Under the pieces are notes generated by a model. That model ran no database searches and was not told the origin of the DNA. It saw only the letters and a program-made list of their open reading frames with translations. The translations under genes were made by a program, and so were the position numbers. DNA of 64,000 nt from Actinospineispora eucalypti. GTDB lineage: Bacteria > Actinomycetota > Actinomycetes > Mycobacteriales > Pseudonocardiaceae. The stretch is from assembly GCA_014208095.1 (NCBI GenBank), contig JACHMT010000002.1, positions 868,001-932,000 of the forward strand. Reading direction: 5' to 3'. Below, in pieces: positions 1 through 64,000 of this stretch. Each line of letters begins with the position of its first letter. Within the stretch, counting starts at the first letter, position 1.

Positions 1-53
1 ACCTTGGGGAACCGCCGCCTGCTGACTACGCTCCGTTACCAACGCGACGGGAG

Positions 54-974
54 CTACGACACGAATCTCCGGCTCGGGAGATTGGTGCGGTCCGCGATGA
101 GCCGGTCTTGGCCTTCCGGCGGCGTGCCGCCCAGCCACGGCAGCGCCTGGCCGAACCGGATCAGCTCGCCGTAGAGCTCCGGGTCCACGTCGTCCCGGAA
201 CACCACGTCGAGCACCTTCGCGGCCGCCTCGTCCGGCGTCTGCACCTGGCTGAAGTCGTCGAACCACGGCCGCGAGGCCTCGGTGTCCACCAGGCCGGGG
301 CACACCGCCGCCACCAGCGTGTTCTCCCGGAGGTCGACGTCCCGGCGCTCCCGGGCCACCGCGCGCACGGCGGCGACCTGGGCGACCTTGGACGGCACGT
401 TCAGCCAGCGCGGCCAGCCCCGTTCCCGGGCGTCACCGGCGTGGATCGCCGCCCGCCAGGCCCGCACGGCCGCTTCCACCTCGTCCAGCGTGGCGTGCTC
501 GAACAGCGGGCGCAGCCGGGGATCCAGGTGCCCGAGCATGCCGAACCGACTGGCCACCACCAGCAACCGCCCGCCGGGGCGCAGTACCGGCCCGAACGAG
601 CGAAGGACGGCGTGCGTGCCACCGTTGGCCACCGCGATGAACTCGTCGGCCTGCTCTTCCTGCGGCCGGTCCGGGGTGATCCGGGCGCCCGCGTTGGACA
701 GCACGATGTCCACGGCGCCGTGCCTCCGGCGCAGCTCCTCGGCCAGCGCGGCGACCGCCGCCGCGTCCGTCACGTCCAGCACCCGGCCGGTCACCCCGGC
801 CGCCCGCCCCGGCGCGCCCGACGCGCGCGCGGCCGCCTCCGCGACCCGCCGAGGGTTGCGGCCGGTGAGCAACACCAGGTCGTCCGGCCCCAGCCGCGCG
901 GCCAGACCGGTGGCAAGCGCGTAGCCGATGCCCTGGTTGGCGCCGGTTACCAGCGCGATGCGTTGATCGGTCAT
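54..974 (-). CDS. SDR-family NAD(P)-dependent oxidoreductase
   Basis: The protein is about 306 residues. It opens with the Rossmann TGxxxGIG glycine motif (TGANQGIG), has the NAG motif (SNAG, about 95 residues in) and a later substrate-side segment. Length and layout resemble carbonyl-reductase-like SDRs that take a bulky carbonyl substrate. The usual YxxxK is not obvious; a PSKVAQVAAVRAVA segment occupies its place, so catalysis may be altered. I chose the ATG at 974 rather than the upstream one because the protein then begins directly at the Rossmann strand, and a TAGCGT -10 box (982-987) lies 7 nt upstream, which fits a leaderless transcript. Substrate unknown. Confidence 0.85.
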   Translation of the reverse strand: MTDQRIALVTGANQGIGYALATGLAARLGPDDLVLLTGRNPRRVAEAAARASGAPGRAAGVTGRVLDVTDAAAVAALAEELRRRHGAVDIVLSNAGARITPDRPQEEQADEFIAVANGGTHAVLRSFGPVLRPGGRLLVVASRFGMLGHLDPRLRPLFEHATLDEVEAAVRAWRAAIHAGDARERGWPRWLNVPSKVAQVAAVRAVARERRDVDLRENTLVAAVCPGLVDTEASRPWFDDFSQVQTPDEAAAKVLDVVFRDDVDPELYGELIRFGQALPWLGGTPPEGQDRLIADRTNLPSRRFVS

Positions 975-1055
975 GGCACCGACGCTAGGCGCGCGAAAGC
1001 CATGCGACCAACGAAAGAACCGCACACCGGGCATGCGTCGACCGCATGCCCGAGC

Positions 1056-1628
1056 TCACTTGGGCAGTGTGCCGAATGTGCTGCTCATCGACGATGCGGC
1101 GGCCTGTGCGCGGCGGCAGGCGACCACGTGGTTGATGCCCTCCTGGCCCGGTCCGCCGTACTGCACCCACAGTGTCCGGTCGGGCGCGACCGTCACCAGG
1201 TACACGCAGTACGCGTTCTGGTCGAGGCCGGCCGGCTGGTACTCGACGGTCGGCCGGTTGTTGATGGCCGGGGCGGGGCTGCCCGCCGGCGTGGCGCCGT
1301 GCAGCACCTTCGCCAGGTACTCACCGCCCCACGGTTGTCGCGCGATGCTGCGCCACAGGCAAGTCACCTCGCCACCGGAGGAGTTCTGCGTCCCGGGGTT
1401 GACCCCCAGCTGCCGGCGCTGCGCACTGGTGAGCAACGCGCAGGGTGCATCGGCCTGGCTCACGGCCGGCACCGCCGGCACCGATGCGCCGGCGGCGGTG
1501 GTGTCGGTGGCCGAGGCCGAGGGGGCCGCCAGTCGCGCGGACAACGCGCCCACCCCGGCGGCGAGCGCCAGGCCCAGGACAACCAGCAACCATCGAGCGG
1601 AACCGTGCCGTACCCGAGACGACCACAT
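1056..1628 (-). CDS. DUF3558-like secreted or membrane-anchored protein
   Basis: About 190 residues. Residues 10-32 form one hydrophobic segment (LLVVLGLALAAGVGAL) followed by an Ala/Thr/Ser-rich stretch, as in an exported anchored protein. The rest has the DUF3558 pattern: an early Cys in CALLTSAQ, a CLWR Cys in the middle and a late VVACRRA Cys. DUF3558 proteins are common actinomycete cell-envelope lipoproteins of unknown role; this one has no lipobox, so it would be held by its N-terminal helix. I used the ATG at 1628 because the longer reading adds a polar, non-signal N-terminus. Confidence 0.7.
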   Translation of the reverse strand: MWSSRVRHGSARWLLVVLGLALAAGVGALSARLAAPSASATDTTAAGASVPAVPAVSQADAPCALLTSAQRRQLGVNPGTQNSSGGEVTCLWRSIARQPWGGEYLAKVLHGATPAGSPAPAINNRPTVEYQPAGLDQNAYCVYLVTVAPDRTLWVQYGGPGQEGINHVVACRRAQAAASSMSSTFGTLPK

Positions 1629-1830
1629 ACCGGTAAGTAAACCCCTACTCGGCCCACCGAGCGGATCTTGACACGCGGTCGGCGGGAACTCCTCGCCCAA
1701 GAACCACCCATCAACGGTATTCCGGAATAGCGACCGGTTTCACCGTCAATCGAGAATCACGACCGCGGGAAATGCGGGAACAAATGTCTGAATATGGCTG
1801 TGACCTGCATGTACGAGCCCAGAGCGGACC

Positions 1831-1902
1831 TCAGGTAAGGAGGCTCAGCATGCTCCAGATAATGGTCACGCCGATCACGATCATTCCGAGCACCTTCGCC
1901 AT
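1831..1902 (-). CDS. Possible 23-residue hydrophobic peptide
   Basis: A 24-codon reading frame with an ATG at 1902 and a purine-rich GGAGAGGTG about 7 nt upstream. After MAKVLG the peptide is nearly all hydrophobic (IVIGVTIIW, then SMLSLLT), enough for one membrane-spanning helix. It lies in an otherwise gene-free 441-bp stretch (1629-2069) between the DUF3558-like gene and the LLM oxidoreductase, in a slightly less GC-rich context. Function unknown. Such tiny frames arise by chance, and only the ribosome site and the uniform hydrophobicity support it. Confidence 0.4.
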   Translation of the reverse strand: MAKVLGMIVIGVTIIWSMLSLLT

Positions 1903-2069
1903 TGCGGCACACCTCTCCCGTGAACATCTTTGGCACGCAAGAACGGTTCCGGCCGAGACAGCCTGGCCACCAATTACAGTAGAGGGACGCTCCCGCGCCA
2001 GCCTGGTGCGGACACACGAAATCGGCATGCCGGTTTGTGCCGGCAGCACGAACCCGCCAGTAGGTCCGG

Positions 2070-3500
2070 CTACCCCCCGGCCGGGCCGAACCGGTGGCGG
2101 GCCCCGGGGTGGTCCTCGGCCAGCAGCGGCCCGGGTGCGGTGCCCAGGTTCTCCCGCAGCGTCGCGGCCCGGGGCTCGCGCAGCCGGCCCCGCGCCCGCA
2201 GCTCCGGCACCACGTGTTCGACGAAGTCCACGAAGGTGCCCGGGGTGACCGCGTAGGCCAGGTTGAACCCGTCCACGTCGGCCTCGGCTACCCAGCGCTC
2301 CAGCTCGTCGGCGACCGCCGCCCCGGAACCGGTCACCACCGGCCCCCGGCCGCCGATGCCGATGAACTCGGCCAGCTCACCGATGGTCCACTCCCGATCC
2401 GGGTCGGCGGTGGTGAACGAGGCGAGCGCCGAGCGGTTGGCATCGGTCCGCACGTACTCCAGCCGGTCGGACGGCTCGGCGCCGGCCAGGTCCACCCCGG
2501 TCCAGCCGCCGAACAGCGCCATCGCGCCCTCGGTGTCCACGTGCCGCAGGTAGTCCTCGTGCTTGGCCCGCGCCCGCGCCCCGGTGTCGGCGGTGATCGG
2601 GGTGAGCATGGCGAACACCTTGATCGACCGGGCGTCCCTCCCGGCCGCCGTCGCCGCCGCCCGGACCGCGTCCACCGCGCGGCGGACCACGGCCGGGTTC
2701 GGCCCGTTCACGAACACCGCCTCGGCGTGCGTGCCGGCGAACCGGGTGCCCCTCGGCGACGCGCCGGCCTGGAACAGCACCGGGGTGCGCTGCGGCGAGG
2801 GCTCGCACAGGAAGGCGCCGGGGACGTCGAAGTAGCGGCCCTTGTGCTCGATGTCGTGCACCTTGGACGGGTCGGTGAACACCCGGCCGGCCGCGTCCCG
2901 GCGCACCGCGCCCGGCTCCCAGGAGCCTTCCCAGAGCTTGTAGCAGACCTCCAGGTACTCCTCGGCCATCTCGTACCGCTGGTCGTGCGGCATCTGCGCG
3001 GCGCGGCCCAGGTTGCGGGCCGCGCTGTCCAGGTAGCCGGTCACGATGTTCCACGCCACCCGGCCCTTGGTCAGGTGGTCCAGCGTGGACATCCGGCGGG
3101 CCAGCGCGTAGGGCTGCTCGTAGGCCAGCGAGACGGTCACGCCGAAGCCCAGCCGAGAGGTCACCGCCGCCATCGCCGGCACCGCCAGGATCGGGTCGTT
3201 CACCGGCACCTGGGTGGCCGCGCGGACCGCCGCGTCCCGCGAACCGCCGTATACGTCGTACACCCCGAGCACGTCGGCCAGGAACAGGGCGTCGAACCCG
3301 CCTCGCTCCAGCAGCCGGGCCAGGTCGGTCCAGTACTCCAGGTCCTTGTACCGGTGGCCCTGGTCGTCCGGGTGGGTCCACAGCCCGGCCGACTGATGGC
3401 CGACGCAGGCCATGTCGAACGCGTTCAGCAGGATCGGGCCATGGCTCCCGCGTGCGCCGAACTGGGCGCCCGCTCGGCCAGCGCGTTCCGCGCTAGTCAT
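2070..3500 (-). CDS. LLM-class flavin-dependent monooxygenase (NtaA/SnaA/DszA type)
   Basis: 476 residues as drawn, typical of the NtaA/SnaA/DszA (SoxA) branch of bacterial luciferase-like monooxygenases, which use FMNH2 from a separate reductase to attack substrates such as nitrilotriacetate or dibenzothiophene sulfone. Family hallmarks: LLNAFDM near the start, GHQSAGLWTHPDDQ, WNIVTGYLDSAARNLG in the middle and VLFQAGASPRG. The ATG overlaps the stop of the upstream MHS transporter (ATGACTAG), suggesting coupling and a shared substrate. The first ~18 codons are encoded by a dispersed hairpin repeat (3447-3496), so the ancestral start was probably nearer residue 22; no ATG exists there. The substrate cannot be read from sequence. 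Confidence 0.88.
   Translation of the reverse strand: MTSAERAGRAGAQFGARGSHGPILLNAFDMACVGHQSAGLWTHPDDQGHRYKDLEYWTDLARLLERGGFDALFLADVLGVYDVYGGSRDAAVRAATQVPVNDPILAVPAMAAVTSRLGFGVTVSLAYEQPYALARRMSTLDHLTKGRVAWNIVTGYLDSAARNLGRAAQMPHDQRYEMAEEYLEVCYKLWEGSWEPGAVRRDAAGRVFTDPSKVHDIEHKGRYFDVPGAFLCEPSPQRTPVLFQAGASPRGTRFAGTHAEAVFVNGPNPAVVRRAVDAVRAAATAAGRDARSIKVFAMLTPITADTGARARAKHEDYLRHVDTEGAMALFGGWTGVDLAGAEPSDRLEYVRTDANRSALASFTTADPDREWTIGELAEFIGIGGRGPVVTGSGAAVADELERWVAEADVDGFNLAYAVTPGTFVDFVEHVVPELRARGRLREPRAATLRENLGTAPGPLLAEDHPGARHRFGPAGG
3447..3496 (-). repeat. Two-hairpin dispersed repeat, copy 1
   Basis: Two tandem inverted repeats: GCGCC-gaactg-GGCGC and AGCGCG-ttc-CGCGCT, ending CTAG. The CTAG supplies the TAG stop of the MHS transporter, and the rest is read as the N-terminus of the LLM monooxygenase. 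Other copies are at 5117-5144 (half), 16405-16454 and 43761-43809. Confidence 0.8.
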
Positions 3501-4818
3501 GCGGGCGCTCCCCCAACCCGGCCCGGTGCGTCTCCGGGGCCAGCCAGGCCGAGGCGATGGTCAGCGCGGAGAGCACCAGGAAGTACCCCCAGATCAACCA
3601 CGGCCGCCCGCCTCCGGCGAGCAGCAGCGCGGCGGCGACCAGGGGCGCGGTACCACCGGCGAGGACGGAACCGAACTGGTACCCGATGGACGAGCCGCTG
3701 TACCGCACACCGGTCGGGAACAGCTCGGCGAACCAGGCCGCCTGGGGGCCGTACATGGCGTCGTGGAAGACATTCACGACGACCACCATCGCGATCACGA
3801 TCAGCGCTGTCGAGCCGGTGTCCAACACCAGGAAGAACACGCCGAGGAAGACCGCCGCACCGATCGCGCCGCCGAGGTATACCGGCCGCCGGCCCACCCG
3901 GTCGGACAGGATCGCCCAAGCGGGCGTGCTGACCAGCCCGATCGCCGAGGCGACGATCACCGCGGTGAGCCCGGCGCCGGGCTCGGCGACCTTGCCCTGG
4001 GTCAGATAGGTCAGCGCGAAGGTAGTGCACAGCACGTACAGCGCGTTCTGCGACATACGCATGCCGGCGGTCAGCCAGAGGTTGCGGCGCTGCGTGCGGA
4101 CCACCTCCAGCAGCGGCTGCCGGGCGATCTCCGCCCGCTCGCGGGCCTGCCGGTACAGCGGCGGGTCCTCCAGGCTGAGCCGGATCGCCAGCCCGACCAC
4201 CACCAGCACCAGGCTGAGCAGGAACGGCACCCGCCAACCCCAGTCCAGGAAGGCCTGCTTGGGCAGTGAGCCGTTGGCCAGCGCGAACGCGCCGGTGGCC
4301 AGCAGCATCCCGGCCGGCGAGCCGATCTGGGGGAAGCTGCCGAACAGCCCGCGCCGCCGGTGCTGGTCCGTGTCCCCGCCGGCCGCGTGCTCCACCGACA
4401 TCAGCACCGCGCCGCCCCACTCGGCGCCGACCGCCAGCCCCTGGGCCAGCCGCATCACCAGCAACAACGTGGGCGCGAGCAGACCGACCGAGGCGTAGGT
4501 GGGCAGCACGCCGATCGCCGCCGTGGCCACCCCCATGAGCAGCAGCGACCCGACCAGCATGGTGCGCCGGCCGACCCGGTCCCCCAGGTGTCCGGCCAGC
4601 AGCGCACCGACCGGCCGGGCGCCGAAACCGGCCGCATAGGTGGCGAACGAGGCGAGCACGCCGGCCGTCGGGTCCACGTTGGAGAAGAACAGCGGCCCGA
4701 AGACCAGCGCCGACGCGGTCGCGTAGAGGTAGAAGTCGTACCACTCGATGGTGGTGCCGACCAGGCTGGCGATGGCCGCCCTGGCCGGCCGGGCCGACGT
4801 TGTCGCCGTCGTGGTCAT
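3493..4818 (-). CDS. MHS-family MFS transporter
   Basis: 441 residues with about 12 hydrophobic segments. The start (ASLVGTTIEWYDFYLYATASAL) is the classic metabolite:H+ symporter (MHS) signature shared with ProP, KgtP and ShiA; the loop 2-3 motif GHLGDRVGRR and the mid-protein repeat LSDRVGRR are present. It should import an organic acid, betaine-like or aromatic compound by H+ symport. It overlaps the LLM monooxygenase, so uptake followed by oxidative attack of the same compound is likely. An AT-rich inverted repeat lies just upstream (4843-4886). Confidence 0.9.
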   Translation of the reverse strand: MTTTATTSARPARAAIASLVGTTIEWYDFYLYATASALVFGPLFFSNVDPTAGVLASFATYAAGFGARPVGALLAGHLGDRVGRRTMLVGSLLLMGVATAAIGVLPTYASVGLLAPTLLLVMRLAQGLAVGAEWGGAVLMSVEHAAGGDTDQHRRRGLFGSFPQIGSPAGMLLATGAFALANGSLPKQAFLDWGWRVPFLLSLVLVVVGLAIRLSLEDPPLYRQARERAEIARQPLLEVVRTQRRNLWLTAGMRMSQNALYVLCTTFALTYLTQGKVAEPGAGLTAVIVASAIGLVSTPAWAILSDRVGRRPVYLGGAIGAAVFLGVFFLVLDTGSTALIVIAMVVVVNVFHDAMYGPQAAWFAELFPTGVRYSGSSIGYQFGSVLAGGTAPLVAAALLLAGGGRPWLIWGYFLVLSALTIASAWLAPETHRAGLGERPHD

Positions 4819-4842
4819 GGTCCCCCTCGGGCCTAGGACTGC

Positions 4843-4886
4843 GCGTCAAATAAAACTAACCTTGGCGATTATGTTTATTTTGACGC
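4843..4886. promoter_or_regulatory. AT-rich inverted repeat upstream of MHS transporter
   Basis: Arms GCGTCAAATAAAAC (4843-4856) and GTTTATTTTGACGC (4873-4886) are reverse complements apart from one mismatch and one shifted base, separated by 16 nt, in the only AT-rich patch nearby. It sits 25-68 bp before the transporter ATG and is a good candidate operator for the transporter-monooxygenase pair. The rest of the 4819-5140 gap holds no convincing gene. Confidence 0.6.
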
Positions 4887-5116
4887 CTCAGACCTGTATG
4901 GATGAGACCGTCATCACGCAGTTCGACGCTCCGACATTCAGGGCATGGTGACCATGAACCAGGCGCCGGCACCGCACCATCCGTCAATCTGGTTGCGTGG
5001 GGGAATCGAGGAACGCAACGGCCCGCCCCAAGTCTCAGACCCCCCAAGGCGGCCCGTCCAGGCCCATCTTTCAAACCGCCGCCTTCGAGACGGAGCCCCG
5101 CACCCGGGCTTCCCGA

Positions 5117-5144
5117 CTCGGCCGGCGAGCGCGTTCCGCGCTAG
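5117..5144 (-). repeat. Two-hairpin dispersed repeat, half copy 2
   Basis: Only the TAG-proximal hairpin is kept: AGCGCG-ttc-CGCGCT followed by CTAG. The CTAG again forms the stop codon of the adjacent minus-strand frame (5141-5413). Confidence 0.7.
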
Positions 5145-5413
5145 AGATTGGCCGGCACCACCGGGTGGGACCGGCCGAACTGGCAGAGGCCGACGCGCGC
5201 CCAGGGCATCGGCGGGGTCTGTGCGCTGGCGAACGAACCGATCTCCACCCAGCCGCTGCCGGTGGCGGTGCGCACCAGCTTCCGCCTCCGGGGCAGCTCA
5301 CCGAGGCAGACCACGGCTAACACCGGCGGTCCCGGATCCGCGTCGACACTCGGTTGCCATTGCCCACCCCGACGCCGAGGCCGGGTGGGCAGCCCACAGG
5401 GACAGTCGATCAT
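5141..5413 (-). CDS. Hypothetical 90-residue protein
   Basis: Unrecognised. The 90-residue product starts with a Cys pair (MIDCPCGLP), has a basic stretch (RRRKLVRTATGSGW) and a Trp/Phe-containing C-terminal half. Codon usage is G/C-ending, like real genes here. It follows the XRE regulator in the same direction, 62 nt after its stop, with a perfect 16-bp palindrome (5448-5463) between. The small partner of actinomycete XRE regulators is often a DUF397 protein, but this does not look like DUF397. Its stop codon lies in dispersed repeat copy 2. Confidence 0.5.
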   Translation of the reverse strand: MIDCPCGLPTRPRRRGGQWQPSVDADPGPPVLAVVCLGELPRRRKLVRTATGSGWVEIGSFASAQTPPMPWARVGLCQFGRSHPVVPANL

Positions 5414-5447
5414 TCGCGGGACCGTATGCCCGTGGCGTGACCAGCTT

Positions 5448-5463
5448 GTTGCCAAGTGGCAAC
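5448..5463. promoter_or_regulatory. Perfect palindrome between XRE gene and small gene
   Basis: GTTGCCAAGTGGCAAC has perfect 7-bp arms around AG. It lies 35-50 nt before the ATG of the 90-residue gene and just after the XRE gene. With no T tract following, it is more likely an operator than a terminator. Confidence 0.5.
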
Positions 5464-5475
5464 CGAGAATCACAC

Positions 5476-6750
5476 CTATGAAACTCCGAGCCGGTTCTTC
5501 AGCGACGTGAGCACCCAGGCCGGCCGCTTCGCCCTCCGGTCGACCGTCTGCACCACATCCCGGGCCAGGGGGTCGTTGCGCACCCGGATCGGGGCCAGCC
5601 GGTCGGCGGTGTCCAGCGCGTGCAGCGCCTGCTGGTCGTGCGCGCCGCCGGCCTGGGCCCACGCCCTGGCCAGGTCGAAGTGCACGTAGGCGGCCCGGCC
5701 GTTGCTGCCGAACACGGAGAGGTCGAGGGGGCTCCTGGCCAGCCGCCGGGCCACCGCCGGGCCGTCGCCCGCCTCCACCGCCAGCCCCAGTTCCCAGGCG
5801 GCCACGTTGGTCGGGCCGAAGTGGTAGCGCAGGGTGTTCCGTTCCCCGGTGTGCGCGGCCAACGACCGGGCCTCTTCCAGGTGCGAGCGCACCTCGGCGC
5901 CGTCGCCGTCCTTGGCCGCGAGCAACGCGGTGGTCAGGTGCAACATTCCCCGGGCCTCGGCGGCGCCGGTCTCCCGCTCGGTGGGGCCGGGCAGCGCGGC
6001 CAGCCGGTCCAGCGCGCGGGCGCAGACCAGGCCGCTGCGCCGCCGCGCCCGCACCCCGAGCAGCGCGCTGCTCAGGCTCATCTCCATGAACGCCGCCAGG
6101 TCCGGCCGGTCGGCCAGCCGGGCCGCATCCACCCCGCGCTGGGCGGCGGCAGCGGCCAGCTCGGTCCGCCCGGTCCGCTTGGCCAGGATGTACGCGACCT
6201 TGCACACCTCGACCAGCGCCACCAGTGCCCGTTCCCGGTCCGCCCCGGTCCCGGTAGCCGCGTGCACGTGCAGGTCGACCAGCAGGTCCGCCAGGTCCCG
6301 GCCGGCGGTGCCGTAGCGGGCCTCGTCGGCGCAGTAGTGCGCCCGGGCGGCCCCGGCCACCAGGTCGGCCAGCGGCGCCGGCGGGAGATCGGGCACGTCG
6401 TCCAGCGTGGCGTCGTGCAGCGCCCGGCAGACCTCCGCGACCACGGCTTCCAGCTCGGCGTGCCGGTACTCGCGCAGCGGGTACAGCTGGCCGGTCAGGT
6501 CGGCGACCGAGCAGGACAGCGCGGACGCCAGGTCCTCGAGCAGGCCCACCCTGGTGAAGGCCCGTTTGCCGTTCTCCAACCGGGACAGGAAGGACTTGTG
6601 GATGCCGGCGAGGCCGGCCGCCGCCTCCACCGACATGCCCCGTCGGTTCCGGATCCGTCGCACCCGCTCGCCGATGGCCCGGTCCTGCGCCGATACGCCG
6701 GCATGGGCCACCGTCGTGCCATCCCCCGATGTCAACACCGCGCGGACCAT
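5476..6750 (-). CDS. XRE-family regulator with C-terminal TPR-like domain
   Basis: About 424 residues. The HTH_3 domain spans roughly residues 20-75 (GERVRRIRNRRGMSVEAAA then IHKSFLSRLENGKR). The remaining ~330 residues are Ala/Leu/Arg-rich helical hairpins (ALVALVEVC, AAAAQRGVDAARLADRPDLAAFME) as in the actinomycete XRE-plus-TPR class, whose helical part is thought to sense a peptide or partner. It lies 23 bp downstream of the BldM-like gene in the same direction and could be cotranscribed. I chose the ATG at 6750, preceded by GGTGGG. Confidence 0.8.
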   Translation of the reverse strand: MVRAVLTSGDGTTVAHAGVSAQDRAIGERVRRIRNRRGMSVEAAAGLAGIHKSFLSRLENGKRAFTRVGLLEDLASALSCSVADLTGQLYPLREYRHAELEAVVAEVCRALHDATLDDVPDLPPAPLADLVAGAARAHYCADEARYGTAGRDLADLLVDLHVHAATGTGADRERALVALVEVCKVAYILAKRTGRTELAAAAAQRGVDAARLADRPDLAAFMEMSLSSALLGVRARRRSGLVCARALDRLAALPGPTERETGAAEARGMLHLTTALLAAKDGDGAEVRSHLEEARSLAAHTGERNTLRYHFGPTNVAAWELGLAVEAGDGPAVARRLARSPLDLSVFGSNGRAAYVHFDLARAWAQAGGAHDQQALHALDTADRLAPIRVRNDPLARDVVQTVDRRAKRPAWVLTSLKNRLGVS

Positions 6751-6773
6751 ACGCCCACCGATCGTGGACGCGA

Positions 6774-7370
6774 TCAGGTGACCAATCCGTAGCGGAAGCC
6801 GTGGGCGACCGCCTGGGCCCGGTCCTTCGCGCCCAGTTTGCGGAACAGCCGGCGCGCGTGGGTCTTCACCGTGTCCTCGGAGAGGAACAGCTCGTGCCCG
6901 ATGCGGCCGTTGCTCTTGCCCTGGCTCATGCACGCGAGCACCTGCAGCTCGCGCTCGGTGAGCTGCACCTTCAGCCCGGCGTCGCTGGGCCGAGGGATGG
7001 CGGCCTCCCCGGTGAGCCGGTCGGCGAGCACGTTGGTCACCTCCGCGCCGGAGGACTCCCAGCGCAGGTAGCCACGGGCGCCGCCGGCGATCGCCGCCGC
7101 GATGCCGGTGACGTCCTCGGCCGGCCCGAACACGATGATGTCCGCGCGCGGGTGCGCCGCGCTGAGCCGGCGGGTCACCTCCGTGCCGATCCCCGTGCCC
7201 TGCTGGGTGCCCACCAGCACCAGGTCGGCGGGCTGCCGGAAGTACGTGGCCAGCAACTCGTCGTCGTACGCGACGCAGTCGATGCGCCGGACCCCGGGCA
7301 CCGCCGACATGGCCCGCGCCAGTCCCTCGCAGACCCCGCGCCGGTCGTCGCAGATCAATACCGCTGTCAT
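6774..7370 (-). CDS. BldM/WhiI-type atypical response regulator (LuxR HTH)
   Basis: 198 residues: a receiver-like domain (MTAVLICDDRRG to about residue 120) and a C-terminal NarL/LuxR HTH (LTERELQVLACMSQGKSNGRIG, then LSEDTVKTHARRLFRKLG). The ending DRAQAVAHGFRYGLVT is characteristic of BldM/WhiI-like orphan regulators, which control development in streptomycetes. At the phosphorylation position the sequence reads LVLVGTQQGTG, without the usual Asp, so it probably works without phosphorylation. No kinase gene is adjacent. The start has GGGGGAAGG 7 nt upstream. Confidence 0.82.
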   Translation of the reverse strand: MTAVLICDDRRGVCEGLARAMSAVPGVRRIDCVAYDDELLATYFRQPADLVLVGTQQGTGIGTEVTRRLSAAHPRADIIVFGPAEDVTGIAAAIAGGARGYLRWESSGAEVTNVLADRLTGEAAIPRPSDAGLKVQLTERELQVLACMSQGKSNGRIGHELFLSEDTVKTHARRLFRKLGAKDRAQAVAHGFRYGLVT

Positions 7371-7500
7371 GGCAAACCTTCCCCCTTGTCCCCGTTGTCC
7401 CCGCGATCGGCGACACCGCACCCACGCCCGTCCCCACGGGCGATCAAATGAGGTCTTTCCTTACCGGCCTGGCCGGTAACCTGGGCGCTCCGGCGCCGCG

Positions 7501-7899
7501 TCAGCCCGCGAGCGCGCGAACGGCCAACGGGTCGAACCCCGGCCGCCCGGCGGTCTGGGCGCGTTCGTGCATGCGGCGGCGCAGGTGCAGGACCGCCCGC
7601 TCGCCGTCCGCCGTCGGCACGTCCCCGATGACCGCCGTGGTGTCGATGTCCGCCACCACAACCGAGCCTCGCGCCTCACCGGCCAGCCAGTCGGCCCGGC
7701 ACAGGCGTTCCAGCGGAATGCCGACGCTGGCCTGGCCGTCCTCGCCCTCGCGCAGCAGCAGCACCCGTTGCGAGGTGACCGCGAGCAGTCCCATGCCCGA
7801 CCGGAAAACCCCGCCGGCCAGGCATTCGACGAGCTCGTCCTCACGCAGGTACGCGCCGAGATAACGCAGCTCAGGCTCCACACAGAGCCGCAACGTCAT
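7501..7899 (-). CDS. PH-like (YokE-type) domain protein
   Basis: 132 residues from the ATG at 7899, which has AGGGA 5 nt upstream. The core (LREDELVECLAGG, MGLLAVTSQRVLLLREGED, IPLERLCRADW) matches bacterial PH-like/YokE domains with their typical TSQRVLL strand. Role unknown, probably cytoplasmic. A TTG at 8013 would add 38 residues, but that stretch is less GC-rich and holds a perfect palindrome, so I regard it as upstream regulatory DNA. Confidence 0.65.
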   Translation of the reverse strand: MTLRLCVEPELRYLGAYLREDELVECLAGGVFRSGMGLLAVTSQRVLLLREGEDGQASVGIPLERLCRADWLAGEARGSVVVADIDTTAVIGDVPTADGERAVLHLRRRMHERAQTAGRPGFDPLAVRALAG

Positions 7900-7920
7900 T
7901 CTGTCCCTGGCAGCAACAAT

Positions 7921-7934
7921 ATCTGATCTCAGAT
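7921..7934. promoter_or_regulatory. Palindrome upstream of PH-like gene
   Basis: ATCTGA-TC-TCAGAT, perfect 6-bp arms, 22-35 nt before the chosen ATG (7899). Candidate operator. It also argues against the longer TTG start. Confidence 0.45.
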
Positions 7935-8102
7935 CCACGCTCTCCCCCGAAAGCTCATGTGATCCAAAGTGAAGCGCGAACGCCTCCCCCGTTACGACGG
8001 GTTCAACGCTCAATATCTGTTAACGTTATTTATAACTTCTCAGAACCGGCCGTTTGCCCGGTGAAACGGGCTTCGGGTTGCCACACGCTCTAGCCTGAGC
8101 CC

Positions 8103-8630
8103 ATGAACAGCGGCCATGCCGGCGTCGACGCCGGCCTGTTGTTGCTCCGCGTGGTGGCCGGGCTCACCCTCGCGGCGCACGGCTACCAGAAGTTCTTCGC
8201 CGGTGGCCGGCTCAGCGGCACCGCGGGCTGGTTCGACAGCATCGGGATGAAACCGGGCCGGCTGCACGCCCTGGCCGCCGGCACCACCGAGCTGGCGGCC
8301 GGCGTGCTGCTCACCCTCGGCCTGCTGACCGCGCTGGCCGGTGCGGCCTTCGTCGCGGTCATGCTGGTGGCCGGGTACACCGTGCACCGGGGGAACGGGT
8401 TCTTCATCGTGCGGTCCGGCTGGGAGTACAACCTGATCCTGGCGCTGATCGGGGCCGCGCTGGGCATCACCGGCCCCGGTGCGTACTCCCTGGACCATGC
8501 GCTCGGCCTGACCCCCATGCTCGCCGGGCTCACCGGCGGCCTCATCTCGGTCGGCGCCGGCCTGCTCGCCGGTATCGGCCAGCTTGCGCTCTTTTACCGG
8601 CCGCCGGCCACCATTCCCGCCGACGGCTGA
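8103..8630 (+). CDS. DoxX-family membrane protein
   Basis: 175 residues with four hydrophobic helices: LLLLRVVAGLTLAAHGYQKFF (the DoxX start, with G-x-Q-K), LAAGTTELAAGVLLTLGLL, AAFVAVMLVAGYTVH and NLILALIGAALGITGPG. DoxX proteins are small quinone/redox-linked membrane proteins of uncertain function. A TAGCCT -10 box (8091-8096) lies 6 nt before the ATG, so the mRNA is probably leaderless. The ferredoxin gene follows 34 bp downstream. Confidence 0.85.
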   Translation: MNSGHAGVDAGLLLLRVVAGLTLAAHGYQKFFAGGRLSGTAGWFDSIGMKPGRLHALAAGTTELAAGVLLTLGLLTALAGAAFVAVMLVAGYTVHRGNGFFIVRSGWEYNLILALIGAALGITGPGAYSLDHALGLTPMLAGLTGGLISVGAGLLAGIGQLALFYRPPATIPADG

Positions 8631-8664
8631 CCCGAATCGACCATTTGACGGAATAAGGGCGTCT

Positions 8665-8856
8665 ATGCGGGCACACATCGACAGCAAGGTTTGCACCGGG
8701 CACGGCATGTGTTACCTGACCGCGCCGGACGTCTTCGTCGACGACGACGAGGGCTACGGCCAGGTCCTCGGTGACGGCCTGGTCGCCCCCGGGCACGAGT
8801 CGGAGGCGGAGACCGGGGCGGCCAGCTGCCCCGAGCGGGCCATCACGCTCAGTTGA
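8665..8856 (+). CDS. Small single-cluster ferredoxin ([3Fe-4S] type)
   Basis: 63 residues starting MRAHIDSKVCTGHGMC. The cluster motif is C-x2-H-x2-C...CP: the middle ligand of a normal CxxCxxC is His here (CTGHGMC, then ASCPERA). This is the layout of actinomycete [3Fe-4S] and His-variant ferredoxins that feed electrons to cytochromes P450. No P450 gene is nearby, so the partner is elsewhere or of another kind. Its last codons overlap the convergent idi gene by 8 bp. Confidence 0.85.
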   Translation: MRAHIDSKVCTGHGMCYLTAPDVFVDDDEGYGQVLGDGLVAPGHESEAETGAASCPERAITLS

Positions 8857-9382
8857 CCACGGCCAGGCGCAGCACGTCGGCCAGCCAGGGGCTGTAGGCG
8901 TACGGGTTGGCCGCCATCGCGGTGCGCAGGTCGGCCACGGAGACCCAGCGACACTCGGACACCTCGTCCGGGTCGGCCGCGCTCACGTCGCCGTTGTACC
9001 GCCCGATCAGCACGTGGTCCCATTCGAACTCCACGCGGCCGCTGGCCTGGTCACCGGACCGGTAGCTGAACGATCCGGCCTCGGTGAGCGCCCCCTCGGG
9101 CGCCACCCCGAGCTCGGCCGACAGCCTCGCCACCGCCTCGGCCGCCACATCGGCGCCCGGCGCCGGGTGACCGCAGCAGGTGTTCGACCAGCGGGAGGCG
9201 AACCGGGTCTTGGTGGCCGCGCGGCGCTGCAGCAGCACCCGGCCGGAGTCGTCCCGCAGCAGCACCGAGAAGGCCCGGTGCAGCCGGCCCGGCTCGGTGT
9301 GGGCCTCGGCAACCGAGCAGGCGCCCACGGCCGCGCCCCGTTCGTCCACCAACTCGACCAGCAGCTGTTCGCGATCAGTCAT
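8849..9382 (-). CDS. idi: Isopentenyl-diphosphate delta-isomerase, type I
   Basis: 177-residue Nudix-fold enzyme interconverting IPP and DMAPP in isoprenoid synthesis. The catalytic Cys motif is SNTCCGHP (family TNTCCSHP), and the acidic side carries the Nudix-like Glu in VEFEWDHVLIG. LHRAFSVLL and RWVSVADL are further family landmarks. Length is normal. It stands alone, convergent with the ferredoxin gene. Confidence 0.93.
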   Translation of the reverse strand: MTDREQLLVELVDERGAAVGACSVAEAHTEPGRLHRAFSVLLRDDSGRVLLQRRAATKTRFASRWSNTCCGHPAPGADVAAEAVARLSAELGVAPEGALTEAGSFSYRSGDQASGRVEFEWDHVLIGRYNGDVSAADPDEVSECRWVSVADLRTAMAANPYAYSPWLADVLRLAVVN

Positions 9383-9559
9383 GTTTCCCTAAACCGAAAG
9401 AATGGGTTCACCGGACATAGGGAATTATCCCCCGGGCGCTATCCCCAGCACAACCCGCACCAAAAAGAATGCAACAAATAGACATCTCGAGAGAATTCGG
9501 ACACTCAACTCCGGCGTATGGCGTCGTATTCTCGCCAACCCACCCTCTAAGGTGTGCGA

Positions 9560-9991
9560 GTGATCCACTCTTGGGCTCCGGACGCGCCCGGCGTACTCGA
9601 GCTGCCGTCCGGGCGCCGCGTTCGAGGCCGTGGCCTGCGCCGGCCGCCACCGGCCGGGCCGGAGCCGACCTTCGCCGTCTACCTGATCGGCCGACCGCCC
9701 GCGCCGGTGGACTGGGAGAGCCGCTGGCTGCGCTGGCCGGACTTCCGGCTGCCCGCCGACCGCGCGCTGGCCGGCGAGCTGTTCCGCGAGGCCTGGCGGC
9801 GGGCGGAGTCGGAGCGGGTGGAGCTGGCCTGCGGCGGCGGCCGGGGCCGCACCGGCACCGCGCTGGCCTGCCTGGCCGTGCTGGACGGGGTGCCGCCCGC
9901 CGAGGCGGTCGGCTTCGTGCGCCGGCACTACGACCGGCACGCCGTGGAGACCCCCTGGCAGAAGCGCTACGTGCGGGGTTTCGCCGGCTGA
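9560..9991 (+). CDS. Protein-tyrosine-phosphatase-like protein
   Basis: About 143 residues. The P-loop is ELACGGGRGRTGTALACLAVL, matching Cx5R-T of tyrosine phosphatases, but the usual His before the Cys is Ala. WPDFRLPAD supplies the likely general-acid Asp. It ends QKRYVRGFAG, typical of short actinomycete PTPs. I chose the GTG at 9560 because TAAGGT lies 6 nt upstream (leaderless pattern); a GTG at 9554 is also possible. Its end overlaps the convergent VOC gene by 25 bp. Confidence 0.72.
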   Translation: MIHSWAPDAPGVLELPSGRRVRGRGLRRPPPAGPEPTFAVYLIGRPPAPVDWESRWLRWPDFRLPADRALAGELFREAWRRAESERVELACGGGRGRTGTALACLAVLDGVPPAEAVGFVRRHYDRHAVETPWQKRYVRGFAG

Positions 9992-10347
9992 TCGGCCCGC
10001 TCGCCCAGGTACACGGTGTTCCCGTCGTGGTCGCGCACCTGCGCCACCCGCTCGCCCCACGGCTGATCGGCCGCTTCCTCGACCACGGTGACCCCCTCGG
10101 CCCGCAGCCGCGCGACGGTCTCGTCACACGAGTCGGTGTAGCACCAGAGGGCGAACCGGTCGCTCGCCGCGGACGCCTCCGGGCTCCGGGCCAGCCCGAT
10201 CGACCCGCCGCCCAGCCGCAGGTTCACGAACTCGAGCGCTCCGTCCTCGGGGAACCGGTAGGCCACCTCCGCGCCGAGCAGCTCGTAGAAGCCGAGCGCC
10301 CGGACCAGATCCGGGGTGGACAGGATCGGGAAGGCCTCATCGATCAT
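9967..10347 (-). CDS. VOC (glyoxalase/bleomycin-resistance) superfamily protein
   Basis: 126 residues, one paired beta-alpha-beta-beta-beta module: FPILSTPDLVRALGFYELLGAEVAYRF, then CDETVARLRAEG and the ending VRDHDGNTVYLGE, whose D-x-x-G-N is the usual terminal metal-site strand. Function unassigned; such proteins are isomerases, dioxygenases or drug-binding proteins. The start overlaps the end of the MHS transporter by 11 bp, so it is probably cotranslated with it. Confidence 0.8.
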   Translation of the reverse strand: MIDEAFPILSTPDLVRALGFYELLGAEVAYRFPEDGALEFVNLRLGGGSIGLARSPEASAASDRFALWCYTDSCDETVARLRAEGVTVVEEAADQPWGERVAQVRDHDGNTVYLGERADQPAKPRT

Positions 10348-11668
10348 CCGCCGAGGCTACCGGGCGGCCCGATTCGAGCGGGCCCAGCAACGAACGGTCG
10401 CGGGTGTCCGGGAGGACGTAGGCGCAGGCCAGCCCGAGCACGCCCAGCGCGGCCATCATCACCCCGATCGCCCAGCTGCCGTAGCTGGCCAGCAGCGCAC
10501 CGGCCAGCACCGGAGGAACCGCGCCGCCCACGATGGTGGCCAGGTTGTAGCAGATGCCGCTGGCCGTGTACCGGCACTCGGTGGGGAACAGCTCCGCGAC
10601 GTAGGCGGCCGCCGGCCCCAGGGTCAGCCCGCCGGCGATCAGCGACAGGCCCAGCATCAGGCCGACCCGGGGCACCCCGCCCGCGTCGATGACCGGGAAC
10701 AGCGCCAGGCTCACCACCACCGCCGCCGCGTTGCCCAGCAGCACCACCCGCCGCCGCCCGGCCCGGTCCGACACCCACGCCCCGAACCCGGTCGCCAGGG
10801 CCAACAGCACCCCGCCGAGCACGCCCAGCCCGAGCATGGTCGGCATGGGCACGCGCAGCACGCCGGTGGCGTAGTTGGTGAGGTAGACCGTACCCAGGTA
10901 GTTCAGCCCGAACGCCGCGCTCAACGCGCCACCGGCCAGCAGAATCGACCGGGAGTGCCCGGCCAGCGCCGTGCGCACCGGCGCGGCGGGCCGGCCACCG
11001 CGCGCGAGCAGCTCGTGGAAGACCGGCGTCTCGGCGATCCGCAGCCGGACGAACAGGCCGACGCCGAGTAGCACCACGCTGACCAGGAACGGCACCCGCC
11101 AGCCCCACTCCAGGAACGCCTCCCGGCTCATCAGCAGGCCGCTGGCCAGGAACGTCGCGCTGCTCAACGCCACCGCCACGCCCGGCCCGAGCTGCGGGTA
11201 CATACCCTGGCGGCCCCGGCGCCCCTCCGGCGCGTACTCCACGGCCAGCAACGCCGCGCCGCCCCACTCGCCACCCACCGCGAGCCCCTGCAGCAGGCGC
11301 AGCCCGACCAGGATCACCGGCGCCGCCACGCCGATGGTCGCCGCGCCGGGCAGCAGCCCGACGCCGAACGTGGCCAGCCCCATCAGGGTCAGCGTGTAGA
11401 TCAACGTCCGCTTGCGGCCCAGCCGGTCGCCGAGATGCCCGAACAGCGCCGAGCCCAGCGGCCGGGCCACGAACGCCACCGCGAACGTGGCCATCGCCGC
11501 GACCGTGCCCGCCGCCGAGCCCAGCGCCGGGAAGAACACCGACGGGAACACCAGCGCCGCGGCCGTGCCGTAGCAGAAGAAGTCGTAGAACTCGATCATC
11601 GTGCCGACGAACGAGGCGGCCGCGACCCGCCGTCGTGTCGGTGTTGTGTCCCCCGTCATCGATGCCAT
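10337..11668 (-). CDS. MHS-family MFS transporter (second)
   Basis: 443 residues, 12 predicted membrane helices. Motifs: AASFVGTMIEFYDFFCYGTAAAL at the start, GHLGDRLGRKRTL in loop 2-3 and VSDRAGRRRVV after helix 8. It resembles the transporter at 3493-4818 in family but is not a recent copy. The start has GAGGGAAG upstream. It faces away from the ABC exporter gene across a 55-bp gap. Substrate unknown. Confidence 0.9.
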   Translation of the reverse strand: MASMTGDTTPTRRRVAAASFVGTMIEFYDFFCYGTAAALVFPSVFFPALGSAAGTVAAMATFAVAFVARPLGSALFGHLGDRLGRKRTLIYTLTLMGLATFGVGLLPGAATIGVAAPVILVGLRLLQGLAVGGEWGGAALLAVEYAPEGRRGRQGMYPQLGPGVAVALSSATFLASGLLMSREAFLEWGWRVPFLVSVVLLGVGLFVRLRIAETPVFHELLARGGRPAAPVRTALAGHSRSILLAGGALSAAFGLNYLGTVYLTNYATGVLRVPMPTMLGLGVLGGVLLALATGFGAWVSDRAGRRRVVLLGNAAAVVVSLALFPVIDAGGVPRVGLMLGLSLIAGGLTLGPAAAYVAELFPTECRYTASGICYNLATIVGGAVPPVLAGALLASYGSWAIGVMMAALGVLGLACAYVLPDTRDRSLLGPLESGRPVASADDR

Positions 11669-11723
11669 CTTCCCTCAGCGAAGCCAGGTTCTTTTGTCGG
11701 TGCCCGCGGGCAGAATCCCCACC

Positions 11724-13712
11724 GTGATAACGTCCGCCGGGCCCGCCGCTCCCACCACCGCCAAGCCACCCGTCGACACCACCGGCCTGATCGGCTCGGA
11801 GGACACCGAGCCGCCACCCTGGGCCAAGATCAACGCCACGGTGGCCGGCGCCCGGTTCAGGCACGTCGCCGGCGCGGTGCCCCGGATGCTCGCCGTGATG
11901 GCCCGCTGGGCCTGGCGCACCGCGCCACGGCTCACCCTTCTCGCGGCGCTGGCCCAACTCGGCTCCGGCGCGGCCACCGCCTTCGGGCTGTTCGCCACGG
12001 CGAGCGTTTTCACCCGGCTCCTGGAGCAGGGTCCGACGCCGGAGCGCCTGGTCGCGGCGCTGCCCGCGCTGGCCTGGGTGGTCGGCGCCTATGCCGCCGG
12101 CGGGTTGCTGACCGCCGCCGTCGGCGCCCTGCAGTCCTCGTTGGCGCCGCTGGTCGAGCGGGCGGCCGCCGACGAGATCTACTCCACCGTGTTGGGCGTC
12201 GAGCTGGTGGCCTTCGACGACCCGGACTTCGTCGAGCTGGTCAACAATGCCACCAACCAGGGGGTGCAACGGCTGCGCATGGCCACCAACACCGCCGGCG
12301 ACCTGATCGCCGCGCTGGTTTCCATGGCCGCCGCACTGATCACCGCGACCCTGCTGCACCCGGTGCTGGGGCCGCTGTTGCTGCTCACCGCGCTGCCCCG
12401 GGGCTGGGCCAACCTGCGAGTGGCCCAGCTGAACTACGAGTGGTTCGTGCGGATGATCTCGCGCAGCCGTCGGTTGGCGGTCACCGGCCGGCTGGTCACC
12501 GACCGGGACGACGCCAGCGAGGTGCGCGCCTGCACCGCCCAGCCCATGCTGCTGGCCGAGCACCGGCGGATCGCCGACTCGCTGGCCGAGGAGGCGGTGG
12601 CGATGGAGCACCGCTACGCGCGGATCCAACTGGCCGGGCGAACGCTGTCCGGGGTCGGCACCGGGATCGCCTACCTCTCCCTCGGGGCGTTGATCTACCT
12701 CGGCGCGCTCCCTCTGGCCCTGGCCGGTGCGGCCGCGCTCGCCCTGCGCACCGCCAACACCGCCGTGGCAACCACGGTGTACGCCAGCAACCGGCTGTAC
12801 GAAGCCAGCCTCTACCACGACATCTTCCAGGCCTGCCTGGCCGAGGCGCGGCGGCACACCCATGTCCCGGCACCCCGGGCCGGGGCCGCCGAGCTGCCCG
12901 CGTGGGGGCCGTCCGTGGTCCAGCTGGCCGGAGTCAGCTTCCGCTATCCGGACAAGCCCGGCCCGGCCGTCGACGACGTGACGCTCACCCTGCGCGCCGG
13001 GCAGGTCATCGCGCTGGTCGGCGAGAACGGCTCCGGCAAGTCCACGCTGGCCAAACTGCTCACCGGGCTCTACCTGCCCGACTCCGGCACAATCACCTGG
13101 GACGGCGTGGACGTGCGCACCTTGGCCGACGCGCAGCGGCACGCCAGGGTCGCCGTGGTCATGCAGGACCCCACGCGCTGGCCGATGACGGCCAGCAACA
13201 ACATCCGCGTCGGCCGCATCGAGACGCCCGACGACGGCGACCGGCGGCTGGCGGACGCCGCCGGCCGGTCCGGCGCGGACAGCGTGCTGCGGGACCTTCC
13301 GGAAGGCCCGGACACCATGCTGTCCCGGCGCTTCCGGTCCGGCCAGGACCTGTCCGGCGGGCAGTGGCAGCGCATCGCCGTGGCCCGTGCGCTGTACCGG
13401 GACGCCCCGCTGGTCGTGGCCGACGAACCCACGGCCGCGTTGGACGCGCGCGCCGAGCACGCGGTGTTCGCCGCGCTGCACCAGCTGCGCGAACCGACCG
13501 GCGCGGTGGGCGACTCGCCGATCGACCGGCACCGGATCACCGTGCTGATCACCCACCGGCTGGCCAACGTGCGACACGCGGACCAGATCGTCGTGCTGGA
13601 CCACGGGCGGGTGGTCGCCACCGGCTCGCACGACGAACTGCTCGGGCGGCCCGGCCCGTACCGGGAGCTCTACACGCTGCAGTCCAGCGCCTACCGGGAG
13701 GCCACCGAATGA
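11724..13712 (+). CDS. ABC exporter, fused membrane and ATPase domains
   Basis: About 662 residues. The N-terminal half has the exporter transmembrane domain (LTLLAALAQLGSGAATAFGLF, then paired helices up to about residue 370). The C-terminal ATPase has Walker A GENGSGKST, signature LSGGQWQRIAVARAL and Walker B LVVADEPTAALDA, plus the H-loop ITHRLAN. It probably works as a homodimer exporting a hydrophobic compound or peptide. I chose the GTG at 11724 because the upstream reading lies in the divergent transporter. The end overlaps the sigma factor gene by 22 bp. Confidence 0.88.
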   Translation: MITSAGPAAPTTAKPPVDTTGLIGSEDTEPPPWAKINATVAGARFRHVAGAVPRMLAVMARWAWRTAPRLTLLAALAQLGSGAATAFGLFATASVFTRLLEQGPTPERLVAALPALAWVVGAYAAGGLLTAAVGALQSSLAPLVERAAADEIYSTVLGVELVAFDDPDFVELVNNATNQGVQRLRMATNTAGDLIAALVSMAAALITATLLHPVLGPLLLLTALPRGWANLRVAQLNYEWFVRMISRSRRLAVTGRLVTDRDDASEVRACTAQPMLLAEHRRIADSLAEEAVAMEHRYARIQLAGRTLSGVGTGIAYLSLGALIYLGALPLALAGAAALALRTANTAVATTVYASNRLYEASLYHDIFQACLAEARRHTHVPAPRAGAAELPAWGPSVVQLAGVSFRYPDKPGPAVDDVTLTLRAGQVIALVGENGSGKSTLAKLLTGLYLPDSGTITWDGVDVRTLADAQRHARVAVVMQDPTRWPMTASNNIRVGRIETPDDGDRRLADAAGRSGADSVLRDLPEGPDTMLSRRFRSGQDLSGGQWQRIAVARALYRDAPLVVADEPTAALDARAEHAVFAALHQLREPTGAVGDSPIDRHRITVLITHRLANVRHADQIVVLDHGRVVATGSHDELLGRPGPYRELYTLQSSAYREATE

Positions 13713-14596
13713 CCGACCACCGGATCGTCCAGCACCGACAGGTCCAGCCGACGCAGCCGGTCCGGATCGGCGATCACCTCGTAGCGGGTGATCCGGTCGT
13801 CCACCACCTCGAAGGTGAGCGCCAGCAACAGCCGCCCGCGCGGCGCCACCAACACCCCGAGCGCGCCGTCCACCAGTGCCGGCTCGGCGAACCGGGACCG
13901 GCGGCCGAGCACCGTGACCTCCTCCGCGACCACCCGGGCGCCGCGGCTCTCCGTCGCCACCCCGGGTGGCAGGGCGAGCGGGTCGGCCCGGCGGACCACG
14001 TCCGGGGCGAGCAGGCCGAGCAGCGCCTCGAGGTCGCCGCCCCGGGCGGCGGTGAGGAACGCCTCCACCACAGAGCGGTGCCGGGCCAGGTCGGCGCCGG
14101 GGCCGGCCGGGCCGCCGCGCACCCGGTGCCGGGCCCGGCTGGCCAGCTTCTTGGTGGTCACCGGGGTGCGCCCGACGATGGGCGCGATCTGGGCGAACGG
14201 CACGGCGAACATGTCGTGCAGCACGAACGCCACCCGCTCGGCGGGCTCCAGCCGGTCCAGCACCACCAGCAGCGCCCGGCCGACCGAGTCGACCAGCACC
14301 GCCTCGCCCTCCGGGCCGTCCCCGTCGTCCCGCGCCCGGTCGGGGAGCTGGTCGACCACCTGCTCCCGCCGCGCCGCGCGGGCCCGCAACATGTCCAGGC
14401 AGACCCGGGACAGCACGGTGCGCAACCAACCGGCCAGGTTCACCACGTCGCCGGTGTCGGCCCGGTGCAGCCGCAGCCAGGTCTCCTGGACGGCGTCCTC
14501 CGCCTCACCGGGTGAGCCCAGCATCCGGTAGGCCACCGCGCGCAGCTCGCCCCGGTGCGCCTCGAACCGCCCGGTCAGCGGGTCATCCTCGCTCAT
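13691..14596 (-). CDS. ECF sigma factor, SigJ/ECF41-like, with SnoaL-like C-terminus
   Basis: 301 residues: sigma region 2 (AYRMLGSPGEAEDAVQETWLRL), region 4 (LEPAERVAFVLHDMFAVPFAQIAPIVGRTPVTTKKLASRAR) and a ~110-residue SnoaL-like extension (RHRSVVEAFLTAARGGDLEALLGLLAPDVV). This is the ECF41 architecture, in which the extension replaces an anti-sigma factor; no anti-sigma gene is adjacent. ECF41 regulators often control a neighbouring carboxymuconolactone decarboxylase or oxidoreductase. Two CMD-like genes lie about 4 kb away (18239-19461). Confidence 0.88.
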   Translation of the reverse strand: MSEDDPLTGRFEAHRGELRAVAYRMLGSPGEAEDAVQETWLRLHRADTGDVVNLAGWLRTVLSRVCLDMLRARAARREQVVDQLPDRARDDGDGPEGEAVLVDSVGRALLVVLDRLEPAERVAFVLHDMFAVPFAQIAPIVGRTPVTTKKLASRARHRVRGGPAGPGADLARHRSVVEAFLTAARGGDLEALLGLLAPDVVRRADPLALPPGVATESRGARVVAEEVTVLGRRSRFAEPALVDGALGVLVAPRGRLLLALTFEVVDDRITRYEVIADPDRLRRLDLSVLDDPVVGHSVASR

Positions 14597-14754
14597 CGGT
14601 CACCTTTCCTCCACGCGCTTCGTCAGCCAGGTGGACAGCCGAGTCGACGATCAACGGGAGGTTCACGGTGAGTGTATTCGGGGTCCGGATGTCCCTGTAG
14701 GAGCGGTAGGGGCCGGTGTTCGCTGTGCGTGCGCGACCTGGCACGCTCCGTCAG

Positions 14755-16398
14755 GTGGCTCCCCAGCTGAACCGGCGGGCGATCCTTCGCGCCGCCGGGG
14801 TTGCCGCCGCCAGCGGCGCGGTGTTCACCACCCTCCCCAGGTTGGCGACCGCCGACCCGGACGGCGACGAGCAGCATGTATTCCGGCACGGCGTGGCCTC
14901 CGGTGATCCGCTGCCGGACCGGGTGGTGCTGTGGACCCGGGTGACGCCCACCGACGACGCCCACCCGGGTTCCGGCCGGGGACCGAGCAGCACGGTGCGC
15001 TGGGAGGTGGCCACCGAGGACGACTTCCGCGAGGTGGTCCGGTCCGGCGAGGTGGAGACCGGCCCGGGCCGTGACCACACCGTCAAGGTGGACGTGTCCG
15101 GGCTGGACCCGGCCACCCGCTACGCCTACCGGTTCCGGCTGGGCGGGGCGACCTCGCCGGTCGGCCGGACCCGCACCGCGCCCGCACACGGCGCGGCGGT
15201 GAACCGGCTGCGGCTGGGCGTGGTCTCCTGCGCCAACTGGCAGGCGGGTTTCTTCGCCGCCTACCGCTACCTGGCCGAGCGGGACGACCTGCACGCCGTG
15301 GTGCACCTCGGCGACTACTTCTACGAGTACGGCAGCCGGCAGTACCCGATGGGCTACGACATCCGCACCCACGAACCGGCCACCGAGACGATCACGCTCA
15401 GCGACTACCGCCGCCGGCACGGCCAGTACAAGACCGACCCGGACCTGCGGGCGCTGCACGCCAAGACCCCGTGGATCTGCATGTGGGACGACCACGAGGT
15501 GGCCAACGACCGGTGGTCGGGCGGCGCGGAGAACCACGACCCGGAGTCCGAGGGCAGCTACGGCGCGCGGCGGGCCGCCGCCTACCGGGCCTACTTCGAG
15601 TGGATGCCGGTGCGCCCGGACGACATCCCGCTGTACCGCCGGCTCCGCTTCGGCACGCTGGCCGACCTGTCCATGCTGGACCTGCGCAGCTACCGATCCA
15701 AGCAGGTCCGGCCGTTCTCCGCCGAGGCGGACGACCCGGGGCGCACCCTCACCGGCCGGGCGCAGTTCGACTGGCTGGCCGACGGCCTGGCCGACTCCAG
15801 TGCCCGGTGGAAGCTGGTCGGCAACCCGGTGATGATCGCTCCCCTGCTGATACCGCCGCTGCCCCGGGAGCAGCTCGGCGCGCTGCTGAACGTGCTCGGG
15901 CTGCCCGCCGAGGGCGGCGTGCTGGCCACCGACCAGTGGGACGGTTACGCGGCCGACCGGCGCCGGCTGCTGTCCACCATCTCCCGGCGGCGGGTGTCCG
16001 ACGTGGTGTTCCTGACCGGGGACATCCACACCTCGTGGGCCAACGACGTGCCGGTGGACGCCGGCAGCTACCCGCTGAGTCCCTCGGTGGCCACCGAGTT
16101 CATCTGCTGCTCGATCACCTCGGACAGCGTGGGTGACCTCCTGCACGCGCCGCCGCGCACCACCTCGCTCGGAGTGGAGACCGCGATCAAGACGCTGAAC
16201 CGGCACGTCCGGTTCGTCGAGCTGGACTCGCACGGCTCGACGGTCCTCACCGTCACGCCCGGCGAGGTCCGGATGGACTGGTACTACCTGGACAACCGCG
16301 CCCGCCGGGACAGCCCCAGCCGGCTGGCCCACTCGCACCGGGTCAGCTCCGGCACCCCGCGAATCGTCGGGCCACCGCTGCCGGTGTCGCTCCCCTAG
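14755..16398 (+). CDS. phoD: Alkaline phosphatase D (PhoD-type), Tat-exported
   Basis: About 547 residues. A short Tat signal opens it (NRRAILRAAGVAAASGAVF). Metallophosphatase motifs follow: VVSCANW, VHLGDYFYEYG, WDDHEVANDRW, and late VVFLTGDIHTSW, which bind the Fe/Ca centre of PhoD enzymes. It should hydrolyse extracellular phosphodiesters and monoesters under phosphate limitation. I prefer the GTG at 14755 because the signal peptide then has normal length; a GTG at 14716 adds 13 residues. It ends against dispersed repeat copy 3, convergent with the GlxA-like gene. Confidence 0.9.
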   Translation: MAPQLNRRAILRAAGVAAASGAVFTTLPRLATADPDGDEQHVFRHGVASGDPLPDRVVLWTRVTPTDDAHPGSGRGPSSTVRWEVATEDDFREVVRSGEVETGPGRDHTVKVDVSGLDPATRYAYRFRLGGATSPVGRTRTAPAHGAAVNRLRLGVVSCANWQAGFFAAYRYLAERDDLHAVVHLGDYFYEYGSRQYPMGYDIRTHEPATETITLSDYRRRHGQYKTDPDLRALHAKTPWICMWDDHEVANDRWSGGAENHDPESEGSYGARRAAAYRAYFEWMPVRPDDIPLYRRLRFGTLADLSMLDLRSYRSKQVRPFSAEADDPGRTLTGRAQFDWLADGLADSSARWKLVGNPVMIAPLLIPPLPREQLGALLNVLGLPAEGGVLATDQWDGYAADRRRLLSTISRRRVSDVVFLTGDIHTSWANDVPVDAGSYPLSPSVATEFICCSITSDSVGDLLHAPPRTTSLGVETAIKTLNRHVRFVELDSHGSTVLTVTPGEVRMDWYYLDNRARRDSPSRLAHSHRVSSGTPRIVGPPLPVSLP

Positions 16399-16404
16399 TG
16401 TCTC

Positions 16405-16454
16405 CCCGCGCGCGCCGAACTGGGCGCACGCTCGGCGAGCGCCTTCGGCGCTAG
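16405..16454 (-). repeat. Two-hairpin dispersed repeat, copy 3
   Basis: Same layout as copy 1. The stop-proximal stem reads AGCGCC-ttc-GGCGCT instead of AGCGCG-ttc-CGCGCT, a compensatory change that preserves pairing. It fills the gap between convergent phoD and the GlxA-like gene, and its CTAG gives the GlxA-like gene its stop. Confidence 0.8.
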
Positions 16455-17389
16455 CTCCGTGCCGCGAAGGTTCGGCGGTAGGCGGTCGGGGTGGTGCCGA
16501 CCAGCCGGCGGAAGTGCAGCCGCAGGTTGGCGGCGGTGCCGAGGCCGCAGCGCTCGGCAATGCGGTCCAGCCCGTGCGCGTCCTCCTCCACCAGTTCCTT
16601 GGCCAGCTCCACCCGGGCACGCAGCAGCCACTGCAGCGGGGTCAGGCCGGTCTCCGCGACGAACCGGCGGGCGAAGGTGCGCTCCGACATGCCGGCGCGC
16701 GCGGCCAGGTCCGGCACGGTGAGCGGCTCGGCCAGCCGGCCCATCGCCCAGGCCCGGGTGGCGGCCAGCGAGCCGCCGTCCGGCGCGGCCAGCGGCGCTT
16801 GGATGTACTGCGCCTGGCCGCCTTCCCGGTGGGGCGCGGCGACCAGCGCCCTGGCGACCTCGTTCGCCGTCCGGGCACCCAGGTCGCGGCGCAGGATGTG
16901 CAGGCACAGGTCGACGCCGGCCGACACGCCGGCCGAGGTCAGCACCGGGCCGTCCTCGACGTAGAGCACGCCGGGGTCCACCCGCACGGCCGGGTAGTCG
17001 GCGGCCAGCGCGGCGGTGTACCACCAGTGCGTCGTGGCCTTCCGCCCGTCCAACACGCCCGCCGCCGCGAGGGCGAACGCACCGGTGCAGATGGAAACCA
17101 GCCGCCGACCGTTCCGGTGCGCCGCGCGGAGTGCGTCGAGCACCGGTTCGGGCGGACGGTGACCGGCCGGTTCGTAACCCGGCACCACCACCGTGTCGGC
17201 ATCGGCCACAGCGGCCAGGTCCGCGCACGGTGCGATGGCGAAACCCGAGTCGGTGCGGACCGCCTCGGTCGGGCCGCACACGGTGAGCCGGTAGGGCAGC
17301 GATCGCTCGCCGAATATCTGCACCGGTATGCCGAGGTCCAGCGGCAGCACCCCGTCCAGCGCGAGCACCGCCACCCGGTGGGCGTCCAT
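16451..17389 (-). CDS. GlxA-family regulator (DJ-1/PfpI domain plus AraC HTH)
   Basis: 312 residues. Residues 1-180 form a DJ-1/PfpI-like amidotransferase fold (VAVLALDGVLPLDLGIPVQIFG, VVVPGYEP, ICTGAFALAAAGVLDGRKATTHW). The C-terminus is an AraC double HTH (LTVPDLAARAGMSERTFARRF, then LDRIAERCGLGTAANLRLHFRR). The Cys in ICTGAF sits at the nucleophile elbow, but in this class the domain is thought to sense ligands rather than act as an enzyme. It faces away from the HD hydrolase gene 73 bp upstream, its likely target. Confidence 0.88.
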   Translation of the reverse strand: MDAHRVAVLALDGVLPLDLGIPVQIFGERSLPYRLTVCGPTEAVRTDSGFAIAPCADLAAVADADTVVVPGYEPAGHRPPEPVLDALRAAHRNGRRLVSICTGAFALAAAGVLDGRKATTHWWYTAALAADYPAVRVDPGVLYVEDGPVLTSAGVSAGVDLCLHILRRDLGARTANEVARALVAAPHREGGQAQYIQAPLAAPDGGSLAATRAWAMGRLAEPLTVPDLAARAGMSERTFARRFVAETGLTPLQWLLRARVELAKELVEEDAHGLDRIAERCGLGTAANLRLHFRRLVGTTPTAYRRTFAARS

Positions 17390-17462
17390 ATGGCGGAAAT
17401 CTACTGGATTACGGCATTTCTGCCACTCGTGCGCCGAGCCCGGCCGGCCCAGGATGATCCGT

Positions 17463-18116
17463 ATGACCAGCAACGCTCCCGCCGCTCCGGTACTCGCCCT
17501 GCCCGAATCCCCGTTGGCCGCCGAGGCCATCGCGCTGGTGCACGCGCACGAGTCCGCCCCGGTCGCCAACCACAGCATCCGCTCCTACCTGTTCGCCCGG
17601 CTCGTCGCCGCGCACCGCGGCGCGACCGCCGGCGTGGACTACGACGACCAGCTGCTGCTGCTCGCCTGCGTGCTGCACGACATGGGCCTGACCGAGCGCG
17701 GCAACCGCGACCAGCGTTTCGAGGTGGACGGCGCGGACACCGCCGCCGAGTTCCTCACCGAGCACGGCATGCCGGCCGCCGAGGTCGACGTGGTGTGGGA
17801 GGCGATCGCGCTGCACACCAGCTTCGGCATCGTGGAGCGGCGCGGGGTGATCTGCCAGCTGACCAGCGCCGGCATCGGGATGGACTTCGGCCTGGGCGCG
17901 GAGATCCTCTCCGCCGAGGACGCCGAGGCGATCCACGCGGCGCACCCCCGGCTGTCCATGGCCAGCTCGCTCGCCGACGCGATCACCGCCCAGGCCCAGG
18001 ACCGGCCGGAGAAGGCCCCGCTGTACTCGCTCACCGCGAACCTCCTGCGGGAACGCGGCGAGGGCGGGCCGACGCTCATGGAGCAGGTCGCCGGCGGCTC
18101 CCGGTGGGGAAATTAG
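17463..18116 (+). CDS. HD-domain hydrolase (cyanamide-hydratase-like)
   Basis: 217 residues. Metal-site motifs: NHSIRSYLFARL, then LLLACVLHDMGLT (the HD pair) and IALHTSFGI. This matches the cyanamide hydratase/plant-like HD proteins common in actinomycetes beside GlxA-family regulators. Substrate unknown. AGGA precedes the ATG. The divergent GlxA-like gene is the obvious candidate regulator. Confidence 0.82.
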   Translation: MTSNAPAAPVLALPESPLAAEAIALVHAHESAPVANHSIRSYLFARLVAAHRGATAGVDYDDQLLLLACVLHDMGLTERGNRDQRFEVDGADTAAEFLTEHGMPAAEVDVVWEAIALHTSFGIVERRGVICQLTSAGIGMDFGLGAEILSAEDAEAIHAAHPRLSMASSLADAITAQAQDRPEKAPLYSLTANLLRERGEGGPTLMEQVAGGSRWGN

Positions 18117-18161
18117 TTTCATTAGCTCACTATTCTAAATCTCCTTCAGATTCCGACCGAG

Positions 18162-18191
18162 TTGGGAGATCGCGCGGAATTGCGCTATAGT
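18162..18191 (+). promoter_or_regulatory. Sigma-70-like promoter for CMD gene pair
   Basis: TTGGGA (18162-18167), 18-nt spacer, TATAGT (18186-18191), in an AT-rich patch. The CMD-like ATG is 47 nt downstream with GGGAG before it, so this gene has a conventional leader. Confidence 0.6.
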
Positions 18192-18238
18192 TGACGTTTG
18201 CTCACGGTGAGCGTTCGGCTACTCTGCGGGAGAATTGC

Positions 18239-18859
18239 ATGCCAGCCCAAGTGCTGGAGCGTACTGTCACGCTTCTGCTTGAGGGCACCTGCAAACTGCT
18301 CTGGGGATTTCCGCCGAGGCTGATGAAACCAACGGTCGCCCAGCTCGGCGCGAGTTCGGCGCTGCGCTGGTTCGTCGGCAACATGCCCCGGTACGAGCGA
18401 ACGCTGGCCGCCTACGGGGAGACCCGCACCCACCTCCTGTGCCTGGCCATCTCGTTGGTCAACGGGTGCCATTACTGCACCTACGGGCACGGTTACGCGC
18501 TCCAGCTGGCCTACCTGCGCGAGCACGGCCGGCTGTTTCCGCTCGGCGAGCTGGAGCTGCAACGGCTGTGCGGGCTTCCCCCGGCGGCCATCCGGTACGA
18601 CCTGGTCGGTGCCACCCAACGCGCCGCGCTGCACGGCGACACCCGCCATTTGGAGCGAGTGCTCACCCTGACCCTGGCCGAGGACCCACGGGCGACCGAC
18701 GAGGACGACTTGCGACTCATTCATCTGGTACGCATGTTCGATACACTGAATTCGGTGGGTATCCGGCATAAAATCCCGCCGGACCAGGCCCACTCCGCGC
18801 TGAACAAGGACTACGCCCTCAAGCGCCGCTACGACGCGCTGCGGGGTGTCTCCGGATGA
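18239..18859 (+). CDS. Carboxymuconolactone-decarboxylase/AhpD-like protein (tandem copy 1)
   Basis: 206 residues. The redox-type motif is ISLVNGCHYCTYGHG, a CxxC plus downstream His as in AhpD/CMD proteins. MPRYERTLAAYGETRTHLLCLAIS precedes it. The C-terminal half has no recognised domain but is shared with the next gene (VRMFDTLNSVGI, PPDQAHSALNKDYALKRRYDALR). Probably a peroxidase- or hydratase-like enzyme acting with its neighbour. GGGAG precedes the ATG, and it overlaps the next gene by ATGA. Confidence 0.82.
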   Translation: MPAQVLERTVTLLLEGTCKLLWGFPPRLMKPTVAQLGASSALRWFVGNMPRYERTLAAYGETRTHLLCLAISLVNGCHYCTYGHGYALQLAYLREHGRLFPLGELELQRLCGLPPAAIRYDLVGATQRAALHGDTRHLERVLTLTLAEDPRATDEDDLRLIHLVRMFDTLNSVGIRHKIPPDQAHSALNKDYALKRRYDALRGVSG

Positions 18860-19461
18860 TCGACCGGCTGGCCTCCGCCGTGCTCGCCACGATTCCCCGC
18901 CTGCTGTGGGGCTTCACCCCGGCGCTGATGCCGGAAATCGTGCGGCGGTTCGGGCCGGTCGGCGCGGTCGCCTGGTTCCTGCCGAACATGCGGCGGTACG
19001 AACGGACGCGGCGCGCCTTCGGCCCGCTCCGCACCCACCTGCTGGCCACCGCGATCTCGCTGCGCAACGGCTGCCACTACTGCGCGTCCGGCCACGCCGG
19101 GGCGATCGAGCTGATCTTCCTGCGGGACCGCGACGAGCTGTTTCCGCTGGACGAGCGGGCCATCGCCGACCTCGCCGGCACAGCGCCCGACCGGCTTCGC
19201 GCCACGCTGGCCGGGGCGCTCACCGAGGCCGGCCTCGCCGCCGAGCTGCCCTACCTGGACCGCGCGTTCGCGCTGCTCGACGGCACCCGGCAGCCGGCCG
19301 ACCCGGACGACGAACGGATCGCGCAGCTGATCGAGCTGTTCGCCGTGCTGAACGCGTGCGGCATCGCCGGCCAGGTGCCGCCCGACCAGGTACACGACCA
19401 GGTCAACCGGGACCGGGCGGCGAAGCGGCGCTACGCCAGGCTGCGCGCCGAGCCGGTGTAG
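18856..19461 (+). CDS. Carboxymuconolactone-decarboxylase/AhpD-like protein (tandem copy 2)
   Basis: 201 residues, clearly paralogous to the preceding gene: LLWGFTPALMPEIVRRFGPVGAVAWFLPNMRRYERT matches its N-terminus, ISLRNGCHYCASGHAG holds the CxxC, and the C-terminus (IELFAVLNACGI, PPDQVHDQVNRDRAAKRRYARLR) is likewise conserved. Starts are coupled through ATGA, so the two are probably made in equal amounts as a heteromer. The end overlaps the convergent SDR gene by 31 bp. Confidence 0.82.
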   Translation: MIDRLASAVLATIPRLLWGFTPALMPEIVRRFGPVGAVAWFLPNMRRYERTRRAFGPLRTHLLATAISLRNGCHYCASGHAGAIELIFLRDRDELFPLDERAIADLAGTAPDRLRATLAGALTEAGLAAELPYLDRAFALLDGTRQPADPDDERIAQLIELFAVLNACGIAGQVPPDQVHDQVNRDRAAKRRYARLRAEPV

Positions 19462-20099
19462 ACGTACTCCACCTGCCAGCCGTCCGGGCGCTGCCCGTGC
19501 AACCGCCAGTAGTGCTCCGCGATGTCCTCGGGGTCGAACGCGGTGCCCGGCGCGATCGGCCCGTCCACCGTGACCATGCCGACGTGCACCCCGGCATCGC
19601 GGTACCGCTGGTCCAGCATCCGGGCCAACGCGCGCAACCCCGCCTTGCCCAGCGAAAGGCTCACGTACTCCGCCTTCGGCTCCGGCATGCCGCCGGTGAG
19701 CAGCAGCGTCCCCCGGCCCCGCTCGACCAGCCGGGGCAGCACCGCCGAGGCCGTGGTGTGCGCGCCGACCACGTTCACCGCCCAGGCGTCCAGGTGCTCG
19801 CCCGCGGTCATCTCGCCGGGGACGTCCGGGCGGATCAACGCGGCGTTGTAGACCACCACGTCCGGCGGGCCCAGCTCGGCCACCGCCCGGTCCAGGGTGT
19901 TGCGCAACGCCGGCTCGTCGGTCACGTCCGCGGTCAGCGCGAGGGTCCGCACACCGAGCTCACCCAGCTCGGCGGCCAGCTCGTCCACCGCCTCCGGCCG
20001 GCGGGCGATCAGGCCCACCGCGTAGCCCTCCCGGGCGAACCGGCGCGCCACCGCGCGCCCCAGCCCCGGACCGACCCCCACCACCAACGCCGTCGCCAT
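19431..20099 (-). CDS. SDR-family oxidoreductase
   Basis: 222 residues, short SDR. The cofactor motif is unusual (VVGVGPGLGRAVARRFA instead of TGxxxGIG), and position 39 onwards (IARRPEAVDELAAELG) suggests NADP preference. The YVSLSLGKAGLRALARML segment carries Y-x4-K rather than Y-x3-K, so activity may be atypical. I chose the ATG at 20099; one at 20120 adds seven residues. GGAGGT lies 10 nt upstream of the chosen start. Confidence 0.75.
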   Translation of the reverse strand: MATALVVGVGPGLGRAVARRFAREGYAVGLIARRPEAVDELAAELGELGVRTLALTADVTDEPALRNTLDRAVAELGPPDVVVYNAALIRPDVPGEMTAGEHLDAWAVNVVGAHTTASAVLPRLVERGRGTLLLTGGMPEPKAEYVSLSLGKAGLRALARMLDQRYRDAGVHVGMVTVDGPIAPGTAFDPEDIAEHYWRLHGQRPDGWQVEYVYTGSARSLA

Positions 20100-20247
20100 C
20101 CCGCCAGGTACCTCCGCCATCCGTGGCCCCGCCCGGCGCGGAACCCCTGGAGCGACAACCCCGGCCCGGCCCGGAAAAGTCCCGGGCGCCCGGCCGTCAC
20201 AGATCGGTAAGGGTCGCCGCGGGGGGTCCGGGCCTAGCGTGTCCAGG

Positions 20248-21597
20248 GTGTTGATCTCGACGCGGACCCGGGCGGGCCGGCGGGTGCCCCGCCCGGACGC
20301 GGCGGTGATTGCCGGCTGCGTCGCGCTGGTCGTGGCGGCCGCCGTGGTGGGGCGGGCGCTGCTGGCCGGCGGGGTGAACATCCTGCTGGGCTTCCCGCCG
20401 CTGAACGCGGAGTGGCTGCCGCACGTCGGCGTGGGCACCCCGATGGCGCTGGTGGTAGCGGCAACCGTGGCCGCATACGGGCCCGCGCTGGCCGACCGGC
20501 TGGCCTGGCGCCGGCTGCTGGCCGCCGGGTACGCCGCGTCCTTGGCCTGGACCGCCTCGCTGGCCTTGGTCGACGGCTGGCGGCGGGGCATCGCGGACCG
20601 GCTGACCAGCAGGGACGAGTACCTGCACGACGTGCCGAGGGCCGGCCCGCTGGACACCTTCTTGCGCACCTTCGCCGACCACATCCTGACCAGCCAGGTC
20701 GACCCCCGGCAGACCGAGTTCTGGACCACCCACGTCGGCGCACACCCGCCGGGCGCCTTCGGGCTGTTCGTGCTGCTGGACCGCGCCGGCCTGGGTGGCG
20801 GGCCGGCGGCCGGGGTGCTGGTGATCGTGGTGGGTGCCTCGGCGGCCGTGGCGGTGGCCGTGGCGGTGCGGGCGCTGTGCGGCGAGGCGCTGGCCCGGCG
20901 GGTGCTGCCGTTCGCGGTTCTCCTGCCGGGCGCGGTGTGGGTCGGCGTGTCCGCCGACGGGTTGTTCGCCGCCGTCCTGGCCTGGGGGGTGGCCCTGTTC
21001 GCGGTCGGCGCCACCCGGCCGGGGCCGGGCGGTGACCTGGCCGCACTGGCCGGCGGGGTCTTGTGCGGCGCCTGCCTGTACCTGTCCTACGGCCTGGTGC
21101 TCGGGTTGCCGCTGCCGCTGGCGGTGCTGGTGCTGACCCGGCGGCTCCGGGCCGCCGCGCTGGCCGGCGCGGGGTTGCTGCTGGTGGTGGTGGCGTTCAC
21201 CGCCGGCGGCTTCTGGTGGTTCACCGGTTTCGAGCGGGTCCGGGTCATCTATGAGGCCAGCGCCGCCGCCACCCGGCCGTACGCCTACTTCGTGTGGGCC
21301 AACCTGGCCGCGCTGCTGTTCGCCGTCGGCCCGGCGGTGGCGGTGGGCGTCCGGCGGGCGATCGCCGCGCCCCGCGCGCTGCCGCCGGCGGCGCTCGCGC
21401 TGGCCGGGGCCGCCCTGGCGGCGGTGCTGCTGGCCGACCTCTCGGGGTTGAGCAAGGCCGAGGTGGAGCGGATCTGGCTGCCGTTCGCGGTGTGGCTGGT
21501 AGTGCCCTGCGCGCTGCTCGGCCGGCGCGCCCGGTGGCTGGCCGCGCAAGCCGGGTTGGCGCTCTGCGTCAACCACCTCCTGTTGACGGTTTGGTGA
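20248..21597 (+). CDS. Polytopic membrane protein, probably GT-C-like
   Basis: About 449 residues with 10-12 hydrophobic helices. Between early helices lies an extracytoplasmic-type loop with acidic and His residues (LTSRDEYLHDVPRAGPLDTFL, TTHVGAHPPGAFG), the layout of GT-C lipid-linked glycosyltransferases, although no family is certain. TAGCGT lies 7 nt before the GTG (leaderless pattern); the GTG at 20239 is an alternative. It precedes the sugar epimerase by 8 bp in the same direction, so both probably serve sugar attachment to an envelope component. Confidence 0.75.
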   Translation: MLISTRTRAGRRVPRPDAAVIAGCVALVVAAAVVGRALLAGGVNILLGFPPLNAEWLPHVGVGTPMALVVAATVAAYGPALADRLAWRRLLAAGYAASLAWTASLALVDGWRRGIADRLTSRDEYLHDVPRAGPLDTFLRTFADHILTSQVDPRQTEFWTTHVGAHPPGAFGLFVLLDRAGLGGGPAAGVLVIVVGASAAVAVAVAVRALCGEALARRVLPFAVLLPGAVWVGVSADGLFAAVLAWGVALFAVGATRPGPGGDLAALAGGVLCGACLYLSYGLVLGLPLPLAVLVLTRRLRAAALAGAGLLLVVVAFTAGGFWWFTGFERVRVIYEASAAATRPYAYFVWANLAALLFAVGPAVAVGVRRAIAAPRALPPAALALAGAALAAVLLADLSGLSKAEVERIWLPFAVWLVVPCALLGRRARWLAAQAGLALCVNHLLLTVW

Positions 21598-21605
21598 GGG
21601 ACGAG

Positions 21606-22682
21606 ATGCGAGTTCTGATCACGGGCGGCGCGGGCTTCATCGGCTCGCACATCGCGGACCGGCTGGCCGGGCGGGGCGACGAGCTGGTCCTGCTGGACGC
21701 CCTGCTCCCCCAGGCCCACGGTCACGCCGGCGCGCCGGCCTGGACGCGGGACCACCGGGTGGTGGTCGGCGACGTCCGGGACGCCGGCCTGCTGCGCCAG
21801 CTGTTGACCGGCGTGGACGCGGTGTGTCACCAGGCGGCGATGGTCGGGCACGGGGTGGACCCCTCGGACGCCCCGGACTACGCCAGCCACAACGACTACG
21901 GCACCGCGGTACTGCTCGCCGCGATGCACGCGGCCGGGGTGCGACGGCTGGTGCTCGCCGGTTCGATGGTGGTCTACGGCGAGGGCCGGTACGAGTGCCC
22001 GTCGCACGGTGTGGTCCGGGCCGGGGCCCGCCGGGCGGAAGACCTGGCGGCGGGCCGGTTCGAGCCACCGTGCCCGTCCTGCGGAAGACCGCTGCGGCCC
22101 GGCCTGGTCACCGAGGACGCCCCCACCGACCCGCGCAGCAGCTACGCCGCCAGCAAGCTGGCCCAGGAGCACCTGGCGGCGGCGTGGGCGCGGCAGACCG
22201 GCGGCTCGGTGTGGTCGTTGCGCTACCACAACGTGTACGGCCCCCGGATGCCCCGGGACACCCCGTACGCCGGCGTGGCTTCCCTGTTCCGCTCCGCGCT
22301 GGCCCGCGGGGAGGCGCCTACCGTGCTGGAGGACGGCGCCCAGCGGCGGGACTTCGTGCACGTCACCGACGTCGCCGAGGCCAACGCGCTGGCCCTGCGC
22401 GCCGACCCGGGCGCCGGGCGGCTGGTGGCGCTGAACGTCTGCTCGGGCGAGCCGCACACGGTGGGCGAGCTGGCGACGACGCTGGCCGAGGCGATGGGTG
22501 GCCCGGAGCCGGTGGTGGTCGGCGGCGCCCGTCCCGGCGACGTCCGGCACGTGGTGGCCTCCCCGGCGAAGGCGCGCGCGGTGCTCGGCTTCCACGCCAG
22601 CACCTCGTTCCGCGACGGGGTCACCGCCTTCGCCACCGACGAACTCCGCGAGCCGGCCGCAGGCGCGGCGCCGAGACTCTGA
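21606..22682 (+). CDS. NAD-dependent nucleotide-sugar epimerase/dehydratase
   Basis: 358-residue extended SDR: TGGAGFIGSHIADRL at the start, SSYAASKLAQEH (YxxxK, with an Ala-Ala between) in the middle and RRDFVHVTDVAEANALAL. Between them is an insertion with Cys pairs (YECPSHG, then PPCPSCGRPL), resembling a small zinc-binding loop seen in a subset of dTDP-sugar 4-epimerases. It likely makes the sugar nucleotide used by the glycosyltransferases of this locus. GAGGGACG precedes the ATG. Confidence 0.88.
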   Translation: MRVLITGGAGFIGSHIADRLAGRGDELVLLDALLPQAHGHAGAPAWTRDHRVVVGDVRDAGLLRQLLTGVDAVCHQAAMVGHGVDPSDAPDYASHNDYGTAVLLAAMHAAGVRRLVLAGSMVVYGEGRYECPSHGVVRAGARRAEDLAAGRFEPPCPSCGRPLRPGLVTEDAPTDPRSSYAASKLAQEHLAAAWARQTGGSVWSLRYHNVYGPRMPRDTPYAGVASLFRSALARGEAPTVLEDGAQRRDFVHVTDVAEANALALRADPGAGRLVALNVCSGEPHTVGELATTLAEAMGGPEPVVVGGARPGDVRHVVASPAKARAVLGFHASTSFRDGVTAFATDELREPAAGAAPRL

Positions 22683-22928
22683 TCAGCGACTGGCGACCAA
22701 GATTCCGACAACAATTGCCGCGAACAACACCCAGGCGCCAACGCTTGCTTTCTCGGCACCACCGGGCTTGCCCGTCTTCGGGTTTTTCCCGCCAACCCGG
22801 CGGAAGAAGAAGGACAGCAGCACATATCCGGCGCCGAGCAGAAAGGCCAGAGCCAGGAACCCGCCCGCGCCATCGCGCTGGTCGCCGGCGGCAAGGACCA
22901 GCGCAAACGACATCGATACCATCGGCAT
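22683..22928 (-). CDS. Small two-helix membrane protein
   Basis: 81 residues: a hydrophobic helix (GFLALAFLLGAGYVLLSFFF), a basic Gly/Lys loop (RRVGGKNPKTGKPG) and a second helix (VGAWVLFAAIVVGILVA). No family recognised. Its TGA abuts the stop of the epimerase (TGATCA), so the two genes converge exactly. The ATG at 22928 follows a weak GGAAG. The 554-bp region upstream of it holds no gene. Confidence 0.6.
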   Translation of the reverse strand: MPMVSMSFALVLAAGDQRDGAGGFLALAFLLGAGYVLLSFFFRRVGGKNPKTGKPGGAEKASVGAWVLFAAIVVGILVASR

Positions 22929-22978
22929 CCACGCTTCCGTATAAGACTTGAGACTTCTCAACGGGAGGCGGACATTAG

Positions 22979-22994
22979 CGAATTTCCAAATTCG
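22979..22994. promoter_or_regulatory. AT-rich palindrome in gene-free region
   Basis: CGAATTT-cc-AAATTCG, perfect 7-bp arms, 51-66 nt upstream of the small membrane protein. A second inverted repeat follows at 23005-23033 (TTCGTTAC / GTAACAAA, 7 of 8 paired). The rest of 22929-23482 shows nothing I can assign. Confidence 0.5.
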
Positions 22995-23482
22995 AAGTGT
23001 TAATTTCGTTACAGATGCGAAGATCGTAACAAATGAGAAAGTGAGATCACTCGGTCCGGTTAGTCTGGGGCTTGATCGCCGCCTGCGGCGGTTCAGCGTC
23101 GATTTTGAGACTATTGCCAAATGGCGGGACTAGTTGACCGATTCCACGACCCGGACACCTGGTCACCCAGGTAATCCGCGTTCACCGGCCGGCCGCACGC
23201 CGAGTTCATCGCCAGAGACCTTTTCCCAAGATCGAACGTCTCTCAGGTAGAACTCGGCGCGGTCCTCACTCCCGGCGCAAGCCACGGAACAGCCCCGGAC
23301 GCCTCGACAGCCTCCGCACACATCCCACGCATCACATTCACCCCAACAGTCACGACAAGTGAGTCCCGATTAGCCGCCGTTGCGTATCTCCACGCAGAGC
23401 TAGGGACAGCACACCCGCGGCTCTCCGCGCCACGACAGTCAAGGAACCGATCACCCAGTTGTCGCTAGTGACTGCCGGGGCG

Positions 23483-23824
23483 TCATGGGTCCCGTGGCGG
23501 AGGTGACGGTTTTGTCCGGACTCGGCGTACCAGGTAGACCAGGCCGGACAGCGCGAAGAACGCCGCGCACAGCAACAGCCAGCGCGCGAGGTAGGGCTGC
23601 TGGTCCAGCCCGGTGGCGGCCAGGTGGCTCGGGCCGCCCTGGCGAATGATGCCGGGTAGGAACAGCAGCAGCGTCAGCCCGGACGCCAGCAGCGGCACCC
23701 GCAGGTAGTTGACCACCGGCGATCGCGCGAGCAACCGGTCCGCCCCGGCGTACAGCGGGAACAGCATCAGGTCGTGCGCCACGATCGCGGCGGCGAACCA
23801 GATCAGCATGCCGAGCGTGATCAC
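23483..23824 (-). CDS. Small membrane protein partnering the molybdoprotein
   Basis: 113 residues, three hydrophobic helices (MLIWFAAAIVAHDLMLFPLY, VPLLASGLTLLLFLPGI, WLLLCAAFFALSGLVYLV). The first carries a His-Asp pair in the membrane (AHDLM). It begins with a GTG directly after the TAG of the molybdoprotein gene, so the two are cotranscribed and probably form one complex. No assigned family. It could carry a quinone or heme site; that is inference. Confidence 0.7.
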   Translation of the reverse strand: MITLGMLIWFAAAIVAHDLMLFPLYAGADRLLARSPVVNYLRVPLLASGLTLLLFLPGIIRQGGPSHLAATGLDQQPYLARWLLLCAAFFALSGLVYLVRRVRTKPSPPPRDP

Positions 23825-25090
23825 CTAAGCCACCGCCCTGAACTCGATCGAACCGACCCACTTGGTGCAGTGCACGCCGGGTAGCGCGGGCACGATCACC
23901 CGCGCCGGGAACCCGTGATCCAGGGTCAGTGGCGCACCGTTCACCTCGGTAGCCAGCAGCGCGTCGGGGTCCAGCACCTGGTCGGCGGTCAGCCAGGCCG
24001 AGGAGAACGGCCCGCCGCGTTCCATCGAGCGCACCAGCGCGGCGACCGGTGCGGCCACTCCGGCTCGGGCGGCGAGGTCGGCCAGCCGGACCCCGGTCCA
24101 GGTCTGGGTGCTGGACCAGCCTTCCACGCAGGCGATGGGCAGCTCGGCGGTGTGGCGGGGAAGCCCGGCCAGCGCCGCGTCCAGCGTGACCGGGGACGGC
24201 CCGCCGGTCAGTGTGAGCCGCCAGTTGCCCAGGTCGGCCCGGATGATCCCGGCGGCGACGGCGGTCCGGTTGACCGGGAAGTCCCCCGGCGCGGGTACCC
24301 GGCCCCGGGGCAACAGCACCGCCAGCGGGCGCAACGCGTCCACGGTCTGGCCCACGGTCAGGCCGGCGACCAGCAGCGATCCCCCGCCGATCAACGCCAG
24401 CAGCCCACGCCGGGACATCGTGGGCGGCGTGGGCGCGGCGGCCACCAGGCCGTCCGGCGAGTCGGGCGTCTCGGGCCGCGTCCGGGCCAACGGCGTGCGC
24501 AGTTCCGCACGCAGCGAACGGGACCGGAGCCCGCGCACCATCGCCGGCAGCTTCACCGCCAGGTGAGCCAGCAGGCCGAAGATGAACACCCAGGCACCCC
24601 AGTAGTGCGCGGTGTAGAAGTCGAAACCGAACACGTAGTCGTACTGGATGTTCAGCACCCCGGTGACGATCTCGAACAGCGCGCCGCCGACCAGCGGGAC
24701 CAGCGTCAGCCGCTCCACCGCGTGCCCCACCGAGCGCACCGGCGGCCAGGCGAACAGCCGAGGCACCACCGACCACAGCTTGGCCAGGACCACCGGGATG
24801 AGTACCAGCCCGAGGCCGACGTGCAGCCCCTGGGGGAGCCGGAACAACCAGGACGGCCGGGTCGGCCAGTCGAACAGCGGCAGGTGGAACGGCCCGACCG
24901 CCAACGGGAACGCCTGGCCGAACGCCGGCCCGTAGGCGACGTAGTCCAACAGCCCGGTGATCGCCACCAGCGGCAGGCCGGCCAGCAGCACCGCGCCGAG
25001 CACCGAGGTCAGCCACGGGCCGCGCAACGGGCTGCGCCACATGCTCCGGGTGCGCTCCGCCGCGAGCCGGTTCAGCTCGTCGAGTTTCAC
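23825..25090 (-). CDS. Membrane molybdoprotein: b-type-cytochrome-like N-domain plus sulfite-oxidase-like domain
   Basis: 421 residues. Residues 25-190 hold about four helices with His residues placed like heme ligands (GLHVGLGLVL, TAHYWGAWVF, LLAHLAV). A linker then leads to an internal twin-arginine signal (SRRGLLALIGG, residues 226-236) heading the last helix, and residues 270-421 form the molybdopterin domain with its ligand Cys in PIACVEGWSS (C321). This fits Sec insertion of the N-part followed by Tat export of the folded Moco domain. The GTG start has TAGCTT 7 nt upstream. The substrate is unknown; the domain is related to sulfite oxidase and MsrP. Confidence 0.88.
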   Translation of the reverse strand: MKLDELNRLAAERTRSMWRSPLRGPWLTSVLGAVLLAGLPLVAITGLLDYVAYGPAFGQAFPLAVGPFHLPLFDWPTRPSWLFRLPQGLHVGLGLVLIPVVLAKLWSVVPRLFAWPPVRSVGHAVERLTLVPLVGGALFEIVTGVLNIQYDYVFGFDFYTAHYWGAWVFIFGLLAHLAVKLPAMVRGLRSRSLRAELRTPLARTRPETPDSPDGLVAAAPTPPTMSRRGLLALIGGGSLLVAGLTVGQTVDALRPLAVLLPRGRVPAPGDFPVNRTAVAAGIIRADLGNWRLTLTGGPSPVTLDAALAGLPRHTAELPIACVEGWSSTQTWTGVRLADLAARAGVAAPVAALVRSMERGGPFSSAWLTADQVLDPDALLATEVNGAPLTLDHGFPARVIVPALPGVHCTKWVGSIEFRAVA

Positions 25091-25162
25091 GCAGCCGAAG
25101 CTAGAGCGTTGATCAGCTCTCGGGCGTCGTTCCGGCGGTTCCGTAAGCCTCCGGTAAGAGCC

Positions 25163-26194
25163 TCAGTCCCGGACGGCCAACGGCAGCCGTACCTCGAACC
25201 GGCAGCCGGGGCCGTGGTTCGCCGCCTCGATCCGGCCGTCGTGCGCCTCGACCAGGCCACGGGCGATGGCCAGGCCCAGCCCGGCACCGGTGTCCGCCTC
25301 GTCGGCCGGGCTGCGCGCCACGTTCCCCCGGAACGCCACGTCGAACACCCGGGACAGATCAGCGGGCGGGATGCCGCCACAGCCGTCCTGCACGTGCAGC
25401 CAGGCCTGGCCGTCCGCCACCCCGGCGGCGAGCACCACCGAACCGTCCGGCGGGGTGTGCCGGACCGCGTTGGACAACAGGTTGCGCACCACCCGGGCCA
25501 GCTCGGGGTCGCTGCCCCGGACCACCGGCCAGCTGGTGTCCGGGTCGGCCACCAACCGCACGCCCTTGCGCGACGCGTGCGCCAGCTCGCCGGCCACCGC
25601 CTCGGAGACCACCTCGCCCAGCGGCACCGCGTCCAGGGTCAGCCGCAGCGCGCCGGAGGTGATGCGGGACAGCTGGAACAGGTCGTCCACCATGCCGGCC
25701 AGCCGCTCGGTCTCCTTGCCGATCCGCTGGGCGTACTCGGCGGTCTCGGCCGGCTCGTGTACCACCCCGTCGGCCAGCGCCTCGGACATCGCGCGGATGC
25801 CGGCCAGCGGGGTACGCAGGTCGTGGCTGATCCAGGTGACCAGCTCGCGGCGGGCCAGCTCGGCCGCCCGCTCCCGCGCCCTGGCCTCCCGTTCCCACAC
25901 GCTGTCGCGGGCCAGGCCCCGGCCCAGCAGCAGCCCGGCCGGCACCGACACGGCCGCCACCACCAGGCACACCGCGATGATCTCGTTCAGCATCGGGTTG
26001 AGCATGAAGCCGCTCACCGCCAGCACACCGACCAGCGCGGCCAGCACCGGGATGAGCACCAGCACGGTGACCGCGGCGGTGATCGAACGGCGGCGCATGA
26101 GGTGCAGCAGCACCGCGCCGCCCAGCGCCACCGGCAGGGTGAACGCCAACGCCAGCCAGCCCACGTGGGCCAGCTCGGTGAGAACCCCGATCAT
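25163..26194 (-). CDS. Sensor histidine kinase
   Basis: 343 residues. Four hydrophobic segments form the sensor (residues 10-115). There is almost no extracytoplasmic loop, suggesting sensing within the membrane. HisKA follows ([21 protein letters not shown]), then the ATPase with N box ([15 protein letters not shown]), G1 (VQDGCGGIP) and G2 ([16 protein letters not shown]). ATGA overlap with the response regulator gene makes this an obvious pair. It lies between the molybdoprotein and the glycosyltransferases. Confidence 0.93.
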
Positions 26195-26919
26195 CCCGTT
26201 CCACCGAGGTCGTAGCGGTAGCCGACGCCCCAGACGGTACTGATCCGGCGCGGCGCGGTCGGGTCCGGCTCCACCTTCTCCCGCAGCCGCCGCACGTGCA
26301 CGGTGACCGTGGACTGGTCCCCGAAGCTCCAGCCCCACACCCGTTCCAGCAGCTCCGGGCGGCCGAAGGCCCGGCCCGGGTTGTGCATCAGGAAGGCCAG
26401 CAGATCGAACTCGCGGGTGGTCAACGCCAGCTCCCGGCCGGCCAGCGTGGCCCGCCGGGCCGACTCGTCCACGGCCAGGTCGCCGTCGGTGAGGGCGGGC
26501 GCACCGACCGGTGGGCGGGCCGCGTCCCGCGAGCGGCGCAACACCGAACCCACCCGCAGCACCAGCTCACGCGGGCTGAACGGCTTGGTCACGTAGTCGT
26601 CCGCTCCCAGTTCCAGGCCGGTCACCCGGTCCTCCTCCTCACCGAGCGCGGTCAGCATGATCACCGGGGTGTCCGCGTTGGCCGCCCGCAGCTCGGTGCA
26701 CACCTCCAGGCCGGAACGACCCGGCAGCATCAGGTCCAGCACCACCAGGTCCGGTGGGCGCGCCGCCGCGGCCCGCAGCCCGTGTTCCCCGTCCGGGCTG
26801 GCCGAGACCTGGTAACCCGCGCGGCTGAGGTAGCGGCCGACCACGTCCCGCACGGTCGGGTCGTCGTCGATCACCAGGATGTGCCCGGCGGCGGCGCTGC
26901 TCGTGGAGCCGTTGACCAT
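26191..26919 (-). CDS. OmpR/PhoB-family response regulator
   Basis: 242 residues: receiver domain ([15 protein letters not shown], phospho-acceptor Asp in [13 protein letters not shown], Lys in DYVTKPFSP) and a winged-helix domain ([35 protein letters not shown]). TACCGT lies 5 nt before the ATG (leaderless). It diverges from the GT2 gene across about 100 bp, so it can plausibly control both arms of the locus. Confidence 0.93.
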
Positions 26920-27021
26920 GCTGCACGGTACGACGACCCGAGGCCGCGCGGCGCGGACGTCACGAATCCGTAAGCAGGCGAACCGGCCTCCCGGCGCCCT
27001 CACCTCCCTACGCTGCGAAAC

Positions 27022-27681
27022 ATGATCACCAGCGTGGATGTGGTGCTGCCCTGCCTGGACGAGGCCGAGGCACTGCCCGGGGTGCTGGGCCGGCTGCCGG
27101 CCGGCTACCGGGCGATCGTGGTGGACAACGGCAGCACCGACGACACCGCCTCGGTCGCGGCCGCCGCGGGCGCCCGTGTGGTTGCCGAACCGAAGCGTGG
27201 CTATGGCGCCGCCGTGCACGCCGGTCTGCTCGCGGCCACCGCCGATGTGGTCTGCGTGCTGGACGCGGACGGCTCGCTCGCCCCCGAGGCACTGCCCGGG
27301 CTGGTCGCCTCCGTCGCCGGCGGGGCGGATCTGGCCGTGGGCCGGCGGGTCCCGGCCGGCCGGGGGGCCTGGCCGTGGCACGCCCGCGGGGGCAACCTGC
27401 TGATCGCCGCGCTGCTGCGCCGTCGCGGCATCCCGGTGCGCGACATCGGCCCGGTGCGCGCGGCCCGCCGTGACTCCCTGCTCGCCCTCGGTGTGCGGGA
27501 CCGGACCTACGGCTACCCGCTGGAGCTGTTGCTGCGCGCCGGGGCGGCCGGTTGGCGGATCCACGAGACGGACGTGGCGTACTCGCCGAGGACCGGCGGC
27601 CGCTCGAAGGTGTCCGGATCGGTGCGCGGCACCGTGCGGGCGGCCTGGGCGATGAGCTCGGTGCTGGCCGGTGCGCGGTGA
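27022..27681 (+). CDS. GT2-family glycosyltransferase (DPM-like)
   Basis: 219 residues, GT-A fold: VDVVLPCLDEAEALPGVL, VVDNGSTDDTASVA, then VVCVLDADGSLAPEALP with the DxD metal motif (DAD). The ending (TDVAYSPRTGGRSKVSGSVRGT) is typical of dolichol-phosphate-mannose-synthase-like enzymes, which transfer a sugar to a polyprenyl phosphate. TACGCT lies 7 nt before the ATG. The stop overlaps the next start (GTGA). Confidence 0.9.
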   Translation: MITSVDVVLPCLDEAEALPGVLGRLPAGYRAIVVDNGSTDDTASVAAAAGARVVAEPKRGYGAAVHAGLLAATADVVCVLDADGSLAPEALPGLVASVAGGADLAVGRRVPAGRGAWPWHARGGNLLIAALLRRRGIPVRDIGPVRAARRDSLLALGVRDRTYGYPLELLLRAGAAGWRIHETDVAYSPRTGGRSKVSGSVRGTVRAAWAMSSVLAGAR

Positions 27682-28574
27682 GGTTTCCGACGATCGGCCC
27701 GGACGCCGGGCTGCTGGTGCTGGCCAAGGCGCCGGTGGCCGGGCTGGCCAAGACCCGGCTGTGCCCTCCGGCGACGCCGGTCGAGGCGGCCCGGATCGCG
27801 GCGGCCGCGCTGCTGGACACGCTGGACGCGGTGCGCGCCGTACCGGGCGCGGTCGACCTGGTCGCCTGGACCGGCCGGCTGGCCCAAGCCGAACGACGCA
27901 CCGAGCTGCGCATCGCACTGGCCGGCCGGCCGCCCGAACCGGCGGGTTCTCCGATGCGCGATCGGCTGGCCCGCCCGACGAGCGACCCGACAAACGACCC
28001 GGCGGACGACCCGCTGGCCCGCGACGCACCTGTTCCCGACGCATTGGCCCGCGACGCACCTGTCCGCGACGCACTGGCCCGCGATGCGCTTGCCCGCCCG
28101 AGGTGGTTCGCCCAGCGCGGTGACCGGCTCGGCGACCGGATCGCTGCCGCGCACGCCGACGCCGCCGACCGCCTGCCCGGCCGGCCGGTGCTGCAGATCG
28201 GTATGGACACCCCGCAGCTGCGCCCCGGAGACCTGACCGAGGCACTGGCCCCGCTACGCGCCCCGGACGGACCGGACGCGGTACTCGGCCCGGCCAGCGA
28301 CGGCGGCTGGTGGGCGCTGGGCCTGCGCGATCCCCGGGCGGCCGTGCTGATCGCGGATGTACCGACATCCCGGGCGGACACCGGCGAGCGCACCCTTCAC
28401 GTGCTGCGCGCCGCCGGCCTCCGCACGTGGCTGCTGCCCGAACACCGCGACGTCGACACCGCCGACGACGCCCTCGCCGTCGCATCGGCGATCACCAACG
28501 CCAACACCCCCGGCCGCTTCGCCCCCGCGGTAGCCGAACTCCTCACCCGCCGCCCCGTCCGGGCGGGCCGGTGA
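27678..28574 (+). CDS. TIGR04282/DUF2064-like nucleotide-sugar-type transferase
   Basis: 298 residues. LLVLAKAPVAGLAKTRLCP is the pyrophosphorylase-like signature of this family (arsenosugar-cluster glycosyltransferase in databases), and later VLQIGMDTPQL and LGPASDGGWWALGL match. Residues about 100-145 are an unusual Asp/Pro/Ala/Arg insertion (LARPTSDPTNDP, then LARDAP and RDALARDA) encoded by 30-bp tandem repeats at 28014-28097. The GTG start overlaps the GT2 stop. Probably supplies or transfers the sugar; the substrate is not known for this family outside arsenosugar loci. Confidence 0.82.
   Translation: MRFPTIGPDAGLLVLAKAPVAGLAKTRLCPPATPVEAARIAAAALLDTLDAVRAVPGAVDLVAWTGRLAQAERRTELRIALAGRPPEPAGSPMRDRLARPTSDPTNDPADDPLARDAPVPDALARDAPVRDALARDALARPRWFAQRGDRLGDRIAAAHADAADRLPGRPVLQIGMDTPQLRPGDLTEALAPLRAPDGPDAVLGPASDGGWWALGLRDPRAAVLIADVPTSRADTGERTLHVLRAAGLRTWLLPEHRDVDTADDALAVASAITNANTPGRFAPAVAELLTRRPVRAGR
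28014..28097 (+). repeat. In-frame 30-bp tandem repeat
   Basis: Two near-identical 30-bp units (28014-28043 and 28044-28073, differing at three positions) and a third decaying unit to about 28097, inside the TIGR04282 gene. Each encodes L-A-R-D-A-P-V-x-D-A. Being a multiple of three, it lengthens the protein without breaking the frame. Confidence 0.8.
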
Positions 28575-29299
28575 CCCGCTCACACACACGGTTTGGCGCC
28601 CACACACCAGCGGCGGTCCGTGTGCCGGCGCCGGTCGGTGTGTGCGAGCCGCCGGGAGGTGAGCCGCCCGGCGGAGGTGACGCCTTTGGGTGTGCGCTCG
28701 GCGGCGGCTGGTGGTGGTTGGAGCGGAGGGGGGTTGGGGTGGTGCGGCTGGACAGCCGGCGGTGGCGGAAACGGGCGGGGCGGTCGGACCGGTGGCTGTT
28801 GGACGGGTGCCTGGGGCCGACCGTTGATCTGGGGTGCGGGCCGGGACGCCTGGTGGCCGCGCTGATCGAACGGGGAGTGCCGGCGCTGGGGGTGGACAGT
28901 TCTCCGGTCGCGGTCCGGTTGTGCGCGGCGCGCGGGGCGGTGGCGCTCCGGCGGGACCTCTTCTCGCGCATCCCCGGGGAGGGCCGCTGGCACCACGCCC
29001 TGCTGGCCGACGGCAACATCGGCATCGGCGGTGACCCGGTCGGGCTGCTCCACCGGGTACGGCGGCTGCTGCACCCGCGCGGGTCGGTGCTGGTGGAACT
29101 GGGCGCCGAGCCCGGGCTGTGGCGGGGGCCGGCCCGCCTGGTCGGCCGGCACGGCCCGGTCGGCGGATGGTTCCCCTGGGCATCGGTCGGCCCGGACGCC
29201 GTCGCCGGGGTCGCCTCGGCGGCCGGCCTGCGCCTCGCCGAGGTACGGCGCGCCCGTCCCGGCCGGCGGACCGTGGCCGAGCTGCGGGTGGTCGGTTAG
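28571..29299 (+). CDS. Class I SAM-dependent methyltransferase
   Basis: 242 residues as drawn from the GTG that overlaps the previous stop (GTGA). The SAM motif I is TVDLGCGPGRLVAAL, followed by ALGVDSSPVAVRLC. The first ~60 residues (RFGAHTPAAVRVPAP, PPGGEPPGGGD) are low-complexity and probably not conserved; a valine start near residue 58 would give a more typical protein. As the last gene of the GT2-TIGR04282 run it probably methylates the sugar or its lipid carrier. Confidence 0.82.
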   Translation: MTRSHTRFGAHTPAAVRVPAPVGVCEPPGGEPPGGGDAFGCALGGGWWWLERRGVGVVRLDSRRWRKRAGRSDRWLLDGCLGPTVDLGCGPGRLVAALIERGVPALGVDSSPVAVRLCAARGAVALRRDLFSRIPGEGRWHHALLADGNIGIGGDPVGLLHRVRRLLHPRGSVLVELGAEPGLWRGPARLVGRHGPVGGWFPWASVGPDAVAGVASAAGLRLAEVRRARPGRRTVAELRVVG

Positions 29300-29404
29300 G
29301 CGTGATGCGCACCGCCCGCCGCCTGGTCGCGGTGCCGAGTGCCCACGGACCGTGCGGTGAACGAGAGGCTTTCTCACAACGCCGGGCGACTAACCTGCAT
29401 CGGC

Positions 29405-30607
29405 ATGGAGGACACGGCTACCGCCGACCCCACGCGGGCGCTCGCCGCCGCCTGGCTGGACGACGTGCCGGAGCTGACCGACCGGCTGCTCGCGGCCATC
29501 TTCCGGGGCGGGCCGGAGTCGGCCGACTACCGCCCGGTGCCACCGGGCGAGCTGCGGGACGGCTGCCACCGATACCTGACCAGGGTGCTCCACCTGCTCA
29601 CCGGCGACCAACCCGGGTCGGACACCGACGACGTGGCCGCCGAGATCGGCCGGCACCGCGCGGCGCAGGGCGTTCCGCTGGAGGCCATGCTGCGCACCTT
29701 CCGGCTGGGCGGCCGAGTGGTCTGGGAGGCGATGCTGGAGCGGGCGGTCCGCACTCCGCCGGAGGCCATCGGCCCCGCCGCCACGGCGATCTGGGCGGTG
29801 GTGGACGGGTTGTCCTCCGCGCTGGCCGCCGCCTACCGGAGCGCCCAGCTGGAGCAACTGCGCCGGGACGAGCAGCACCGCCACGCGCTGATCGAAGGGG
29901 TACTCGCCGACCGGGCCAGGGACGACGCGTTCGCCCAGCGGGTGGCCGAACAGCTGGACCTGCCGCGCGGAGGCGCCTACCTGGTGGTGGTCGCGGACGT
30001 CGGCGCGGACGGCGAGCCGACGCTGCGCGGGCCGCGCACCGCGCTGGCCTCCGTGCGGGTCGGCTCGGTGTGGCACCTGCGGGCGGACACCCTGATCGGC
30101 CTGATCCCGCTGGACAGCCACCGGCCGGGTTTCGTACTGGACCGGTTGCGTCCGCTCGCCCGCGGCCGGGCGGCTGCCGCCAGCACCGCGCACGGGCTGG
30201 CCGAGGTCGGGCTGGCGCACCGGCTCGCGCTGACGACATTGGGCACTCTGCCCAGCGGGACGGTCGCCCTGGTCCCGGTGGAGGACCGCTTCCCGCAGTG
30301 CCTGCTCGTCGGCTCCCCCGAGCTGCGCCGGCGGCTGGTCGCCTCCTGGCTCGACCCGCTGCTCGAGCTGCCGGCCAGGGAGCGGGAGATGCTGCTGCAC
30401 ACCCTGACCGCCTGGCTGGACGCCGGACGGTCGGCCGGGTTGGCGGCCGAACGACTGTACTGCCACCGCAACACGGTCCTCAACCGTCTGCACCGGGTGC
30501 AGTCCCTGCTCGGCCGCGACCTGGAGGGGCGGCAGGCGTTCGTGGAGCTCTCGCTGGCCCTGGACGCGATCGACCTGCCGGGCGAAATTGGGCAATCTGC
30601 CCAATGA
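29405..30607 (+). CDS. PucR-family transcriptional regulator
   Basis: 400 residues. The N-terminal ~150 residues are helical and resemble an RsbR-like sensor (YLTRVLHLLTG, LEAMLRTFRLGGRVVWEAM). The middle is a degenerate GGDEF-like segment, and the C-terminus is the PucR HTH (LLHTLTAWLDAGRSAGLAAERLYCHRNTVLNRLHRVQ). TAACCT lies 8 nt before the ATG. It is upstream of and codirectional with the dehydrogenase operon, and the palindrome at 30587-30605 overlaps its stop codon. Confidence 0.87.
   Translation: MEDTATADPTRALAAAWLDDVPELTDRLLAAIFRGGPESADYRPVPPGELRDGCHRYLTRVLHLLTGDQPGSDTDDVAAEIGRHRAAQGVPLEAMLRTFRLGGRVVWEAMLERAVRTPPEAIGPAATAIWAVVDGLSSALAAAYRSAQLEQLRRDEQHRHALIEGVLADRARDDAFAQRVAEQLDLPRGGAYLVVVADVGADGEPTLRGPRTALASVRVGSVWHLRADTLIGLIPLDSHRPGFVLDRLRPLARGRAAAASTAHGLAEVGLAHRLALTTLGTLPSGTVALVPVEDRFPQCLLVGSPELRRRLVASWLDPLLELPAREREMLLHTLTAWLDAGRSAGLAAERLYCHRNTVLNRLHRVQSLLGRDLEGRQAFVELSLALDAIDLPGEIGQSAQ
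30587..30605. promoter_or_regulatory. Perfect 19-bp palindrome, candidate PucR operator
   Basis: ATTGGGCAATCTGCCCAAT: perfect 8-bp arms around ATC. It overlaps the last codons of the PucR gene and lies 67-85 nt before the E1-alpha start, a natural site for an activator or autoregulator. No T tract follows, so it is unlikely to be a terminator. Confidence 0.65.
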
Positions 30608-30671
30608 TGTGACCGCAGTCATGTGCACTCGCGCATGCCGGTGATCCCCGGGCCGGACGCAGACTGAGCGC

Positions 30672-31730
30672 GTGGCGAAGAGCGGCACGAAGAAGAGCCC
30701 GTACGCGACCGAGGACCCGGCGACGCTGCGCGGCTACTACCGGCAGATGGCGCTGATCCGGCGGTTCGAGGAACGCGCCGCGCAGGGCTACACCCAGGCC
30801 AAGATCGGTGGCTACTGCCACCTGAACCTGGGTGAGGAGGCCACCGTGGTCGGCCTGATGGCCGCGCTGCGGCCCACCGACTACCTGTTCACCAACTACC
30901 GGGAGCACGGCTACGCGATAGCCAAGGGCATCGCCCCCGGCCGGGTGATGGCCGAGCTCTACGGCCGCACCACCGGCACCTCCAAGGGCTGGGGCGGGTC
31001 CATGCACATGTTCGACACCGAGGCCCGGCTGCTCGGCGGGTACGGCATCGTCGGCGGGCAGGTACCGGTGGCCACCGGCGCCGCGCTGGCCATCGAGTAC
31101 CGCGACGGGGACGACGTGGTGATGTGCCAGATGGGCGACGGGACCACCAACATCGGCGCCTTCCACGAGTCGCTCAACCTGGCCGCGCTGTGGCGCCTGC
31201 CCATCGTGTACGTGGTGGTGAACAACCACCTGGGCATGGGCACCACGGTGGAGCAGGCGGCCGCCGAGCCCGAGCTGTTCCGGCGCGCGGCGGCTTACCG
31301 GATGCACGGCGAGCGGGTGGACGGGAACGACGTGCTGGCCGTGCGGGACGCCGCCCGCCGGCTGGTCGAGCGGGCCCGGACCGAGCGGGAGCCGGCGCTG
31401 CTGGAGACGGTGAGCAGCCGGCTGCGCGGGCACTCCGTGGTGGACCCCGCCCGGTACCGGGCCTCCGAGGACGCGCAGAAGGCCAAGGACGCCGACCCGC
31501 TGCCCCGGATGCGGGCAGAGCTGCTGGCCGCCAAGGCCGCGGACGAGGCCGGCCTGGACGCCCTGGTCGCCGAGGCGCATACCGAGGCCGACGCCGCGGT
31601 GGCCTACGCCGACGACAGCCCGCACCCGGACGCCAAGACGTTGTTCGACTACACCTACGCCACCCCGGTCGCCGGCGAGACCCGCCGGCTGCCCGCCGAA
31701 GCCCTCTACGCCGAACCCGTTCACAGCTAG
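30672..31730 (+). CDS. pdhA: 2-oxoacid dehydrogenase E1 alpha subunit (pyruvate type)
   Basis: 352 residues. The thiamine diphosphate motif begins GDG (MGDGTTNIGAFHESLNLAA) and ends NNHLGMGTTVEQ; YREHGYAIAKG and GKGWGGSMHMF-like (SKGWGGSMHMF) are E1-alpha landmarks. It decarboxylates a 2-oxoacid and passes the acyl group to E2 lipoate. The substrate (pyruvate, acetoin or branched-chain oxoacid) is not settled by sequence. GTG start, first gene of a three-gene operon behind the PucR regulator. Confidence 0.88.
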   Translation: MAKSGTKKSPYATEDPATLRGYYRQMALIRRFEERAAQGYTQAKIGGYCHLNLGEEATVVGLMAALRPTDYLFTNYREHGYAIAKGIAPGRVMAELYGRTTGTSKGWGGSMHMFDTEARLLGGYGIVGGQVPVATGAALAIEYRDGDDVVMCQMGDGTTNIGAFHESLNLAALWRLPIVYVVVNNHLGMGTTVEQAAAEPELFRRAAAYRMHGERVDGNDVLAVRDAARRLVERARTEREPALLETVSSRLRGHSVVDPARYRASEDAQKAKDADPLPRMRAELLAAKAADEAGLDALVAEAHTEADAAVAYADDSPHPDAKTLFDYTYATPVAGETRRLPAEALYAEPVHS

Positions 31731-31738
31731 GAGCGCAG

Positions 31739-32731
31739 ATGCCCCTCATGACTTACCGCGAGGCGCTGCGCGGCACCCTGCGCGAGGAGCTGCACCGCGA
31801 CGAGAGCGTGTTCCTGATCGGCGAGGAGATCGGCACGTTCGAAGGCTCCTACAAGATCACCGCCGGCCTGCTCGACGAGTTCGGCCCGAAACGGGTCCGG
31901 GACACCCCCATCTCCGAGGAGGGCTTCGTGGGCGCGGCGATCGGTGCCGCGATGCTCGGCCTCCGCCCGGTGGTGGAGATCATGACGATCAACTTCTCGC
32001 TGATCGCGCTGGACCAGATCGTCAACCACGCGGCGAAGATCTACGGGATGTTCGGCGGGCAGACCAGCGTGCCGATGGTCATCCGCACCCCGGGCGGCGG
32101 GGGCCAGCAGCTGGGGGCCACCCACTCGCAGAACATCGAGCTCTACTACGCCTTCGTGCCCGGGCTGAAGGTGGTCGCGCCGAGCACCCCGGCCGACGCC
32201 CGGGCGTTGCTGCTGGCCGCCATCCGGGACGACGACCCGGTGCTGTTCCTGGAGAACCTGGCGCTCTACAACGCCAAGGGCGAGGTCCCGGACGACCTGG
32301 CGCCCGCCGAGATCGGCAAGGCCGCGGTAACCCGCCCCGGCACCGACATCACCCTGATCGGCTACTCCCGCATGGCGGCGGTGGCCGCCGACGCCGCCGC
32401 GCGGCTGGCCGAGGAAGGCATTTCCGCCGAGGTGATCGACCTGCGCAGCCTGCGCCCGCTGGACCGGGACACCCTGGTGAACTCCGTGCGCCGAACCGGG
32501 TGCGCGGTGGTCGCCGAGGACGACTGGCTCACCTACGGCATCGGCGCCGAGATCGCCGCGAGCATCTCCGACGGGGCGTTCGACTACCTGGACGCCCCGG
32601 TGCGCCGGGTGGCCGCCGCCGAGGTGCCGCTGCCCTACGCGAAGCCCCTGGAACAGGCCGCCCTGCCGTCCACCGAGTCCCTGCTCACCGCGGCTCGGGA
32701 AACCCTGGCCGCCGTCGGCCGCCGCCGCTGA
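31739..32731 (+). CDS. pdhB: 2-oxoacid dehydrogenase E1 beta subunit
   Basis: 330 residues. MTYREALRGTLREELHRDESVFLIGEEIG, then RVRDTPISEEGFVGAAIGAAMLGLRPVVEIM, are the usual E1-beta signatures; the beta Glu and His of the thiamine site fall in GEEIG and GATHSQNIE. GGAG 5 nt before the ATG, 8 bp after pdhA. It pairs with the alpha subunit as an alpha2beta2 heterotetramer. Confidence 0.9.
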   Translation: MPLMTYREALRGTLREELHRDESVFLIGEEIGTFEGSYKITAGLLDEFGPKRVRDTPISEEGFVGAAIGAAMLGLRPVVEIMTINFSLIALDQIVNHAAKIYGMFGGQTSVPMVIRTPGGGGQQLGATHSQNIELYYAFVPGLKVVAPSTPADARALLLAAIRDDDPVLFLENLALYNAKGEVPDDLAPAEIGKAAVTRPGTDITLIGYSRMAAVAADAAARLAEEGISAEVIDLRSLRPLDRDTLVNSVRRTGCAVVAEDDWLTYGIGAEIAASISDGAFDYLDAPVRRVAAAEVPLPYAKPLEQAALPSTESLLTAARETLAAVGRRR

Positions 32732-32751
32732 CCACCGCGAGGAAGCCCCCG

Positions 32752-34113
32752 ATGTCCGAGATCACCATGCCCCGGCTGTCCGACACCATGGAGGACGGAG
32801 TGGTCGCCGGCTGGCTCAAACAGCCGGGCGACCGGGTGGCCACCGGCGACGCGCTGGCCGAGATCGAGACCGACAAGGCCATCATGGAGCTCGAGGCCTA
32901 CGAGGACGGGGTGCTCGAGCGCATTCTCGTTCAGGCCGGCGACCGGGTCCCCATCGGCACCGCGATCGGCATCCTCGGCGACGGCACCGGCACCTCCCCC
33001 GAACCAACCCCCGCCCCGGCCATCCTCGACGAACCCGCCGGGCAAGCCGATTCGGCCCGCCCGGAGCCGGAGACCGCGCCGGTGGGGCCGGCCACCGGCG
33101 CCCCGGCCGACCCGCTGCCGGCGGCGCGGGACGAGGGTCCGCCGCGTGACCAGCGGTTCAAGGCCTCCCCGCTGGCCCGCCGGCTGGCCAAGGAGCGCGG
33201 CGTGGACCTGGCCTCCGTGCGGGGCACCGGCCCGGGCGGACGCATCACCCGGACCGACATCGACGCCGCCACCCCCACACCGACCACCCCCACACCGACC
33301 ACCACCACACAGACCACCACCGCACCGCCGGCCGCCAGCGCCGGCGCGCCCAACGCGGCTACCACCCCGGGTGCACCCACCGCCGTCGCCGACTCGGCCA
33401 CCCTCCCCACCGCACCGACTGCCGATGTGGACGAGATACCGCTGACCCGGGTGCAGCGGATCGCCGCGGCCCGACTGACCAAGGCCAAGCAGGACGCCCC
33501 CCACATCTACCTGACCAGTGCGGTCGACGTCACCGAGCTGCTCGCCCTGCGCAAGGACCTGAACGCGGCGGTCGCCGCCACGGGCGGCCCCAAGATCAGC
33601 GTGAACGACCTGGTGGTGAAGGCCACCGCGAACGCGCTGCGCGCCCGGCCCGAGGTGAACGTCTCGTTCGCCGGTGACGTGCTGCGCCGGCACCGGGGCG
33701 TGCACCTCGGCATCGCGGTGGCCACCCCGGCCGGGCTGATGGTGCCGGTCATCCACGACGCGGATCGCCGGACGATCTCCGAGATCGCGGCCGAGAGCCA
33801 GGCCAAGGCGGCGAAGGCGCGGGACGGCAAGCTGCGCCTGCCGGACGTGTCCGGCGGCACCTTCACCGTGTCCAACCTGGGCATGTTCGGCCTCGAACAG
33901 TTCACCGCCGTGATCAACCCACCGGAGGCGGCGATCCTCGCGGTCGGCGCGGCGACCGAGGAGTTCCGCCCGGTGGACGGCCAGCCGGTGCTCCGATCGA
34001 TCCTCCGGCTCACCCTGTCCTGCGACCACCGGGCGATCGACGGCGCCGTCGGCGCCGCGTTCCTGCAGCACCTCACCCGGTTGCTGGAGCACCCGCTGCT
34101 TCTGCTCGCCTAA
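32752..34113 (+). CDS. pdhC: 2-oxoacid dehydrogenase E2 (dihydrolipoamide acyltransferase)
   Basis: 453 residues. One lipoyl domain (MPRLSDTMEDG, lipoyl-lysine in ETDKAIMELE near residue 43), a Pro/Ala linker, a peripheral-subunit-binding domain (KASPLARRLAKERGVDLASV) at about residue 138, a Thr/Pro linker (TPTTPTPTTTTQ) and the acyltransferase core ending LTLSCDHRAIDGAVGAAFLQ, with His and Asp of the active site. No E3 gene follows; it must be supplied from elsewhere. GAGGAAG lies 11 nt upstream of the ATG. Confidence 0.93.
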   Translation: MSEITMPRLSDTMEDGVVAGWLKQPGDRVATGDALAEIETDKAIMELEAYEDGVLERILVQAGDRVPIGTAIGILGDGTGTSPEPTPAPAILDEPAGQADSARPEPETAPVGPATGAPADPLPAARDEGPPRDQRFKASPLARRLAKERGVDLASVRGTGPGGRITRTDIDAATPTPTTPTPTTTTQTTTAPPAASAGAPNAATTPGAPTAVADSATLPTAPTADVDEIPLTRVQRIAAARLTKAKQDAPHIYLTSAVDVTELLALRKDLNAAVAATGGPKISVNDLVVKATANALRARPEVNVSFAGDVLRRHRGVHLGIAVATPAGLMVPVIHDADRRTISEIAAESQAKAAKARDGKLRLPDVSGGTFTVSNLGMFGLEQFTAVINPPEAAILAVGAATEEFRPVDGQPVLRSILRLTLSCDHRAIDGAVGAAFLQHLTRLLEHPLLLLA

Positions 34114-34261
34114 AGGCTCGAACTAGCGCGTGTTTCAAAATGCTGACCCGCCGGGTTTGAACGGAGTTGAAGGTCGCCTGGACGATACGGCAGGCAGTTC
34201 CACCGCGGCAGCGGCGCCGCCTCGTGTGTGCCCACACGGACGCCGGTAACCGGAGATCTCT

Positions 34262-34323
34262 TGATCATCAGGCAGCCGGGGTCGTTGTCGGCCACCACAA
34301 TCACGCTGACTGTCTGATGATCA
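34262..34323. repeat. 14-bp inverted repeat in island
   Basis: TGATCATCAGGCAG (34262-34275) and CTGTCTGATGATCA (34310-34323): 13 of 14 positions pair, loop 34 nt. It could form a strong stem in RNA or single-stranded DNA. Confidence 0.7.
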
Positions 34324-34444
34324 CCGATCACCTGGTCACCACGACATCCGGGCCGCCGCGCACGGCAGGCCGTTGCCCAATCCTCAGGCAGCCGGTGCCC
34401 GCCTCATCCGCCACTGGCAACAGCGGACCGGGGCCAGACGATGA

Positions 34445-34492
34445 GTGATCGTCATTTCTGGCGGCAGAGCCGCGCCCGGCGACCTTGATCAC
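34445..34492. repeat. GTGATC-bounded imperfect palindrome A
   Basis: Starts GTGATC-GTC and ends GATCAC, with GGCGG inside. It belongs to a family with 34486-34548 and 45148-45212. Confidence 0.5.
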
Positions 34493-34548
34493 TGCCCATG
34501 GCGGTACAACCGCGAAAATCGCGGCCACACCGCCCGAGACGACGATCA
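34486..34548. repeat. GTGATC-family imperfect palindrome B
   Basis: The core at 34500-34534 reads GGCGGT-acaa-CCGCGA-aaa-TCGCGG-ccac-ACCGCC; the two 6-bp blocks of each arm pair perfectly and the two 4-bp spacers do not. Outer arms are TGATC and GATCA. The closing half is similar in sequence to copy A and to 45148-45212. Confidence 0.65.
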
Positions 34549-34833
34549 TCCCACACCACCCCCGCCCAGCCACCACCCACAGCGTCAAAGACAGCGCAGG
34601 GCCGCCAGGGGCCCGTGGGTCCTGGTCGCGGAACGAACGAGAACCCGCCGGGCAGCACCGCGGCCGCGGCAAAGTTCCACGCTGCGGCTCGGGTGCCGCC
34701 CGGCACGTTCCCGTCGTCACCTACGTTTCAGGACTGCAACACCACGGGGTGTGAAACCAAGATCGAACCCCCACGATGTTCCCCTCGCGCAGCCAGGGTG
34801 ACCGATGGGTCGACCTTGGCGGCCAGTCCATGA

Positions 34834-34890
34834 TCAGCATGACATTGTGGTCGCGTCGGCCCGTCCAGAGCGGCCCTGGTGTCATGCTGA
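34834..34890. repeat. 11-bp perfect inverted repeat in island
   Basis: TCAGCATGACA (34834-34844) and TGTCATGCTGA (34880-34890), perfect arms, 35-nt loop. Confidence 0.7.
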
Positions 34891-35001
34891 CCATGCATTT
34901 CATGATCACCAGGCAGCGGCCGGGACGCCGGCGGCCGAACCGAACGCACGGGGCGACGCCTCCTTGGTGCCCCAATCCGGCAGGCCGACACTTCGAAACA
35001 C

Positions 35002-35778
35002 CTAGTGCTCGACCGGAAATCGAGTGAGCACCAGGGGGCCGTCTTCGGTGATGGCGATCGTGTGCTCGGAGTGGGCGGTGCGGGAGCCGTCGGCCGAGCG
35101 GATCGTCCAGCCGTCGGGGTCGAAGACGATCCGGTCGGTGGTGCGGGCGAGCCAGGGCTCGAGCGCCAGGGTCATGCCCGCCCGGAGTTTGAGGCCCCGG
35201 CCGGCGCGGCCCCGGTTGGGGATATGGGGGTCCTCGTGCATCGTCCGCCCGAGACCGTGGCCGCCGAACTCCGTGTTGATCGGGTAGCCGTAGTCGGTGG
35301 CGACGGCCTCGATCGCCGCCGAGACATCGCCCAGCCGGTTGCCCGGGCGCGCGGCCTCAATACCGAGGGCGAGCGCTTCCTCGGTCGCCCGGAGCAGTCG
35401 CCGGTCCTCGTCGGCCGGCGTGCCCACGATGACGGTGCGGGCGGCGTCCGCCACCCAGCCGTCGATCCCGACCGCGAGGTCCATGCTGAGGATGTCCCCA
35501 TCGCGCAGCGCGTAGTCGTGGGGCAGTCCGTGGAGCACCGCGTCGTTGACCGACAGGCAGGTGACGTTGCGGAACGGGCCGTTGCCGAACGACGGCGCGT
35601 AGTCCCAGTAGCAGGACCGCGCCCCGCGTTGGCGGATCCGGCCGCGGACGTGGTGTTCCAGGTCGAGGAGGTTGACGCCGACGTCGGCGAGTTCGCTCAG
35701 CTCGGACAGGATCTGGGCGACGAACCGCCCGGTGGTGTGCATCCGCTCGATCTCCGCCGGCGACTTCAACTCGATCAT
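35002..35778 (-). CDS. map: Methionine aminopeptidase, type I
   Basis: 258 residues. Metal ligands of the pita-bread fold are visible: DGDILSMDLAVGIDGWVADAARTV (two Asp), GHGLGRTMHEDPHIPN (His) and ALEPWL plus HSEHTIAI (Glu region). It removes initiator Met from nascent proteins; it probably is an extra copy, since essential map normally sits in the ribosomal locus. The promoter TATAAT lies inside the 35800-35813 palindrome, and GAGGG is 6 nt before the ATG. Divergent from an XRE regulator, its likely controller. Its stop abuts the palindrome island. Confidence 0.9.
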   Translation of the reverse strand: MIELKSPAEIERMHTTGRFVAQILSELSELADVGVNLLDLEHHVRGRIRQRGARSCYWDYAPSFGNGPFRNVTCLSVNDAVLHGLPHDYALRDGDILSMDLAVGIDGWVADAARTVIVGTPADEDRRLLRATEEALALGIEAARPGNRLGDVSAAIEAVATDYGYPINTEFGGHGLGRTMHEDPHIPNRGRAGRGLKLRAGMTLALEPWLARTTDRIVFDPDGWTIRSADGSRTAHSEHTIAITEDGPLVLTRFPVEH

Positions 35779-35799
35779 GCAGACCCTCACCCGTACGTT

Positions 35800-35813
35800 G
35801 GTATAATTATACC
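35800..35813. promoter_or_regulatory. Operator O1 in map-XRE intergenic region
   Basis: GGTATAATTATACC, a perfect 14-bp palindrome containing TATAAT on both strands, so it coincides with a -10 element. It is flanked by ACGTT and AACGT, extending the symmetry. Confidence 0.75.
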
Positions 35814-35829
35814 CAACGTAGCACTTGCG

Positions 35830-35843
35830 GGTATTAAAATACC
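35830..35843. promoter_or_regulatory. Operator O2 in map-XRE intergenic region
   Basis: GGTATTAAAATACC: arms GGTATT and AATACC pair perfectly around AA. It matches O1 in half-site GGTAT and lies 30 bp from it centre to centre, about three helical turns, as for cooperatively bound dimers. Confidence 0.7.
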
Positions 35844-35860
35844 ACCCGTACCCTGGTGCC

Positions 35861-36127
35861 GTGGTCCGCAATCCGCTCACGCCCGAACAGATCGAGGCCG
35901 GCCGGCGTCTCGGGAGGCTGCTGCGTGAAGCGCGGGCCGACCGCGATCTCGGCGACGTGGCGCGGGCGGCCGGCATGTCGCCGGAGACGTTGCGCAAGAT
36001 CGAGACCGGTCGGCTCCCGACCCCCGCCTTCGGCACGATCGTCTGCCTCAGCGAGGCACTGGACCTGCCGATTCAGGACCTGGCCGTCGTGTGGCGCAAT
36101 GGCCCGCCACTCGAGGCGGCCTCGTAA
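35861..36127 (+). CDS. XRE-family HTH regulator
   Basis: 88 residues, essentially one HTH_3 domain: RRLGRLLREARADRDLGDVARAAGMSPETLRKIETGRLPTP. The GTG at 35861 has TACCCT 6 nt upstream (leaderless). It faces away from map, with two GGTAT palindromes between that are the likely binding sites for its own and map repression. It ends PPLEAAS and converges with the enoyl-CoA hydratase, 4 bp away. Confidence 0.85.
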   Translation: MVRNPLTPEQIEAGRRLGRLLREARADRDLGDVARAAGMSPETLRKIETGRLPTPAFGTIVCLSEALDLPIQDLAVVWRNGPPLEAAS

Positions 36128-36131
36128 CCCC

Positions 36132-36968
36132 TCAGGAACGCTTGCTCAGGTTCCGGATCACCTCGGCGCCGCTGACGTCCACCAGGGAGCCGTAGCGCGC
36201 CAGGTTGTTCGCATGACCCAGGTTGTGCATGGCGAAGGCGGCGTCGATGCCCTGCTGCATGCCCTGCGCGTCCTGCGCCCGGTTCACGCTGGCCTTGGCC
36301 ATGCGCAGCCCGAACGGCGGGCGCATGGCGATCGCGCCGGCCAGCTCCAGGGTCTCCGCCTCCAGCCGGTCGGCCGGCACCACCCGGTTGACCATGCCCA
36401 GCGACCGGGCCTCGGCCGCGCTCAGCGCCGCGCCGGTGAACAGCATCTCCTTGGCCTTGCGCGCGCCGACCTCGTGCACGTGGGCGAAGTATTCGACGCC
36501 GTTCACCCCGAAGGCCACCACCGGGTCGGAGAAGCTGGCGTCCTCGGCCGCCACCACCAGGTCCATCGGCCAGACCAGCATCAGGCCTCCGGCGATCACC
36601 CGGCCCTGCACCTGCGCGATGGTCGGCTTCGGGATCTCCCGCCAACGCCGGCAGAGCCCCAGGTAGGCCTCGCACTCGAAGGCGAAGTGACCCTCCACCC
36701 CCTCGGCGCCGAAGCCGCCCTGGATACCGGCCACCGGTGCGCCCGGGATGTGGAACCCGCCGCGCAGGTCGTGCCCGGAGGAGAAGTCCGGCCCGTCGGC
36801 GGCCAGCACGATGACCCGGGTGTCGTCGTCCGCCGCCGCGGACGCGAACGCCGCGTCCAGCTCGTACAGCAGCTCGGGGTTCTGCGCGTTGCGCTGCTCC
36901 GGGCGGGCCAGGTGGATCCGGGTGACCAGCTCGGCCGGCCGTTCCACCCGCACGTACTGATAGGACAT
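36132..36968 (-). CDS. Enoyl-CoA hydratase/isomerase family protein
   Basis: 278 residues, crotonase fold: LARPEQRNAQNPELLYELDAAF, oxyanion-hole segments FSSGHDLRGG and QGRVIAGGLML, and the DPVVAFGVNGVEY active-site helix. Expected Glu residues of hydratases are not in the usual places, so it may be an isomerase, lyase or hydrolase. It is a probable beta-oxidation or aromatic catabolism enzyme. It sits 17 bp downstream of the broken LysR gene. Confidence 0.83.
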   Translation of the reverse strand: MSYQYVRVERPAELVTRIHLARPEQRNAQNPELLYELDAAFASAAADDDTRVIVLAADGPDFSSGHDLRGGFHIPGAPVAGIQGGFGAEGVEGHFAFECEAYLGLCRRWREIPKPTIAQVQGRVIAGGLMLVWPMDLVVAAEDASFSDPVVAFGVNGVEYFAHVHEVGARKAKEMLFTGAALSAAEARSLGMVNRVVPADRLEAETLELAGAIAMRPPFGLRMAKASVNRAQDAQGMQQGIDAAFAMHNLGHANNLARYGSLVDVSGAEVIRNLSKRS

Positions 36969-36985
36969 CCCTCACCCCTTCGTGA

Positions 36986-37878
36986 TCAACGCCCCGATGG
37001 TAAGCCCGACTCCGGTCGTACCACCCGCTGAACGACCGCGCGGAACGCGGTGACCAATGCCGATGGCTCGACGTCGGCCAGGCTCGCCAGCGACACCGAG
37101 CGCCGTTCCGCCGGCTCCAACGGCACCAGGCTCACGCCGGCCGCGACCGCCGGCACGGCCAGCTCGGGCACGATCGTCGCGCCGAGCCCGGCCGCCACCA
37201 TGGCCAGGATGCTGTTCATGTCGCGCACCCGGTAGTGGCAGCGCAGCGCGACCCCGGCGCGCCGGGCCACCCCGGCGACCAGCGGTTCGCAGCCACCGGT
37301 GGACATGATGAACGGGTCGGCGGCCAGCTCGGCCAGCGCAACCGACTCGCGCCCGGCAACCCGATGGGCGGAGCTCACCACGGCGACCACCCGGTCACTG
37401 GTCAGCGGCGTGCCCACCAGGTCGGGCGCATCGCCGGCGACCGTCGCGACGTCCACCGCTCCGGTGCGCAGCCACTCCAGCACCTCGCCGTCCGACCCCT
37501 CCAGCACGGCCAGCCGGGCCTGCGGCTGTTCGGTGGTGAACTCGCGCAACACGGCCGGCACCACCCGCGCGTTCACACTCGGCACGACACCGAGGCGCAG
37601 CTCACCACCGAGCCGGTCGGCGCGCGCGGCATCCAGGTCGCCGGTGAGCCCGTCGAGCTGGTCGATGATCACAATGGCCCGTCTCACCGCGACCCGGCCG
37701 GCGTCGGTCAGCTCCACGCCCGCGCTGTGCCGCACCAGCAGCGCCACCCCCAGCTCCCGCTCCAGCGCGCGCAGCGCGTGGCTCACCGCGGACTGGGTGA
37801 TACCCAGCTCCGCCGCCGCACCGGTCACACTCCCCGCCGGCCGACCGCCAACAGCACCCGCAGCTGGGTGAACGTCAC
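36986..37878 (-). pseudogene. LysR-family regulator, frameshifted in the HTH
   Basis: From the GTG at 37878 the frame reads VTFTQLRVLLAVGRRG and then meets a stop. The next frame continues exactly where a LysR HTH should (SVTGAAAELGITQSAVSHALRALERELGV) and runs to a normal effector domain (LRLGVVPSVNARVVPAVLREF to 36986). One missing base, probably in the C run 37832-37835, explains it; the interval (893 nt) becomes a multiple of three if one base is added. The start overlaps the preceding gene (GTGA). Either a genuine recent pseudogene or a sequencing slip in a homopolymer. Confidence 0.8.
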
Positions 37879-38570
37879 GCGGCGGCCCGTAGCAGGGCGG
37901 TGACCAGCGGGTGCGGCAGCTCGGGGGTGGACCGGGCCTGCGGTACGAACAGGGTCGCCACGTAGAACGGGTGCTCCGGGATCTCCAACACCCGGGCCTC
38001 GCCGTCGTCGTCCTCACCGACCACCCGCAGCCCGGCCTCGTGCACCGCCTTCCGGTGCTCCGGGTTGAGCCCGAAGTTGCAGTAGTACCGTTCCGTGGCC
38101 CGTTCCGCGCCGTACCAGCCGGCCGTCCGGGAGTCGGCGGCGAAGCGCACCGGCATCGTCTTCCCGGCCAGCGAACAGGTCAGCTCCGACACGAAGAGTT
38201 CCGATCCGTACGGGTCGTACTCGGCGTGCCGGGCATCCACGAAACCCATCACGTTCCGGGCGTACTCGATGATCATGTGCTGGCAGCCACCGCAGGTGCC
38301 CAGCGTCGGAATGCCCCGCTCCCGGCCGTGACGCAGGGCGTCGACCGCCCCGGTCAGGCTGCGGTACGGGCTGCCGGGGGCACACCACAGCGCGTCCGCC
38401 GCGCGCACCGGGCCGAGGTCCTCCTCCAGCCCGCCGGTGGCCACCCACCCGATCTCCACCGCCACACCCAGCCAGGCGGCGCTGTGCCGCAGGGCCGCCT
38501 CGGTGTCCCGGTGCGGGGCGAAGCCAGGGTCGAAATCCCCGATGACCGCGATACGCAGGGAGCTGTTCAT
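37875..38570 (-). CDS. CTP-synthase-C-terminal-like class I glutamine amidotransferase
   Basis: 231 residues. LRIAVIGDFDPGFAPHRDT opens like the CTP synthase amidotransferase domain without its synthetase half. The nucleophile elbow is LGTCGGCQHMIIEYARNVMG, Cys at the position of GICLGMQ, and a second Cys at the Met place. Database relatives include selenoprotein versions, so that Cys may be the selenocysteine position. HPFYVATLF near the end resembles the CTP synthase H-P-E-F/Y motif. Target unknown. Overlaps the LysR start. Confidence 0.75.
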   Translation of the reverse strand: MNSSLRIAVIGDFDPGFAPHRDTEAALRHSAAWLGVAVEIGWVATGGLEEDLGPVRAADALWCAPGSPYRSLTGAVDALRHGRERGIPTLGTCGGCQHMIIEYARNVMGFVDARHAEYDPYGSELFVSELTCSLAGKTMPVRFAADSRTAGWYGAERATERYYCNFGLNPEHRKAVHEAGLRVVGEDDDGEARVLEIPEHPFYVATLFVPQARSTPELPHPLVTALLRAAA

Positions 38571-38646
38571 GCCGCCATTCTGTGCGCGGCCGGCCGGCCG
38601 ATCCAATGAGCTTTCGGGAGGGGCATGAGCGAAAGCTCATACCCGG

Positions 38647-40245
38647 TCAGTACACGTCCCGCACGTACCGGTGCTCCCGCTTGAGGTCGTTCACGAAGTC
38701 GACCGCCTTGTCCTCGGACATGCCGCCGTGCTCCGCGACGATCCCGTGCAGCGCCGCGTCGACGTCGCCGGCCATCCGCTCGGCGTCCCCGCAGACGTAG
38801 AAGTGCGCGCCGTCGGCCAACCACTGGTAGAGCGTCCGGCCCTGCTCCCGCATGCGGTCCTGCACGTAGACCTTGGCCGGTTGGTCCCGGGAGAAGGCCA
38901 GGTCCAGCCGGTTCAGGTGGCCGTCATCGGCCATGGCCAGCAGTTCGTCGCCGTACAGCAGGTCACAGCGGCGGTGCCGGCCGCCGAAGAACAGCCAGTT
39001 GCCCCCGCGCGCGCCGCTGGCCCGCCGCTCGTGCAGGAAGCCCCGGAACGGGGCCACCCCGGTGCCCGGCCCGACCATGATCATCGGTCGGTCGCCGTCC
39101 GCCGGCGGGCGGAAGTTCTCGTTGGGCTCGAGCACCACGGTGGCCACGTCACCCCGGCTGATCCGGTCGGCCACGTGGGTGGAGCACACGCCGCCCCGGT
39201 CCCGGCCCTGCGCCCGGTAGCGGATGGTGGCCACCGCCAGCTCCACGCGCTCCGGGGAGACCAACGGGCTGGACGCGATGGAGTAGGACCGCCGAGCCAA
39301 CGGGCGCAGCAGCTCGAGCAACTCGACCGAGGTCAACGGGGGCCGGGTGGCCAGCTTGAGCAGGTCCAGCACGTCACGCGCCCAGAGGAACTCGTGCAGC
39401 GCCGCGCGGTCCCCGCCGGCGAGCAGGCCGCGCAGCTCGGGGTCCTGGGTGCGCCGGCCGACCTCCTCCACCAGCTCCCGGGACGGCCGGCTGATCTCGT
39501 AGTCGGTGGTCAGCACCTGGTGCAGCGGCCGGCCGTCGACGTCCTCCCCCGCCGCGCCGCCGACCTGGGCGATCAGCCGGGCGACCAACACCGGGTCGTT
39601 GCCCGGCAGGATTCCGAGCGAGTCACCCGGCCGGTAGGTCAGCCCGGTGTCGGCCAGGCACAGCTTGAGGTGGCGCACCTCCTTCAGCGCCCCCGGGCCG
39701 GAGAGCGGCCGGTTGGCCAGCACCGTGGCCGCCTTGGGCTCGTGCCGGCGCGGGGCGGAGCCGACCACCACCGGCTCCGGTTCCGGCGTGAGCAGCTCGA
39801 GCATCTCGCCGGCCCACGCGGCGGCCTCGTCCTCGAAGTCCACGTCGCACTTGACCACTTCCCGCAGCCGCCGCCCGCCCAGCTCGGCGAACCGGATGTC
39901 CAGCTCGATGGCCGCCTGGCAGAAGTCGAAGTAGCCGGTGTCGCCGAGGCCGAGCACGGCGAACGGCACCCCGTCCATCCGCGCGGCGGTCTCCTCGGAG
40001 AGCGCGCACCAGAACCGGTCGGCGTTGTAGGGCATGTCGCCCTCGCCGGTGGTGGCCGCCACGACCAGCAGGCAGCCTGCCCTGGCCAGCTCCTCCGGGG
40101 TGGCGTCGTCCAGCATGGCCACCGTGGCGTCGATGCCGCGCGCCCGCGCCGCCTGCGCCAGGTCCCTGGCCACGCCTTCGGCGTTGCCGGTCTCGCTGCC
40201 GTACAACACCCGGACCTTCGGCGCCTCGGCCGACCGCTCGATCAT
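38647..40245 (-). CDS. Diflavin reductase (sulfite-reductase alpha/CPR-like)
   Basis: 532 residues: flavodoxin domain (VLYGSETGNAEGVARDLA, FAVLGLGDTGYFDFCQAA), connecting FAD domain with RRSYSIASSP, and an NADPH domain (VGPGTGVAPFRGFLHE, WLFFGGRHRRCDLLYGDEL), ending in an aromatic YVRDVY that stacks on flavin. It moves electrons from NADPH through FAD and FMN. No hemoprotein is adjacent. The near-perfect IdeR/DmdR box immediately before the ATG indicates iron repression, so a role in iron reduction or siderophore metabolism is more likely than in sulfite assimilation. Confidence 0.88.
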   Translation of the reverse strand: MIERSAEAPKVRVLYGSETGNAEGVARDLAQAARARGIDATVAMLDDATPEELARAGCLLVVAATTGEGDMPYNADRFWCALSEETAARMDGVPFAVLGLGDTGYFDFCQAAIELDIRFAELGGRRLREVVKCDVDFEDEAAAWAGEMLELLTPEPEPVVVGSAPRRHEPKAATVLANRPLSGPGALKEVRHLKLCLADTGLTYRPGDSLGILPGNDPVLVARLIAQVGGAAGEDVDGRPLHQVLTTDYEISRPSRELVEEVGRRTQDPELRGLLAGGDRAALHEFLWARDVLDLLKLATRPPLTSVELLELLRPLARRSYSIASSPLVSPERVELAVATIRYRAQGRDRGGVCSTHVADRISRGDVATVVLEPNENFRPPADGDRPMIMVGPGTGVAPFRGFLHERRASGARGGNWLFFGGRHRRCDLLYGDELLAMADDGHLNRLDLAFSRDQPAKVYVQDRMREQGRTLYQWLADGAHFYVCGDAERMAGDVDAALHGIVAEHGGMSEDKAVDFVNDLKREHRYVRDVY

Positions 40246-40246
40246 G

Positions 40247-40265
40247 TTAGGTGAGGCTAAGCTAA
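40247..40265 (-). promoter_or_regulatory. IdeR/DmdR iron box
   Basis: TTAGGTGAGGCTAAGCTAA matches the actinomycete consensus TTAGGTTAGGCTAACCTAA at 17 of 19 positions. It ends 1 nt before the ATG of the diflavin reductase, so it likely overlaps the -10 of a short-leader or leaderless transcript. The Fe(II)-loaded repressor would shut the gene off. Confidence 0.8.
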
Positions 40266-40299
40266 GTAATTCGCCAAGGTCAATGGAAGGCGGCCGTCG

Positions 40300-41250
40300 T
40301 CACCTATCCCGGCGGTACTCTCCCGGGGTAAGGCCGTAGTTGGCCCGGAACAACCGGGTGAAATGCGGTGGGTCCGGGAAACCCCGGGCCGCCGCCAGCA
40401 GCCGGATCGGCTGCCCGGCCAACGCCGGGTCGACCAGGTCACGGCTCACCGCATCCAGCCGGCGGGACCGGATCCACCCGGCCACCGTGTGCCCCCGCGC
40501 CTCGAACACCTTGTGCAGCAGACGGGGCGAGACGAAGTGCGCCGCCGCGAGGGTCCTCGGGCCGAGGTCCGGCTCGCCGAGATGCGCGTCGATGTAGTCG
40601 ACCACGCGCAGGAACAGCGCTTCGCCGGACGGTTCGGCGGGACCGTCCGAGGCGGCGCGGTTGCCGTCGAAGACCAGCCGGACCATGTCCACCACGCAGT
40701 CCGAGAGGCCGGGCGAGCCCAGGTCCAGCTCACCGGTCACCACCCGGTCGGCGAGCCCGCGCAGGAACGGGCCGGCCAGCGCCGCCGCCGCGTCCACGCG
40801 GGGGACGGCCGTCGCGGTCCGCCCGCACAACGCCTCCGCCCGGTCACCGAACAGCGCTCGCGGAATGGAGTAGAGCAGCAGCTCGAAGTCGCTGCGCGCC
40901 TGCACGTCGTACGGGTGGGAGGTCTCGTAGGCGGAGAGATCACCGGCGCCGATGAACGCGGTACGGTCGCCCTGCTCGACCCGGAACTGCCCGCGCACCA
41001 GGTGGGTGACCTGGAACTCCTCCGGGTCGTGCCGGGCGATCAGCTCGGAGGTGCGACGGATCGCCGAGGTGTTCCCCTCGATGCGGAACAGGGTGACCGG
41101 GCCGAACTGGTAGGCGCGGATCCGGCCCTCGAACGGCCCGCTCCCGGGCCGGCGCAACCGCAGCGGGTGGAGTACCTGGCCATGCGCGTGCGCCCAGTAG
41201 TCGAACCTGTCGGCTACCGGCACCGTGCTGGTGTCCACGAGTACAGACAT
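40300..41250 (-). CDS. AraC-family regulator
   Basis: 316 residues. The N-terminal AraC-binding-like domain begins VADRFDYWAHAHGQVLHPLRL and includes LVRGQFRVEQGDRTAFIGAGD. The C-terminal HTH (DLGPRTLAAAHFVSPRLLHKVFEARGHTVAGWIRSRRL, then IRLLAAARGFPDPPHFTRLFR) is typical. The ATG at 41250 follows GGGAG with good spacing. It diverges from the VOC dioxygenase gene across a 188-bp gap, so it could regulate that operon or the reductase downstream. Confidence 0.87.
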   Translation of the reverse strand: MSVLVDTSTVPVADRFDYWAHAHGQVLHPLRLRRPGSGPFEGRIRAYQFGPVTLFRIEGNTSAIRRTSELIARHDPEEFQVTHLVRGQFRVEQGDRTAFIGAGDLSAYETSHPYDVQARSDFELLLYSIPRALFGDRAEALCGRTATAVPRVDAAAALAGPFLRGLADRVVTGELDLGSPGLSDCVVDMVRLVFDGNRAASDGPAEPSGEALFLRVVDYIDAHLGEPDLGPRTLAAAHFVSPRLLHKVFEARGHTVAGWIRSRRLDAVSRDLVDPALAGQPIRLLAAARGFPDPPHFTRLFRANYGLTPGEYRRDR

Positions 41251-41438
41251 GAACGGCTCCCGATCCGTTTCCGCACCCATCATGGTGGTTGCCCGATCAT
41301 CCACCAAACGCGGGCAGTTGTCCGGGAGCGCACGACCCGGACAATCGGTTGTTTGGCAGCGCACAGCCGGCCCATGAGGCACGCCGAGCGCCCGCTCCTC
41401 ACCTACCGTCACACGGCAAACGGGGAGGGAGGCGGAGA

Positions 41439-42389
41439 ATGGCGCACCTTGGCGGCAGCCACCACATCACCATGTCGGTCGGCCCGGCGCGCGAGGACGT
41501 GGACTTCCACGTCGGCGCCCTGGGCCTGCGTTTCATCAAGCGCACCGTGCTCTTCGACGGCTCCATCCCGATCTACCACCTGTACTACGGCAACGCGGCC
41601 GGTGATCCGAGCGCGGTGCTGACCACGTTCCCGTTCCGCCAGGCCGGCCTGATGGGCCGGCGGGGCACCAACCAGGCCCGCGAGGTGCTGCTCGCCGCGC
41701 CGGCCGGTTCGCTGGACTTCTGGCACACCCGGCTCACCGAACGGCGGATCGCGGTCACCGAGGACGAGGTGGCCGACCAGCGGCGGCTGCGCTTCCGCCA
41801 CCCGTGCGGCATCGAGTACGCGCTGGTCGGGGTGCTGGACGACCCCAGACAGGGCTGGACCGGCGGCGGCGTGCCCGCCGAGCACGCCATCCACGGCATC
41901 TACGGCGTCGGGGTGCACGTGTCCGACCCGGCCAACATGGTCGAGTTCACCAGCGAGTCCCTGTACGGCAAGGACCTGGACGAGGAGGGCGACCGGGTGG
42001 CGCTGCGGGTCGGCGAGGCCGACCGGGGCGGCGTGCTCGAGCTGGTGGTCAACCGGGCCGACCCGCCGGGGACCTGGCGGTACGGCGAGGGCACCATCCA
42101 CCACTTCGCCTGGAACGCCGAGACGCTGGCCAACCAGGAGGAGCTGAGGTTCGCCATCGAGGGCGCCGGCTACACCGACATCTCCGAGCTCAAGGACCGC
42201 AAGTACTTCAAGTCGGTCTACGTGCGCAGCCCGGGCGGGGCGCTGTTCGAGCTCGCCGTCACCCACGCCGACGGCGGTTGGACCTGCGACGAGTCACCCC
42301 AGGAACTCGGTCGGCGGTTCCAGCTGCCGGCCCAGTTCGAGGACCGGCGGGCGGAGCTGCTCGACCGGCTGGAACCCCTCGAAATCTGA
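41439..42389 (+). CDS. VOC ring-cleaving dioxygenase-like protein (MhqO-type)
   Basis: 316 residues, two VOC modules. HHITMSVG and VGALGLRFIKRTVLFD start the first; HAIHGIYGVGVHV starts the second, and TIHHFAWN and SPGGALFELAV complete metal-site positions. This is the layout of the hydroquinone-type dioxygenases MhqO/MhqE. GGAGG lies before the ATG. The MarR gene follows at 4 bp, as in mhq-like loci, suggesting control by quinone or aromatic stress. Confidence 0.8.
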   Translation: MAHLGGSHHITMSVGPAREDVDFHVGALGLRFIKRTVLFDGSIPIYHLYYGNAAGDPSAVLTTFPFRQAGLMGRRGTNQAREVLLAAPAGSLDFWHTRLTERRIAVTEDEVADQRRLRFRHPCGIEYALVGVLDDPRQGWTGGGVPAEHAIHGIYGVGVHVSDPANMVEFTSESLYGKDLDEEGDRVALRVGEADRGGVLELVVNRADPPGTWRYGEGTIHHFAWNAETLANQEELRFAIEGAGYTDISELKDRKYFKSVYVRSPGGALFELAVTHADGGWTCDESPQELGRRFQLPAQFEDRRAELLDRLEPLEI

Positions 42390-42393
42390 GCCC

Positions 42394-42870
42394 ATGAGAC
42401 CCACCCGTTGGCTGAGCGAGCACGAGCAGCGCGCATGGCGCGCCCTCCTCGCGGCGAACCGCCTGCTCATGGATCGGCTGGACCGGCAGTTGCAGAACGA
42501 GGCCGGCATCCCGCACGCCTACTACGAGATCCTGGTCCGGCTGTCCGAGGCCCCCGGCCGGGCGCGGCGCATGTGCGACCTGGCCGAGTCCTGCCTATCC
42601 TCGCGCAGCCGGCTCTCCCACGCGGTCGCCCGTCTGGAGGCGGCCGGCTGGGTGCAGCGGCGGGAATGCCCGACCGACCGCCGGGGCGCGGTGTGCGAGC
42701 TCACCGACGCCGGCCTCACCGCCCTCCAGGCCGCCGTGCCGGGCCATGTGGAGGCCGTGCGCACACACCTGTTCGACCGGCTCACCGAGGAGCAGGTCGA
42801 CCAGCTGGCCGCGATCTTCGAGGCGATCCGCCCGGCACTGGAGAAACGCCGCACCCGCACCGGGGTCTAG
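42394..42870 (+). CDS. MarR-family regulator
   Basis: 158 residues with the winged helix MCDLAESCLSSRSRLSHAVARLEAAGWVQRRECPTDRRGAVCELTDAG. Cys residues at MCDLAESC and RRECP could be redox-sensitive, as in quinone-sensing MarR proteins. It is cotranscribed with the VOC dioxygenase, its likely target. The end overlaps the convergent hydrolase by 4 bp (CTAG). Confidence 0.87.
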   Translation: MRPTRWLSEHEQRAWRALLAANRLLMDRLDRQLQNEAGIPHAYYEILVRLSEAPGRARRMCDLAESCLSSRSRLSHAVARLEAAGWVQRRECPTDRRGAVCELTDAGLTALQAAVPGHVEAVRTHLFDRLTEEQVDQLAAIFEAIRPALEKRRTRTGV

Positions 42871-43733
42871 GCCCGGCCGGCCGGAGCGGCGCCGGTTTCG
42901 GCCAGGAACCCGGTGAGCACCTCGGCCAGGCGTTCCGGCTGGTCCTCCGGCACCAGCGTGGCCGAGTCGGCGATCTCCACCAGCCGGCCGCCGGGGTACA
43001 GCTCGGCCAGCCGGGGCCCGTGCTCGCGGGGCATCAGGCGGTCCTCGGTCGCCCACACCACCAGCACCGGGCGGTCGAACTCGCGCAGCCGCTCGCTCCA
43101 GGCGAGCAGCGTGGCCCGGTCCGGGGCGGAGCCGGCGAACTTGGCGAAGTCCCGCCGGATCGCCCGGCTGCCCGTGGCGGGCGCGAACCAGTCGTCCAGC
43201 ACCTCGTCCGGGATCCCCCGCAGGCTCATGCCGCCGTAGCCGCCCTTGGCCCGGCGCACCGCACCCAGCCGCATCGCCTGCATCAGCAGCCACACCCCGC
43301 CGGGCACCTTGGCCACCACGGCCAGCGCCTTCGCCGGCCCGGGCGGGAAGTTGTCGAACGCCTCGCAGGCCACCAGCGCCAGGCGGGCCACCCGGTCGGC
43401 CCCGCTGCCGGGTCCCTCGGACACCAGGAACTGGCCACCGCCCCAGTCGTTCAGCACCAGGGTGACGTCCCGCAGGTCCAGCCGGTTCAGGAACTCGCCG
43501 AGCAGCCGGGCGACGCCGCGCTGGCTCAGGTCCGCGCCGGGCCTCATCGGCTCCCGGTGGCCGCCGAGGGGCAGCGTGGGCAGCAGGCAGCGGTAACCCG
43601 CCAGCAGCGGAACCACCTTCCGCCACTGGGTCGTTGCGCTCATCGGCACACCGTGGGTGAACACCAGCACCGGCCCGTCGCCCCCGGTGTCCTGGTACTC
43701 CACCGGCCCGGCGGTCAGCTCGATCTTGGGCAT
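42867..43733 (-). CDS. Alpha/beta hydrolase (haloalkane-dehalogenase-like nucleophile)
   Basis: 288 residues. The fold opens VLVFTHGVPMSATTQWRKVVPLL. The nucleophile elbow is VLNDWGGGQFL, with Asp as in haloalkane dehalogenases and epoxide hydrolases rather than Ser. VVWATEDRLMPREHG gives the acid region; the catalytic His is not evident near LVEIADSATLVPEDQP, where an expected S-x-H reads S-A-T, so it may be catalytically impaired. GAAAGGGG precedes the ATG at 43733. It faces away from the TetR gene, with dispersed repeat copy 4 between. Confidence 0.8.
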   Translation of the reverse strand: MPKIELTAGPVEYQDTGGDGPVLVFTHGVPMSATTQWRKVVPLLAGYRCLLPTLPLGGHREPMRPGADLSQRGVARLLGEFLNRLDLRDVTLVLNDWGGGQFLVSEGPGSGADRVARLALVACEAFDNFPPGPAKALAVVAKVPGGVWLLMQAMRLGAVRRAKGGYGGMSLRGIPDEVLDDWFAPATGSRAIRRDFAKFAGSAPDRATLLAWSERLREFDRPVLVVWATEDRLMPREHGPRLAELYPGGRLVEIADSATLVPEDQPERLAEVLTGFLAETGAAPAGRA

Positions 43734-43760
43734 GCGCGACCCCTTTCCCGCTGTCGTGTC

Positions 43761-43809
43761 CCGCACGCGCCGAACCGGGCGCGCGCTCGGCCAACGCGTT
43801 CCGCTCTAG
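43761..43809 (-). repeat. Two-hairpin dispersed repeat, copy 4
   Basis: Stem 1 GCGCC-gaaccg-GGCGC is intact; stem 2 (AACGCG-ttc-CGCTCT) has decayed. It lies between divergent genes, so here the CTAG serves no annotated stop codon. Confidence 0.7.
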
Positions 43810-43810
43810 A

Positions 43811-43822
43811 TAGATCGTTCTA
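43811..43822. promoter_or_regulatory. Likely TetR operator
   Basis: TAGATCGTTCTA has inverted TAGA/TCTA ends around a partly symmetric centre, resembling YxaF/LmrA-type sites. It lies directly upstream of the TAGGCT -10 element (43826-43831) of the TetR gene, where a repressor would block RNA polymerase. Confidence 0.55.
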
Positions 43823-43838
43823 ATGTAGGCTAACAGCC

Positions 43839-44429
43839 ATGGCAACACCGACACGGGACACCCGGAGCAGGATCCGCGACGCGGCGGCCACCCTGTTCCG
43901 TCGGGAGGGCTACGCGGCCACCGGGCTGAAACGCATCGCCAGCGAGTCCGCCGCCCCGTTCGGCTCCATCTACCACTTCTTCCCCGGGGGCAAGGAGCAG
44001 CTGGCGGAGGACGTCGTGCGCACCGCCGGCGCGGCGTACGGGCACATGGTGGCCGCCCTGCTGAACAGCGTGGCCGACCCGCTGGAGTCGCTGGCCAACG
44101 CGTTCGACCGGGCCGCGGCCAACCTCGAGGCCGCCGACTACGCCGATGCCTGCCCGATCGCCACCCTGGCCTTGGAGGTGGCCAGCAGCAACGAGACCCT
44201 CCGGGTGGCCACCGCACAGGTGTTCGACGGCTGGGTCACCGAGGGCACCGAGTGGTTCGCCCGCTGGGCCCCGGACCGGGCCACCGCGCGCTGGCTGTGC
44301 CAATCGATGATCATGCTGCTGGAGGGCGCCTTCGTGCTGAGCCGGGCCGCCCGCTCCCCCGAGCCGCTGCACGCGGCGGGCCGAGCCATGGTCGAGCTGG
44401 CCCGCCCGGTGGTCAGTCGAGGAACGTGA
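43839..44429 (+). CDS. TetR/AcrR-family regulator (LmrA/YxaF-like)
   Basis: 196 residues. HTH: RIRDAAATLFRREGYAATGLKRIASESAAPFGSIYHFFPGGKEQL, with the SIYHFFPGGKEQL ending typical of the LmrA/YxaF subgroup. The C-terminal part (DYADACPIATLALEVASSNETLR) is the TetR_C_33-like ligand domain of that group. TAGGCT lies 7 nt before the ATG (leaderless). Probably represses the divergent hydrolase and itself through the 43811-43822 site. Confidence 0.87.
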   Translation: MATPTRDTRSRIRDAAATLFRREGYAATGLKRIASESAAPFGSIYHFFPGGKEQLAEDVVRTAGAAYGHMVAALLNSVADPLESLANAFDRAAANLEAADYADACPIATLALEVASSNETLRVATAQVFDGWVTEGTEWFARWAPDRATARWLCQSMIMLLEGAFVLSRAARSPEPLHAAGRAMVELARPVVSRGT

Positions 44430-45075
44430 CGGTCTCCGCCAGCGGGGCGCGGTCCACCCGCACGACGGGACCCGCGTCGTCCGCGTAGCCGATCGACATG
44501 CCGCAGACCAGCATCAACCCCGCCGGCGGCGACAGCACCTCGGTGACCGTGCGCCGGTACACCGACCAGGCCAGCTGCGGGCAGCTGTGCAGCCCCTCGC
44601 CGCGCAGCAACAACATCACCGTCTGCAGGTACATGCCGAGGTCCAGCCACTGCGCCCGCCCCAGGTCGCGGTCCACGTAGCAGAACAGCGCGGCCGGCGC
44701 GCCGAAGCAGTCCCAGTTCGCCGCCACGGCCCGCTCGCGGCCCTCGGCGTCCCCGCGCGCGACCCCCATCGCCGCGTAGCGCCGCTCGGCCGCGCCCGCC
44801 CGTCGCTCCCGGTAGGGCGACTTCAACGCCGGCGGGTACATCTCGAACTCCCGCTCGTCGCCGCGGTCGCCCGAGGCCACCCGCTCACCGGCCCGCTTCT
44901 TCAGCTCGGCCAGGGTCGCGCCGGTCACCAGGTAGCTGTTCCACGGCTGCAGGTTGCCGCCGGACGGCGACCGGGCGGCGGCGCCGAGCACGCGCGCCAA
45001 CACATCCCTCGGCACCGGCCGATCACTGAACCGGCGCACCGCCCGCCGACCGGCCACCGCCTGGTACACGTCCAT
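44413..45075 (-). CDS. Nitroreductase-family flavoprotein
   Basis: 220 residues. VAGRRAVRRFSDRPVPRDVLARVLGAAARSPSGGNLQPWNSYLVTG is the FMN-binding start. WDCFGAPAALFCYVDRDL and LDLGMYLQTVMLLLRGEGL follow the family pattern. Likely NAD(P)H-dependent reduction of quinones or nitroaromatics, fitting the aromatic-detoxification neighbourhood. A TTG at 45078 is better spaced from the GGAGGT than the ATG at 45075, so the exact first codon is uncertain by one residue. It overlaps the TetR end by 17 bp. Confidence 0.88.
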   Translation of the reverse strand: MDVYQAVAGRRAVRRFSDRPVPRDVLARVLGAAARSPSGGNLQPWNSYLVTGATLAELKKRAGERVASGDRGDEREFEMYPPALKSPYRERRAGAAERRYAAMGVARGDAEGRERAVAANWDCFGAPAALFCYVDRDLGRAQWLDLGMYLQTVMLLLRGEGLHSCPQLAWSVYRRTVTEVLSPPAGLMLVCGMSIGYADDAGPVVRVDRAPLAETVTFLD

Positions 45076-45147
45076 CAACGCGTCTACCTCCTACTGGGCA
45101 CTCCCTTGCCCGACGTCCCTGGACGCCCAAAGGTGACCGCCAGACGG

Positions 45148-45212
45148 GTGATCGTCGTTCGTGGCGGTTTGGCGTCGCTTTTCGACCCCAGAGCGCCAGA
45201 ATCGGCGATCAC
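45148..45212. repeat. GTGATC-bounded imperfect palindrome C
   Basis: A 65-nt element in the gap between the nitroreductase and MarR genes: GTGATC-GTC at one end, GATCAC at the other, with GGCG/CGCC and GTCG/CGAC pairs inside. The opening half is similar in sequence to the copies at 34445-34492 and 34486-34548. The rest of 45079-45268 holds nothing else I can assign. Confidence 0.6.
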
Positions 45213-45268
45213 GCCCGGGGAACGCATCGGTGCCGGGAGTGCGCGGTGGGTGGGCTCGGCGGTCCGGG

Positions 45269-45712
45269 CTATCGCCCCGGCGGCGGGACCAGGGCGCGCA
45301 GCGCGGCGTTCAGCGCCTCCCGCTCCGGCTCGGGCAAGGAGGCCAGCAGGTCCCGGTCCAGGTCCGCGATCAGCCCGCGCACCTTGTCCAACAGCTCTCG
45401 CCCGGACTCGGTGATCTCCAACCGCGCCGGCAGACCCTGGCCCGACGGCCCCCGGCTGACCGCGCCCAGCTCCTCCAGCGCGCGCACCGTGGCCAGCATG
45501 CTGGGCGTGGTCACCCCGGCGCGGCGGGCCAGGTCGCTGTACGAGAGGTCCGGGCGGTGGGAGAGGTGCCCCAGCGCTCCCAGGTGGCGCATGGTCAGGC
45601 CGAACTGGACCAGCTCGGCCTCCAGCCGACGCTGCAGCTCCCGACCGAGCAGGATGATCTGCATCGCCGTCGAGAACACCAGCGTCGGCGGCCGAGCCTC
45701 CGTCTCCCCCAT
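45269..45712 (-). CDS. MarR-family regulator (second)
   Basis: 147 residues; winged helix LSYSDLARRAGVTTPSMLATVRALEELGAVSRGPSGQGLPARLEITESGRELL. Different in sequence from the MarR at 42394. It diverges from the DUF2269-like gene, with a 27-bp inverted repeat between (45723-45749) covering that gene's promoter, so it probably represses that gene and itself. Confidence 0.85.
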   Translation of the reverse strand: MGETEARPPTLVFSTAMQIILLGRELQRRLEAELVQFGLTMRHLGALGHLSHRPDLSYSDLARRAGVTTPSMLATVRALEELGAVSRGPSGQGLPARLEITESGRELLDKVRGLIADLDRDLLASLPEPEREALNAALRALVPPPGR

Positions 45713-45722
45713 CCGCCGGAAG

Positions 45723-45749
45723 CTAGCTTATAGCTTCACTTATAGCTAG
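45723..45749. promoter_or_regulatory. Likely MarR operator
   Basis: CTAGCT at the left and AGCTAG at the right are inverted. Inside, CTTATAGCT occurs twice as a direct repeat. The element overlaps the TAGACT -10 box (45747-45752) of the downstream DUF2269-like gene. Confidence 0.65.
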
Positions 45750-45758
45750 ACTAACGCC

Positions 45759-46226
45759 GTGAAGATCCTGCTGCTGTCCGCGCACGTGCTCACATCCATC
45801 ATCTTCATCGGCCCGGTCACGGTGGCCACCAGCCTGTTCCCCCGCTACGCCAAGGCCGCCCTGGACGGCGGCGACCGGGCTCGCGGCGTGCTGGACCTGC
45901 TGCACCGGATCAGCCGGGGATACTCCGTGCTCGGCCTCACCGTGCCGGTCTTCGGCATCGCCACCGGCGCCGCGCTGGGCGTGCTCACCCAGGCCTGGCT
46001 GGTCGTCTCGATGGCGCTCACCGCCGTCGCCGCCGGACTGCTCGCCCTGGTGCTGCTGCCCGGCCAGAACGCCGTCATGCGCGCACTGGACGGCCAGGCC
46101 GTGGACGTCTCGGCCGTCGCGCCGGTGCTCGGCCAGCTGCGGATGATGGCCGGTATCTTCGCGCTCACCTGGGCGGTGGTCGTGGTGCTCATGATCGCCC
46201 GTCCTGGCTCGACCACCGGGGTCTGA
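45759..46226 (+). CDS. DUF2269-like four-helix membrane protein
   Basis: 155 residues: ILLLSAHVLTSIIFIGPVTVATSLF, VLGLTVPVFGIATGAALG, AWLVVSMALTAVAAGLLALVLL and MMAGIFALTWAVVVVLMIA. The His in SAHVLTSI and Gly/Pro in the first helix match the DUF2269/CopD-like pattern. Role unknown. GTG start with TAGACT 6 nt upstream. Probably under the divergent MarR protein. Confidence 0.78.
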   Translation: MKILLLSAHVLTSIIFIGPVTVATSLFPRYAKAALDGGDRARGVLDLLHRISRGYSVLGLTVPVFGIATGAALGVLTQAWLVVSMALTAVAAGLLALVLLPGQNAVMRALDGQAVDVSAVAPVLGQLRMMAGIFALTWAVVVVLMIARPGSTTGV

Positions 46227-46349
46227 CCGCTGACCCTTGTGACGGAGGTCACCGCGTGCCACGATCGAAAACCGGCCCGTTCCGGGGCGAGTCCGGTCGG
46301 GCCACCGTGGTCGGCACGGCCACGGCCCTGCCTAGGAAGCGCGGGCACG

Positions 46350-46793
46350 ATGGCCGAACTGGAACCGAGGAACTTCCTGCAGCCCTGTCTGCTGCTGTTG
46401 CTGTGTGAGACGCCGGACCACGGGTACGAGCTGGCGGCCCGGCTGCGCCCGATGCACGACGTGGACGGTGACGCCGGCGGGATCTACCGGGCGCTGCGTT
46501 CCCTGGAGCGCCAGGGGCTGGTGCGCTCCGAGTGGCACACCTCTTCGACCGGACCGGCCCGCCGCATCTACCGGGTCACCGACGCCGGCGTGCACGCGCT
46601 GGACGCCTCGGTGCACGGGCTGAACCAGACCCACGCCGCGCTGCACGTGTTCCTGGAACGCTACGGCCGGCTGGTGGCCTCCGACGGGCAGGGAGGAGGC
46701 AGGCATGGCGGTCGCACTCGGACCCGAGCACGCCTCGGCGGCGTTCGCTCGGCGGGACGCACCGACGGCCGGGTTGACCGAGACGGCGGCTGA
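46350..46793 (+). CDS. PadR-family regulator at the head of the hydrogenase locus
   Basis: 147 residues. PadR winged helix: LQPCLLLLLCETPDHGYELAARL, GGIYRALRSLERQGLVRSEW, RIYRVTDAG. The C-terminal ~35 residues (GQGGGRHGGRTRTRARLGG) are low-complexity, and their 89 bp overlap the next gene in another frame, so the original end may have been lost. PadR proteins are usually repressors relieved by a small molecule; as the first gene it is the best candidate regulator of hydrogenase expression. Confidence 0.78.
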   Translation: MAELEPRNFLQPCLLLLLCETPDHGYELAARLRPMHDVDGDAGGIYRALRSLERQGLVRSEWHTSSTGPARRIYRVTDAGVHALDASVHGLNQTHAALHVFLERYGRLVASDGQGGGRHGGRTRTRARLGGVRSAGRTDGRVDRDGG

Positions 46794-47250
46794 CCTGGCC
46801 CTGGCCTGCCACGCGATGGCGCGCCGGTTCCACCGGGGCGGCCGGCTGCTGGCCTTCGGCGCGGGCGCGGCCCGGGCGGACGCCGCGCACGTGGTGGTGG
46901 AGTTCGCGCATCCGGTGATCGTCGGCAAGCGCGCGCTGCCCGCGCTGGCGCTCGCCGAGCCCCGCTGGCTGCCGCTGTTCGCCGAGCCCCAGGACATCGC
47001 GCTGGGCCTGTGCGCGGACGGCCGGGACCCCGGGGTGTCCGAGGGACTGGCGCTCGGCCGGGACGCCGGGTTGCTCACCATCGCCCTGCTCGGCGGCGAC
47101 GGCGGCGCGATCGCCCGGCTGGACGGGCTGGACCACGTGCTGGTGGTGCCTTCGGCGGACCCGCGCATCGTGCGCGAGGCCCACGTGACGGCCTACCACG
47201 TGCTGTGGGAGCTCGTGCATGTGTTCCTCGACCAGCCGGGGGTGTTGTGA
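46705..47250 (+). CDS. SIS-domain protein, degenerate (hydrogenase locus)
   Basis: 181 residues resembling a phosphosugar-isomerase (SIS) fold, but the signature sites are altered: LAFGAGAARADAA replaces GNGGSxSDA and LGLCADGRDPGV replaces the STSG loop. The ending TAYHVLWELVHVFL matches the end of the second SIS gene here. Probably a non-catalytic partner of that protein. GGAGG precedes the ATG. Its stop overlaps the HypC-like start (TGATG). Confidence 0.78.
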   Translation: MAVALGPEHASAAFARRDAPTAGLTETAADLALACHAMARRFHRGGRLLAFGAGAARADAAHVVVEFAHPVIVGKRALPALALAEPRWLPLFAEPQDIALGLCADGRDPGVSEGLALGRDAGLLTIALLGGDGGAIARLDGLDHVLVVPSADPRIVREAHVTAYHVLWELVHVFLDQPGVL

Positions 47251-47465
47251 TGACCCCGGAGTGTGCGGGTCCGGAGTGCGTCACCTGCTCGGACGCGGCG
47301 GTGCCGGTCCGGGTCAGCCGGCTGCTGCCGGACGGGTTGGCGCTGGTGGAGGCGGCTCCCGGGCGGACCGAGGAGGTCTCGGTCGCGCTGGTCGACGCGG
47401 GCGTCGGGGACGTGGTGCTGGTCCACGCGGGCGAGGCGATCGCGGTGGTACCCGATGAGTCTTGA
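47250..47465 (+). CDS. Non-canonical HypC-like protein
   Basis: 71 residues with the HypC beta-barrel core (VPVRVSRLLPDGLALVEAAPG, VSVALVDAGVGDVVLVHAGEAIAVV) but no MCxGIP start. HypC needs its N-terminal Cys to bind the Fe(CN)2CO precursor and the large subunit. Instead it has a Cx4CxxC cluster (MTPECAGPECVTCSD). A canonical HypC is encoded at 59261, so this one likely does another job. Both neighbours are SIS proteins, and it overlaps each. Confidence 0.75.
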   Translation: MTPECAGPECVTCSDAAVPVRVSRLLPDGLALVEAAPGRTEEVSVALVDAGVGDVVLVHAGEAIAVVPDES

Positions 47466-48102
47466 GTCGCTGTACCCGTTCCTGCACGCCGGCCGGGCCG
47501 ACCTGGACGAGCTGCTCGCCGACGTGACCCGTTCCACCCGGGAGAAGGTCGAGGAGATCGGCCGGCTGCGGGCCGAGGTCGCCGCGACGGAGGCGGCCGA
47601 GCTGGCCCGGTGCGCCGAGGCAATGGCCGACCGGTTCGGCCGGGGCGGGCGGCTGTTCACCTTCGGCAACGGCGGGTCCAGCACCGACGCCGCCGGGCTG
47701 GCCATCCTGTTCACCGACCCGGGCGAGGGAGCGCGGCCGCTTCCGGCCACCGCGCTGGCCGAGGACGTGGCCACCCTGACCGCGCTGGCCAACGACGTGG
47801 GCTTCGAGGTGGTGTTCGCCCGGCCACTGGCCGCCGCCGGCCGCCCGGTGGACATCGCGCTCGGCCTGTCCACCAGCGGCGGGTCGGCCAACGTGCTGCG
47901 TGGGTTCGACGCGGCGCGCCGGCGCGGCATGCTCACCGTCGGGCTGGCCGGCTACACCGGCGGCCCGATGGCCGAGGTGGCGGCGCGCGGGGAGATCGAC
48001 CACCTGTTCGTCATGCCGTCCAGCTCGGTGCACCGCATCCAGGAGGCCCAGACCACCACGTACCACGTGCTGTGGGAGCTCGTGCAGCGAGCGCTCCGGT
48101 GA
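47455..48102 (+). CDS. SIS-domain phosphosugar isomerase-like (GmhA-type)
   Basis: 215 residues. Both functional loops are intact: LFTFGNGGSSTDAAGLAILF and LGLSTSGGSANVLRGF, as in D-sedoheptulose-7-phosphate isomerase. It ends PSSSVHRIQEAQTTTYHVLWELVQ, like its degenerate paralogue upstream. The biological link between a sugar-phosphate isomerase and [NiFe] hydrogenase is not established. It overlaps the HypC-like gene by 11 bp and hypF by GTGA. Confidence 0.83.
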   Translation: MSLESLYPFLHAGRADLDELLADVTRSTREKVEEIGRLRAEVAATEAAELARCAEAMADRFGRGGRLFTFGNGGSSTDAAGLAILFTDPGEGARPLPATALAEDVATLTALANDVGFEVVFARPLAAAGRPVDIALGLSTSGGSANVLRGFDAARRRGMLTVGLAGYTGGPMAEVAARGEIDHLFVMPSSSVHRIQEAQTTTYHVLWELVQRALR

Positions 48103-50372
48103 CCCACACGGTTCTGGCCCGCCGGCGTATCCGGGTGGGCGGGATCGTGCAGGGCGTCGGCTTCCGGCCGTTCGTGTACGCGCTGGCCCGCGAGTTCGGC
48201 CTGGCCGGGTTCGTGCGCAACGACGAGTCCGGCGTGCTGATCGAGGTGGAGGGCGACCCGGCGGCGCTCTCCGGGTTCACCGCCTCGGTGCCCACCCGGG
48301 CGCCCGCGCTGGCCGTGGTCGCCGAGGTGCGGGTGGACGACCTGCCACCCACCGCCGAGCCGGGTTTCCACATCCTGGCCAGCGCCGCCGGCGGCCGGCG
48401 CGGCGCGCTCATCTCGCCGGACACCGCCACCTGCGCGGATTGCCTCGCCGAGCTGGCCGACCCGGCCGACCGGCGCTACCGCTACCCGTTCGTCAACTGC
48501 ACCAACTGCGGCCCCCGGCTGACCATCGTGACCGGGGTGCCCTACGACCGGCGGTACACCACGATGGCCGGCTTCCCGATGTGCCGGGAGTGCGCCACCG
48601 AGTACCACGACCCCGCCGACCGGCGGTTCCACGCCCAACCGGTGTGCTGCCCGGCGTGCGGCCCGACCCTTCGGTGTACCGACCCCGCCGGCACATCCCT
48701 CGAGCCGGCCGGCGACCCGCTGGCCGCCGCCGTGGCCGCGTTGCGGGCCGGCGCGGTGCTGGCGGTGAAGGGCATCGGCGGCTACCACCTCGCCGCGCTG
48801 GCCCGCGACGAGCGAGCCGTGGCCGCGCTGCGCGCCCGCAAGCACCGGGAGGACAAGCCGTTCGCGCTGCTCGCCGCCGATCTCGCGGCGGCGCGGCGCC
48901 TGGTCGAGGTGGACGGGACGGCCGCCGCCGAGCTGACCTCCCGGCGGGCGCCGATCGTGCTGCTCCCCCGCCGCCCGGACGCCCCGGTGGCGCCCTCGGT
49001 CGCCCCCGGCAACCGCTACCTCGGCGTGCTGCTGCCCTACACCCCGCTGCATCACCTGCTGGCCGCCGACCTGGCCGAGCCGCTGGTGCTGACCAGTGGC
49101 AACGTCTCCGACGAGCCGATCGCCTACCGGGACGGCGAGGCCGCCGAACGGCTGGGCGGCATCGCCGACGGGCTGCTCACCCATGACCGGCCGATCCACA
49201 CGCGCGCGGACGACTCGGTGCTGCGGGTCACCGGCGGGCGGGTGCTGCCGATCCGCCGCTCGCGGGGTTACGCCCCGGAACCGCTGCCGCTGGCCACCCC
49301 GGCGCGCCGGCCCGTCCTGGGCTGCGGGGCCGAGCTGAAGAGCACGTTCTGCCTGGCCGAGGGCGGCCGGGCGTTCCTCTCCCACCACATCGGCGACCTG
49401 GAGAACGCGGAGACCCTGCGCTCGTTCACCGAGGGCATCGCGCACTACCGCACGCTGTTCGACATCACCCCCGAGGTGGTCGCGCACGACCTGCACCCGG
49501 AGTACCTGTCCACCAAGTACGCCCTGGAGCTGCCCGGCGTCCGGCTGGTCGGCGTGCAGCACCACCACGCGCACCTGGCCGCCTGCCTGGCGGACAACCG
49601 GGCCACCGGGCCGGTGATCGGGCTGGCCTGCGACGGCCTCGGCTACGGCACCGACGGCACCCTCTGGGGCGGCGAGCTGATGGAGGTCTCGATCACCGGC
49701 TTCCGCCGGCTGGCCCACCTGGAGACGGTGCCGCTGCCCGGCGGGGCGACCGCGATCCGTCAGCCCTGGCGGATGGCGGCGGCCTGGCTGCGCGCGGCCC
49801 ACCCGGACGGCGAGCTGGCCGACCTGGCCGTGGTGCGCCGCCAGGGTGCCCGTTGGACGCAGGTGGAACGGCTGCTCGGGTCGGACCTACCGGTCCCGCT
49901 GACCTCCAGCGTCGGCCGGCTGTTCGACGCGGTGGCCGCGCTGGCCGGGGTGCGGGACGAGGTGAACTACGAGGGCCAGGCCGCGGTGGAGCTGGAGCAG
50001 GCGGTCGACCCCGAGGTACGCGACGGCTACCCGATGCGGATGACCGACGCCGTGCTGTACGGCGCCGACCTGGTCCGGGGCGCGGTGCGCGACCTGCGCG
50101 CCGGACGGCCGGCCGGCACCATCGCCGCCCGCTTCCACCGCGGCCTCGCCGCCGGACTGGCCGAGGCGGCGGCCGGCGCCTGCGCCCGGACCGGACTGGA
50201 CACGGTGGCGCTGTCCGGCGGGGTGTTCCAGAACGTGACCCTGCTGCACGGCCTGCGGGACCGGCTCGACGGGTACGGGCTGAGGGTCCTGACGCACTCC
50301 CGGGTGCCGCCGAACGACGCCGGGATCAGCCTCGGACAGGTCACAGTGGCCGCCGCACTGGACCGAGCCTGA
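48099..50372 (+). CDS. hypF: HypF carbamoyltransferase
   Basis: 757 residues with the full HypF order: acylphosphatase-like domain (RIRVGGIVQGVGFRPFVYALAREF), zinc fingers (CADCLAELAD, CTNCGPRLT, CRECATEY, CCPACGP), YrdC-like domain (AVLAVKGIGGYHLA, LPYTPLHHLL) and Kae1-like carbamoylation domain (HHHAHLAACLADN, GLACDGLGYGTDG, VALSGGVFQN). It converts carbamoyl phosphate to the thiocarboxamide on HypE that becomes the CN ligands of the active-site Fe. The start overlaps the SIS gene (GTGA). Confidence 0.97.
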   Translation: MTHTVLARRRIRVGGIVQGVGFRPFVYALAREFGLAGFVRNDESGVLIEVEGDPAALSGFTASVPTRAPALAVVAEVRVDDLPPTAEPGFHILASAAGGRRGALISPDTATCADCLAELADPADRRYRYPFVNCTNCGPRLTIVTGVPYDRRYTTMAGFPMCRECATEYHDPADRRFHAQPVCCPACGPTLRCTDPAGTSLEPAGDPLAAAVAALRAGAVLAVKGIGGYHLAALARDERAVAALRARKHREDKPFALLAADLAAARRLVEVDGTAAAELTSRRAPIVLLPRRPDAPVAPSVAPGNRYLGVLLPYTPLHHLLAADLAEPLVLTSGNVSDEPIAYRDGEAAERLGGIADGLLTHDRPIHTRADDSVLRVTGGRVLPIRRSRGYAPEPLPLATPARRPVLGCGAELKSTFCLAEGGRAFLSHHIGDLENAETLRSFTEGIAHYRTLFDITPEVVAHDLHPEYLSTKYALELPGVRLVGVQHHHAHLAACLADNRATGPVIGLACDGLGYGTDGTLWGGELMEVSITGFRRLAHLETVPLPGGATAIRQPWRMAAAWLRAAHPDGELADLAVVRRQGARWTQVERLLGSDLPVPLTSSVGRLFDAVAALAGVRDEVNYEGQAAVELEQAVDPEVRDGYPMRMTDAVLYGADLVRGAVRDLRAGRPAGTIAARFHRGLAAGLAEAAAGACARTGLDTVALSGGVFQNVTLLHGLRDRLDGYGLRVLTHSRVPPNDAGISLGQVTVAAALDRA

Positions 50373-50418
50373 GGTAAAGTCGGGCAGTTTTTGTCAACAT
50401 CGGCCCGGGTGTACGGAG

Positions 50419-51033
50419 ATGCGGTATCTAGACTGGACCAGCTGGACACCTGGACGGCCCGACACCGGTCAGGTCGATGAGTGCACCCGCGAGCGGGCGG
50501 TTCTGAAGATCTACACCGCCCGGCTCTCCGAGGAGGAGCGCTGCCATCGCGCCTTCCGCGCGGTGGAGCTGGAGCGGGTGGCCACCGAGACCCGTCGCGC
50601 CGCGTCCACGGTGATCCACGACGCGATCGAGGGCTCGGCCGCCGAAGCGCCGGCCGCCCTCTACCGGCTGGTCGCCAACACCCGGCTGGCCGTCACCATC
50701 GCGGCGCTGAACCTGATGGGCATCGAGACCCTCCTGCCCGGCGAGCCACCCTTCCACGCGCCGCGCGAGCTGATCGACGCCACCCGGATCTACCTGCGCG
50801 AACCCCCCGGCGACGGCCACGGTTCCGGCGGTTCGGACGGCCTGGACGCGCTGAGCGGGCTGATCGGCGACTTCCACCGGTCCACCGTGTTCATCAACGG
50901 GCTGCGCATCGAGCCGCGCCGCCTGCCCGCCGTCGTGCCGCTGACCCTGCGCGCCGCCCATCCGGCGATCATGGTGGCGTTCGGCGAGTTCCTCGCGCAC
51001 AAGTACGTCATCGAAGGCTGGAGCCTGCTCTGA
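50419..51033 (+). CDS. Unknown 204-residue protein in hydrogenase locus
   Basis: Unrecognised. Helical, Ala/Arg/Glu-rich (RAVELERVATETRRAASTVIHDAIEG, AALYRLVANTRLAVTIAALNLMG) with a Gly/Ser spacer (GHGSGGSDG) before the final third (LPAVVPLTLRAAHPAIMVAFGEFLAHKY). No membrane segment or Cys motif. It has its own CGGAG ribosome site and a 46-bp gap from hypF, so it may start a new transcript. Possibly a hydrogenase-locus-specific factor. Confidence 0.6.
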   Translation: MRYLDWTSWTPGRPDTGQVDECTRERAVLKIYTARLSEEERCHRAFRAVELERVATETRRAASTVIHDAIEGSAAEAPAALYRLVANTRLAVTIAALNLMGIETLLPGEPPFHAPRELIDATRIYLREPPGDGHGSGGSDGLDALSGLIGDFHRSTVFINGLRIEPRRLPAVVPLTLRAAHPAIMVAFGEFLAHKYVIEGWSLL

Positions 51034-51092
51034 CCGAAGCCCAGACGGTTCAGTAGTTGCTTTATTCAGCTGTCGCTGTACTGTTTGGCGTT

Positions 51093-51422
51093 GTGGAGAC
51101 ATTGACGCACGGGGAGGTGCTGGCTCGGTTCGGGCACGCACTCTCCGACCCGATCCGGTCCCGGCTGCTGCTGGCGCTGCGCGAGGCCCCGGGTTATCCG
51201 GCCGAGTTGGCGGAGCTGCTGGGCACCTCCCGGCAGAACCTGTCCAACCACCTGTCGTGCCTGCGTGGGTGTGGGCTGGTGGTGGCGGTGCCCGAGGGTC
51301 GGCGGCTGCGGTACGAGCTGGCCGATGCCCGGCTGGCTCACGCGCTCGGCGACCTGCTCGGCGTCGTGCTGACCGTCGACCCGGCCTGTTGCCCGTCCGC
51401 CGACGAAGCCGGGTACTGCTGA
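51093..51422 (+). CDS. cmtR: ArsR-family metal sensor (CmtR-type)
   Basis: 109 residues. LGTSRQNLSNHLSCLRGCGLVVAV is nearly identical in pattern to mycobacterial CmtR, where the two Cys (C-x3-C spacing) bind Cd/Pb, and the C-terminal DPACCPSADEAGYC gives further thiols. It should repress its own operon until metal binds. GTG start with TACTGT 8 nt upstream. Directly coupled (TGATG) to the CDF transporter. It lies inside the hydrogenase locus. Confidence 0.85.
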   Translation: METLTHGEVLARFGHALSDPIRSRLLLALREAPGYPAELAELLGTSRQNLSNHLSCLRGCGLVVAVPEGRRLRYELADARLAHALGDLLGVVLTVDPACCPSADEAGYC

Positions 51423-52051
51423 TGGCCGCCCCGGTCTCGGCCGCCCGCCGGACCCAGCTGGCGATTCGTATCCGGTGGCTGGTCGCGGCCACGATCACCT
51501 ACAACGTGATCGAGGCGGTCGTGGCGATCAGCGCCGGCACACTCGCCTCCTCGACCGCGTTGATCGGGTTCGGGTTGGACTCGGTGATCGAGGTGTCCTC
51601 GGCGGCCGCCGTGGCCTGGCAGTTCGCCGGCGCCGACCCGGAACGGCGGGAGCGGACGGCGCTCCGGGTCATCGCGGTGTCCTTCTTCGCGCTCGCCGGT
51701 TACGTCACCGTGGAGTCGGTGCGTGCGCTGCTGGGCGCCGAACGCGCCGAGCACTCCACCGTCGGCCTGGTGCTGGCCGCGCTGTCGCTGCTGGTCATGC
51801 CGGTGCTGTCGGCCGCGCAGCGCCGCGCCGGCCGGGAGCTGGGCTCGACCAGCGCGGTCGCCGACTCCAAACAGACCCTGCTGTGCACCTACCTCTCCGG
51901 GGTGTTGCTGGTCGGGCTCGGCCTGAACAGCCTGTTCGGCTGGTGGTGGGCCGACCCGGCCGCCGCGCTGGTCATCGCGGCCGTCGCGGTCAAGGAGGGG
52001 CGCGAGGCCTGGCGAGGCGAGGCCTGCTGCGCATCGGAGGGCTGCTCATGA
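51422..52051 (+). CDS. Cation diffusion facilitator-like metal exporter
   Basis: 209 residues. Six helices (WLVAATITYNVIEAVVAISAG, STALIGFGLDSVIEVSSAAAVAWQF, then ALSLLVMPVLSAAQRRAG, TLLCTYLSGVLLVGLGLNSLFG and WWADPAAALVIAAVAVKEG). The Asp of the metal site in helix II is present (GFGLDSVIE), in helix V a Cys replaces an usual His (LLCTYLS), and the C-terminus is CCASEGC. It probably exports Cd, Zn, Co or Ni under CmtR control. Confidence 0.85.
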   Translation: MAAPVSAARRTQLAIRIRWLVAATITYNVIEAVVAISAGTLASSTALIGFGLDSVIEVSSAAAVAWQFAGADPERRERTALRVIAVSFFALAGYVTVESVRALLGAERAEHSTVGLVLAALSLLVMPVLSAAQRRAGRELGSTSAVADSKQTLLCTYLSGVLLVGLGLNSLFGWWWADPAAALVIAAVAVKEGREAWRGEACCASEGCS

Positions 52052-52202
52052 TCTTCCAACGCATGCCCGTGCGGGTCCGCGAGGCCGTCCCGGCTCGGCA
52101 CTCGGCCGCTACCCGGAGGGCAACACCGGACGCGCCCGGGTGGAGCTCACCCAATCCCTGCCGGTGCCCGACGATCTCGCCGCCGTCCTCGCCAAGAGCT
52201 AG
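52048..52202 (+). pseudogene. Possible third gene of CmtR-CDF operon, frameshifted
   Basis: An ATG at 52048 overlaps the CDF stop (ATGA) and reads MIFQRMPVRVREAVPARHS. The tail GRYPEGNTGRARVELTQSLP then reads cleanly in another frame to the TAG at 52202. The interval is 155 nt, so a single missing base would restore a 51-residue protein. Not recognised; both halves have normal codon bias. The rest of 52203-52334 contains the hhyS leader. Confidence 0.4.
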
Positions 52203-52334
52203 GTGCGTCGTACCTCTAGTGGTCGGCGTCACTTACCCGCGCCTCCGGACCCGGTTACAACGGTAGATCTCCCACCACGAGGCATATCGGCGTGCCCTCG
52301 CCAGCCCGGTGTACGCCGAGGAAGGCGACTCGCG

Positions 52335-53384
52335 ATGTCCTCCGCGACCGAGCAGGAAGCGCCCACCGTCCATATCCTCTGGATCAACGCCGGACTCAGC
52401 TGCGACGGTGACTCGGTGGCCCTCACGGCGGCCACCCAACCCAGCATCGAGGAGATCGCGCTCGGCGCGCTCCCCGGGCTGCCCAAGATCGCCGTGCACT
52501 GGCCGCTGATCGACTTCGAGTGCGGGCCGGATGTCGGCGCGGACACCTTCATCGAGTGGTTCTTCAAGGCCGACCGGGGCGAGCTGGAGCCGTTCGTGCT
52601 GGTCGTGGAGGGGTCGATCCCGAACGAGAAGATCAAGCAGGAGGGGTACTGGTGCGGGTTCGGGAACAACCCGGACACCAACCAGCCGATGACCACCAGC
52701 GAGTGGCTGGACCGGCTGGCGCCCAAGGCGCTGGTGGTGCTCGCGGTGGGCACGTGCGCCACCTACGGCGGCATCCACGCCATGTCGGGCAACCCCACCG
52801 GCGCCATGGGCGTCGCCGACTACCTGGGCTGGAGCTGGAAGTCCAAGGCCGGCATCCCGATCGTGAACGTGCCGGGCTGCCCGGTACACCCGGACAACCT
52901 GTCCGAGACCATCCTCTACCTGCTCTACCAGGCCACCGGCGCCGCGCCGATGATCCCGCTGGACGAAGCCGGGCGGCCCAAGTGGCTGTTCGGCTCCACC
53001 GTGCACGAGGGTTGTGACCGGGGCGGTTACTACGAGCAGGGCGAGTTCGCCAGCGAGTACGGGCAGCCCACCTGCCTGGTGAAGCTGGGCTGCTGGGGTC
53101 CGGTGGTCAAGTGCAACGTGCCGAAACGGGGCTGGATCAACGGCGTCGGCGGCTGCCCGAACGTGGGCGGCATCTGCATCGGCTGCACCATGCCGGGCTT
53201 CCCGGACAAGTTCATGCCGTTCATGGACGCGCCGCCGGGCAGCAAGGTCTCCGGCGCGGCCAGTGGGGCCTACGGATCCGTGATCCGCCGGCTGCGCAAC
53301 ATCACCTTGAAGAGCGTCGACTCCGAACCCAAGTGGCGCACCAAGGGCGCCGAGCTGACCACCGGTTACCGGAAGTCCTGGTAG
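52335..53384 (+). CDS. hhyS: [NiFe] hydrogenase group 1h small subunit
   Basis: 349 residues. Cluster ligands: proximal set around NAGLSCDGDS, VGTCATYGG and GCPVHPDN (C23, C141, C182); medial and distal sets in TVHEGCDRGGYYEQ, TCLVKLGCWGPVVKCN and GGCPNVGGICIGCTMPGFPDKF. No Tat signal or C-terminal anchor, as expected for the group 1h enzyme, which is thought to sit on the cytoplasmic side. It passes electrons from H2 toward the respiratory chain. GAGGAAGG lies 9 nt before the ATG. Confidence 0.95.
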   Translation: MSSATEQEAPTVHILWINAGLSCDGDSVALTAATQPSIEEIALGALPGLPKIAVHWPLIDFECGPDVGADTFIEWFFKADRGELEPFVLVVEGSIPNEKIKQEGYWCGFGNNPDTNQPMTTSEWLDRLAPKALVVLAVGTCATYGGIHAMSGNPTGAMGVADYLGWSWKSKAGIPIVNVPGCPVHPDNLSETILYLLYQATGAAPMIPLDEAGRPKWLFGSTVHEGCDRGGYYEQGEFASEYGQPTCLVKLGCWGPVVKCNVPKRGWINGVGGCPNVGGICIGCTMPGFPDKFMPFMDAPPGSKVSGAASGAYGSVIRRLRNITLKSVDSEPKWRTKGAELTTGYRKSW

Positions 53385-53397
53385 GGGGATCGCAGCC

Positions 53398-55182
53398 ATG
53401 ACCGCCACCGAAGCCTCCGTCCCGTCCACCGAACAGTCCAAGCTGGTGGAGATGGCCTGGGACCCGATCACCCGGATCGTGGGCAGCCTGGGCATCTACG
53501 CGAAGATCGACTGGGCGGCCAAGCGGGTCGTGGAGTGCCACTCCACGTCGTCCATCTTCCGCGGCTACTCGATCTTCATGAAGGGCAAGGACCCGCGCGA
53601 CGCGCACTTCATCACCAGCCGGATCTGCGGCATCTGCGGGGACAACCACGCCACCTGCTCGGTCTACAACCAGAACATGGCCTACGGGGTCCGCCCGCCG
53701 CACCTGGGTGAGTGGATCATCAACCTGGGCGAGGCCGCCGAGTACATGTTCGACCACAACATCTTCCAGGAGAACCTGGTCGGGGTGGACTACTGCGAGA
53801 AGATGGTCGCGGAGACCAACCCCGGCGTGCTGGAGCAGGCCAACCGCACCGAGGCGCCGCACGCGGCCGACCATGGCTACAAGTACATCGGCGACATCAT
53901 GCGCGCCCTGAACCCGTTCTCCGGCGAGTTCTACCGGGAGGCGCTGCAGGTCAGCCGGTACACCCGGGAGATGTTCTGCCTGATGGAGGGGCGCCACGTG
54001 CACCCCTCCACGCTGTACCCGGGCGGGGTCGGCACGGTGGCCACGCACCAGCTGTTCACCGACTACTACACCCGGCTGATGCGCTACGTGGAGTTCATGA
54101 AGCGCGTGGTGCCGCTGCACGACGACCTGTTCGACTTCTTCTACACCGCGCTGCCCGGCTACGAGCGGGTCGGCTACCGGCGCACCATGCTGGGCTGCTG
54201 GGGCTCGCTGAACGACCCCGAGCACTGCGACTTCACCTACCAGAACATGTCCGACTGGGGCCGGCGGATGTTCGTCACCCCCGGCGTGGTGGTGGACGGC
54301 CGGCTGGTCACCACGGACCTGGTGGACATCAACCTGGGCATCCGGATCCTGCTCGGCAGCTCGTACTACCGGGACTGGGAAGACCAGGAGATGTTCGTGA
54401 CCCGCGACCCGCTGGGCAACCAGGTGGACCGCCGGCACCCGTGGAACCAGCACACCATCCCGGCGCCGCAGAAGCGGGACTTCGAGGACAAGTACTCCTG
54501 GACGATGTCGCCGCGCTGGTTCGACGGCACCGACTACCTGCCGCTGGACACCGGCGGCGGCCCGCTGGCCCGGTTGTGGACGACCGCGCTGGCCGGGCTG
54601 GTGAACACCCCGTACGTGCGGGCCACCGGGCACAGCGTGCGGATCGACCTGCCGCGCACCGCGACCAAGCCCGAGGTCAGCTTCGAGTGGAAGATCCCGC
54701 AATGGTCCAACGCCATCGAGCGCAACCGGGCCAGGACCTACTTCCAGGCCTACTCGGCCGGGTTGGCGCTGCACTTCGTGGAGCAGGCGCTGGCCGAGGT
54801 GCGCGCCGGGCACAGCAAGACCTGGGAGAAGTTCACCGTGCCCGACGAGGCGATCAGCTGCGGTTTCACCGAGGCGGTTCGCGGGGTGCTTTCCCACCAC
54901 ATGGTCATCCGGGGCGGCAAGATCGCCAACTACCACCCGTACCCGCCGACGCCCTGGAACGGCAGCGTGCGGGACGTGTACGGCACACCCGGTCCCTATG
55001 AGGACGCGGTGCAGAACACGCCGATCTTCGAGGAGAACAGCCAGGAGAACTTCAAGGGGATCGACATCATGCGCGCGGTGCGCAGCTTCGACCCGTGCCT
55101 GCCCTGCGGCGTGCACATGTACAAGGGCGACGGCAAACCGCTGCACGTGATGCACTCCCCCGCGATGCTCAACCAGTTCTGA
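53398..55182 (+). CDS. hhyL: [NiFe] hydrogenase group 1h large subunit
   Basis: 594 residues. Active-site motifs: RICGICGDNHATC (C77, C80) and DPCLPCGVHMY (C567, C570), which hold Ni and Fe(CN)2CO. H573 is followed by a 21-residue tail (KGDGKPLHVMHSPAMLNQF), the peptide normally removed by the maturation protease. The RICGICGDNHATC form is characteristic of group 1h. It should oxidise H2 at atmospheric levels. 13 bp after hhyS. Confidence 0.96.
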   Translation: MTATEASVPSTEQSKLVEMAWDPITRIVGSLGIYAKIDWAAKRVVECHSTSSIFRGYSIFMKGKDPRDAHFITSRICGICGDNHATCSVYNQNMAYGVRPPHLGEWIINLGEAAEYMFDHNIFQENLVGVDYCEKMVAETNPGVLEQANRTEAPHAADHGYKYIGDIMRALNPFSGEFYREALQVSRYTREMFCLMEGRHVHPSTLYPGGVGTVATHQLFTDYYTRLMRYVEFMKRVVPLHDDLFDFFYTALPGYERVGYRRTMLGCWGSLNDPEHCDFTYQNMSDWGRRMFVTPGVVVDGRLVTTDLVDINLGIRILLGSSYYRDWEDQEMFVTRDPLGNQVDRRHPWNQHTIPAPQKRDFEDKYSWTMSPRWFDGTDYLPLDTGGGPLARLWTTALAGLVNTPYVRATGHSVRIDLPRTATKPEVSFEWKIPQWSNAIERNRARTYFQAYSAGLALHFVEQALAEVRAGHSKTWEKFTVPDEAISCGFTEAVRGVLSHHMVIRGGKIANYHPYPPTPWNGSVRDVYGTPGPYEDAVQNTPIFEENSQENFKGIDIMRAVRSFDPCLPCGVHMYKGDGKPLHVMHSPAMLNQF

Positions 55183-55697
55183 TGACGGCACCGGATCCCG
55201 CCGGTCTGGCCGCCCGGATCGACGCGGTGCTGGTGGAGGTGGCGGCCCGCGCGGGTGAACCGGCGAGGGCCGCCGTGGAGGACCTGGTCCGCGACCTGAT
55301 GCGGTTCTACGGGTCCGGCCTGGCGCGGATGGTGGAGACCATGGAGGCCGGGGCCGGCCCCGACCTGGTGCACCGGGTCGCGGCCGACCCGGTGGTCGGC
55401 GGGCTGCTGGCGCTGCACGACCTGCACCCGGTCGAGCTGTCCACCCGGCTGCGGCACGCGCTGGAGAACGCGCGCCGCCGGCTGGGCAACCACGGCACCG
55501 GCATCGAGCTGACCGGGGTGGACGGCGACGGCATGGTCCGGGTGCGCATCCCGGCCGGCTGCGGCGCGGACACCGTGCGGGACGTGGTGGAGGCGGCGGT
55601 CACCGAACTGGCCCCGGACACCGAGGGCGTCGTGTTCGACACCGCGCCGGCCCTGCTCACCATCGGCATGCGGCCCTCGGTCGGGACCCCGCCGTGA
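55182..55697 (+). CDS. NifU-like protein (hydrogenase locus)
   Basis: 171 residues. The C-terminal half resembles a NifU domain (VELSTRLRHALENARRRLGNHGTGIELTGVDGDG) but the expected CxxC is reduced to a single Cys in IPAGCGADTVRDVV. It may deliver or hold an Fe-S cluster or interact with it rather than build it. TGATG coupling to hhyL implies stoichiometric production; NifU-like proteins are regular partners of this hydrogenase class. Confidence 0.8.
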   Translation: MTAPDPAGLAARIDAVLVEVAARAGEPARAAVEDLVRDLMRFYGSGLARMVETMEAGAGPDLVHRVAADPVVGGLLALHDLHPVELSTRLRHALENARRRLGNHGTGIELTGVDGDGMVRVRIPAGCGADTVRDVVEAAVTELAPDTEGVVFDTAPALLTIGMRPSVGTPP

Positions 55698-56302
55698 CCC
55701 GCTCACTGCGCAGGCTGTTGCGGGAGCCTCGGGTGGCGCCCCAGGAGCGCTGCGAGCTGTGCGCCACCCCGGTGGGCGGCGAGCACCCGCACCTGGTGGA
55801 GGTCCACGAGCGGCGGCTGTTGTGCGCGTGTCAGGCGTGCGCGCTGCTGTTCAGCGAGCCGGGGCCGAAGCTGCGCTACCGACGGGTGCCGGACCGGTAC
55901 CTGGTGGACCCGGAGTTCGAGCTGTCCGACGCGCAGTGGGACGCCCTGCGCATCCCGGTGGGCATGGCCTTCTTCCTGCGCAACTCCGCCCGGGAAGCCC
56001 TGATCGCCTGCTACCCGAGCCCGGCCGGGGCCACGGAGAGCGAGCTGCCGCTGGAGGCCTGGGCGGACGGGGTCGGCGCCGGCCCGCTGGCCGCCGAGCT
56101 CACCCCGGACGTGGAGGCGCTGCTGGTGCGCCGGGGTGACGGGGTGCGGCCGGAGTGCCTGCTGGTACCGATCGACGCCTGCTACCGGCTGGTCGGCCTG
56201 GTCCGGCTGCACTGGAAGGGGTTCGACGGCGGCGCCGAGGCGTGGGCCGCCATCGACGCGTTCTTCGACGAGGCGCGTTCCCGCGCACGAACGGTGTCCT
56301 GA
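55694..56302 (+). CDS. DUF5947-family protein
   Basis: 202 residues. A CxxC pair (RCELCATPV) and a second (LCACQACALLF) form a rubredoxin-like zinc or iron site in the first 50 residues. The remainder (YLVDPEFELSDAQWDALRIPVGMAFFLRN, LVPIDACYRLVGLVRLHWKGFDGG) matches DUF5947. Function unknown; the family is found next to group 1h hydrogenases. A metal site suggests electron transfer or assembly. GTGA overlap at the start. Confidence 0.8.
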   Translation: MTRSLRRLLREPRVAPQERCELCATPVGGEHPHLVEVHERRLLCACQACALLFSEPGPKLRYRRVPDRYLVDPEFELSDAQWDALRIPVGMAFFLRNSAREALIACYPSPAGATESELPLEAWADGVGAGPLAAELTPDVEALLVRRGDGVRPECLLVPIDACYRLVGLVRLHWKGFDGGAEAWAAIDAFFDEARSRARTVS

Positions 56303-56928
56303 TGCCCCGGTTCGCCTGCCTGGACGCCCGCCCCGACCTCCGCTCGGCCGGCCCCGGCATGCTGCTCGACCTGCGCATCACGGTGGACCCGGGGCAACGG
56401 GTGCACAGCCTGGCCCTGCGCACCCAGATCCGCATCGAACCCCGTCGCCGCCGCTATACCCCGGCCGAGGCGGAGCAGCTGGTCGACCTGTTCGGGGAGC
56501 TGCCCCGGTGGGGCGAGACGCTGCACCCGCTCCAACTGTGCACGGTGTCCACGATGGTCACCGGGTTCGCCGGGCAGACCACCACCGAGGTGTCCGTACC
56601 GCTCAGCTACGACATCGACGTGGCGGCCACCCGCTACCTGCACGGCCTGGACGACGGTGACGTGCCGTTGTTGCTGTTGTTCTCCGGCACGGTGTTCTAC
56701 GCCGGGCCGGAGGGCGTGCAGGTGGGGCTGGTGTCCTGGTCGGAGGAGGCCACGTTCCGGCTGCCGGTGGCCATCTGGCGGGCCGCGATGGACGCGCACT
56801 TCCCCGGCACCGCCTGGCTGCGGCTGCGCCGGGAGACGCTGGACGCCCTGCTCGCCTACCGGTCCGCGCACGCGATTCCGAGCTGGGACGACGTGCTGCA
56901 CCGGCTGCTCAAGGACGCCCGGCCATGA
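56302..56928 (+). CDS. DUF6084-family protein
   Basis: 208 residues. LDARPDLRSAGPGMLLDLRITVDPGQRVHSLALRTQIRIEPRRRRYTP suggests a beta-rich N-half; LPLSYDIDVAATRYLHGLDDGDVPLLLLFSGTVFY follows; WRAAMDAHFPGTAWLRLRRETLDALLAYR ends it. No Cys motif or membrane segment. DUF6084 accompanies DUF5947 in these loci, and the coupled starts imply a complex. Role unknown. Confidence 0.78.
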   Translation: MPRFACLDARPDLRSAGPGMLLDLRITVDPGQRVHSLALRTQIRIEPRRRRYTPAEAEQLVDLFGELPRWGETLHPLQLCTVSTMVTGFAGQTTTEVSVPLSYDIDVAATRYLHGLDDGDVPLLLLFSGTVFYAGPEGVQVGLVSWSEEATFRLPVAIWRAAMDAHFPGTAWLRLRRETLDALLAYRSAHAIPSWDDVLHRLLKDARP

Positions 56929-58253
56929 CCGCCCTGGATGAGCTGGCCCGGGTGGCGGACGCGGTCCTGTTCGAGGGTTACCTGCTCTACCCGTACCGGG
57001 CGTCGGCGCAGAAGAACCGGCTGCGCTGGCAGTTCGGCGTGCTGGTCCCGCCCGGGTACGCCGAGGAGTCCGGCGAGGCGGCGGCGAACCGCACCGAGTG
57101 CCTGCTGGAGGCCGGGCCGGCGACCGCGCTGCACGTGCGGCTGCGTTTCCTGCGGCTGCGCGCGCGTTCGGTCTACGACGCCGACGGCCGCCCGATCGAC
57201 CACCTGGTGGTGGACGGCACGCGGGTGTTCGCGTGGGAAGAAGGGCAGCCGGCGACGGTGGACGCGGTGGTCGCGGTCGGCGAGCTACTCGCCGGACCCC
57301 GGGCCGTGTCGTTCGCCCTGTCGGCGGACCTGGAGGTGGAACCGGTGGCGGGCGGGTCGGTGCACCGCCGCTGCTGGCCGCTGGCCGGCCGGCTGGTGCT
57401 CTCCGCGACCGAGCTGCCCGGCCCGTACGGGGCGCTGCGCCTGCGCCTGGACGTGCTCAACGACTCGCAGTGCCCGCCGGAGGCCCGCCGCGAGGAGGCG
57501 CTGCGCACCTCACTGATCGCCGCGCACTCGCTGCTGTCGCTGGATGCCGGTTCGTTCCTTTCCCCCACCGACCCGCCGGAATGGGCAAAGCCGGCCACCG
57601 CCGAGCTGACCAACGAGCACACCTGGCCGGTGCTCGGCGGTCCGGAGGACCGCTCCGACCTCCTGCTGTCCAGCCCGATCATCCTGGCCGACCACCCCCG
57701 GCTGGCCCCGGAGAGCCCGACCGACCTGTTCGACGGGACCGAGATCGACGAGATCCTCAGCCTCCGCACCCTGGTCCTCACCGACGAGGAGAAGGCCGAG
57801 GCCCGGGCCACCGACCCGAAGGCGGCCGCCGTGATCGACGCGGTGGACGGCATGCCGCCGGAGATCTGGGAGCGGCTGCACGGCGCCGTCCGTTCGCTCG
57901 GTCCTTCCCGGACCGACCCGACCGAGGTGCCGCCCTGGGAGCAACCCGAGGTGCCCTGGTGGGACCCGGGCGTCGACGAGTCGGTGTCCCCGGAGACCGA
58001 CTCGGTGCTGGTCGGCTCGGTCCAGGTGCGCAAGGGCGTCGCGGTGCGGCTGCGCCCGCGCGGCGGCGGGGACGCGCAGGACACGTTCCTGGTCGGCCTG
58101 CGCGCCACCGTGCAGGCGGTGCTGCACGACGTGGACGGCGAGGTGCACGTTGCCGTGTCGCTGGACGACGACCCGGCCGCCGAGTTGCAGCTGGCGCACG
58201 GCCGGTACCGCTACTTCCGCCCCGACGAGCTGGAACCGGTGCGGGTGTCATGA
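56925..58253 (+). CDS. Conserved-locus 442-residue protein, function unknown
   Basis: No recognised family. N-terminal half: LFEGYLLYPYRASAQKNRLRWQFGVLVPPGYAEE, then beta-rich segments. Middle: an Asp/Glu/Pro-rich acidic linker (PTDLFDGTEIDEILSLRTLVLTDEEKAEARATDP, then PPWEQPEVPWWDPG). The C-terminus returns to a compact beta domain. No membrane helix, no Cys motif. Its ATGA overlap with DUF6084 and with the protease gene places it in the maturation operon; a scaffold for large-subunit assembly is a possibility only. Confidence 0.72.
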   Translation: MTALDELARVADAVLFEGYLLYPYRASAQKNRLRWQFGVLVPPGYAEESGEAAANRTECLLEAGPATALHVRLRFLRLRARSVYDADGRPIDHLVVDGTRVFAWEEGQPATVDAVVAVGELLAGPRAVSFALSADLEVEPVAGGSVHRRCWPLAGRLVLSATELPGPYGALRLRLDVLNDSQCPPEARREEALRTSLIAAHSLLSLDAGSFLSPTDPPEWAKPATAELTNEHTWPVLGGPEDRSDLLLSSPIILADHPRLAPESPTDLFDGTEIDEILSLRTLVLTDEEKAEARATDPKAAAVIDAVDGMPPEIWERLHGAVRSLGPSRTDPTEVPPWEQPEVPWWDPGVDESVSPETDSVLVGSVQVRKGVAVRLRPRGGGDAQDTFLVGLRATVQAVLHDVDGEVHVAVSLDDDPAAELQLAHGRYRYFRPDELEPVRVS

Positions 58254-58753
58254 GGGACCGGGTGCTGGTGGCGGGCATCGGAAACGTGTTCCTCTCCGAC
58301 GACGGTTTCGGCGTGGCCCTGGCCAACCGGCTGGCCGGCACCGAACTGCCGCCCGGGGTGGAGGTGCGGGACATCGGCATCCGGGGGATGCACCTGGCCT
58401 ACCAGCTGCTGGACGGCTACCGGGTCCTGGTGCTGCTGGACACCGCACAGCGCGGCGGAGGGCCGGGCTCGCTCTACCTGCTCGAACACGACCTGGACCA
58501 ACCCGCCGACCCCGGGGCGCTGGGTTTCAACGCGCACGGGATGGACCCGGCATCGGTGCTGGCCATGCTGGACCAGCTGGCCGAGGGCAACGGACTGGAC
58601 CGGCCGATCGAACGCGCGCTGGTGCTGGCCTGCGAACCCTCGAGCCTGGACGAGGGACTGGAGCTGTCCGAGCCGGTGGCGGCGGCGGTGGAGCGCGCCC
58701 TGCCGGTGCTGCTGGACCTGCTGCGCGAGCTGACCGGAGCCCCGGTCCGATGA
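58250..58753 (+). CDS. Hydrogenase maturation protease
   Basis: 167 residues of the HybD/HycI family: VLVAGIGNVFLSDDGFGVALANRL starts with the metal-binding Asp/Glu region, VRDIGIRGMHLAYQLLDGYRVLVLLDTAQ gives the second ligand site and FNAHGMDPASVLAML the last His. It cuts the C-terminal peptide from HhyL after Ni insertion. One protease gene fits the single large subunit here. Confidence 0.9.
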   Translation: MRDRVLVAGIGNVFLSDDGFGVALANRLAGTELPPGVEVRDIGIRGMHLAYQLLDGYRVLVLLDTAQRGGGPGSLYLLEHDLDQPADPGALGFNAHGMDPASVLAMLDQLAEGNGLDRPIERALVLACEPSSLDEGLELSEPVAAAVERALPVLLDLLRELTGAPVR

Positions 58754-59256
58754 CCCGCTACAAGATCGTGCCGGGGCGCTGCGAACTGGCCGCGCAGGCC
58801 AGCTCCAGCCTGCACCCGATCCGCGCGGAGGCCAGCGAGCTGGCCGGCGAGATCGACGTCGAGCTGGCCGACGGGGTGCTCGATCCCACCGCGCCCACCG
58901 GCGCGCGTATCGAGCTGGCCACCGCCGCGCTGCACTCGGGAAACCCGCTGCTCGACCGGGAGATCCAGGGCCGGCTGGACGCCCGCCGCTACCCCAGGGT
59001 GGCCGCGTGGGTGCGCGAGGTGACCGGCCCGACGGACGGCGCGTACGACGTGCACGGGGAGCTGACCCTGCGGCACGTCACCCGGCCGGTGACCGCCCGG
59101 GCCACGCTGGTCTCGGGCGACCGGCGGTTTCTCGAGGTCAACGGGGCTTTCACCCTCGACGTACGGGACTTCCAGCTGGACCCGCCGAAGCTGCTCGGCC
59201 TGCGGGTGCACCCGGAGGTGGCGGTGACGGTGCGGATCGTGGCGGAACGGAGTTGA
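58750..59256 (+). CDS. YceI-like protein
   Basis: 168 residues, lipocalin-like beta-barrel: IELATAALHSGNPLLDREIQGRLDARRYPRVAAWVREV matches the YceI core and GELTLRHVTRPVTARATL the repeat strand. No signal peptide, so unlike most YceI proteins it is cytoplasmic. YceI barrels bind isoprenoids or quinones; binding menaquinone or another lipid near the hydrogenase is a reasonable guess. Confidence 0.75.
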   Translation: MTRYKIVPGRCELAAQASSSLHPIRAEASELAGEIDVELADGVLDPTAPTGARIELATAALHSGNPLLDREIQGRLDARRYPRVAAWVREVTGPTDGAYDVHGELTLRHVTRPVTARATLVSGDRRFLEVNGAFTLDVRDFQLDPPKLLGLRVHPEVAVTVRIVAERS

Positions 59257-59260
59257 TCAC

Positions 59261-59536
59261 ATGTGCCTCGGAATTCCCGGTGAGATCGTGGCCCTGCTGG
59301 CCGAGCACGAGGACCTGGCGATGGTCAGCGTGGAGGGCGTGCGGCGGGCGGTGAACATCGGCCTGATCCGCGAGGAGGTCGAGCTGCATCCCGGTGACTG
59401 GGTGCTGATCCACGTCGGGTTCGCCCTCTCCAAGATCGACGAAGCGGAGGCGAAGGCGTCCCTGGAGTGGCTGACCGGGGTCGGCGACGCCTACACCGAC
59501 GAGCTCACCGCGCTCGCTTCCAGCGACATCACGTAA
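59261..59536 (+). CDS. hypC: HypC chaperone
   Basis: 91 residues, canonical start MCLGIPGEIVALLAEHEDLAMVSVEGVRRAVNIGLI. The Cys at position 2 carries the Fe(CN)2CO precursor and passes it to the large subunit with HypD. VQPGDWVLIHVGFALSKIDEAEA-like core present. GGAG precedes the ATG. hypD follows 13 bp downstream. Confidence 0.96.
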   Translation: MCLGIPGEIVALLAEHEDLAMVSVEGVRRAVNIGLIREEVELHPGDWVLIHVGFALSKIDEAEAKASLEWLTGVGDAYTDELTALASSDIT

Positions 59537-59549
59537 AGGGGGCAATCCG

Positions 59550-60677
59550 ATGAGGTTCGTCGACGAGTTCCGCGACGCCGGCGCCGCCCGGGCGCTGGCC
59601 ACCCGCATCGCCGCGCTGTGCGAGCCGGGGCGGCACTACAAGTTCATGGAGGTGTGCGGCGGGCACACGCACACCATCTACAAGCACGGCCTCGAGGACT
59701 ACCTGCCGGAGACGGTCTCCCTGGTGCACGGCCCGGGATGCCCGGTGTGCGTGATCCCGATGGGCCGGGTGGACGACGCCATCGCCATCGCCGAGCGGGA
59801 CGACGTGATCATGACGTCGTTCGGCGACATGATGCGGGTACCCGGCGGGCGCGGCTCGTTCTTCGACTCCAAGGCGGCCGGCGCGGACATCCGGATGGTG
59901 TACTCGCCGCTGGACGCGCTCAAGATCGCCCGGAAGAACCCGGACAAGCGGGTGGTCTTCATGGCCATCGGCTTCGAGACCACCGCCCCGTCCACCGCGA
60001 TGACCGTGCTCCGCGCGGCCGCCGAGGGGCTGGACAACTTCTCCATCTTCTGCAACCACGTCACGATCATCCCGGCGATCAAGGCGATCCTGGACTCCCC
60101 CGACCTGCGGCTGGACGGGTTCCTCGGACCGGGCCACGTGTCCACGGTGATCGGCTGCCGGCCCTACGAGTTCATCGCCCGCGACCACGGCAAGCCTCTC
60201 GTCTGCGCCGGGTTCGAGCCGCTGGACATCCTGGCCTCGGTGCACCGGCTGCTGGTGCAGCTGCACGAGGGCCGGTGCGAGGTGGAGAACCAGTACGCCC
60301 GGGTGGTGCCCTGGGACGGCAACCTGAAGGCGCTCCAGGTGATCGGCGAGGTGATGGAGCTGCGCCCGCACTTCGAGTGGCGCGGCCTCGGTTTCATCTC
60401 CCACTCGGCGTTGCGGGTCAGAGCCGCCTACAGCGCCTTCGATGCGGAGCGGATCTTCGACGTGCCCGGGGTGCGGGTGGCCGACCCCAAGGCCTGCCAG
60501 TGCGGCGAGGTGCTCAAGGGCGTGCTCAAACCGTGGGAGTGCAAGGTGTTCGGCACCGCGTGCACCCCGGAGACCCCGATCGGCACCTGCATGGTCTCGT
60601 CCGAGGGCGCCTGCGCGGCCTACTACAACTTCGGCCGGTTCACCCGGGACCGGGTGAAGGAGGCGACCCGCCTGTGA
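59550..60677 (+). CDS. hypD: HypD
   Basis: 375 residues. CGGHTHTIYKHG (Cys for the Fe ligand complex), HGPGCPVCVIPMGRVDDA, and GFETTAPSTAMTV are the three HypD blocks. The C-terminal Cys set (CQCGEVLKGVLKPWECKVFGTACTPETPIGTCMVSSEGAC) binds a [4Fe-4S] cluster. Together with HypC and HypE it builds the Fe(CN)2CO centre. RBS AAAGGGGG before the ATG. Confidence 0.96.
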   Translation: MRFVDEFRDAGAARALATRIAALCEPGRHYKFMEVCGGHTHTIYKHGLEDYLPETVSLVHGPGCPVCVIPMGRVDDAIAIAERDDVIMTSFGDMMRVPGGRGSFFDSKAAGADIRMVYSPLDALKIARKNPDKRVVFMAIGFETTAPSTAMTVLRAAAEGLDNFSIFCNHVTIIPAIKAILDSPDLRLDGFLGPGHVSTVIGCRPYEFIARDHGKPLVCAGFEPLDILASVHRLLVQLHEGRCEVENQYARVVPWDGNLKALQVIGEVMELRPHFEWRGLGFISHSALRVRAAYSAFDAERIFDVPGVRVADPKACQCGEVLKGVLKPWECKVFGTACTPETPIGTCMVSSEGACAAYYNFGRFTRDRVKEATRL

Positions 60678-61807
60678 GCACCGCGAACTGGGCCGAGGAG
60701 GCGGTGCGGGCGCACTCCGGGGCGGAGCACCTGACCCGCGAGGAGCAGGTGCTGGAGCGCATCGCCCGGGCGCGGGCCCGCAAGGCCCGCATCCGGGAGG
60801 AGCGGATCACCCTCTCGCACGGCGCCGGCGGCAAAGCCACCCACACGTTGATCGAGGCGGTCTTCCTGGAGGCGTTCCGCAACCCGCTGCTGGAGCCGTT
60901 GGAGGACGGCGCCTCGGTGGCGGTCGGCGCGGAGCGGCTGGCGTTCACCACGGACTCCTTCGTGGTGTCCCCGCTGTTCTTCCCCGGCGGCGACATCGGG
61001 GACCTCGCGGTGAACGGCACCGTCAACGACCTGGCCATGTGTGGCGCCCGGCCGCTGCACCTGTCCTGCGGCTTCATCCTGGAGGAGGGCTTCCCGGTCG
61101 CCGACCTGCAGCGCATCGTGGCCTCCATGGCCGGGGCGGCGCGCGCGGCCGGGGTGCGGATCGTCACCGGCGACACCAAGGTGGTGGAGCGCGGCAAGGC
61201 GGACGGCTGCTACATCACCACGGCCGGGGTCGGGCGGCTGGACCGGCCGTTCGCGCTGTCGGCGGCCGCGGTGCGCCCGGGCGACACCGTGCTGGTGTCC
61301 GGGCCGATCGGCGACCACGGCATCACGGTGATGCTGGCCCGGGGCGAGCTGGATCTCATCGCGGACGAACTGCGCTCGGACACCGCCCCGCTGCACGAGA
61401 TCACCGCCGGCCTGCTGGACGCCGCCGGTGACGGGGTGCGCATGCTGCGCGACGCCACCCGGGGCGGGGTGGCGACCATCTGCAACGAGGTGGCCACGGC
61501 GGCCGGTGTGGCGGTGGTGCTGGACGAGCGTTCCGTCCCGGTGCGGCCGGTGGTCACCGGGGCGGCCGAGCTGCTGGGCATCGACCCGCTGTACGTGGCC
61601 TGCGAGGGCCGGCTGGTCGCGGTGGTCGCGCCCGAGCGGGCGGACGCCGCGCTGGCCGCGCTGCGCGGCCACCCGCTGGGCGAGGGCGCGGCGGTGATCG
61701 GCACGGTGCGCGACGACCCGCCCGGGCTGGTGCTGCTGCGCACCGCGTTCGGCGGCACCCGGATCGTGGACCTGCTGGTCGGCGACCCGTTGCCCCGGAT
61801 CTGCTGA
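60674..61807 (+). CDS. hypE: HypE
   Basis: 377 residues with an N-terminal extension of about 45 residues (AVRAHSGAEHLTREEQVL) before ITLSHGAGGKATHTLIEAVF. Core: FTTDSFVVSPLFFPGGDIGDLAVNGTVNDLAMCGARP. It ends PRIC, the Cys that receives the carbamoyl group from HypF and becomes thiocyanate. GTGA overlap with hypD. Confidence 0.96.
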   Translation: MSTANWAEEAVRAHSGAEHLTREEQVLERIARARARKARIREERITLSHGAGGKATHTLIEAVFLEAFRNPLLEPLEDGASVAVGAERLAFTTDSFVVSPLFFPGGDIGDLAVNGTVNDLAMCGARPLHLSCGFILEEGFPVADLQRIVASMAGAARAAGVRIVTGDTKVVERGKADGCYITTAGVGRLDRPFALSAAAVRPGDTVLVSGPIGDHGITVMLARGELDLIADELRSDTAPLHEITAGLLDAAGDGVRMLRDATRGGVATICNEVATAAGVAVVLDERSVPVRPVVTGAAELLGIDPLYVACEGRLVAVVAPERADAALAALRGHPLGEGAAVIGTVRDDPPGLVLLRTAFGGTRIVDLLVGDPLPRIC

Positions 61808-61814
61808 GCGCCCG

Positions 61815-62144
61815 ATGCACGAGCTGGCGATCACCGAGAGCATCGTGGCCGCGGTCACCGAGCGGCTGCCGGACACCCGGATCCGGGTGCTGTGGGTGGA
61901 GATCGGCCGGCTGTCCGGGGTGGTGCCGGACGCGGTCCGGTTCTGCTTCGACCTGGTCGTCGCCGGCACCCCGCTGGAGGGTGCCCGGCTGGAGATCGAC
62001 GAACCGGCCGGGCGGGTGCACTGCCGGAGCTGCGCGGCGGAGTTCGACACCGACCAGGTGCTCGCGCTGTGCGCATGCGGCAGCGCGGACGTCCATCCGC
62101 TGCGCGGCACCGAGCTGTGCGTCCGTCAGGTGGAGGTGGTCTGA
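61815..62144 (+). CDS. hypA: HypA nickel chaperone
   Basis: 109 residues. [11 protein letters not shown] is the Ni-binding start (His2, Glu3). The zinc site is CRSC and CACG ([25 protein letters not shown]), with CxC spacing at the second pair rather than CxxC. It loads Ni into HhyL with HypB. Confidence 0.95.
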
Positions 62145-62146
62145 AC

Positions 62147-62893
62147 ATGTGCGGGACCTGCGGCTGCGGCGACGGCACCGCCGCCCGGATCATCGACTTC
62201 GACCACGGGCACGGCCACGAACACACCCATTCGCGAACCGTGTCCCTGGAGGTCGACCTCCTGGCCAAGAACGACGAGCTGGCCGCGGCCAACCGCGCCT
62301 GGCTGGCCGACCGGGGGATCTTCGCGGTCAACCTGATGAGCTCCCCCGGCGCCGGCAAGACCACGCTGCTGGAACGGACCGTGCGCGAGCTGGCCGGGCG
62401 GGTGCCCGTCGCCGTGCTGGAGGGCGACCAGGAGACCGCGCTGGACGCGGCCCGGATCCGCGCGACCGGCTGCCGGGTGGTGCAGGTGAACACCGGCGCC
62501 GGGTGCCACCTGGACGCACAGATGGTGCGCCGGGGCCTGGACACGCTGCGCCCGCCGGACGGGTCGCTGGTGTTCATCGAGAACGTCGGGAACCTGGTCT
62601 GCCCCGCGCTGTTCGACCTCGGCGAGTCGGCCCGGGTAGTGATCGCCTCGGTCACCGAGGGCGCGGACAAACCGCTGAAGTACCCGCACATGTTCCGCGC
62701 GGCCCAGCTGCTGCTGATCAACAAGGTCGACCTGCTGCCGTACGTGGACTTCGATCCCGAGGAATGCACGGCCGCCGCGCGGCGGGCCAACCCGGCCGTG
62801 GAGGTGGTGCGGACGTCCGCCACCACGGGCGACGGGCTGCATTCCTGGCTCGAGTGGCTGGACCGGCGACGATCGCGCTGTGCAACGGGGTAA
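62147..62893 (+). CDS. hypB: HypB nickel-insertion GTPase
   Basis: 248 residues. N-terminus [10 protein letters not shown] (Ni-binding CGxCGC-type) followed by a short His-rich stretch ([11 protein letters not shown]). GTPase: [49 protein letters not shown]. The His tract suggests a Ni-storage role as in other actinomycete HypB. The start is 2 bp after hypA. Confidence 0.96.
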
Positions 62894-62904
62894 CAATCTC
62901 TCAG

Positions 62905-64000
62905 GTGCGCACACGTATCGTCGGGTTGTCCACCCTGGCCGCGGTCTTGGCGATCGCGTTGTTCGGCGTGCCCCTGGCGGCGATCGTGGTGAAGTACTCG
63001 ATCGACGACGAGCACGGCGAGCTGGAGCGGGTGGCCGAGATCGCGGCGGTCGCCGCCGCTGTCCGGCTGGACCACGGCCTGCCACCCCACCTGATCACCG
63101 GCGAGGAGTCGGGGACCAGGTTGGCGGTCTACGACGCCGCCGGGCGGCGCCTGGTCGGCGACGGCCCGCCGGAAGGCGACCCATCGGTCGCCGGCGCGGC
63201 CCTGGGTGGCCGGATCCGGTCCTTCGACGCGGGCGGTGAGCTGGTCGTGGCGGTGCCGATCCGCACCGAGTCCGCGACGCTCGGCGTGGTGCGCGCCAGC
63301 ACGCCCAGCCGCGAGGTGTACGGGCGGATCGCCGTGGCTTGGATGGTGATGCTGGGTCTCGCCGTGGTGGACGTGCTCGCCGTGTGGCTGATCGCCCGCC
63401 GGCTGGCCGCCCGGCTGAACCGGCCCCTGGAGGACCTGGCGGTGACCGCGCACGAACTGGGCGCCGGGGACTTCAACGTGCGGTTCCGGGACACCGGCAT
63501 CGGCGAGATCGACTCGGTGGCCACCGCGCTGAACGGGACCGCCGCCCAGCTCAGCGACCTGGTCGCCCGGGAGCGGGCGTTCTCCGCCGACGCCTCGCAC
63601 CAGCTGCGCACCCCGCTGACCGTGCTCCAGCTGGGCCTCGAGGTCGCGCTGGAGGACCCCGAGCAGGACCCGAAGGAGGCGATCGGCGCCGCGATCGCCA
63701 GCGCCGAGCGGCTGCGCAAGACGGTGGAGGACCTGCTGTCCCTGGCCCGCGACTCCACCCAGCCCAGGCAGCCGCTCGCCATCAAGGACCTGCTCGAGGA
63801 GATTTCCGGCACCTGGCGTCCCCAGCTCAACACCCAGGGCCGCGAGCTGGACATCCGGCACGCCGCCGGGCTGCCGGGTTCCGGCGCCTCAGAGGCGGCC
63901 GTGCGGCAGATCCTGGCCGTGCTGGTGGACAACGCGGTGACCCACGGCGCGGGCCGCGTCACCGTCACGCTGCGCAACGTGGCCGGGGTTCTGGGCATCG
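62905..64000 (+). CDS. Sensor histidine kinase, truncated by window end
   Basis: 365 codons visible. TM1 (LSTLAAVLAIALFGVPLAAIVV), a ~100-residue extracytoplasmic domain, TM2 (IAVAWMVMLGLAVVDVLAVWLI), HAMP (RRLAARLNRPLEDLAVTAHELGAGDF), HisKA (FSADASHQLRTPLTVLQLGLE) and the start of the ATPase domain (LAVLVDNAVTHGAG). GTG start 11 bp after hypB. TAACAA lies 8 nt upstream, so it may have its own promoter. A response regulator may lie beyond the window. Confidence 0.9.
   Translation, partial: MRTRIVGLSTLAAVLAIALFGVPLAAIVVKYSIDDEHGELERVAEIAAVAAAVRLDHGLPPHLITGEESGTRLAVYDAAGRRLVGDGPPEGDPSVAGAALGGRIRSFDAGGELVVAVPIRTESATLGVVRASTPSREVYGRIAVAWMVMLGLAVVDVLAVWLIARRLAARLNRPLEDLAVTAHELGAGDFNVRFRDTGIGEIDSVATALNGTAAQLSDLVARERAFSADASHQLRTPLTVLQLGLEVALEDPEQDPKEAIGAAIASAERLRKTVEDLLSLARDSTQPRQPLAIKDLLEEISGTWRPQLNTQGRELDIRHAAGLPGSGASEAAVRQILAVLVDNAVTHGAGRVTVTLRNVAGVLGI

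Follow-up and report, generated by a model that had tools for sequence, protein, structure and literature searches.

The closest described relatives of the hydrogenase locus discussed here are the actinobacterial-type hydrogenase (AH) operon of C. necator H16 and the Hhy region of M. smegmatis. The AH operon on pHG1 comprises HofKG, PHG064-070 and the subsequent hyp genes, and PHG066-069 are recorded as "proteins of unknown function" in the excerpt available of one 2015 report (PMC4377017). On account of the gene order in C. necator, these four correspond to a NifU-like protein, DUF5947, DUF6084 and the 442-residue type of protein. Four coding sequences beside hhyL were still described as function-unknown in 2025, and one of them was noted to have no recognisable NifU domain (PMC12319191, available in part). 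For the Hhy enzyme of M. smegmatis (MSMEG_2713-2722 region), hhyE is essential for activity, and nitroblue tetrazolium cannot substitute for HhyE (PMC6883350, partial text). The same partial text refers to native-gel co-localisation of the three proteins HhyL, HhyS and HhyE, regards electron transfer as the likeliest role of HhyE, and relates that MSMEG_2717 resembles PHG067, which was proposed as an electron acceptor by Schafer (2013). In a single microarray table, the values given for MSMEG_2713-2719 and for the gmhA-named MSMEG_2706 are similar (PMC5445863, in part). In a term search of the main text of the Huc structure paper, HucE is not named (PMC10017518). The Hox/Hup systems also have a hydrogenase-specific helper block between the structural and hyp genes (HoxO, HoxQ, HoxR, HoxT/HybE and HoxV). 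HypX, which makes the CO ligand for the hyp machinery under aerobic conditions, adjoins hypE in the hyp operon and serves hydrogenases made under oxygen (PMC12134894, in part).

The window analysed here is a 64,000-nucleotide stretch of DNA from Actinospineispora eucalypti, whose assembly is 9.6 Mb, 97.5% complete and 6.7% contaminated. Gene calls and a Pfam scan of the window place the hydrogenase locus at 46350..62893, and the PadR, SIS, hyp, structural, accessory and peptidase genes located below are all on the + strand. The first half of the locus reads PadR, SISa, HypC2, SISb, HypF, a 204-residue orphan, ArsR and a cation-efflux gene. The second half reads hhyS, hhyL, NifU-like, DUF5947, DUF6084, the 442-residue protein, a HycI peptidase, YceI-like and then hypC, D, E, A and B. 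A PadR-family regulator (46350..46793; PF03551, 61.6 bits) opens the locus. The hyp genes are the carbamoyltransferase gene hypF (48099..50372), hypC (59261..59536), hypD (59550..60677) and hypA (61815..62144), all called by the Pfam scan, together with hypE (60674..61807; AIRS domains and position) and hypB (62147..62893; sequence and position), for which a profile made from the window gene matches 80 of 132 loci.

The locus is identified from its sequence as encoding a group 1h [NiFe]-hydrogenase (Hhy/AH). HhyL (53398..55182) is 78% identical to HofG, and both CxxC motifs of the large subunit are found, L1 as RICGICGDNH and L2 as DPCLPCGVH. HhyS (52335..53384) is 69% identical to HofK, and a PDB search with it placed 5aa5, which contains HofK, well ahead of other entries. 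Where a first CxxC is expected HhyS has a CxxD (SCDGDS; GCDGDS in HofK), which we take to denote an Asp-ligated proximal cluster. By eye HhyS has neither a Tat signal nor an anchor. The closest relatives by HhyL, HypD and the 442-residue protein are mostly from Pseudonocardia. The gene order small subunit, large subunit, NifU-like, DUF5947, DUF6084, unknown, peptidase and hyp is the same in C. necator and the window, and both carry SIS genes. The C. necator operon differs in having no YceI-like gene, one SIS gene in place of SIS-HypC2-SIS, and no ArsR/efflux insertion. The first-pass annotation had put this locus forward as the best candidate in the window for an undescribed system, a description that does not hold as the operon type is already known from PHG066-069 of C. 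necator and from HhyE of M. smegmatis.

Each junction read from hhyL to the YceI-like gene is an overlap of 1 or 4 nt: hhyL/NifU-like 1 nt (TGATG), NifU-like/DUF5947 4 nt (GTGA), DUF5947/DUF6084 1 nt, DUF6084/442-residue gene 4 nt (ATGA), and 4 nt at both 442-residue gene/peptidase and peptidase/YceI-like. The coupling claimed for the accessory genes between hhyL and hypC is thus borne out as far as the YceI-like gene, but a 4-bp gap separates the latter from hypC. The five accessory genes named as members of the run are all present; the HycI peptidase gene (58250..58753; PF01750, TIGR00072), which lies between the 442-residue and YceI-like genes, also belongs to it. The span 46350-62893 is not one coupled run because the 204-residue orphan, the ArsR regulator and the cation-efflux (CDF) gene, at 50419-52051, separate hypF from hhyS. 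These three have no match in the other loci among 132 at E 1e-6; under a weaker search, L082 gave one match of ArsR type, lying on the other strand. The insertion is possibly a metal control module.

The distribution of the accessory genes was tabulated in a survey of 396 genomes of the phylum and in 132 fetched loci, a set rich in Streptomycetaceae and Pseudonocardiaceae. HhyL was scored as present at 63% identity or more, fragments included, the next matches being at most 45%. It occurs in 42 of the 396 genomes, DUF5947 in 38 and DUF6084 in 37, and HhyL is also present in 36 of the 38 and 33 of the 37, respectively. The remaining genomes (G189, G216, G290 and G371 for DUF6084; G189 and G371 for DUF5947) have contigs that end before hhyL, so the two families are not scattered independently of the hydrogenase. 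G264 has a further DUF6084/DUF5947 pair, on contig C296, outside the fetched loci. Nine HhyL genomes have no DUF6084: G128, G171 and G369 are complete yet lack it, in G227, G299 and G317 a contig edge interrupts the locus, and G107, G130 and G184 have internal hhyL pieces only. The order NifU-like, DUF5947, DUF6084, 442-residue protein and peptidase is kept on one strand in 88 of the 96 loci with 6 kb 3' of hhyL, a count that flatters the order since the rearranged L136, L143, L145, L194, L157, L179, L191, L195 and L201 fall outside it and since the 442-residue protein is present by construction in 80 of the 132 loci, for which it was the query. Among 27 loci fetched from the genome set (L074-L120) that have a full hhyL and at least 5.5 kb downstream, presence regardless of order was 27 for the NifU-like, DUF5947 and 442-residue proteins, 25 for the peptidase and 24 for DUF6084. 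Four of the five accessory genes singled out in the first-pass annotation therefore travel with the hydrogenase, and the fifth, the YceI-like gene, does not (3/132 loci). The operon type is real, conserved and largely known.

A few matches lie apart from these loci. L115 (G107:C7:209649-229648) has a 122-residue hhyL match, 72% identical, and its genome has a completeness score of 100%; accessory genes were sought nearby and none was found, and it is perhaps a decayed Hhy locus. L003 (G000:C1:3300454-3300657) and L004 (G000:C7:127978-128181) are short matches of equal score to positions 1-68 of the large-subunit profile and sit inside frames of about 1,100 residues.

The NifU-like gene (55182..55697) lies directly 3' of hhyL, the same position as PHG066 by order, and its short, HhyE-type product scores 21 bits against PF01106, under the 27-bit cut-off. 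Mycobacterial HhyE has both the NifU CxxC and the C-terminal CxxC pair (PMC6883350, partial text; L006), whereas the window HhyE has a single cysteine in total and neither motif. Of the 112 loci that could be scored, 64 encode an HhyE in which no CxxC is found, and these include the window and C. necator. On the HhyL tree, a quick tree with many weak branches, 66 of the 109 scored rows are without the NifU CxxC, which takes at least 11 changes, and 78 of the 109 are without the C-terminal pair, which takes at least 12. The C. necator counterpart is without both motif sets, and its enzyme has a solved structure (HofK, 5aa5). The loss of motifs in HhyE is a new observation here, as are the retention of the Cys/His signature in DUF5947 and the usual pairing of the 442-residue gene with the peptidase gene.

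It seems to us somewhat more probable that the accessory genes form an assembly cassette than an electron-carrier chain. Because the 442-residue protein, DUF6084 and DUF5947 show no similarity to HoxO/Q/R/T/V, the case for assembly draws on gene order, on the published knockout and on the motif loss. The failure of the dye to replace HhyE is as expected for an assembly factor, and the Huc structure paper, in which HucE goes unnamed, also counts in favour; the electron-transfer view of HhyE in PMC6883350 and the co-localisation cited there count against it. The locus would then yield a high-affinity hydrogenase of group 1h along with a biogenesis cassette dedicated to it. HhyE could be a scaffold that does not require an Fe-S motif of its own, and with the putative metal-site protein DUF5947 it may help to place or protect the HhyS clusters under air. 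DUF6084 may be a partner or chaperone that is dispensable in one clade, and the 442-residue protein may be a large-subunit chaperone beside the C-terminal peptidase. The YceI-like gene would be a late, local addition, and electron exit from HhyS to the respiratory chain need not involve any accessory protein. HhyE and DUF5947, plus DUF6084 in most loci, remain with hhySL.

The DUF5947 protein (55694..56302; PF19372, 245 bits) has a CxxC-HxH-CxCxxC site followed by a C-terminal domain. The C..C-HxH-CxC..C signature is kept in 120 of 121 DUF5947 proteins, the sole exception being cut by a contig end, and the CxxC-type site pointed out in the first-pass annotation is thus present and near-invariant. 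Such a signature in an accessory protein, and the proposal for PHG067 by Schafer (2013) as related in the partial text of PMC6883350, favour a second reading in which the hydrogenase gives its electrons directly to DUF5947 (PHG067 by order; MSMEG_2717). Its Cys site would bind iron in a rubredoxin-like manner and supply the respiratory chain with electrons, HhyE and DUF6084 serving as adaptors; we regard this as unlikely, if worth keeping in view. DUF5947 gave no profile match to HoxT and HoxR of C. necator, compared as single sequences. An identity as HybE/HupJ plus rubredoxin was considered and found no support: there was no match to the C. necator sequences, and both are absent among the 24 fold matches listed, all of them weak. 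In an open-access literature search DUF5947 is unmentioned among the matches listed.

A role for HhyE itself as the electron acceptor, through iron-sulfur clusters on NifU-like and rubredoxin-like parts, is favoured in the available part of PMC6883350, where the knockout abolishes activity and co-localisation on native gels is cited, but 64 of the 112 loci that could be scored, those of the window and of C. necator among them, encode an HhyE with neither CxxC motif, which makes this role very improbable.

The YceI-like gene (58750..59256; PF04264, 53.6 bits) was suggested to explain how a soluble enzyme meets the respiratory chain. It is present in 3 of 132 loci, for which the HhyL tree shows 3 separate changes, and because of this rarity it does not provide a general link; distant YceI proteins could be missed since the profile was built from two of the three positive loci. 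That the barrel might carry menaquinone to the enzyme, as CoxG reportedly does for CO dehydrogenase, has in its favour the family match, the 4-nt overlap with the peptidase gene and, by eye, the absence of a signal peptide from its start and of a Tat signal or anchor from HhyS, but the gene's rarity and a second YceI gene elsewhere in the genome that matches the family better (104 vs 53 bits) leave this analogy with hardly any likelihood.

DUF6084 (56302..56928; PF19562, 271 bits) is predicted to fold as a beta-sandwich with C-terminal helices. A SecB fold was considered but found no support: the hhalign score to one E. coli SecB sequence was 13.0, below the top 5 of 30 shuffles (15.8-19.2), and SecB is absent among the 50 fold matches listed. 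A separate HhyL clade of 8 loci (L101, L102, L103, L157, L179, L191, L195 and L201) is without DUF6084 and has the 442-residue gene 5' of hhyS; DUF6084 is absent genome-wide from G128, G171 and G369. In the loci that lack it, the DUF6084 profile found nothing at E 10, and no plausible substitute gene was seen among the largest clusters listed. In the open-access literature search DUF6084 appears, among the matches listed, in one paper, on aurodox biosynthesis.

The 442-residue protein (56925..58253), PHG069-type by order, has no Pfam or NCBIfam match. It is in two parts, an N-terminal one of about 333 residues and a C-terminal one of about 105, which are separate reading frames in 12 loci. PDB sequence searches with the accessory-family queries A1, A2 and A3 gave nothing below E 0.35, and a Pfam scan of all members of A4 (91) and A5 (93) gave, beyond DUF6084, weak matches common to few members, the best being DUF1376 at 0.0092 (1 member) and Phage_TAC_7 at 0.0014 (8 members). 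Kinship of the 442-residue protein, DUF6084 and DUF5947 with HoxO/Q/R/T/V found no support, there being no detectable similarity to the C. necator sequences. The 442-residue gene usually adjoins the peptidase gene. In L136, L143, L145 and L194 the two are grouped with hypCDEAB in a divergent operon, apart from hhySL-NifU-DUF5947-DUF6084, which remain together. In L101, L102, L103 and L201 the gene is 5' of hhyS and separated from the peptidase gene; L153 and L176 have no peptidase gene after it on its own strand. On balance the 442-residue protein looks like a maturation factor.

The window carries SIS-HypC2-SIS instead of HypX, which has no match in the window genome at E 1e-30 in an assembly that is 97.5% complete. 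SISa (46705..47250; PF13580, 27.5 bits against a cut-off of 27) and SISb (47455..48102; PF13580, 57.4 bits) flank HypC2 (47250..47465; PF01455, 42.2 bits), a small HypC-like protein with a C-[ILV]-[TV]-C motif seen by eye in relatives. HypC starts with an N-terminal Met-Cys; the N-terminus of HypC2 is MTPECAGPECVTCSD, not Met-Cys. SISb resembles GmhA/DiaA, and in its alignment to GmhA from the PDB the metal-binding His/Glu positions, presumably catalytic, are Gly, Leu and Gln, so that the GmhA metal ligands are missing. By frame lengths and scores, SISa is fused to HypC2 in five loci and the two SIS domains are mutually fused in others. SIS is already among the tabulated neighbours of [NiFe]-hydrogenases, and HypX is unnamed in the part of that source available (PMC12727194).

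In 90 loci of at least 15 kb with hypF, HypX only is found in 29, SIS only in 34, both in 0 and neither in 27 (Fisher 2e-8, uncorrected for kinship); a kinship-aware test had 3 contrasts and p = 1. HypX is confined to Streptomycetaceae among the named rows and SIS tracks one side of the HypD tree. Among 34 Hhy genomes HypX occurs in 6 and SIS (E 1e-38 or better) in 26, with G086 having both and G182, G038 and G008 neither. A further 67 genomes carrying a [NiFe] large subunit or DUF6084 gave no HypX with the same query that matched among the Hhy genomes, and gave SIS in 16; on our reading, none of these 16 is limited to a distant large subunit (26-36% identical). On plasmids, with 47 HypX records listed and the SIS comparison made from 30 of 49 records, HypX and SIS share one replicon in at least nine records (seven Bradyrhizobium, two C. 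necator H16). Two such records were examined and have separate hyp operons, with HypX after hypE and SIS between hypC and hypD. SIS also lies within hyp operons on plasmids of Thermus, Afipia, Sphingopyxis and Mesorhizobium huakuii 7653R, none of which is among the 47 HypX records. The SIS genes may stand in for HypX, although lineage confounds the comparison. More specifically, SIS-HypC2-SIS could be a second, oxygen-compatible route of CO-ligand supply or hand-over for the [NiFe] cofactor in aerobes that lack HypX. The SIS proteins, with the GmhA metal ligands lost and the sugar-phosphate loop kept, would bind a phosphorylated metabolite and act with the Cys-rich HypC2 on HypD; this proposal is speculative and rather unlikely. 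At the thresholds applied, no HypX and no hydrogenase-type SIS was found in G182, G038 and G008, the genomes of L077, L081 and L082, and therefore another CO source may serve them.

Group 1h enzymes contribute to the soil uptake of atmospheric H2, and this kind of enzyme lets soil bacteria live on the trace hydrogen in air. The locus is ordinary as a find, yet two open questions become sharper through it. With motifs lost from HhyE and the DUF5947 site nearly invariant, the question "assembly factor or electron acceptor?" becomes directly testable.
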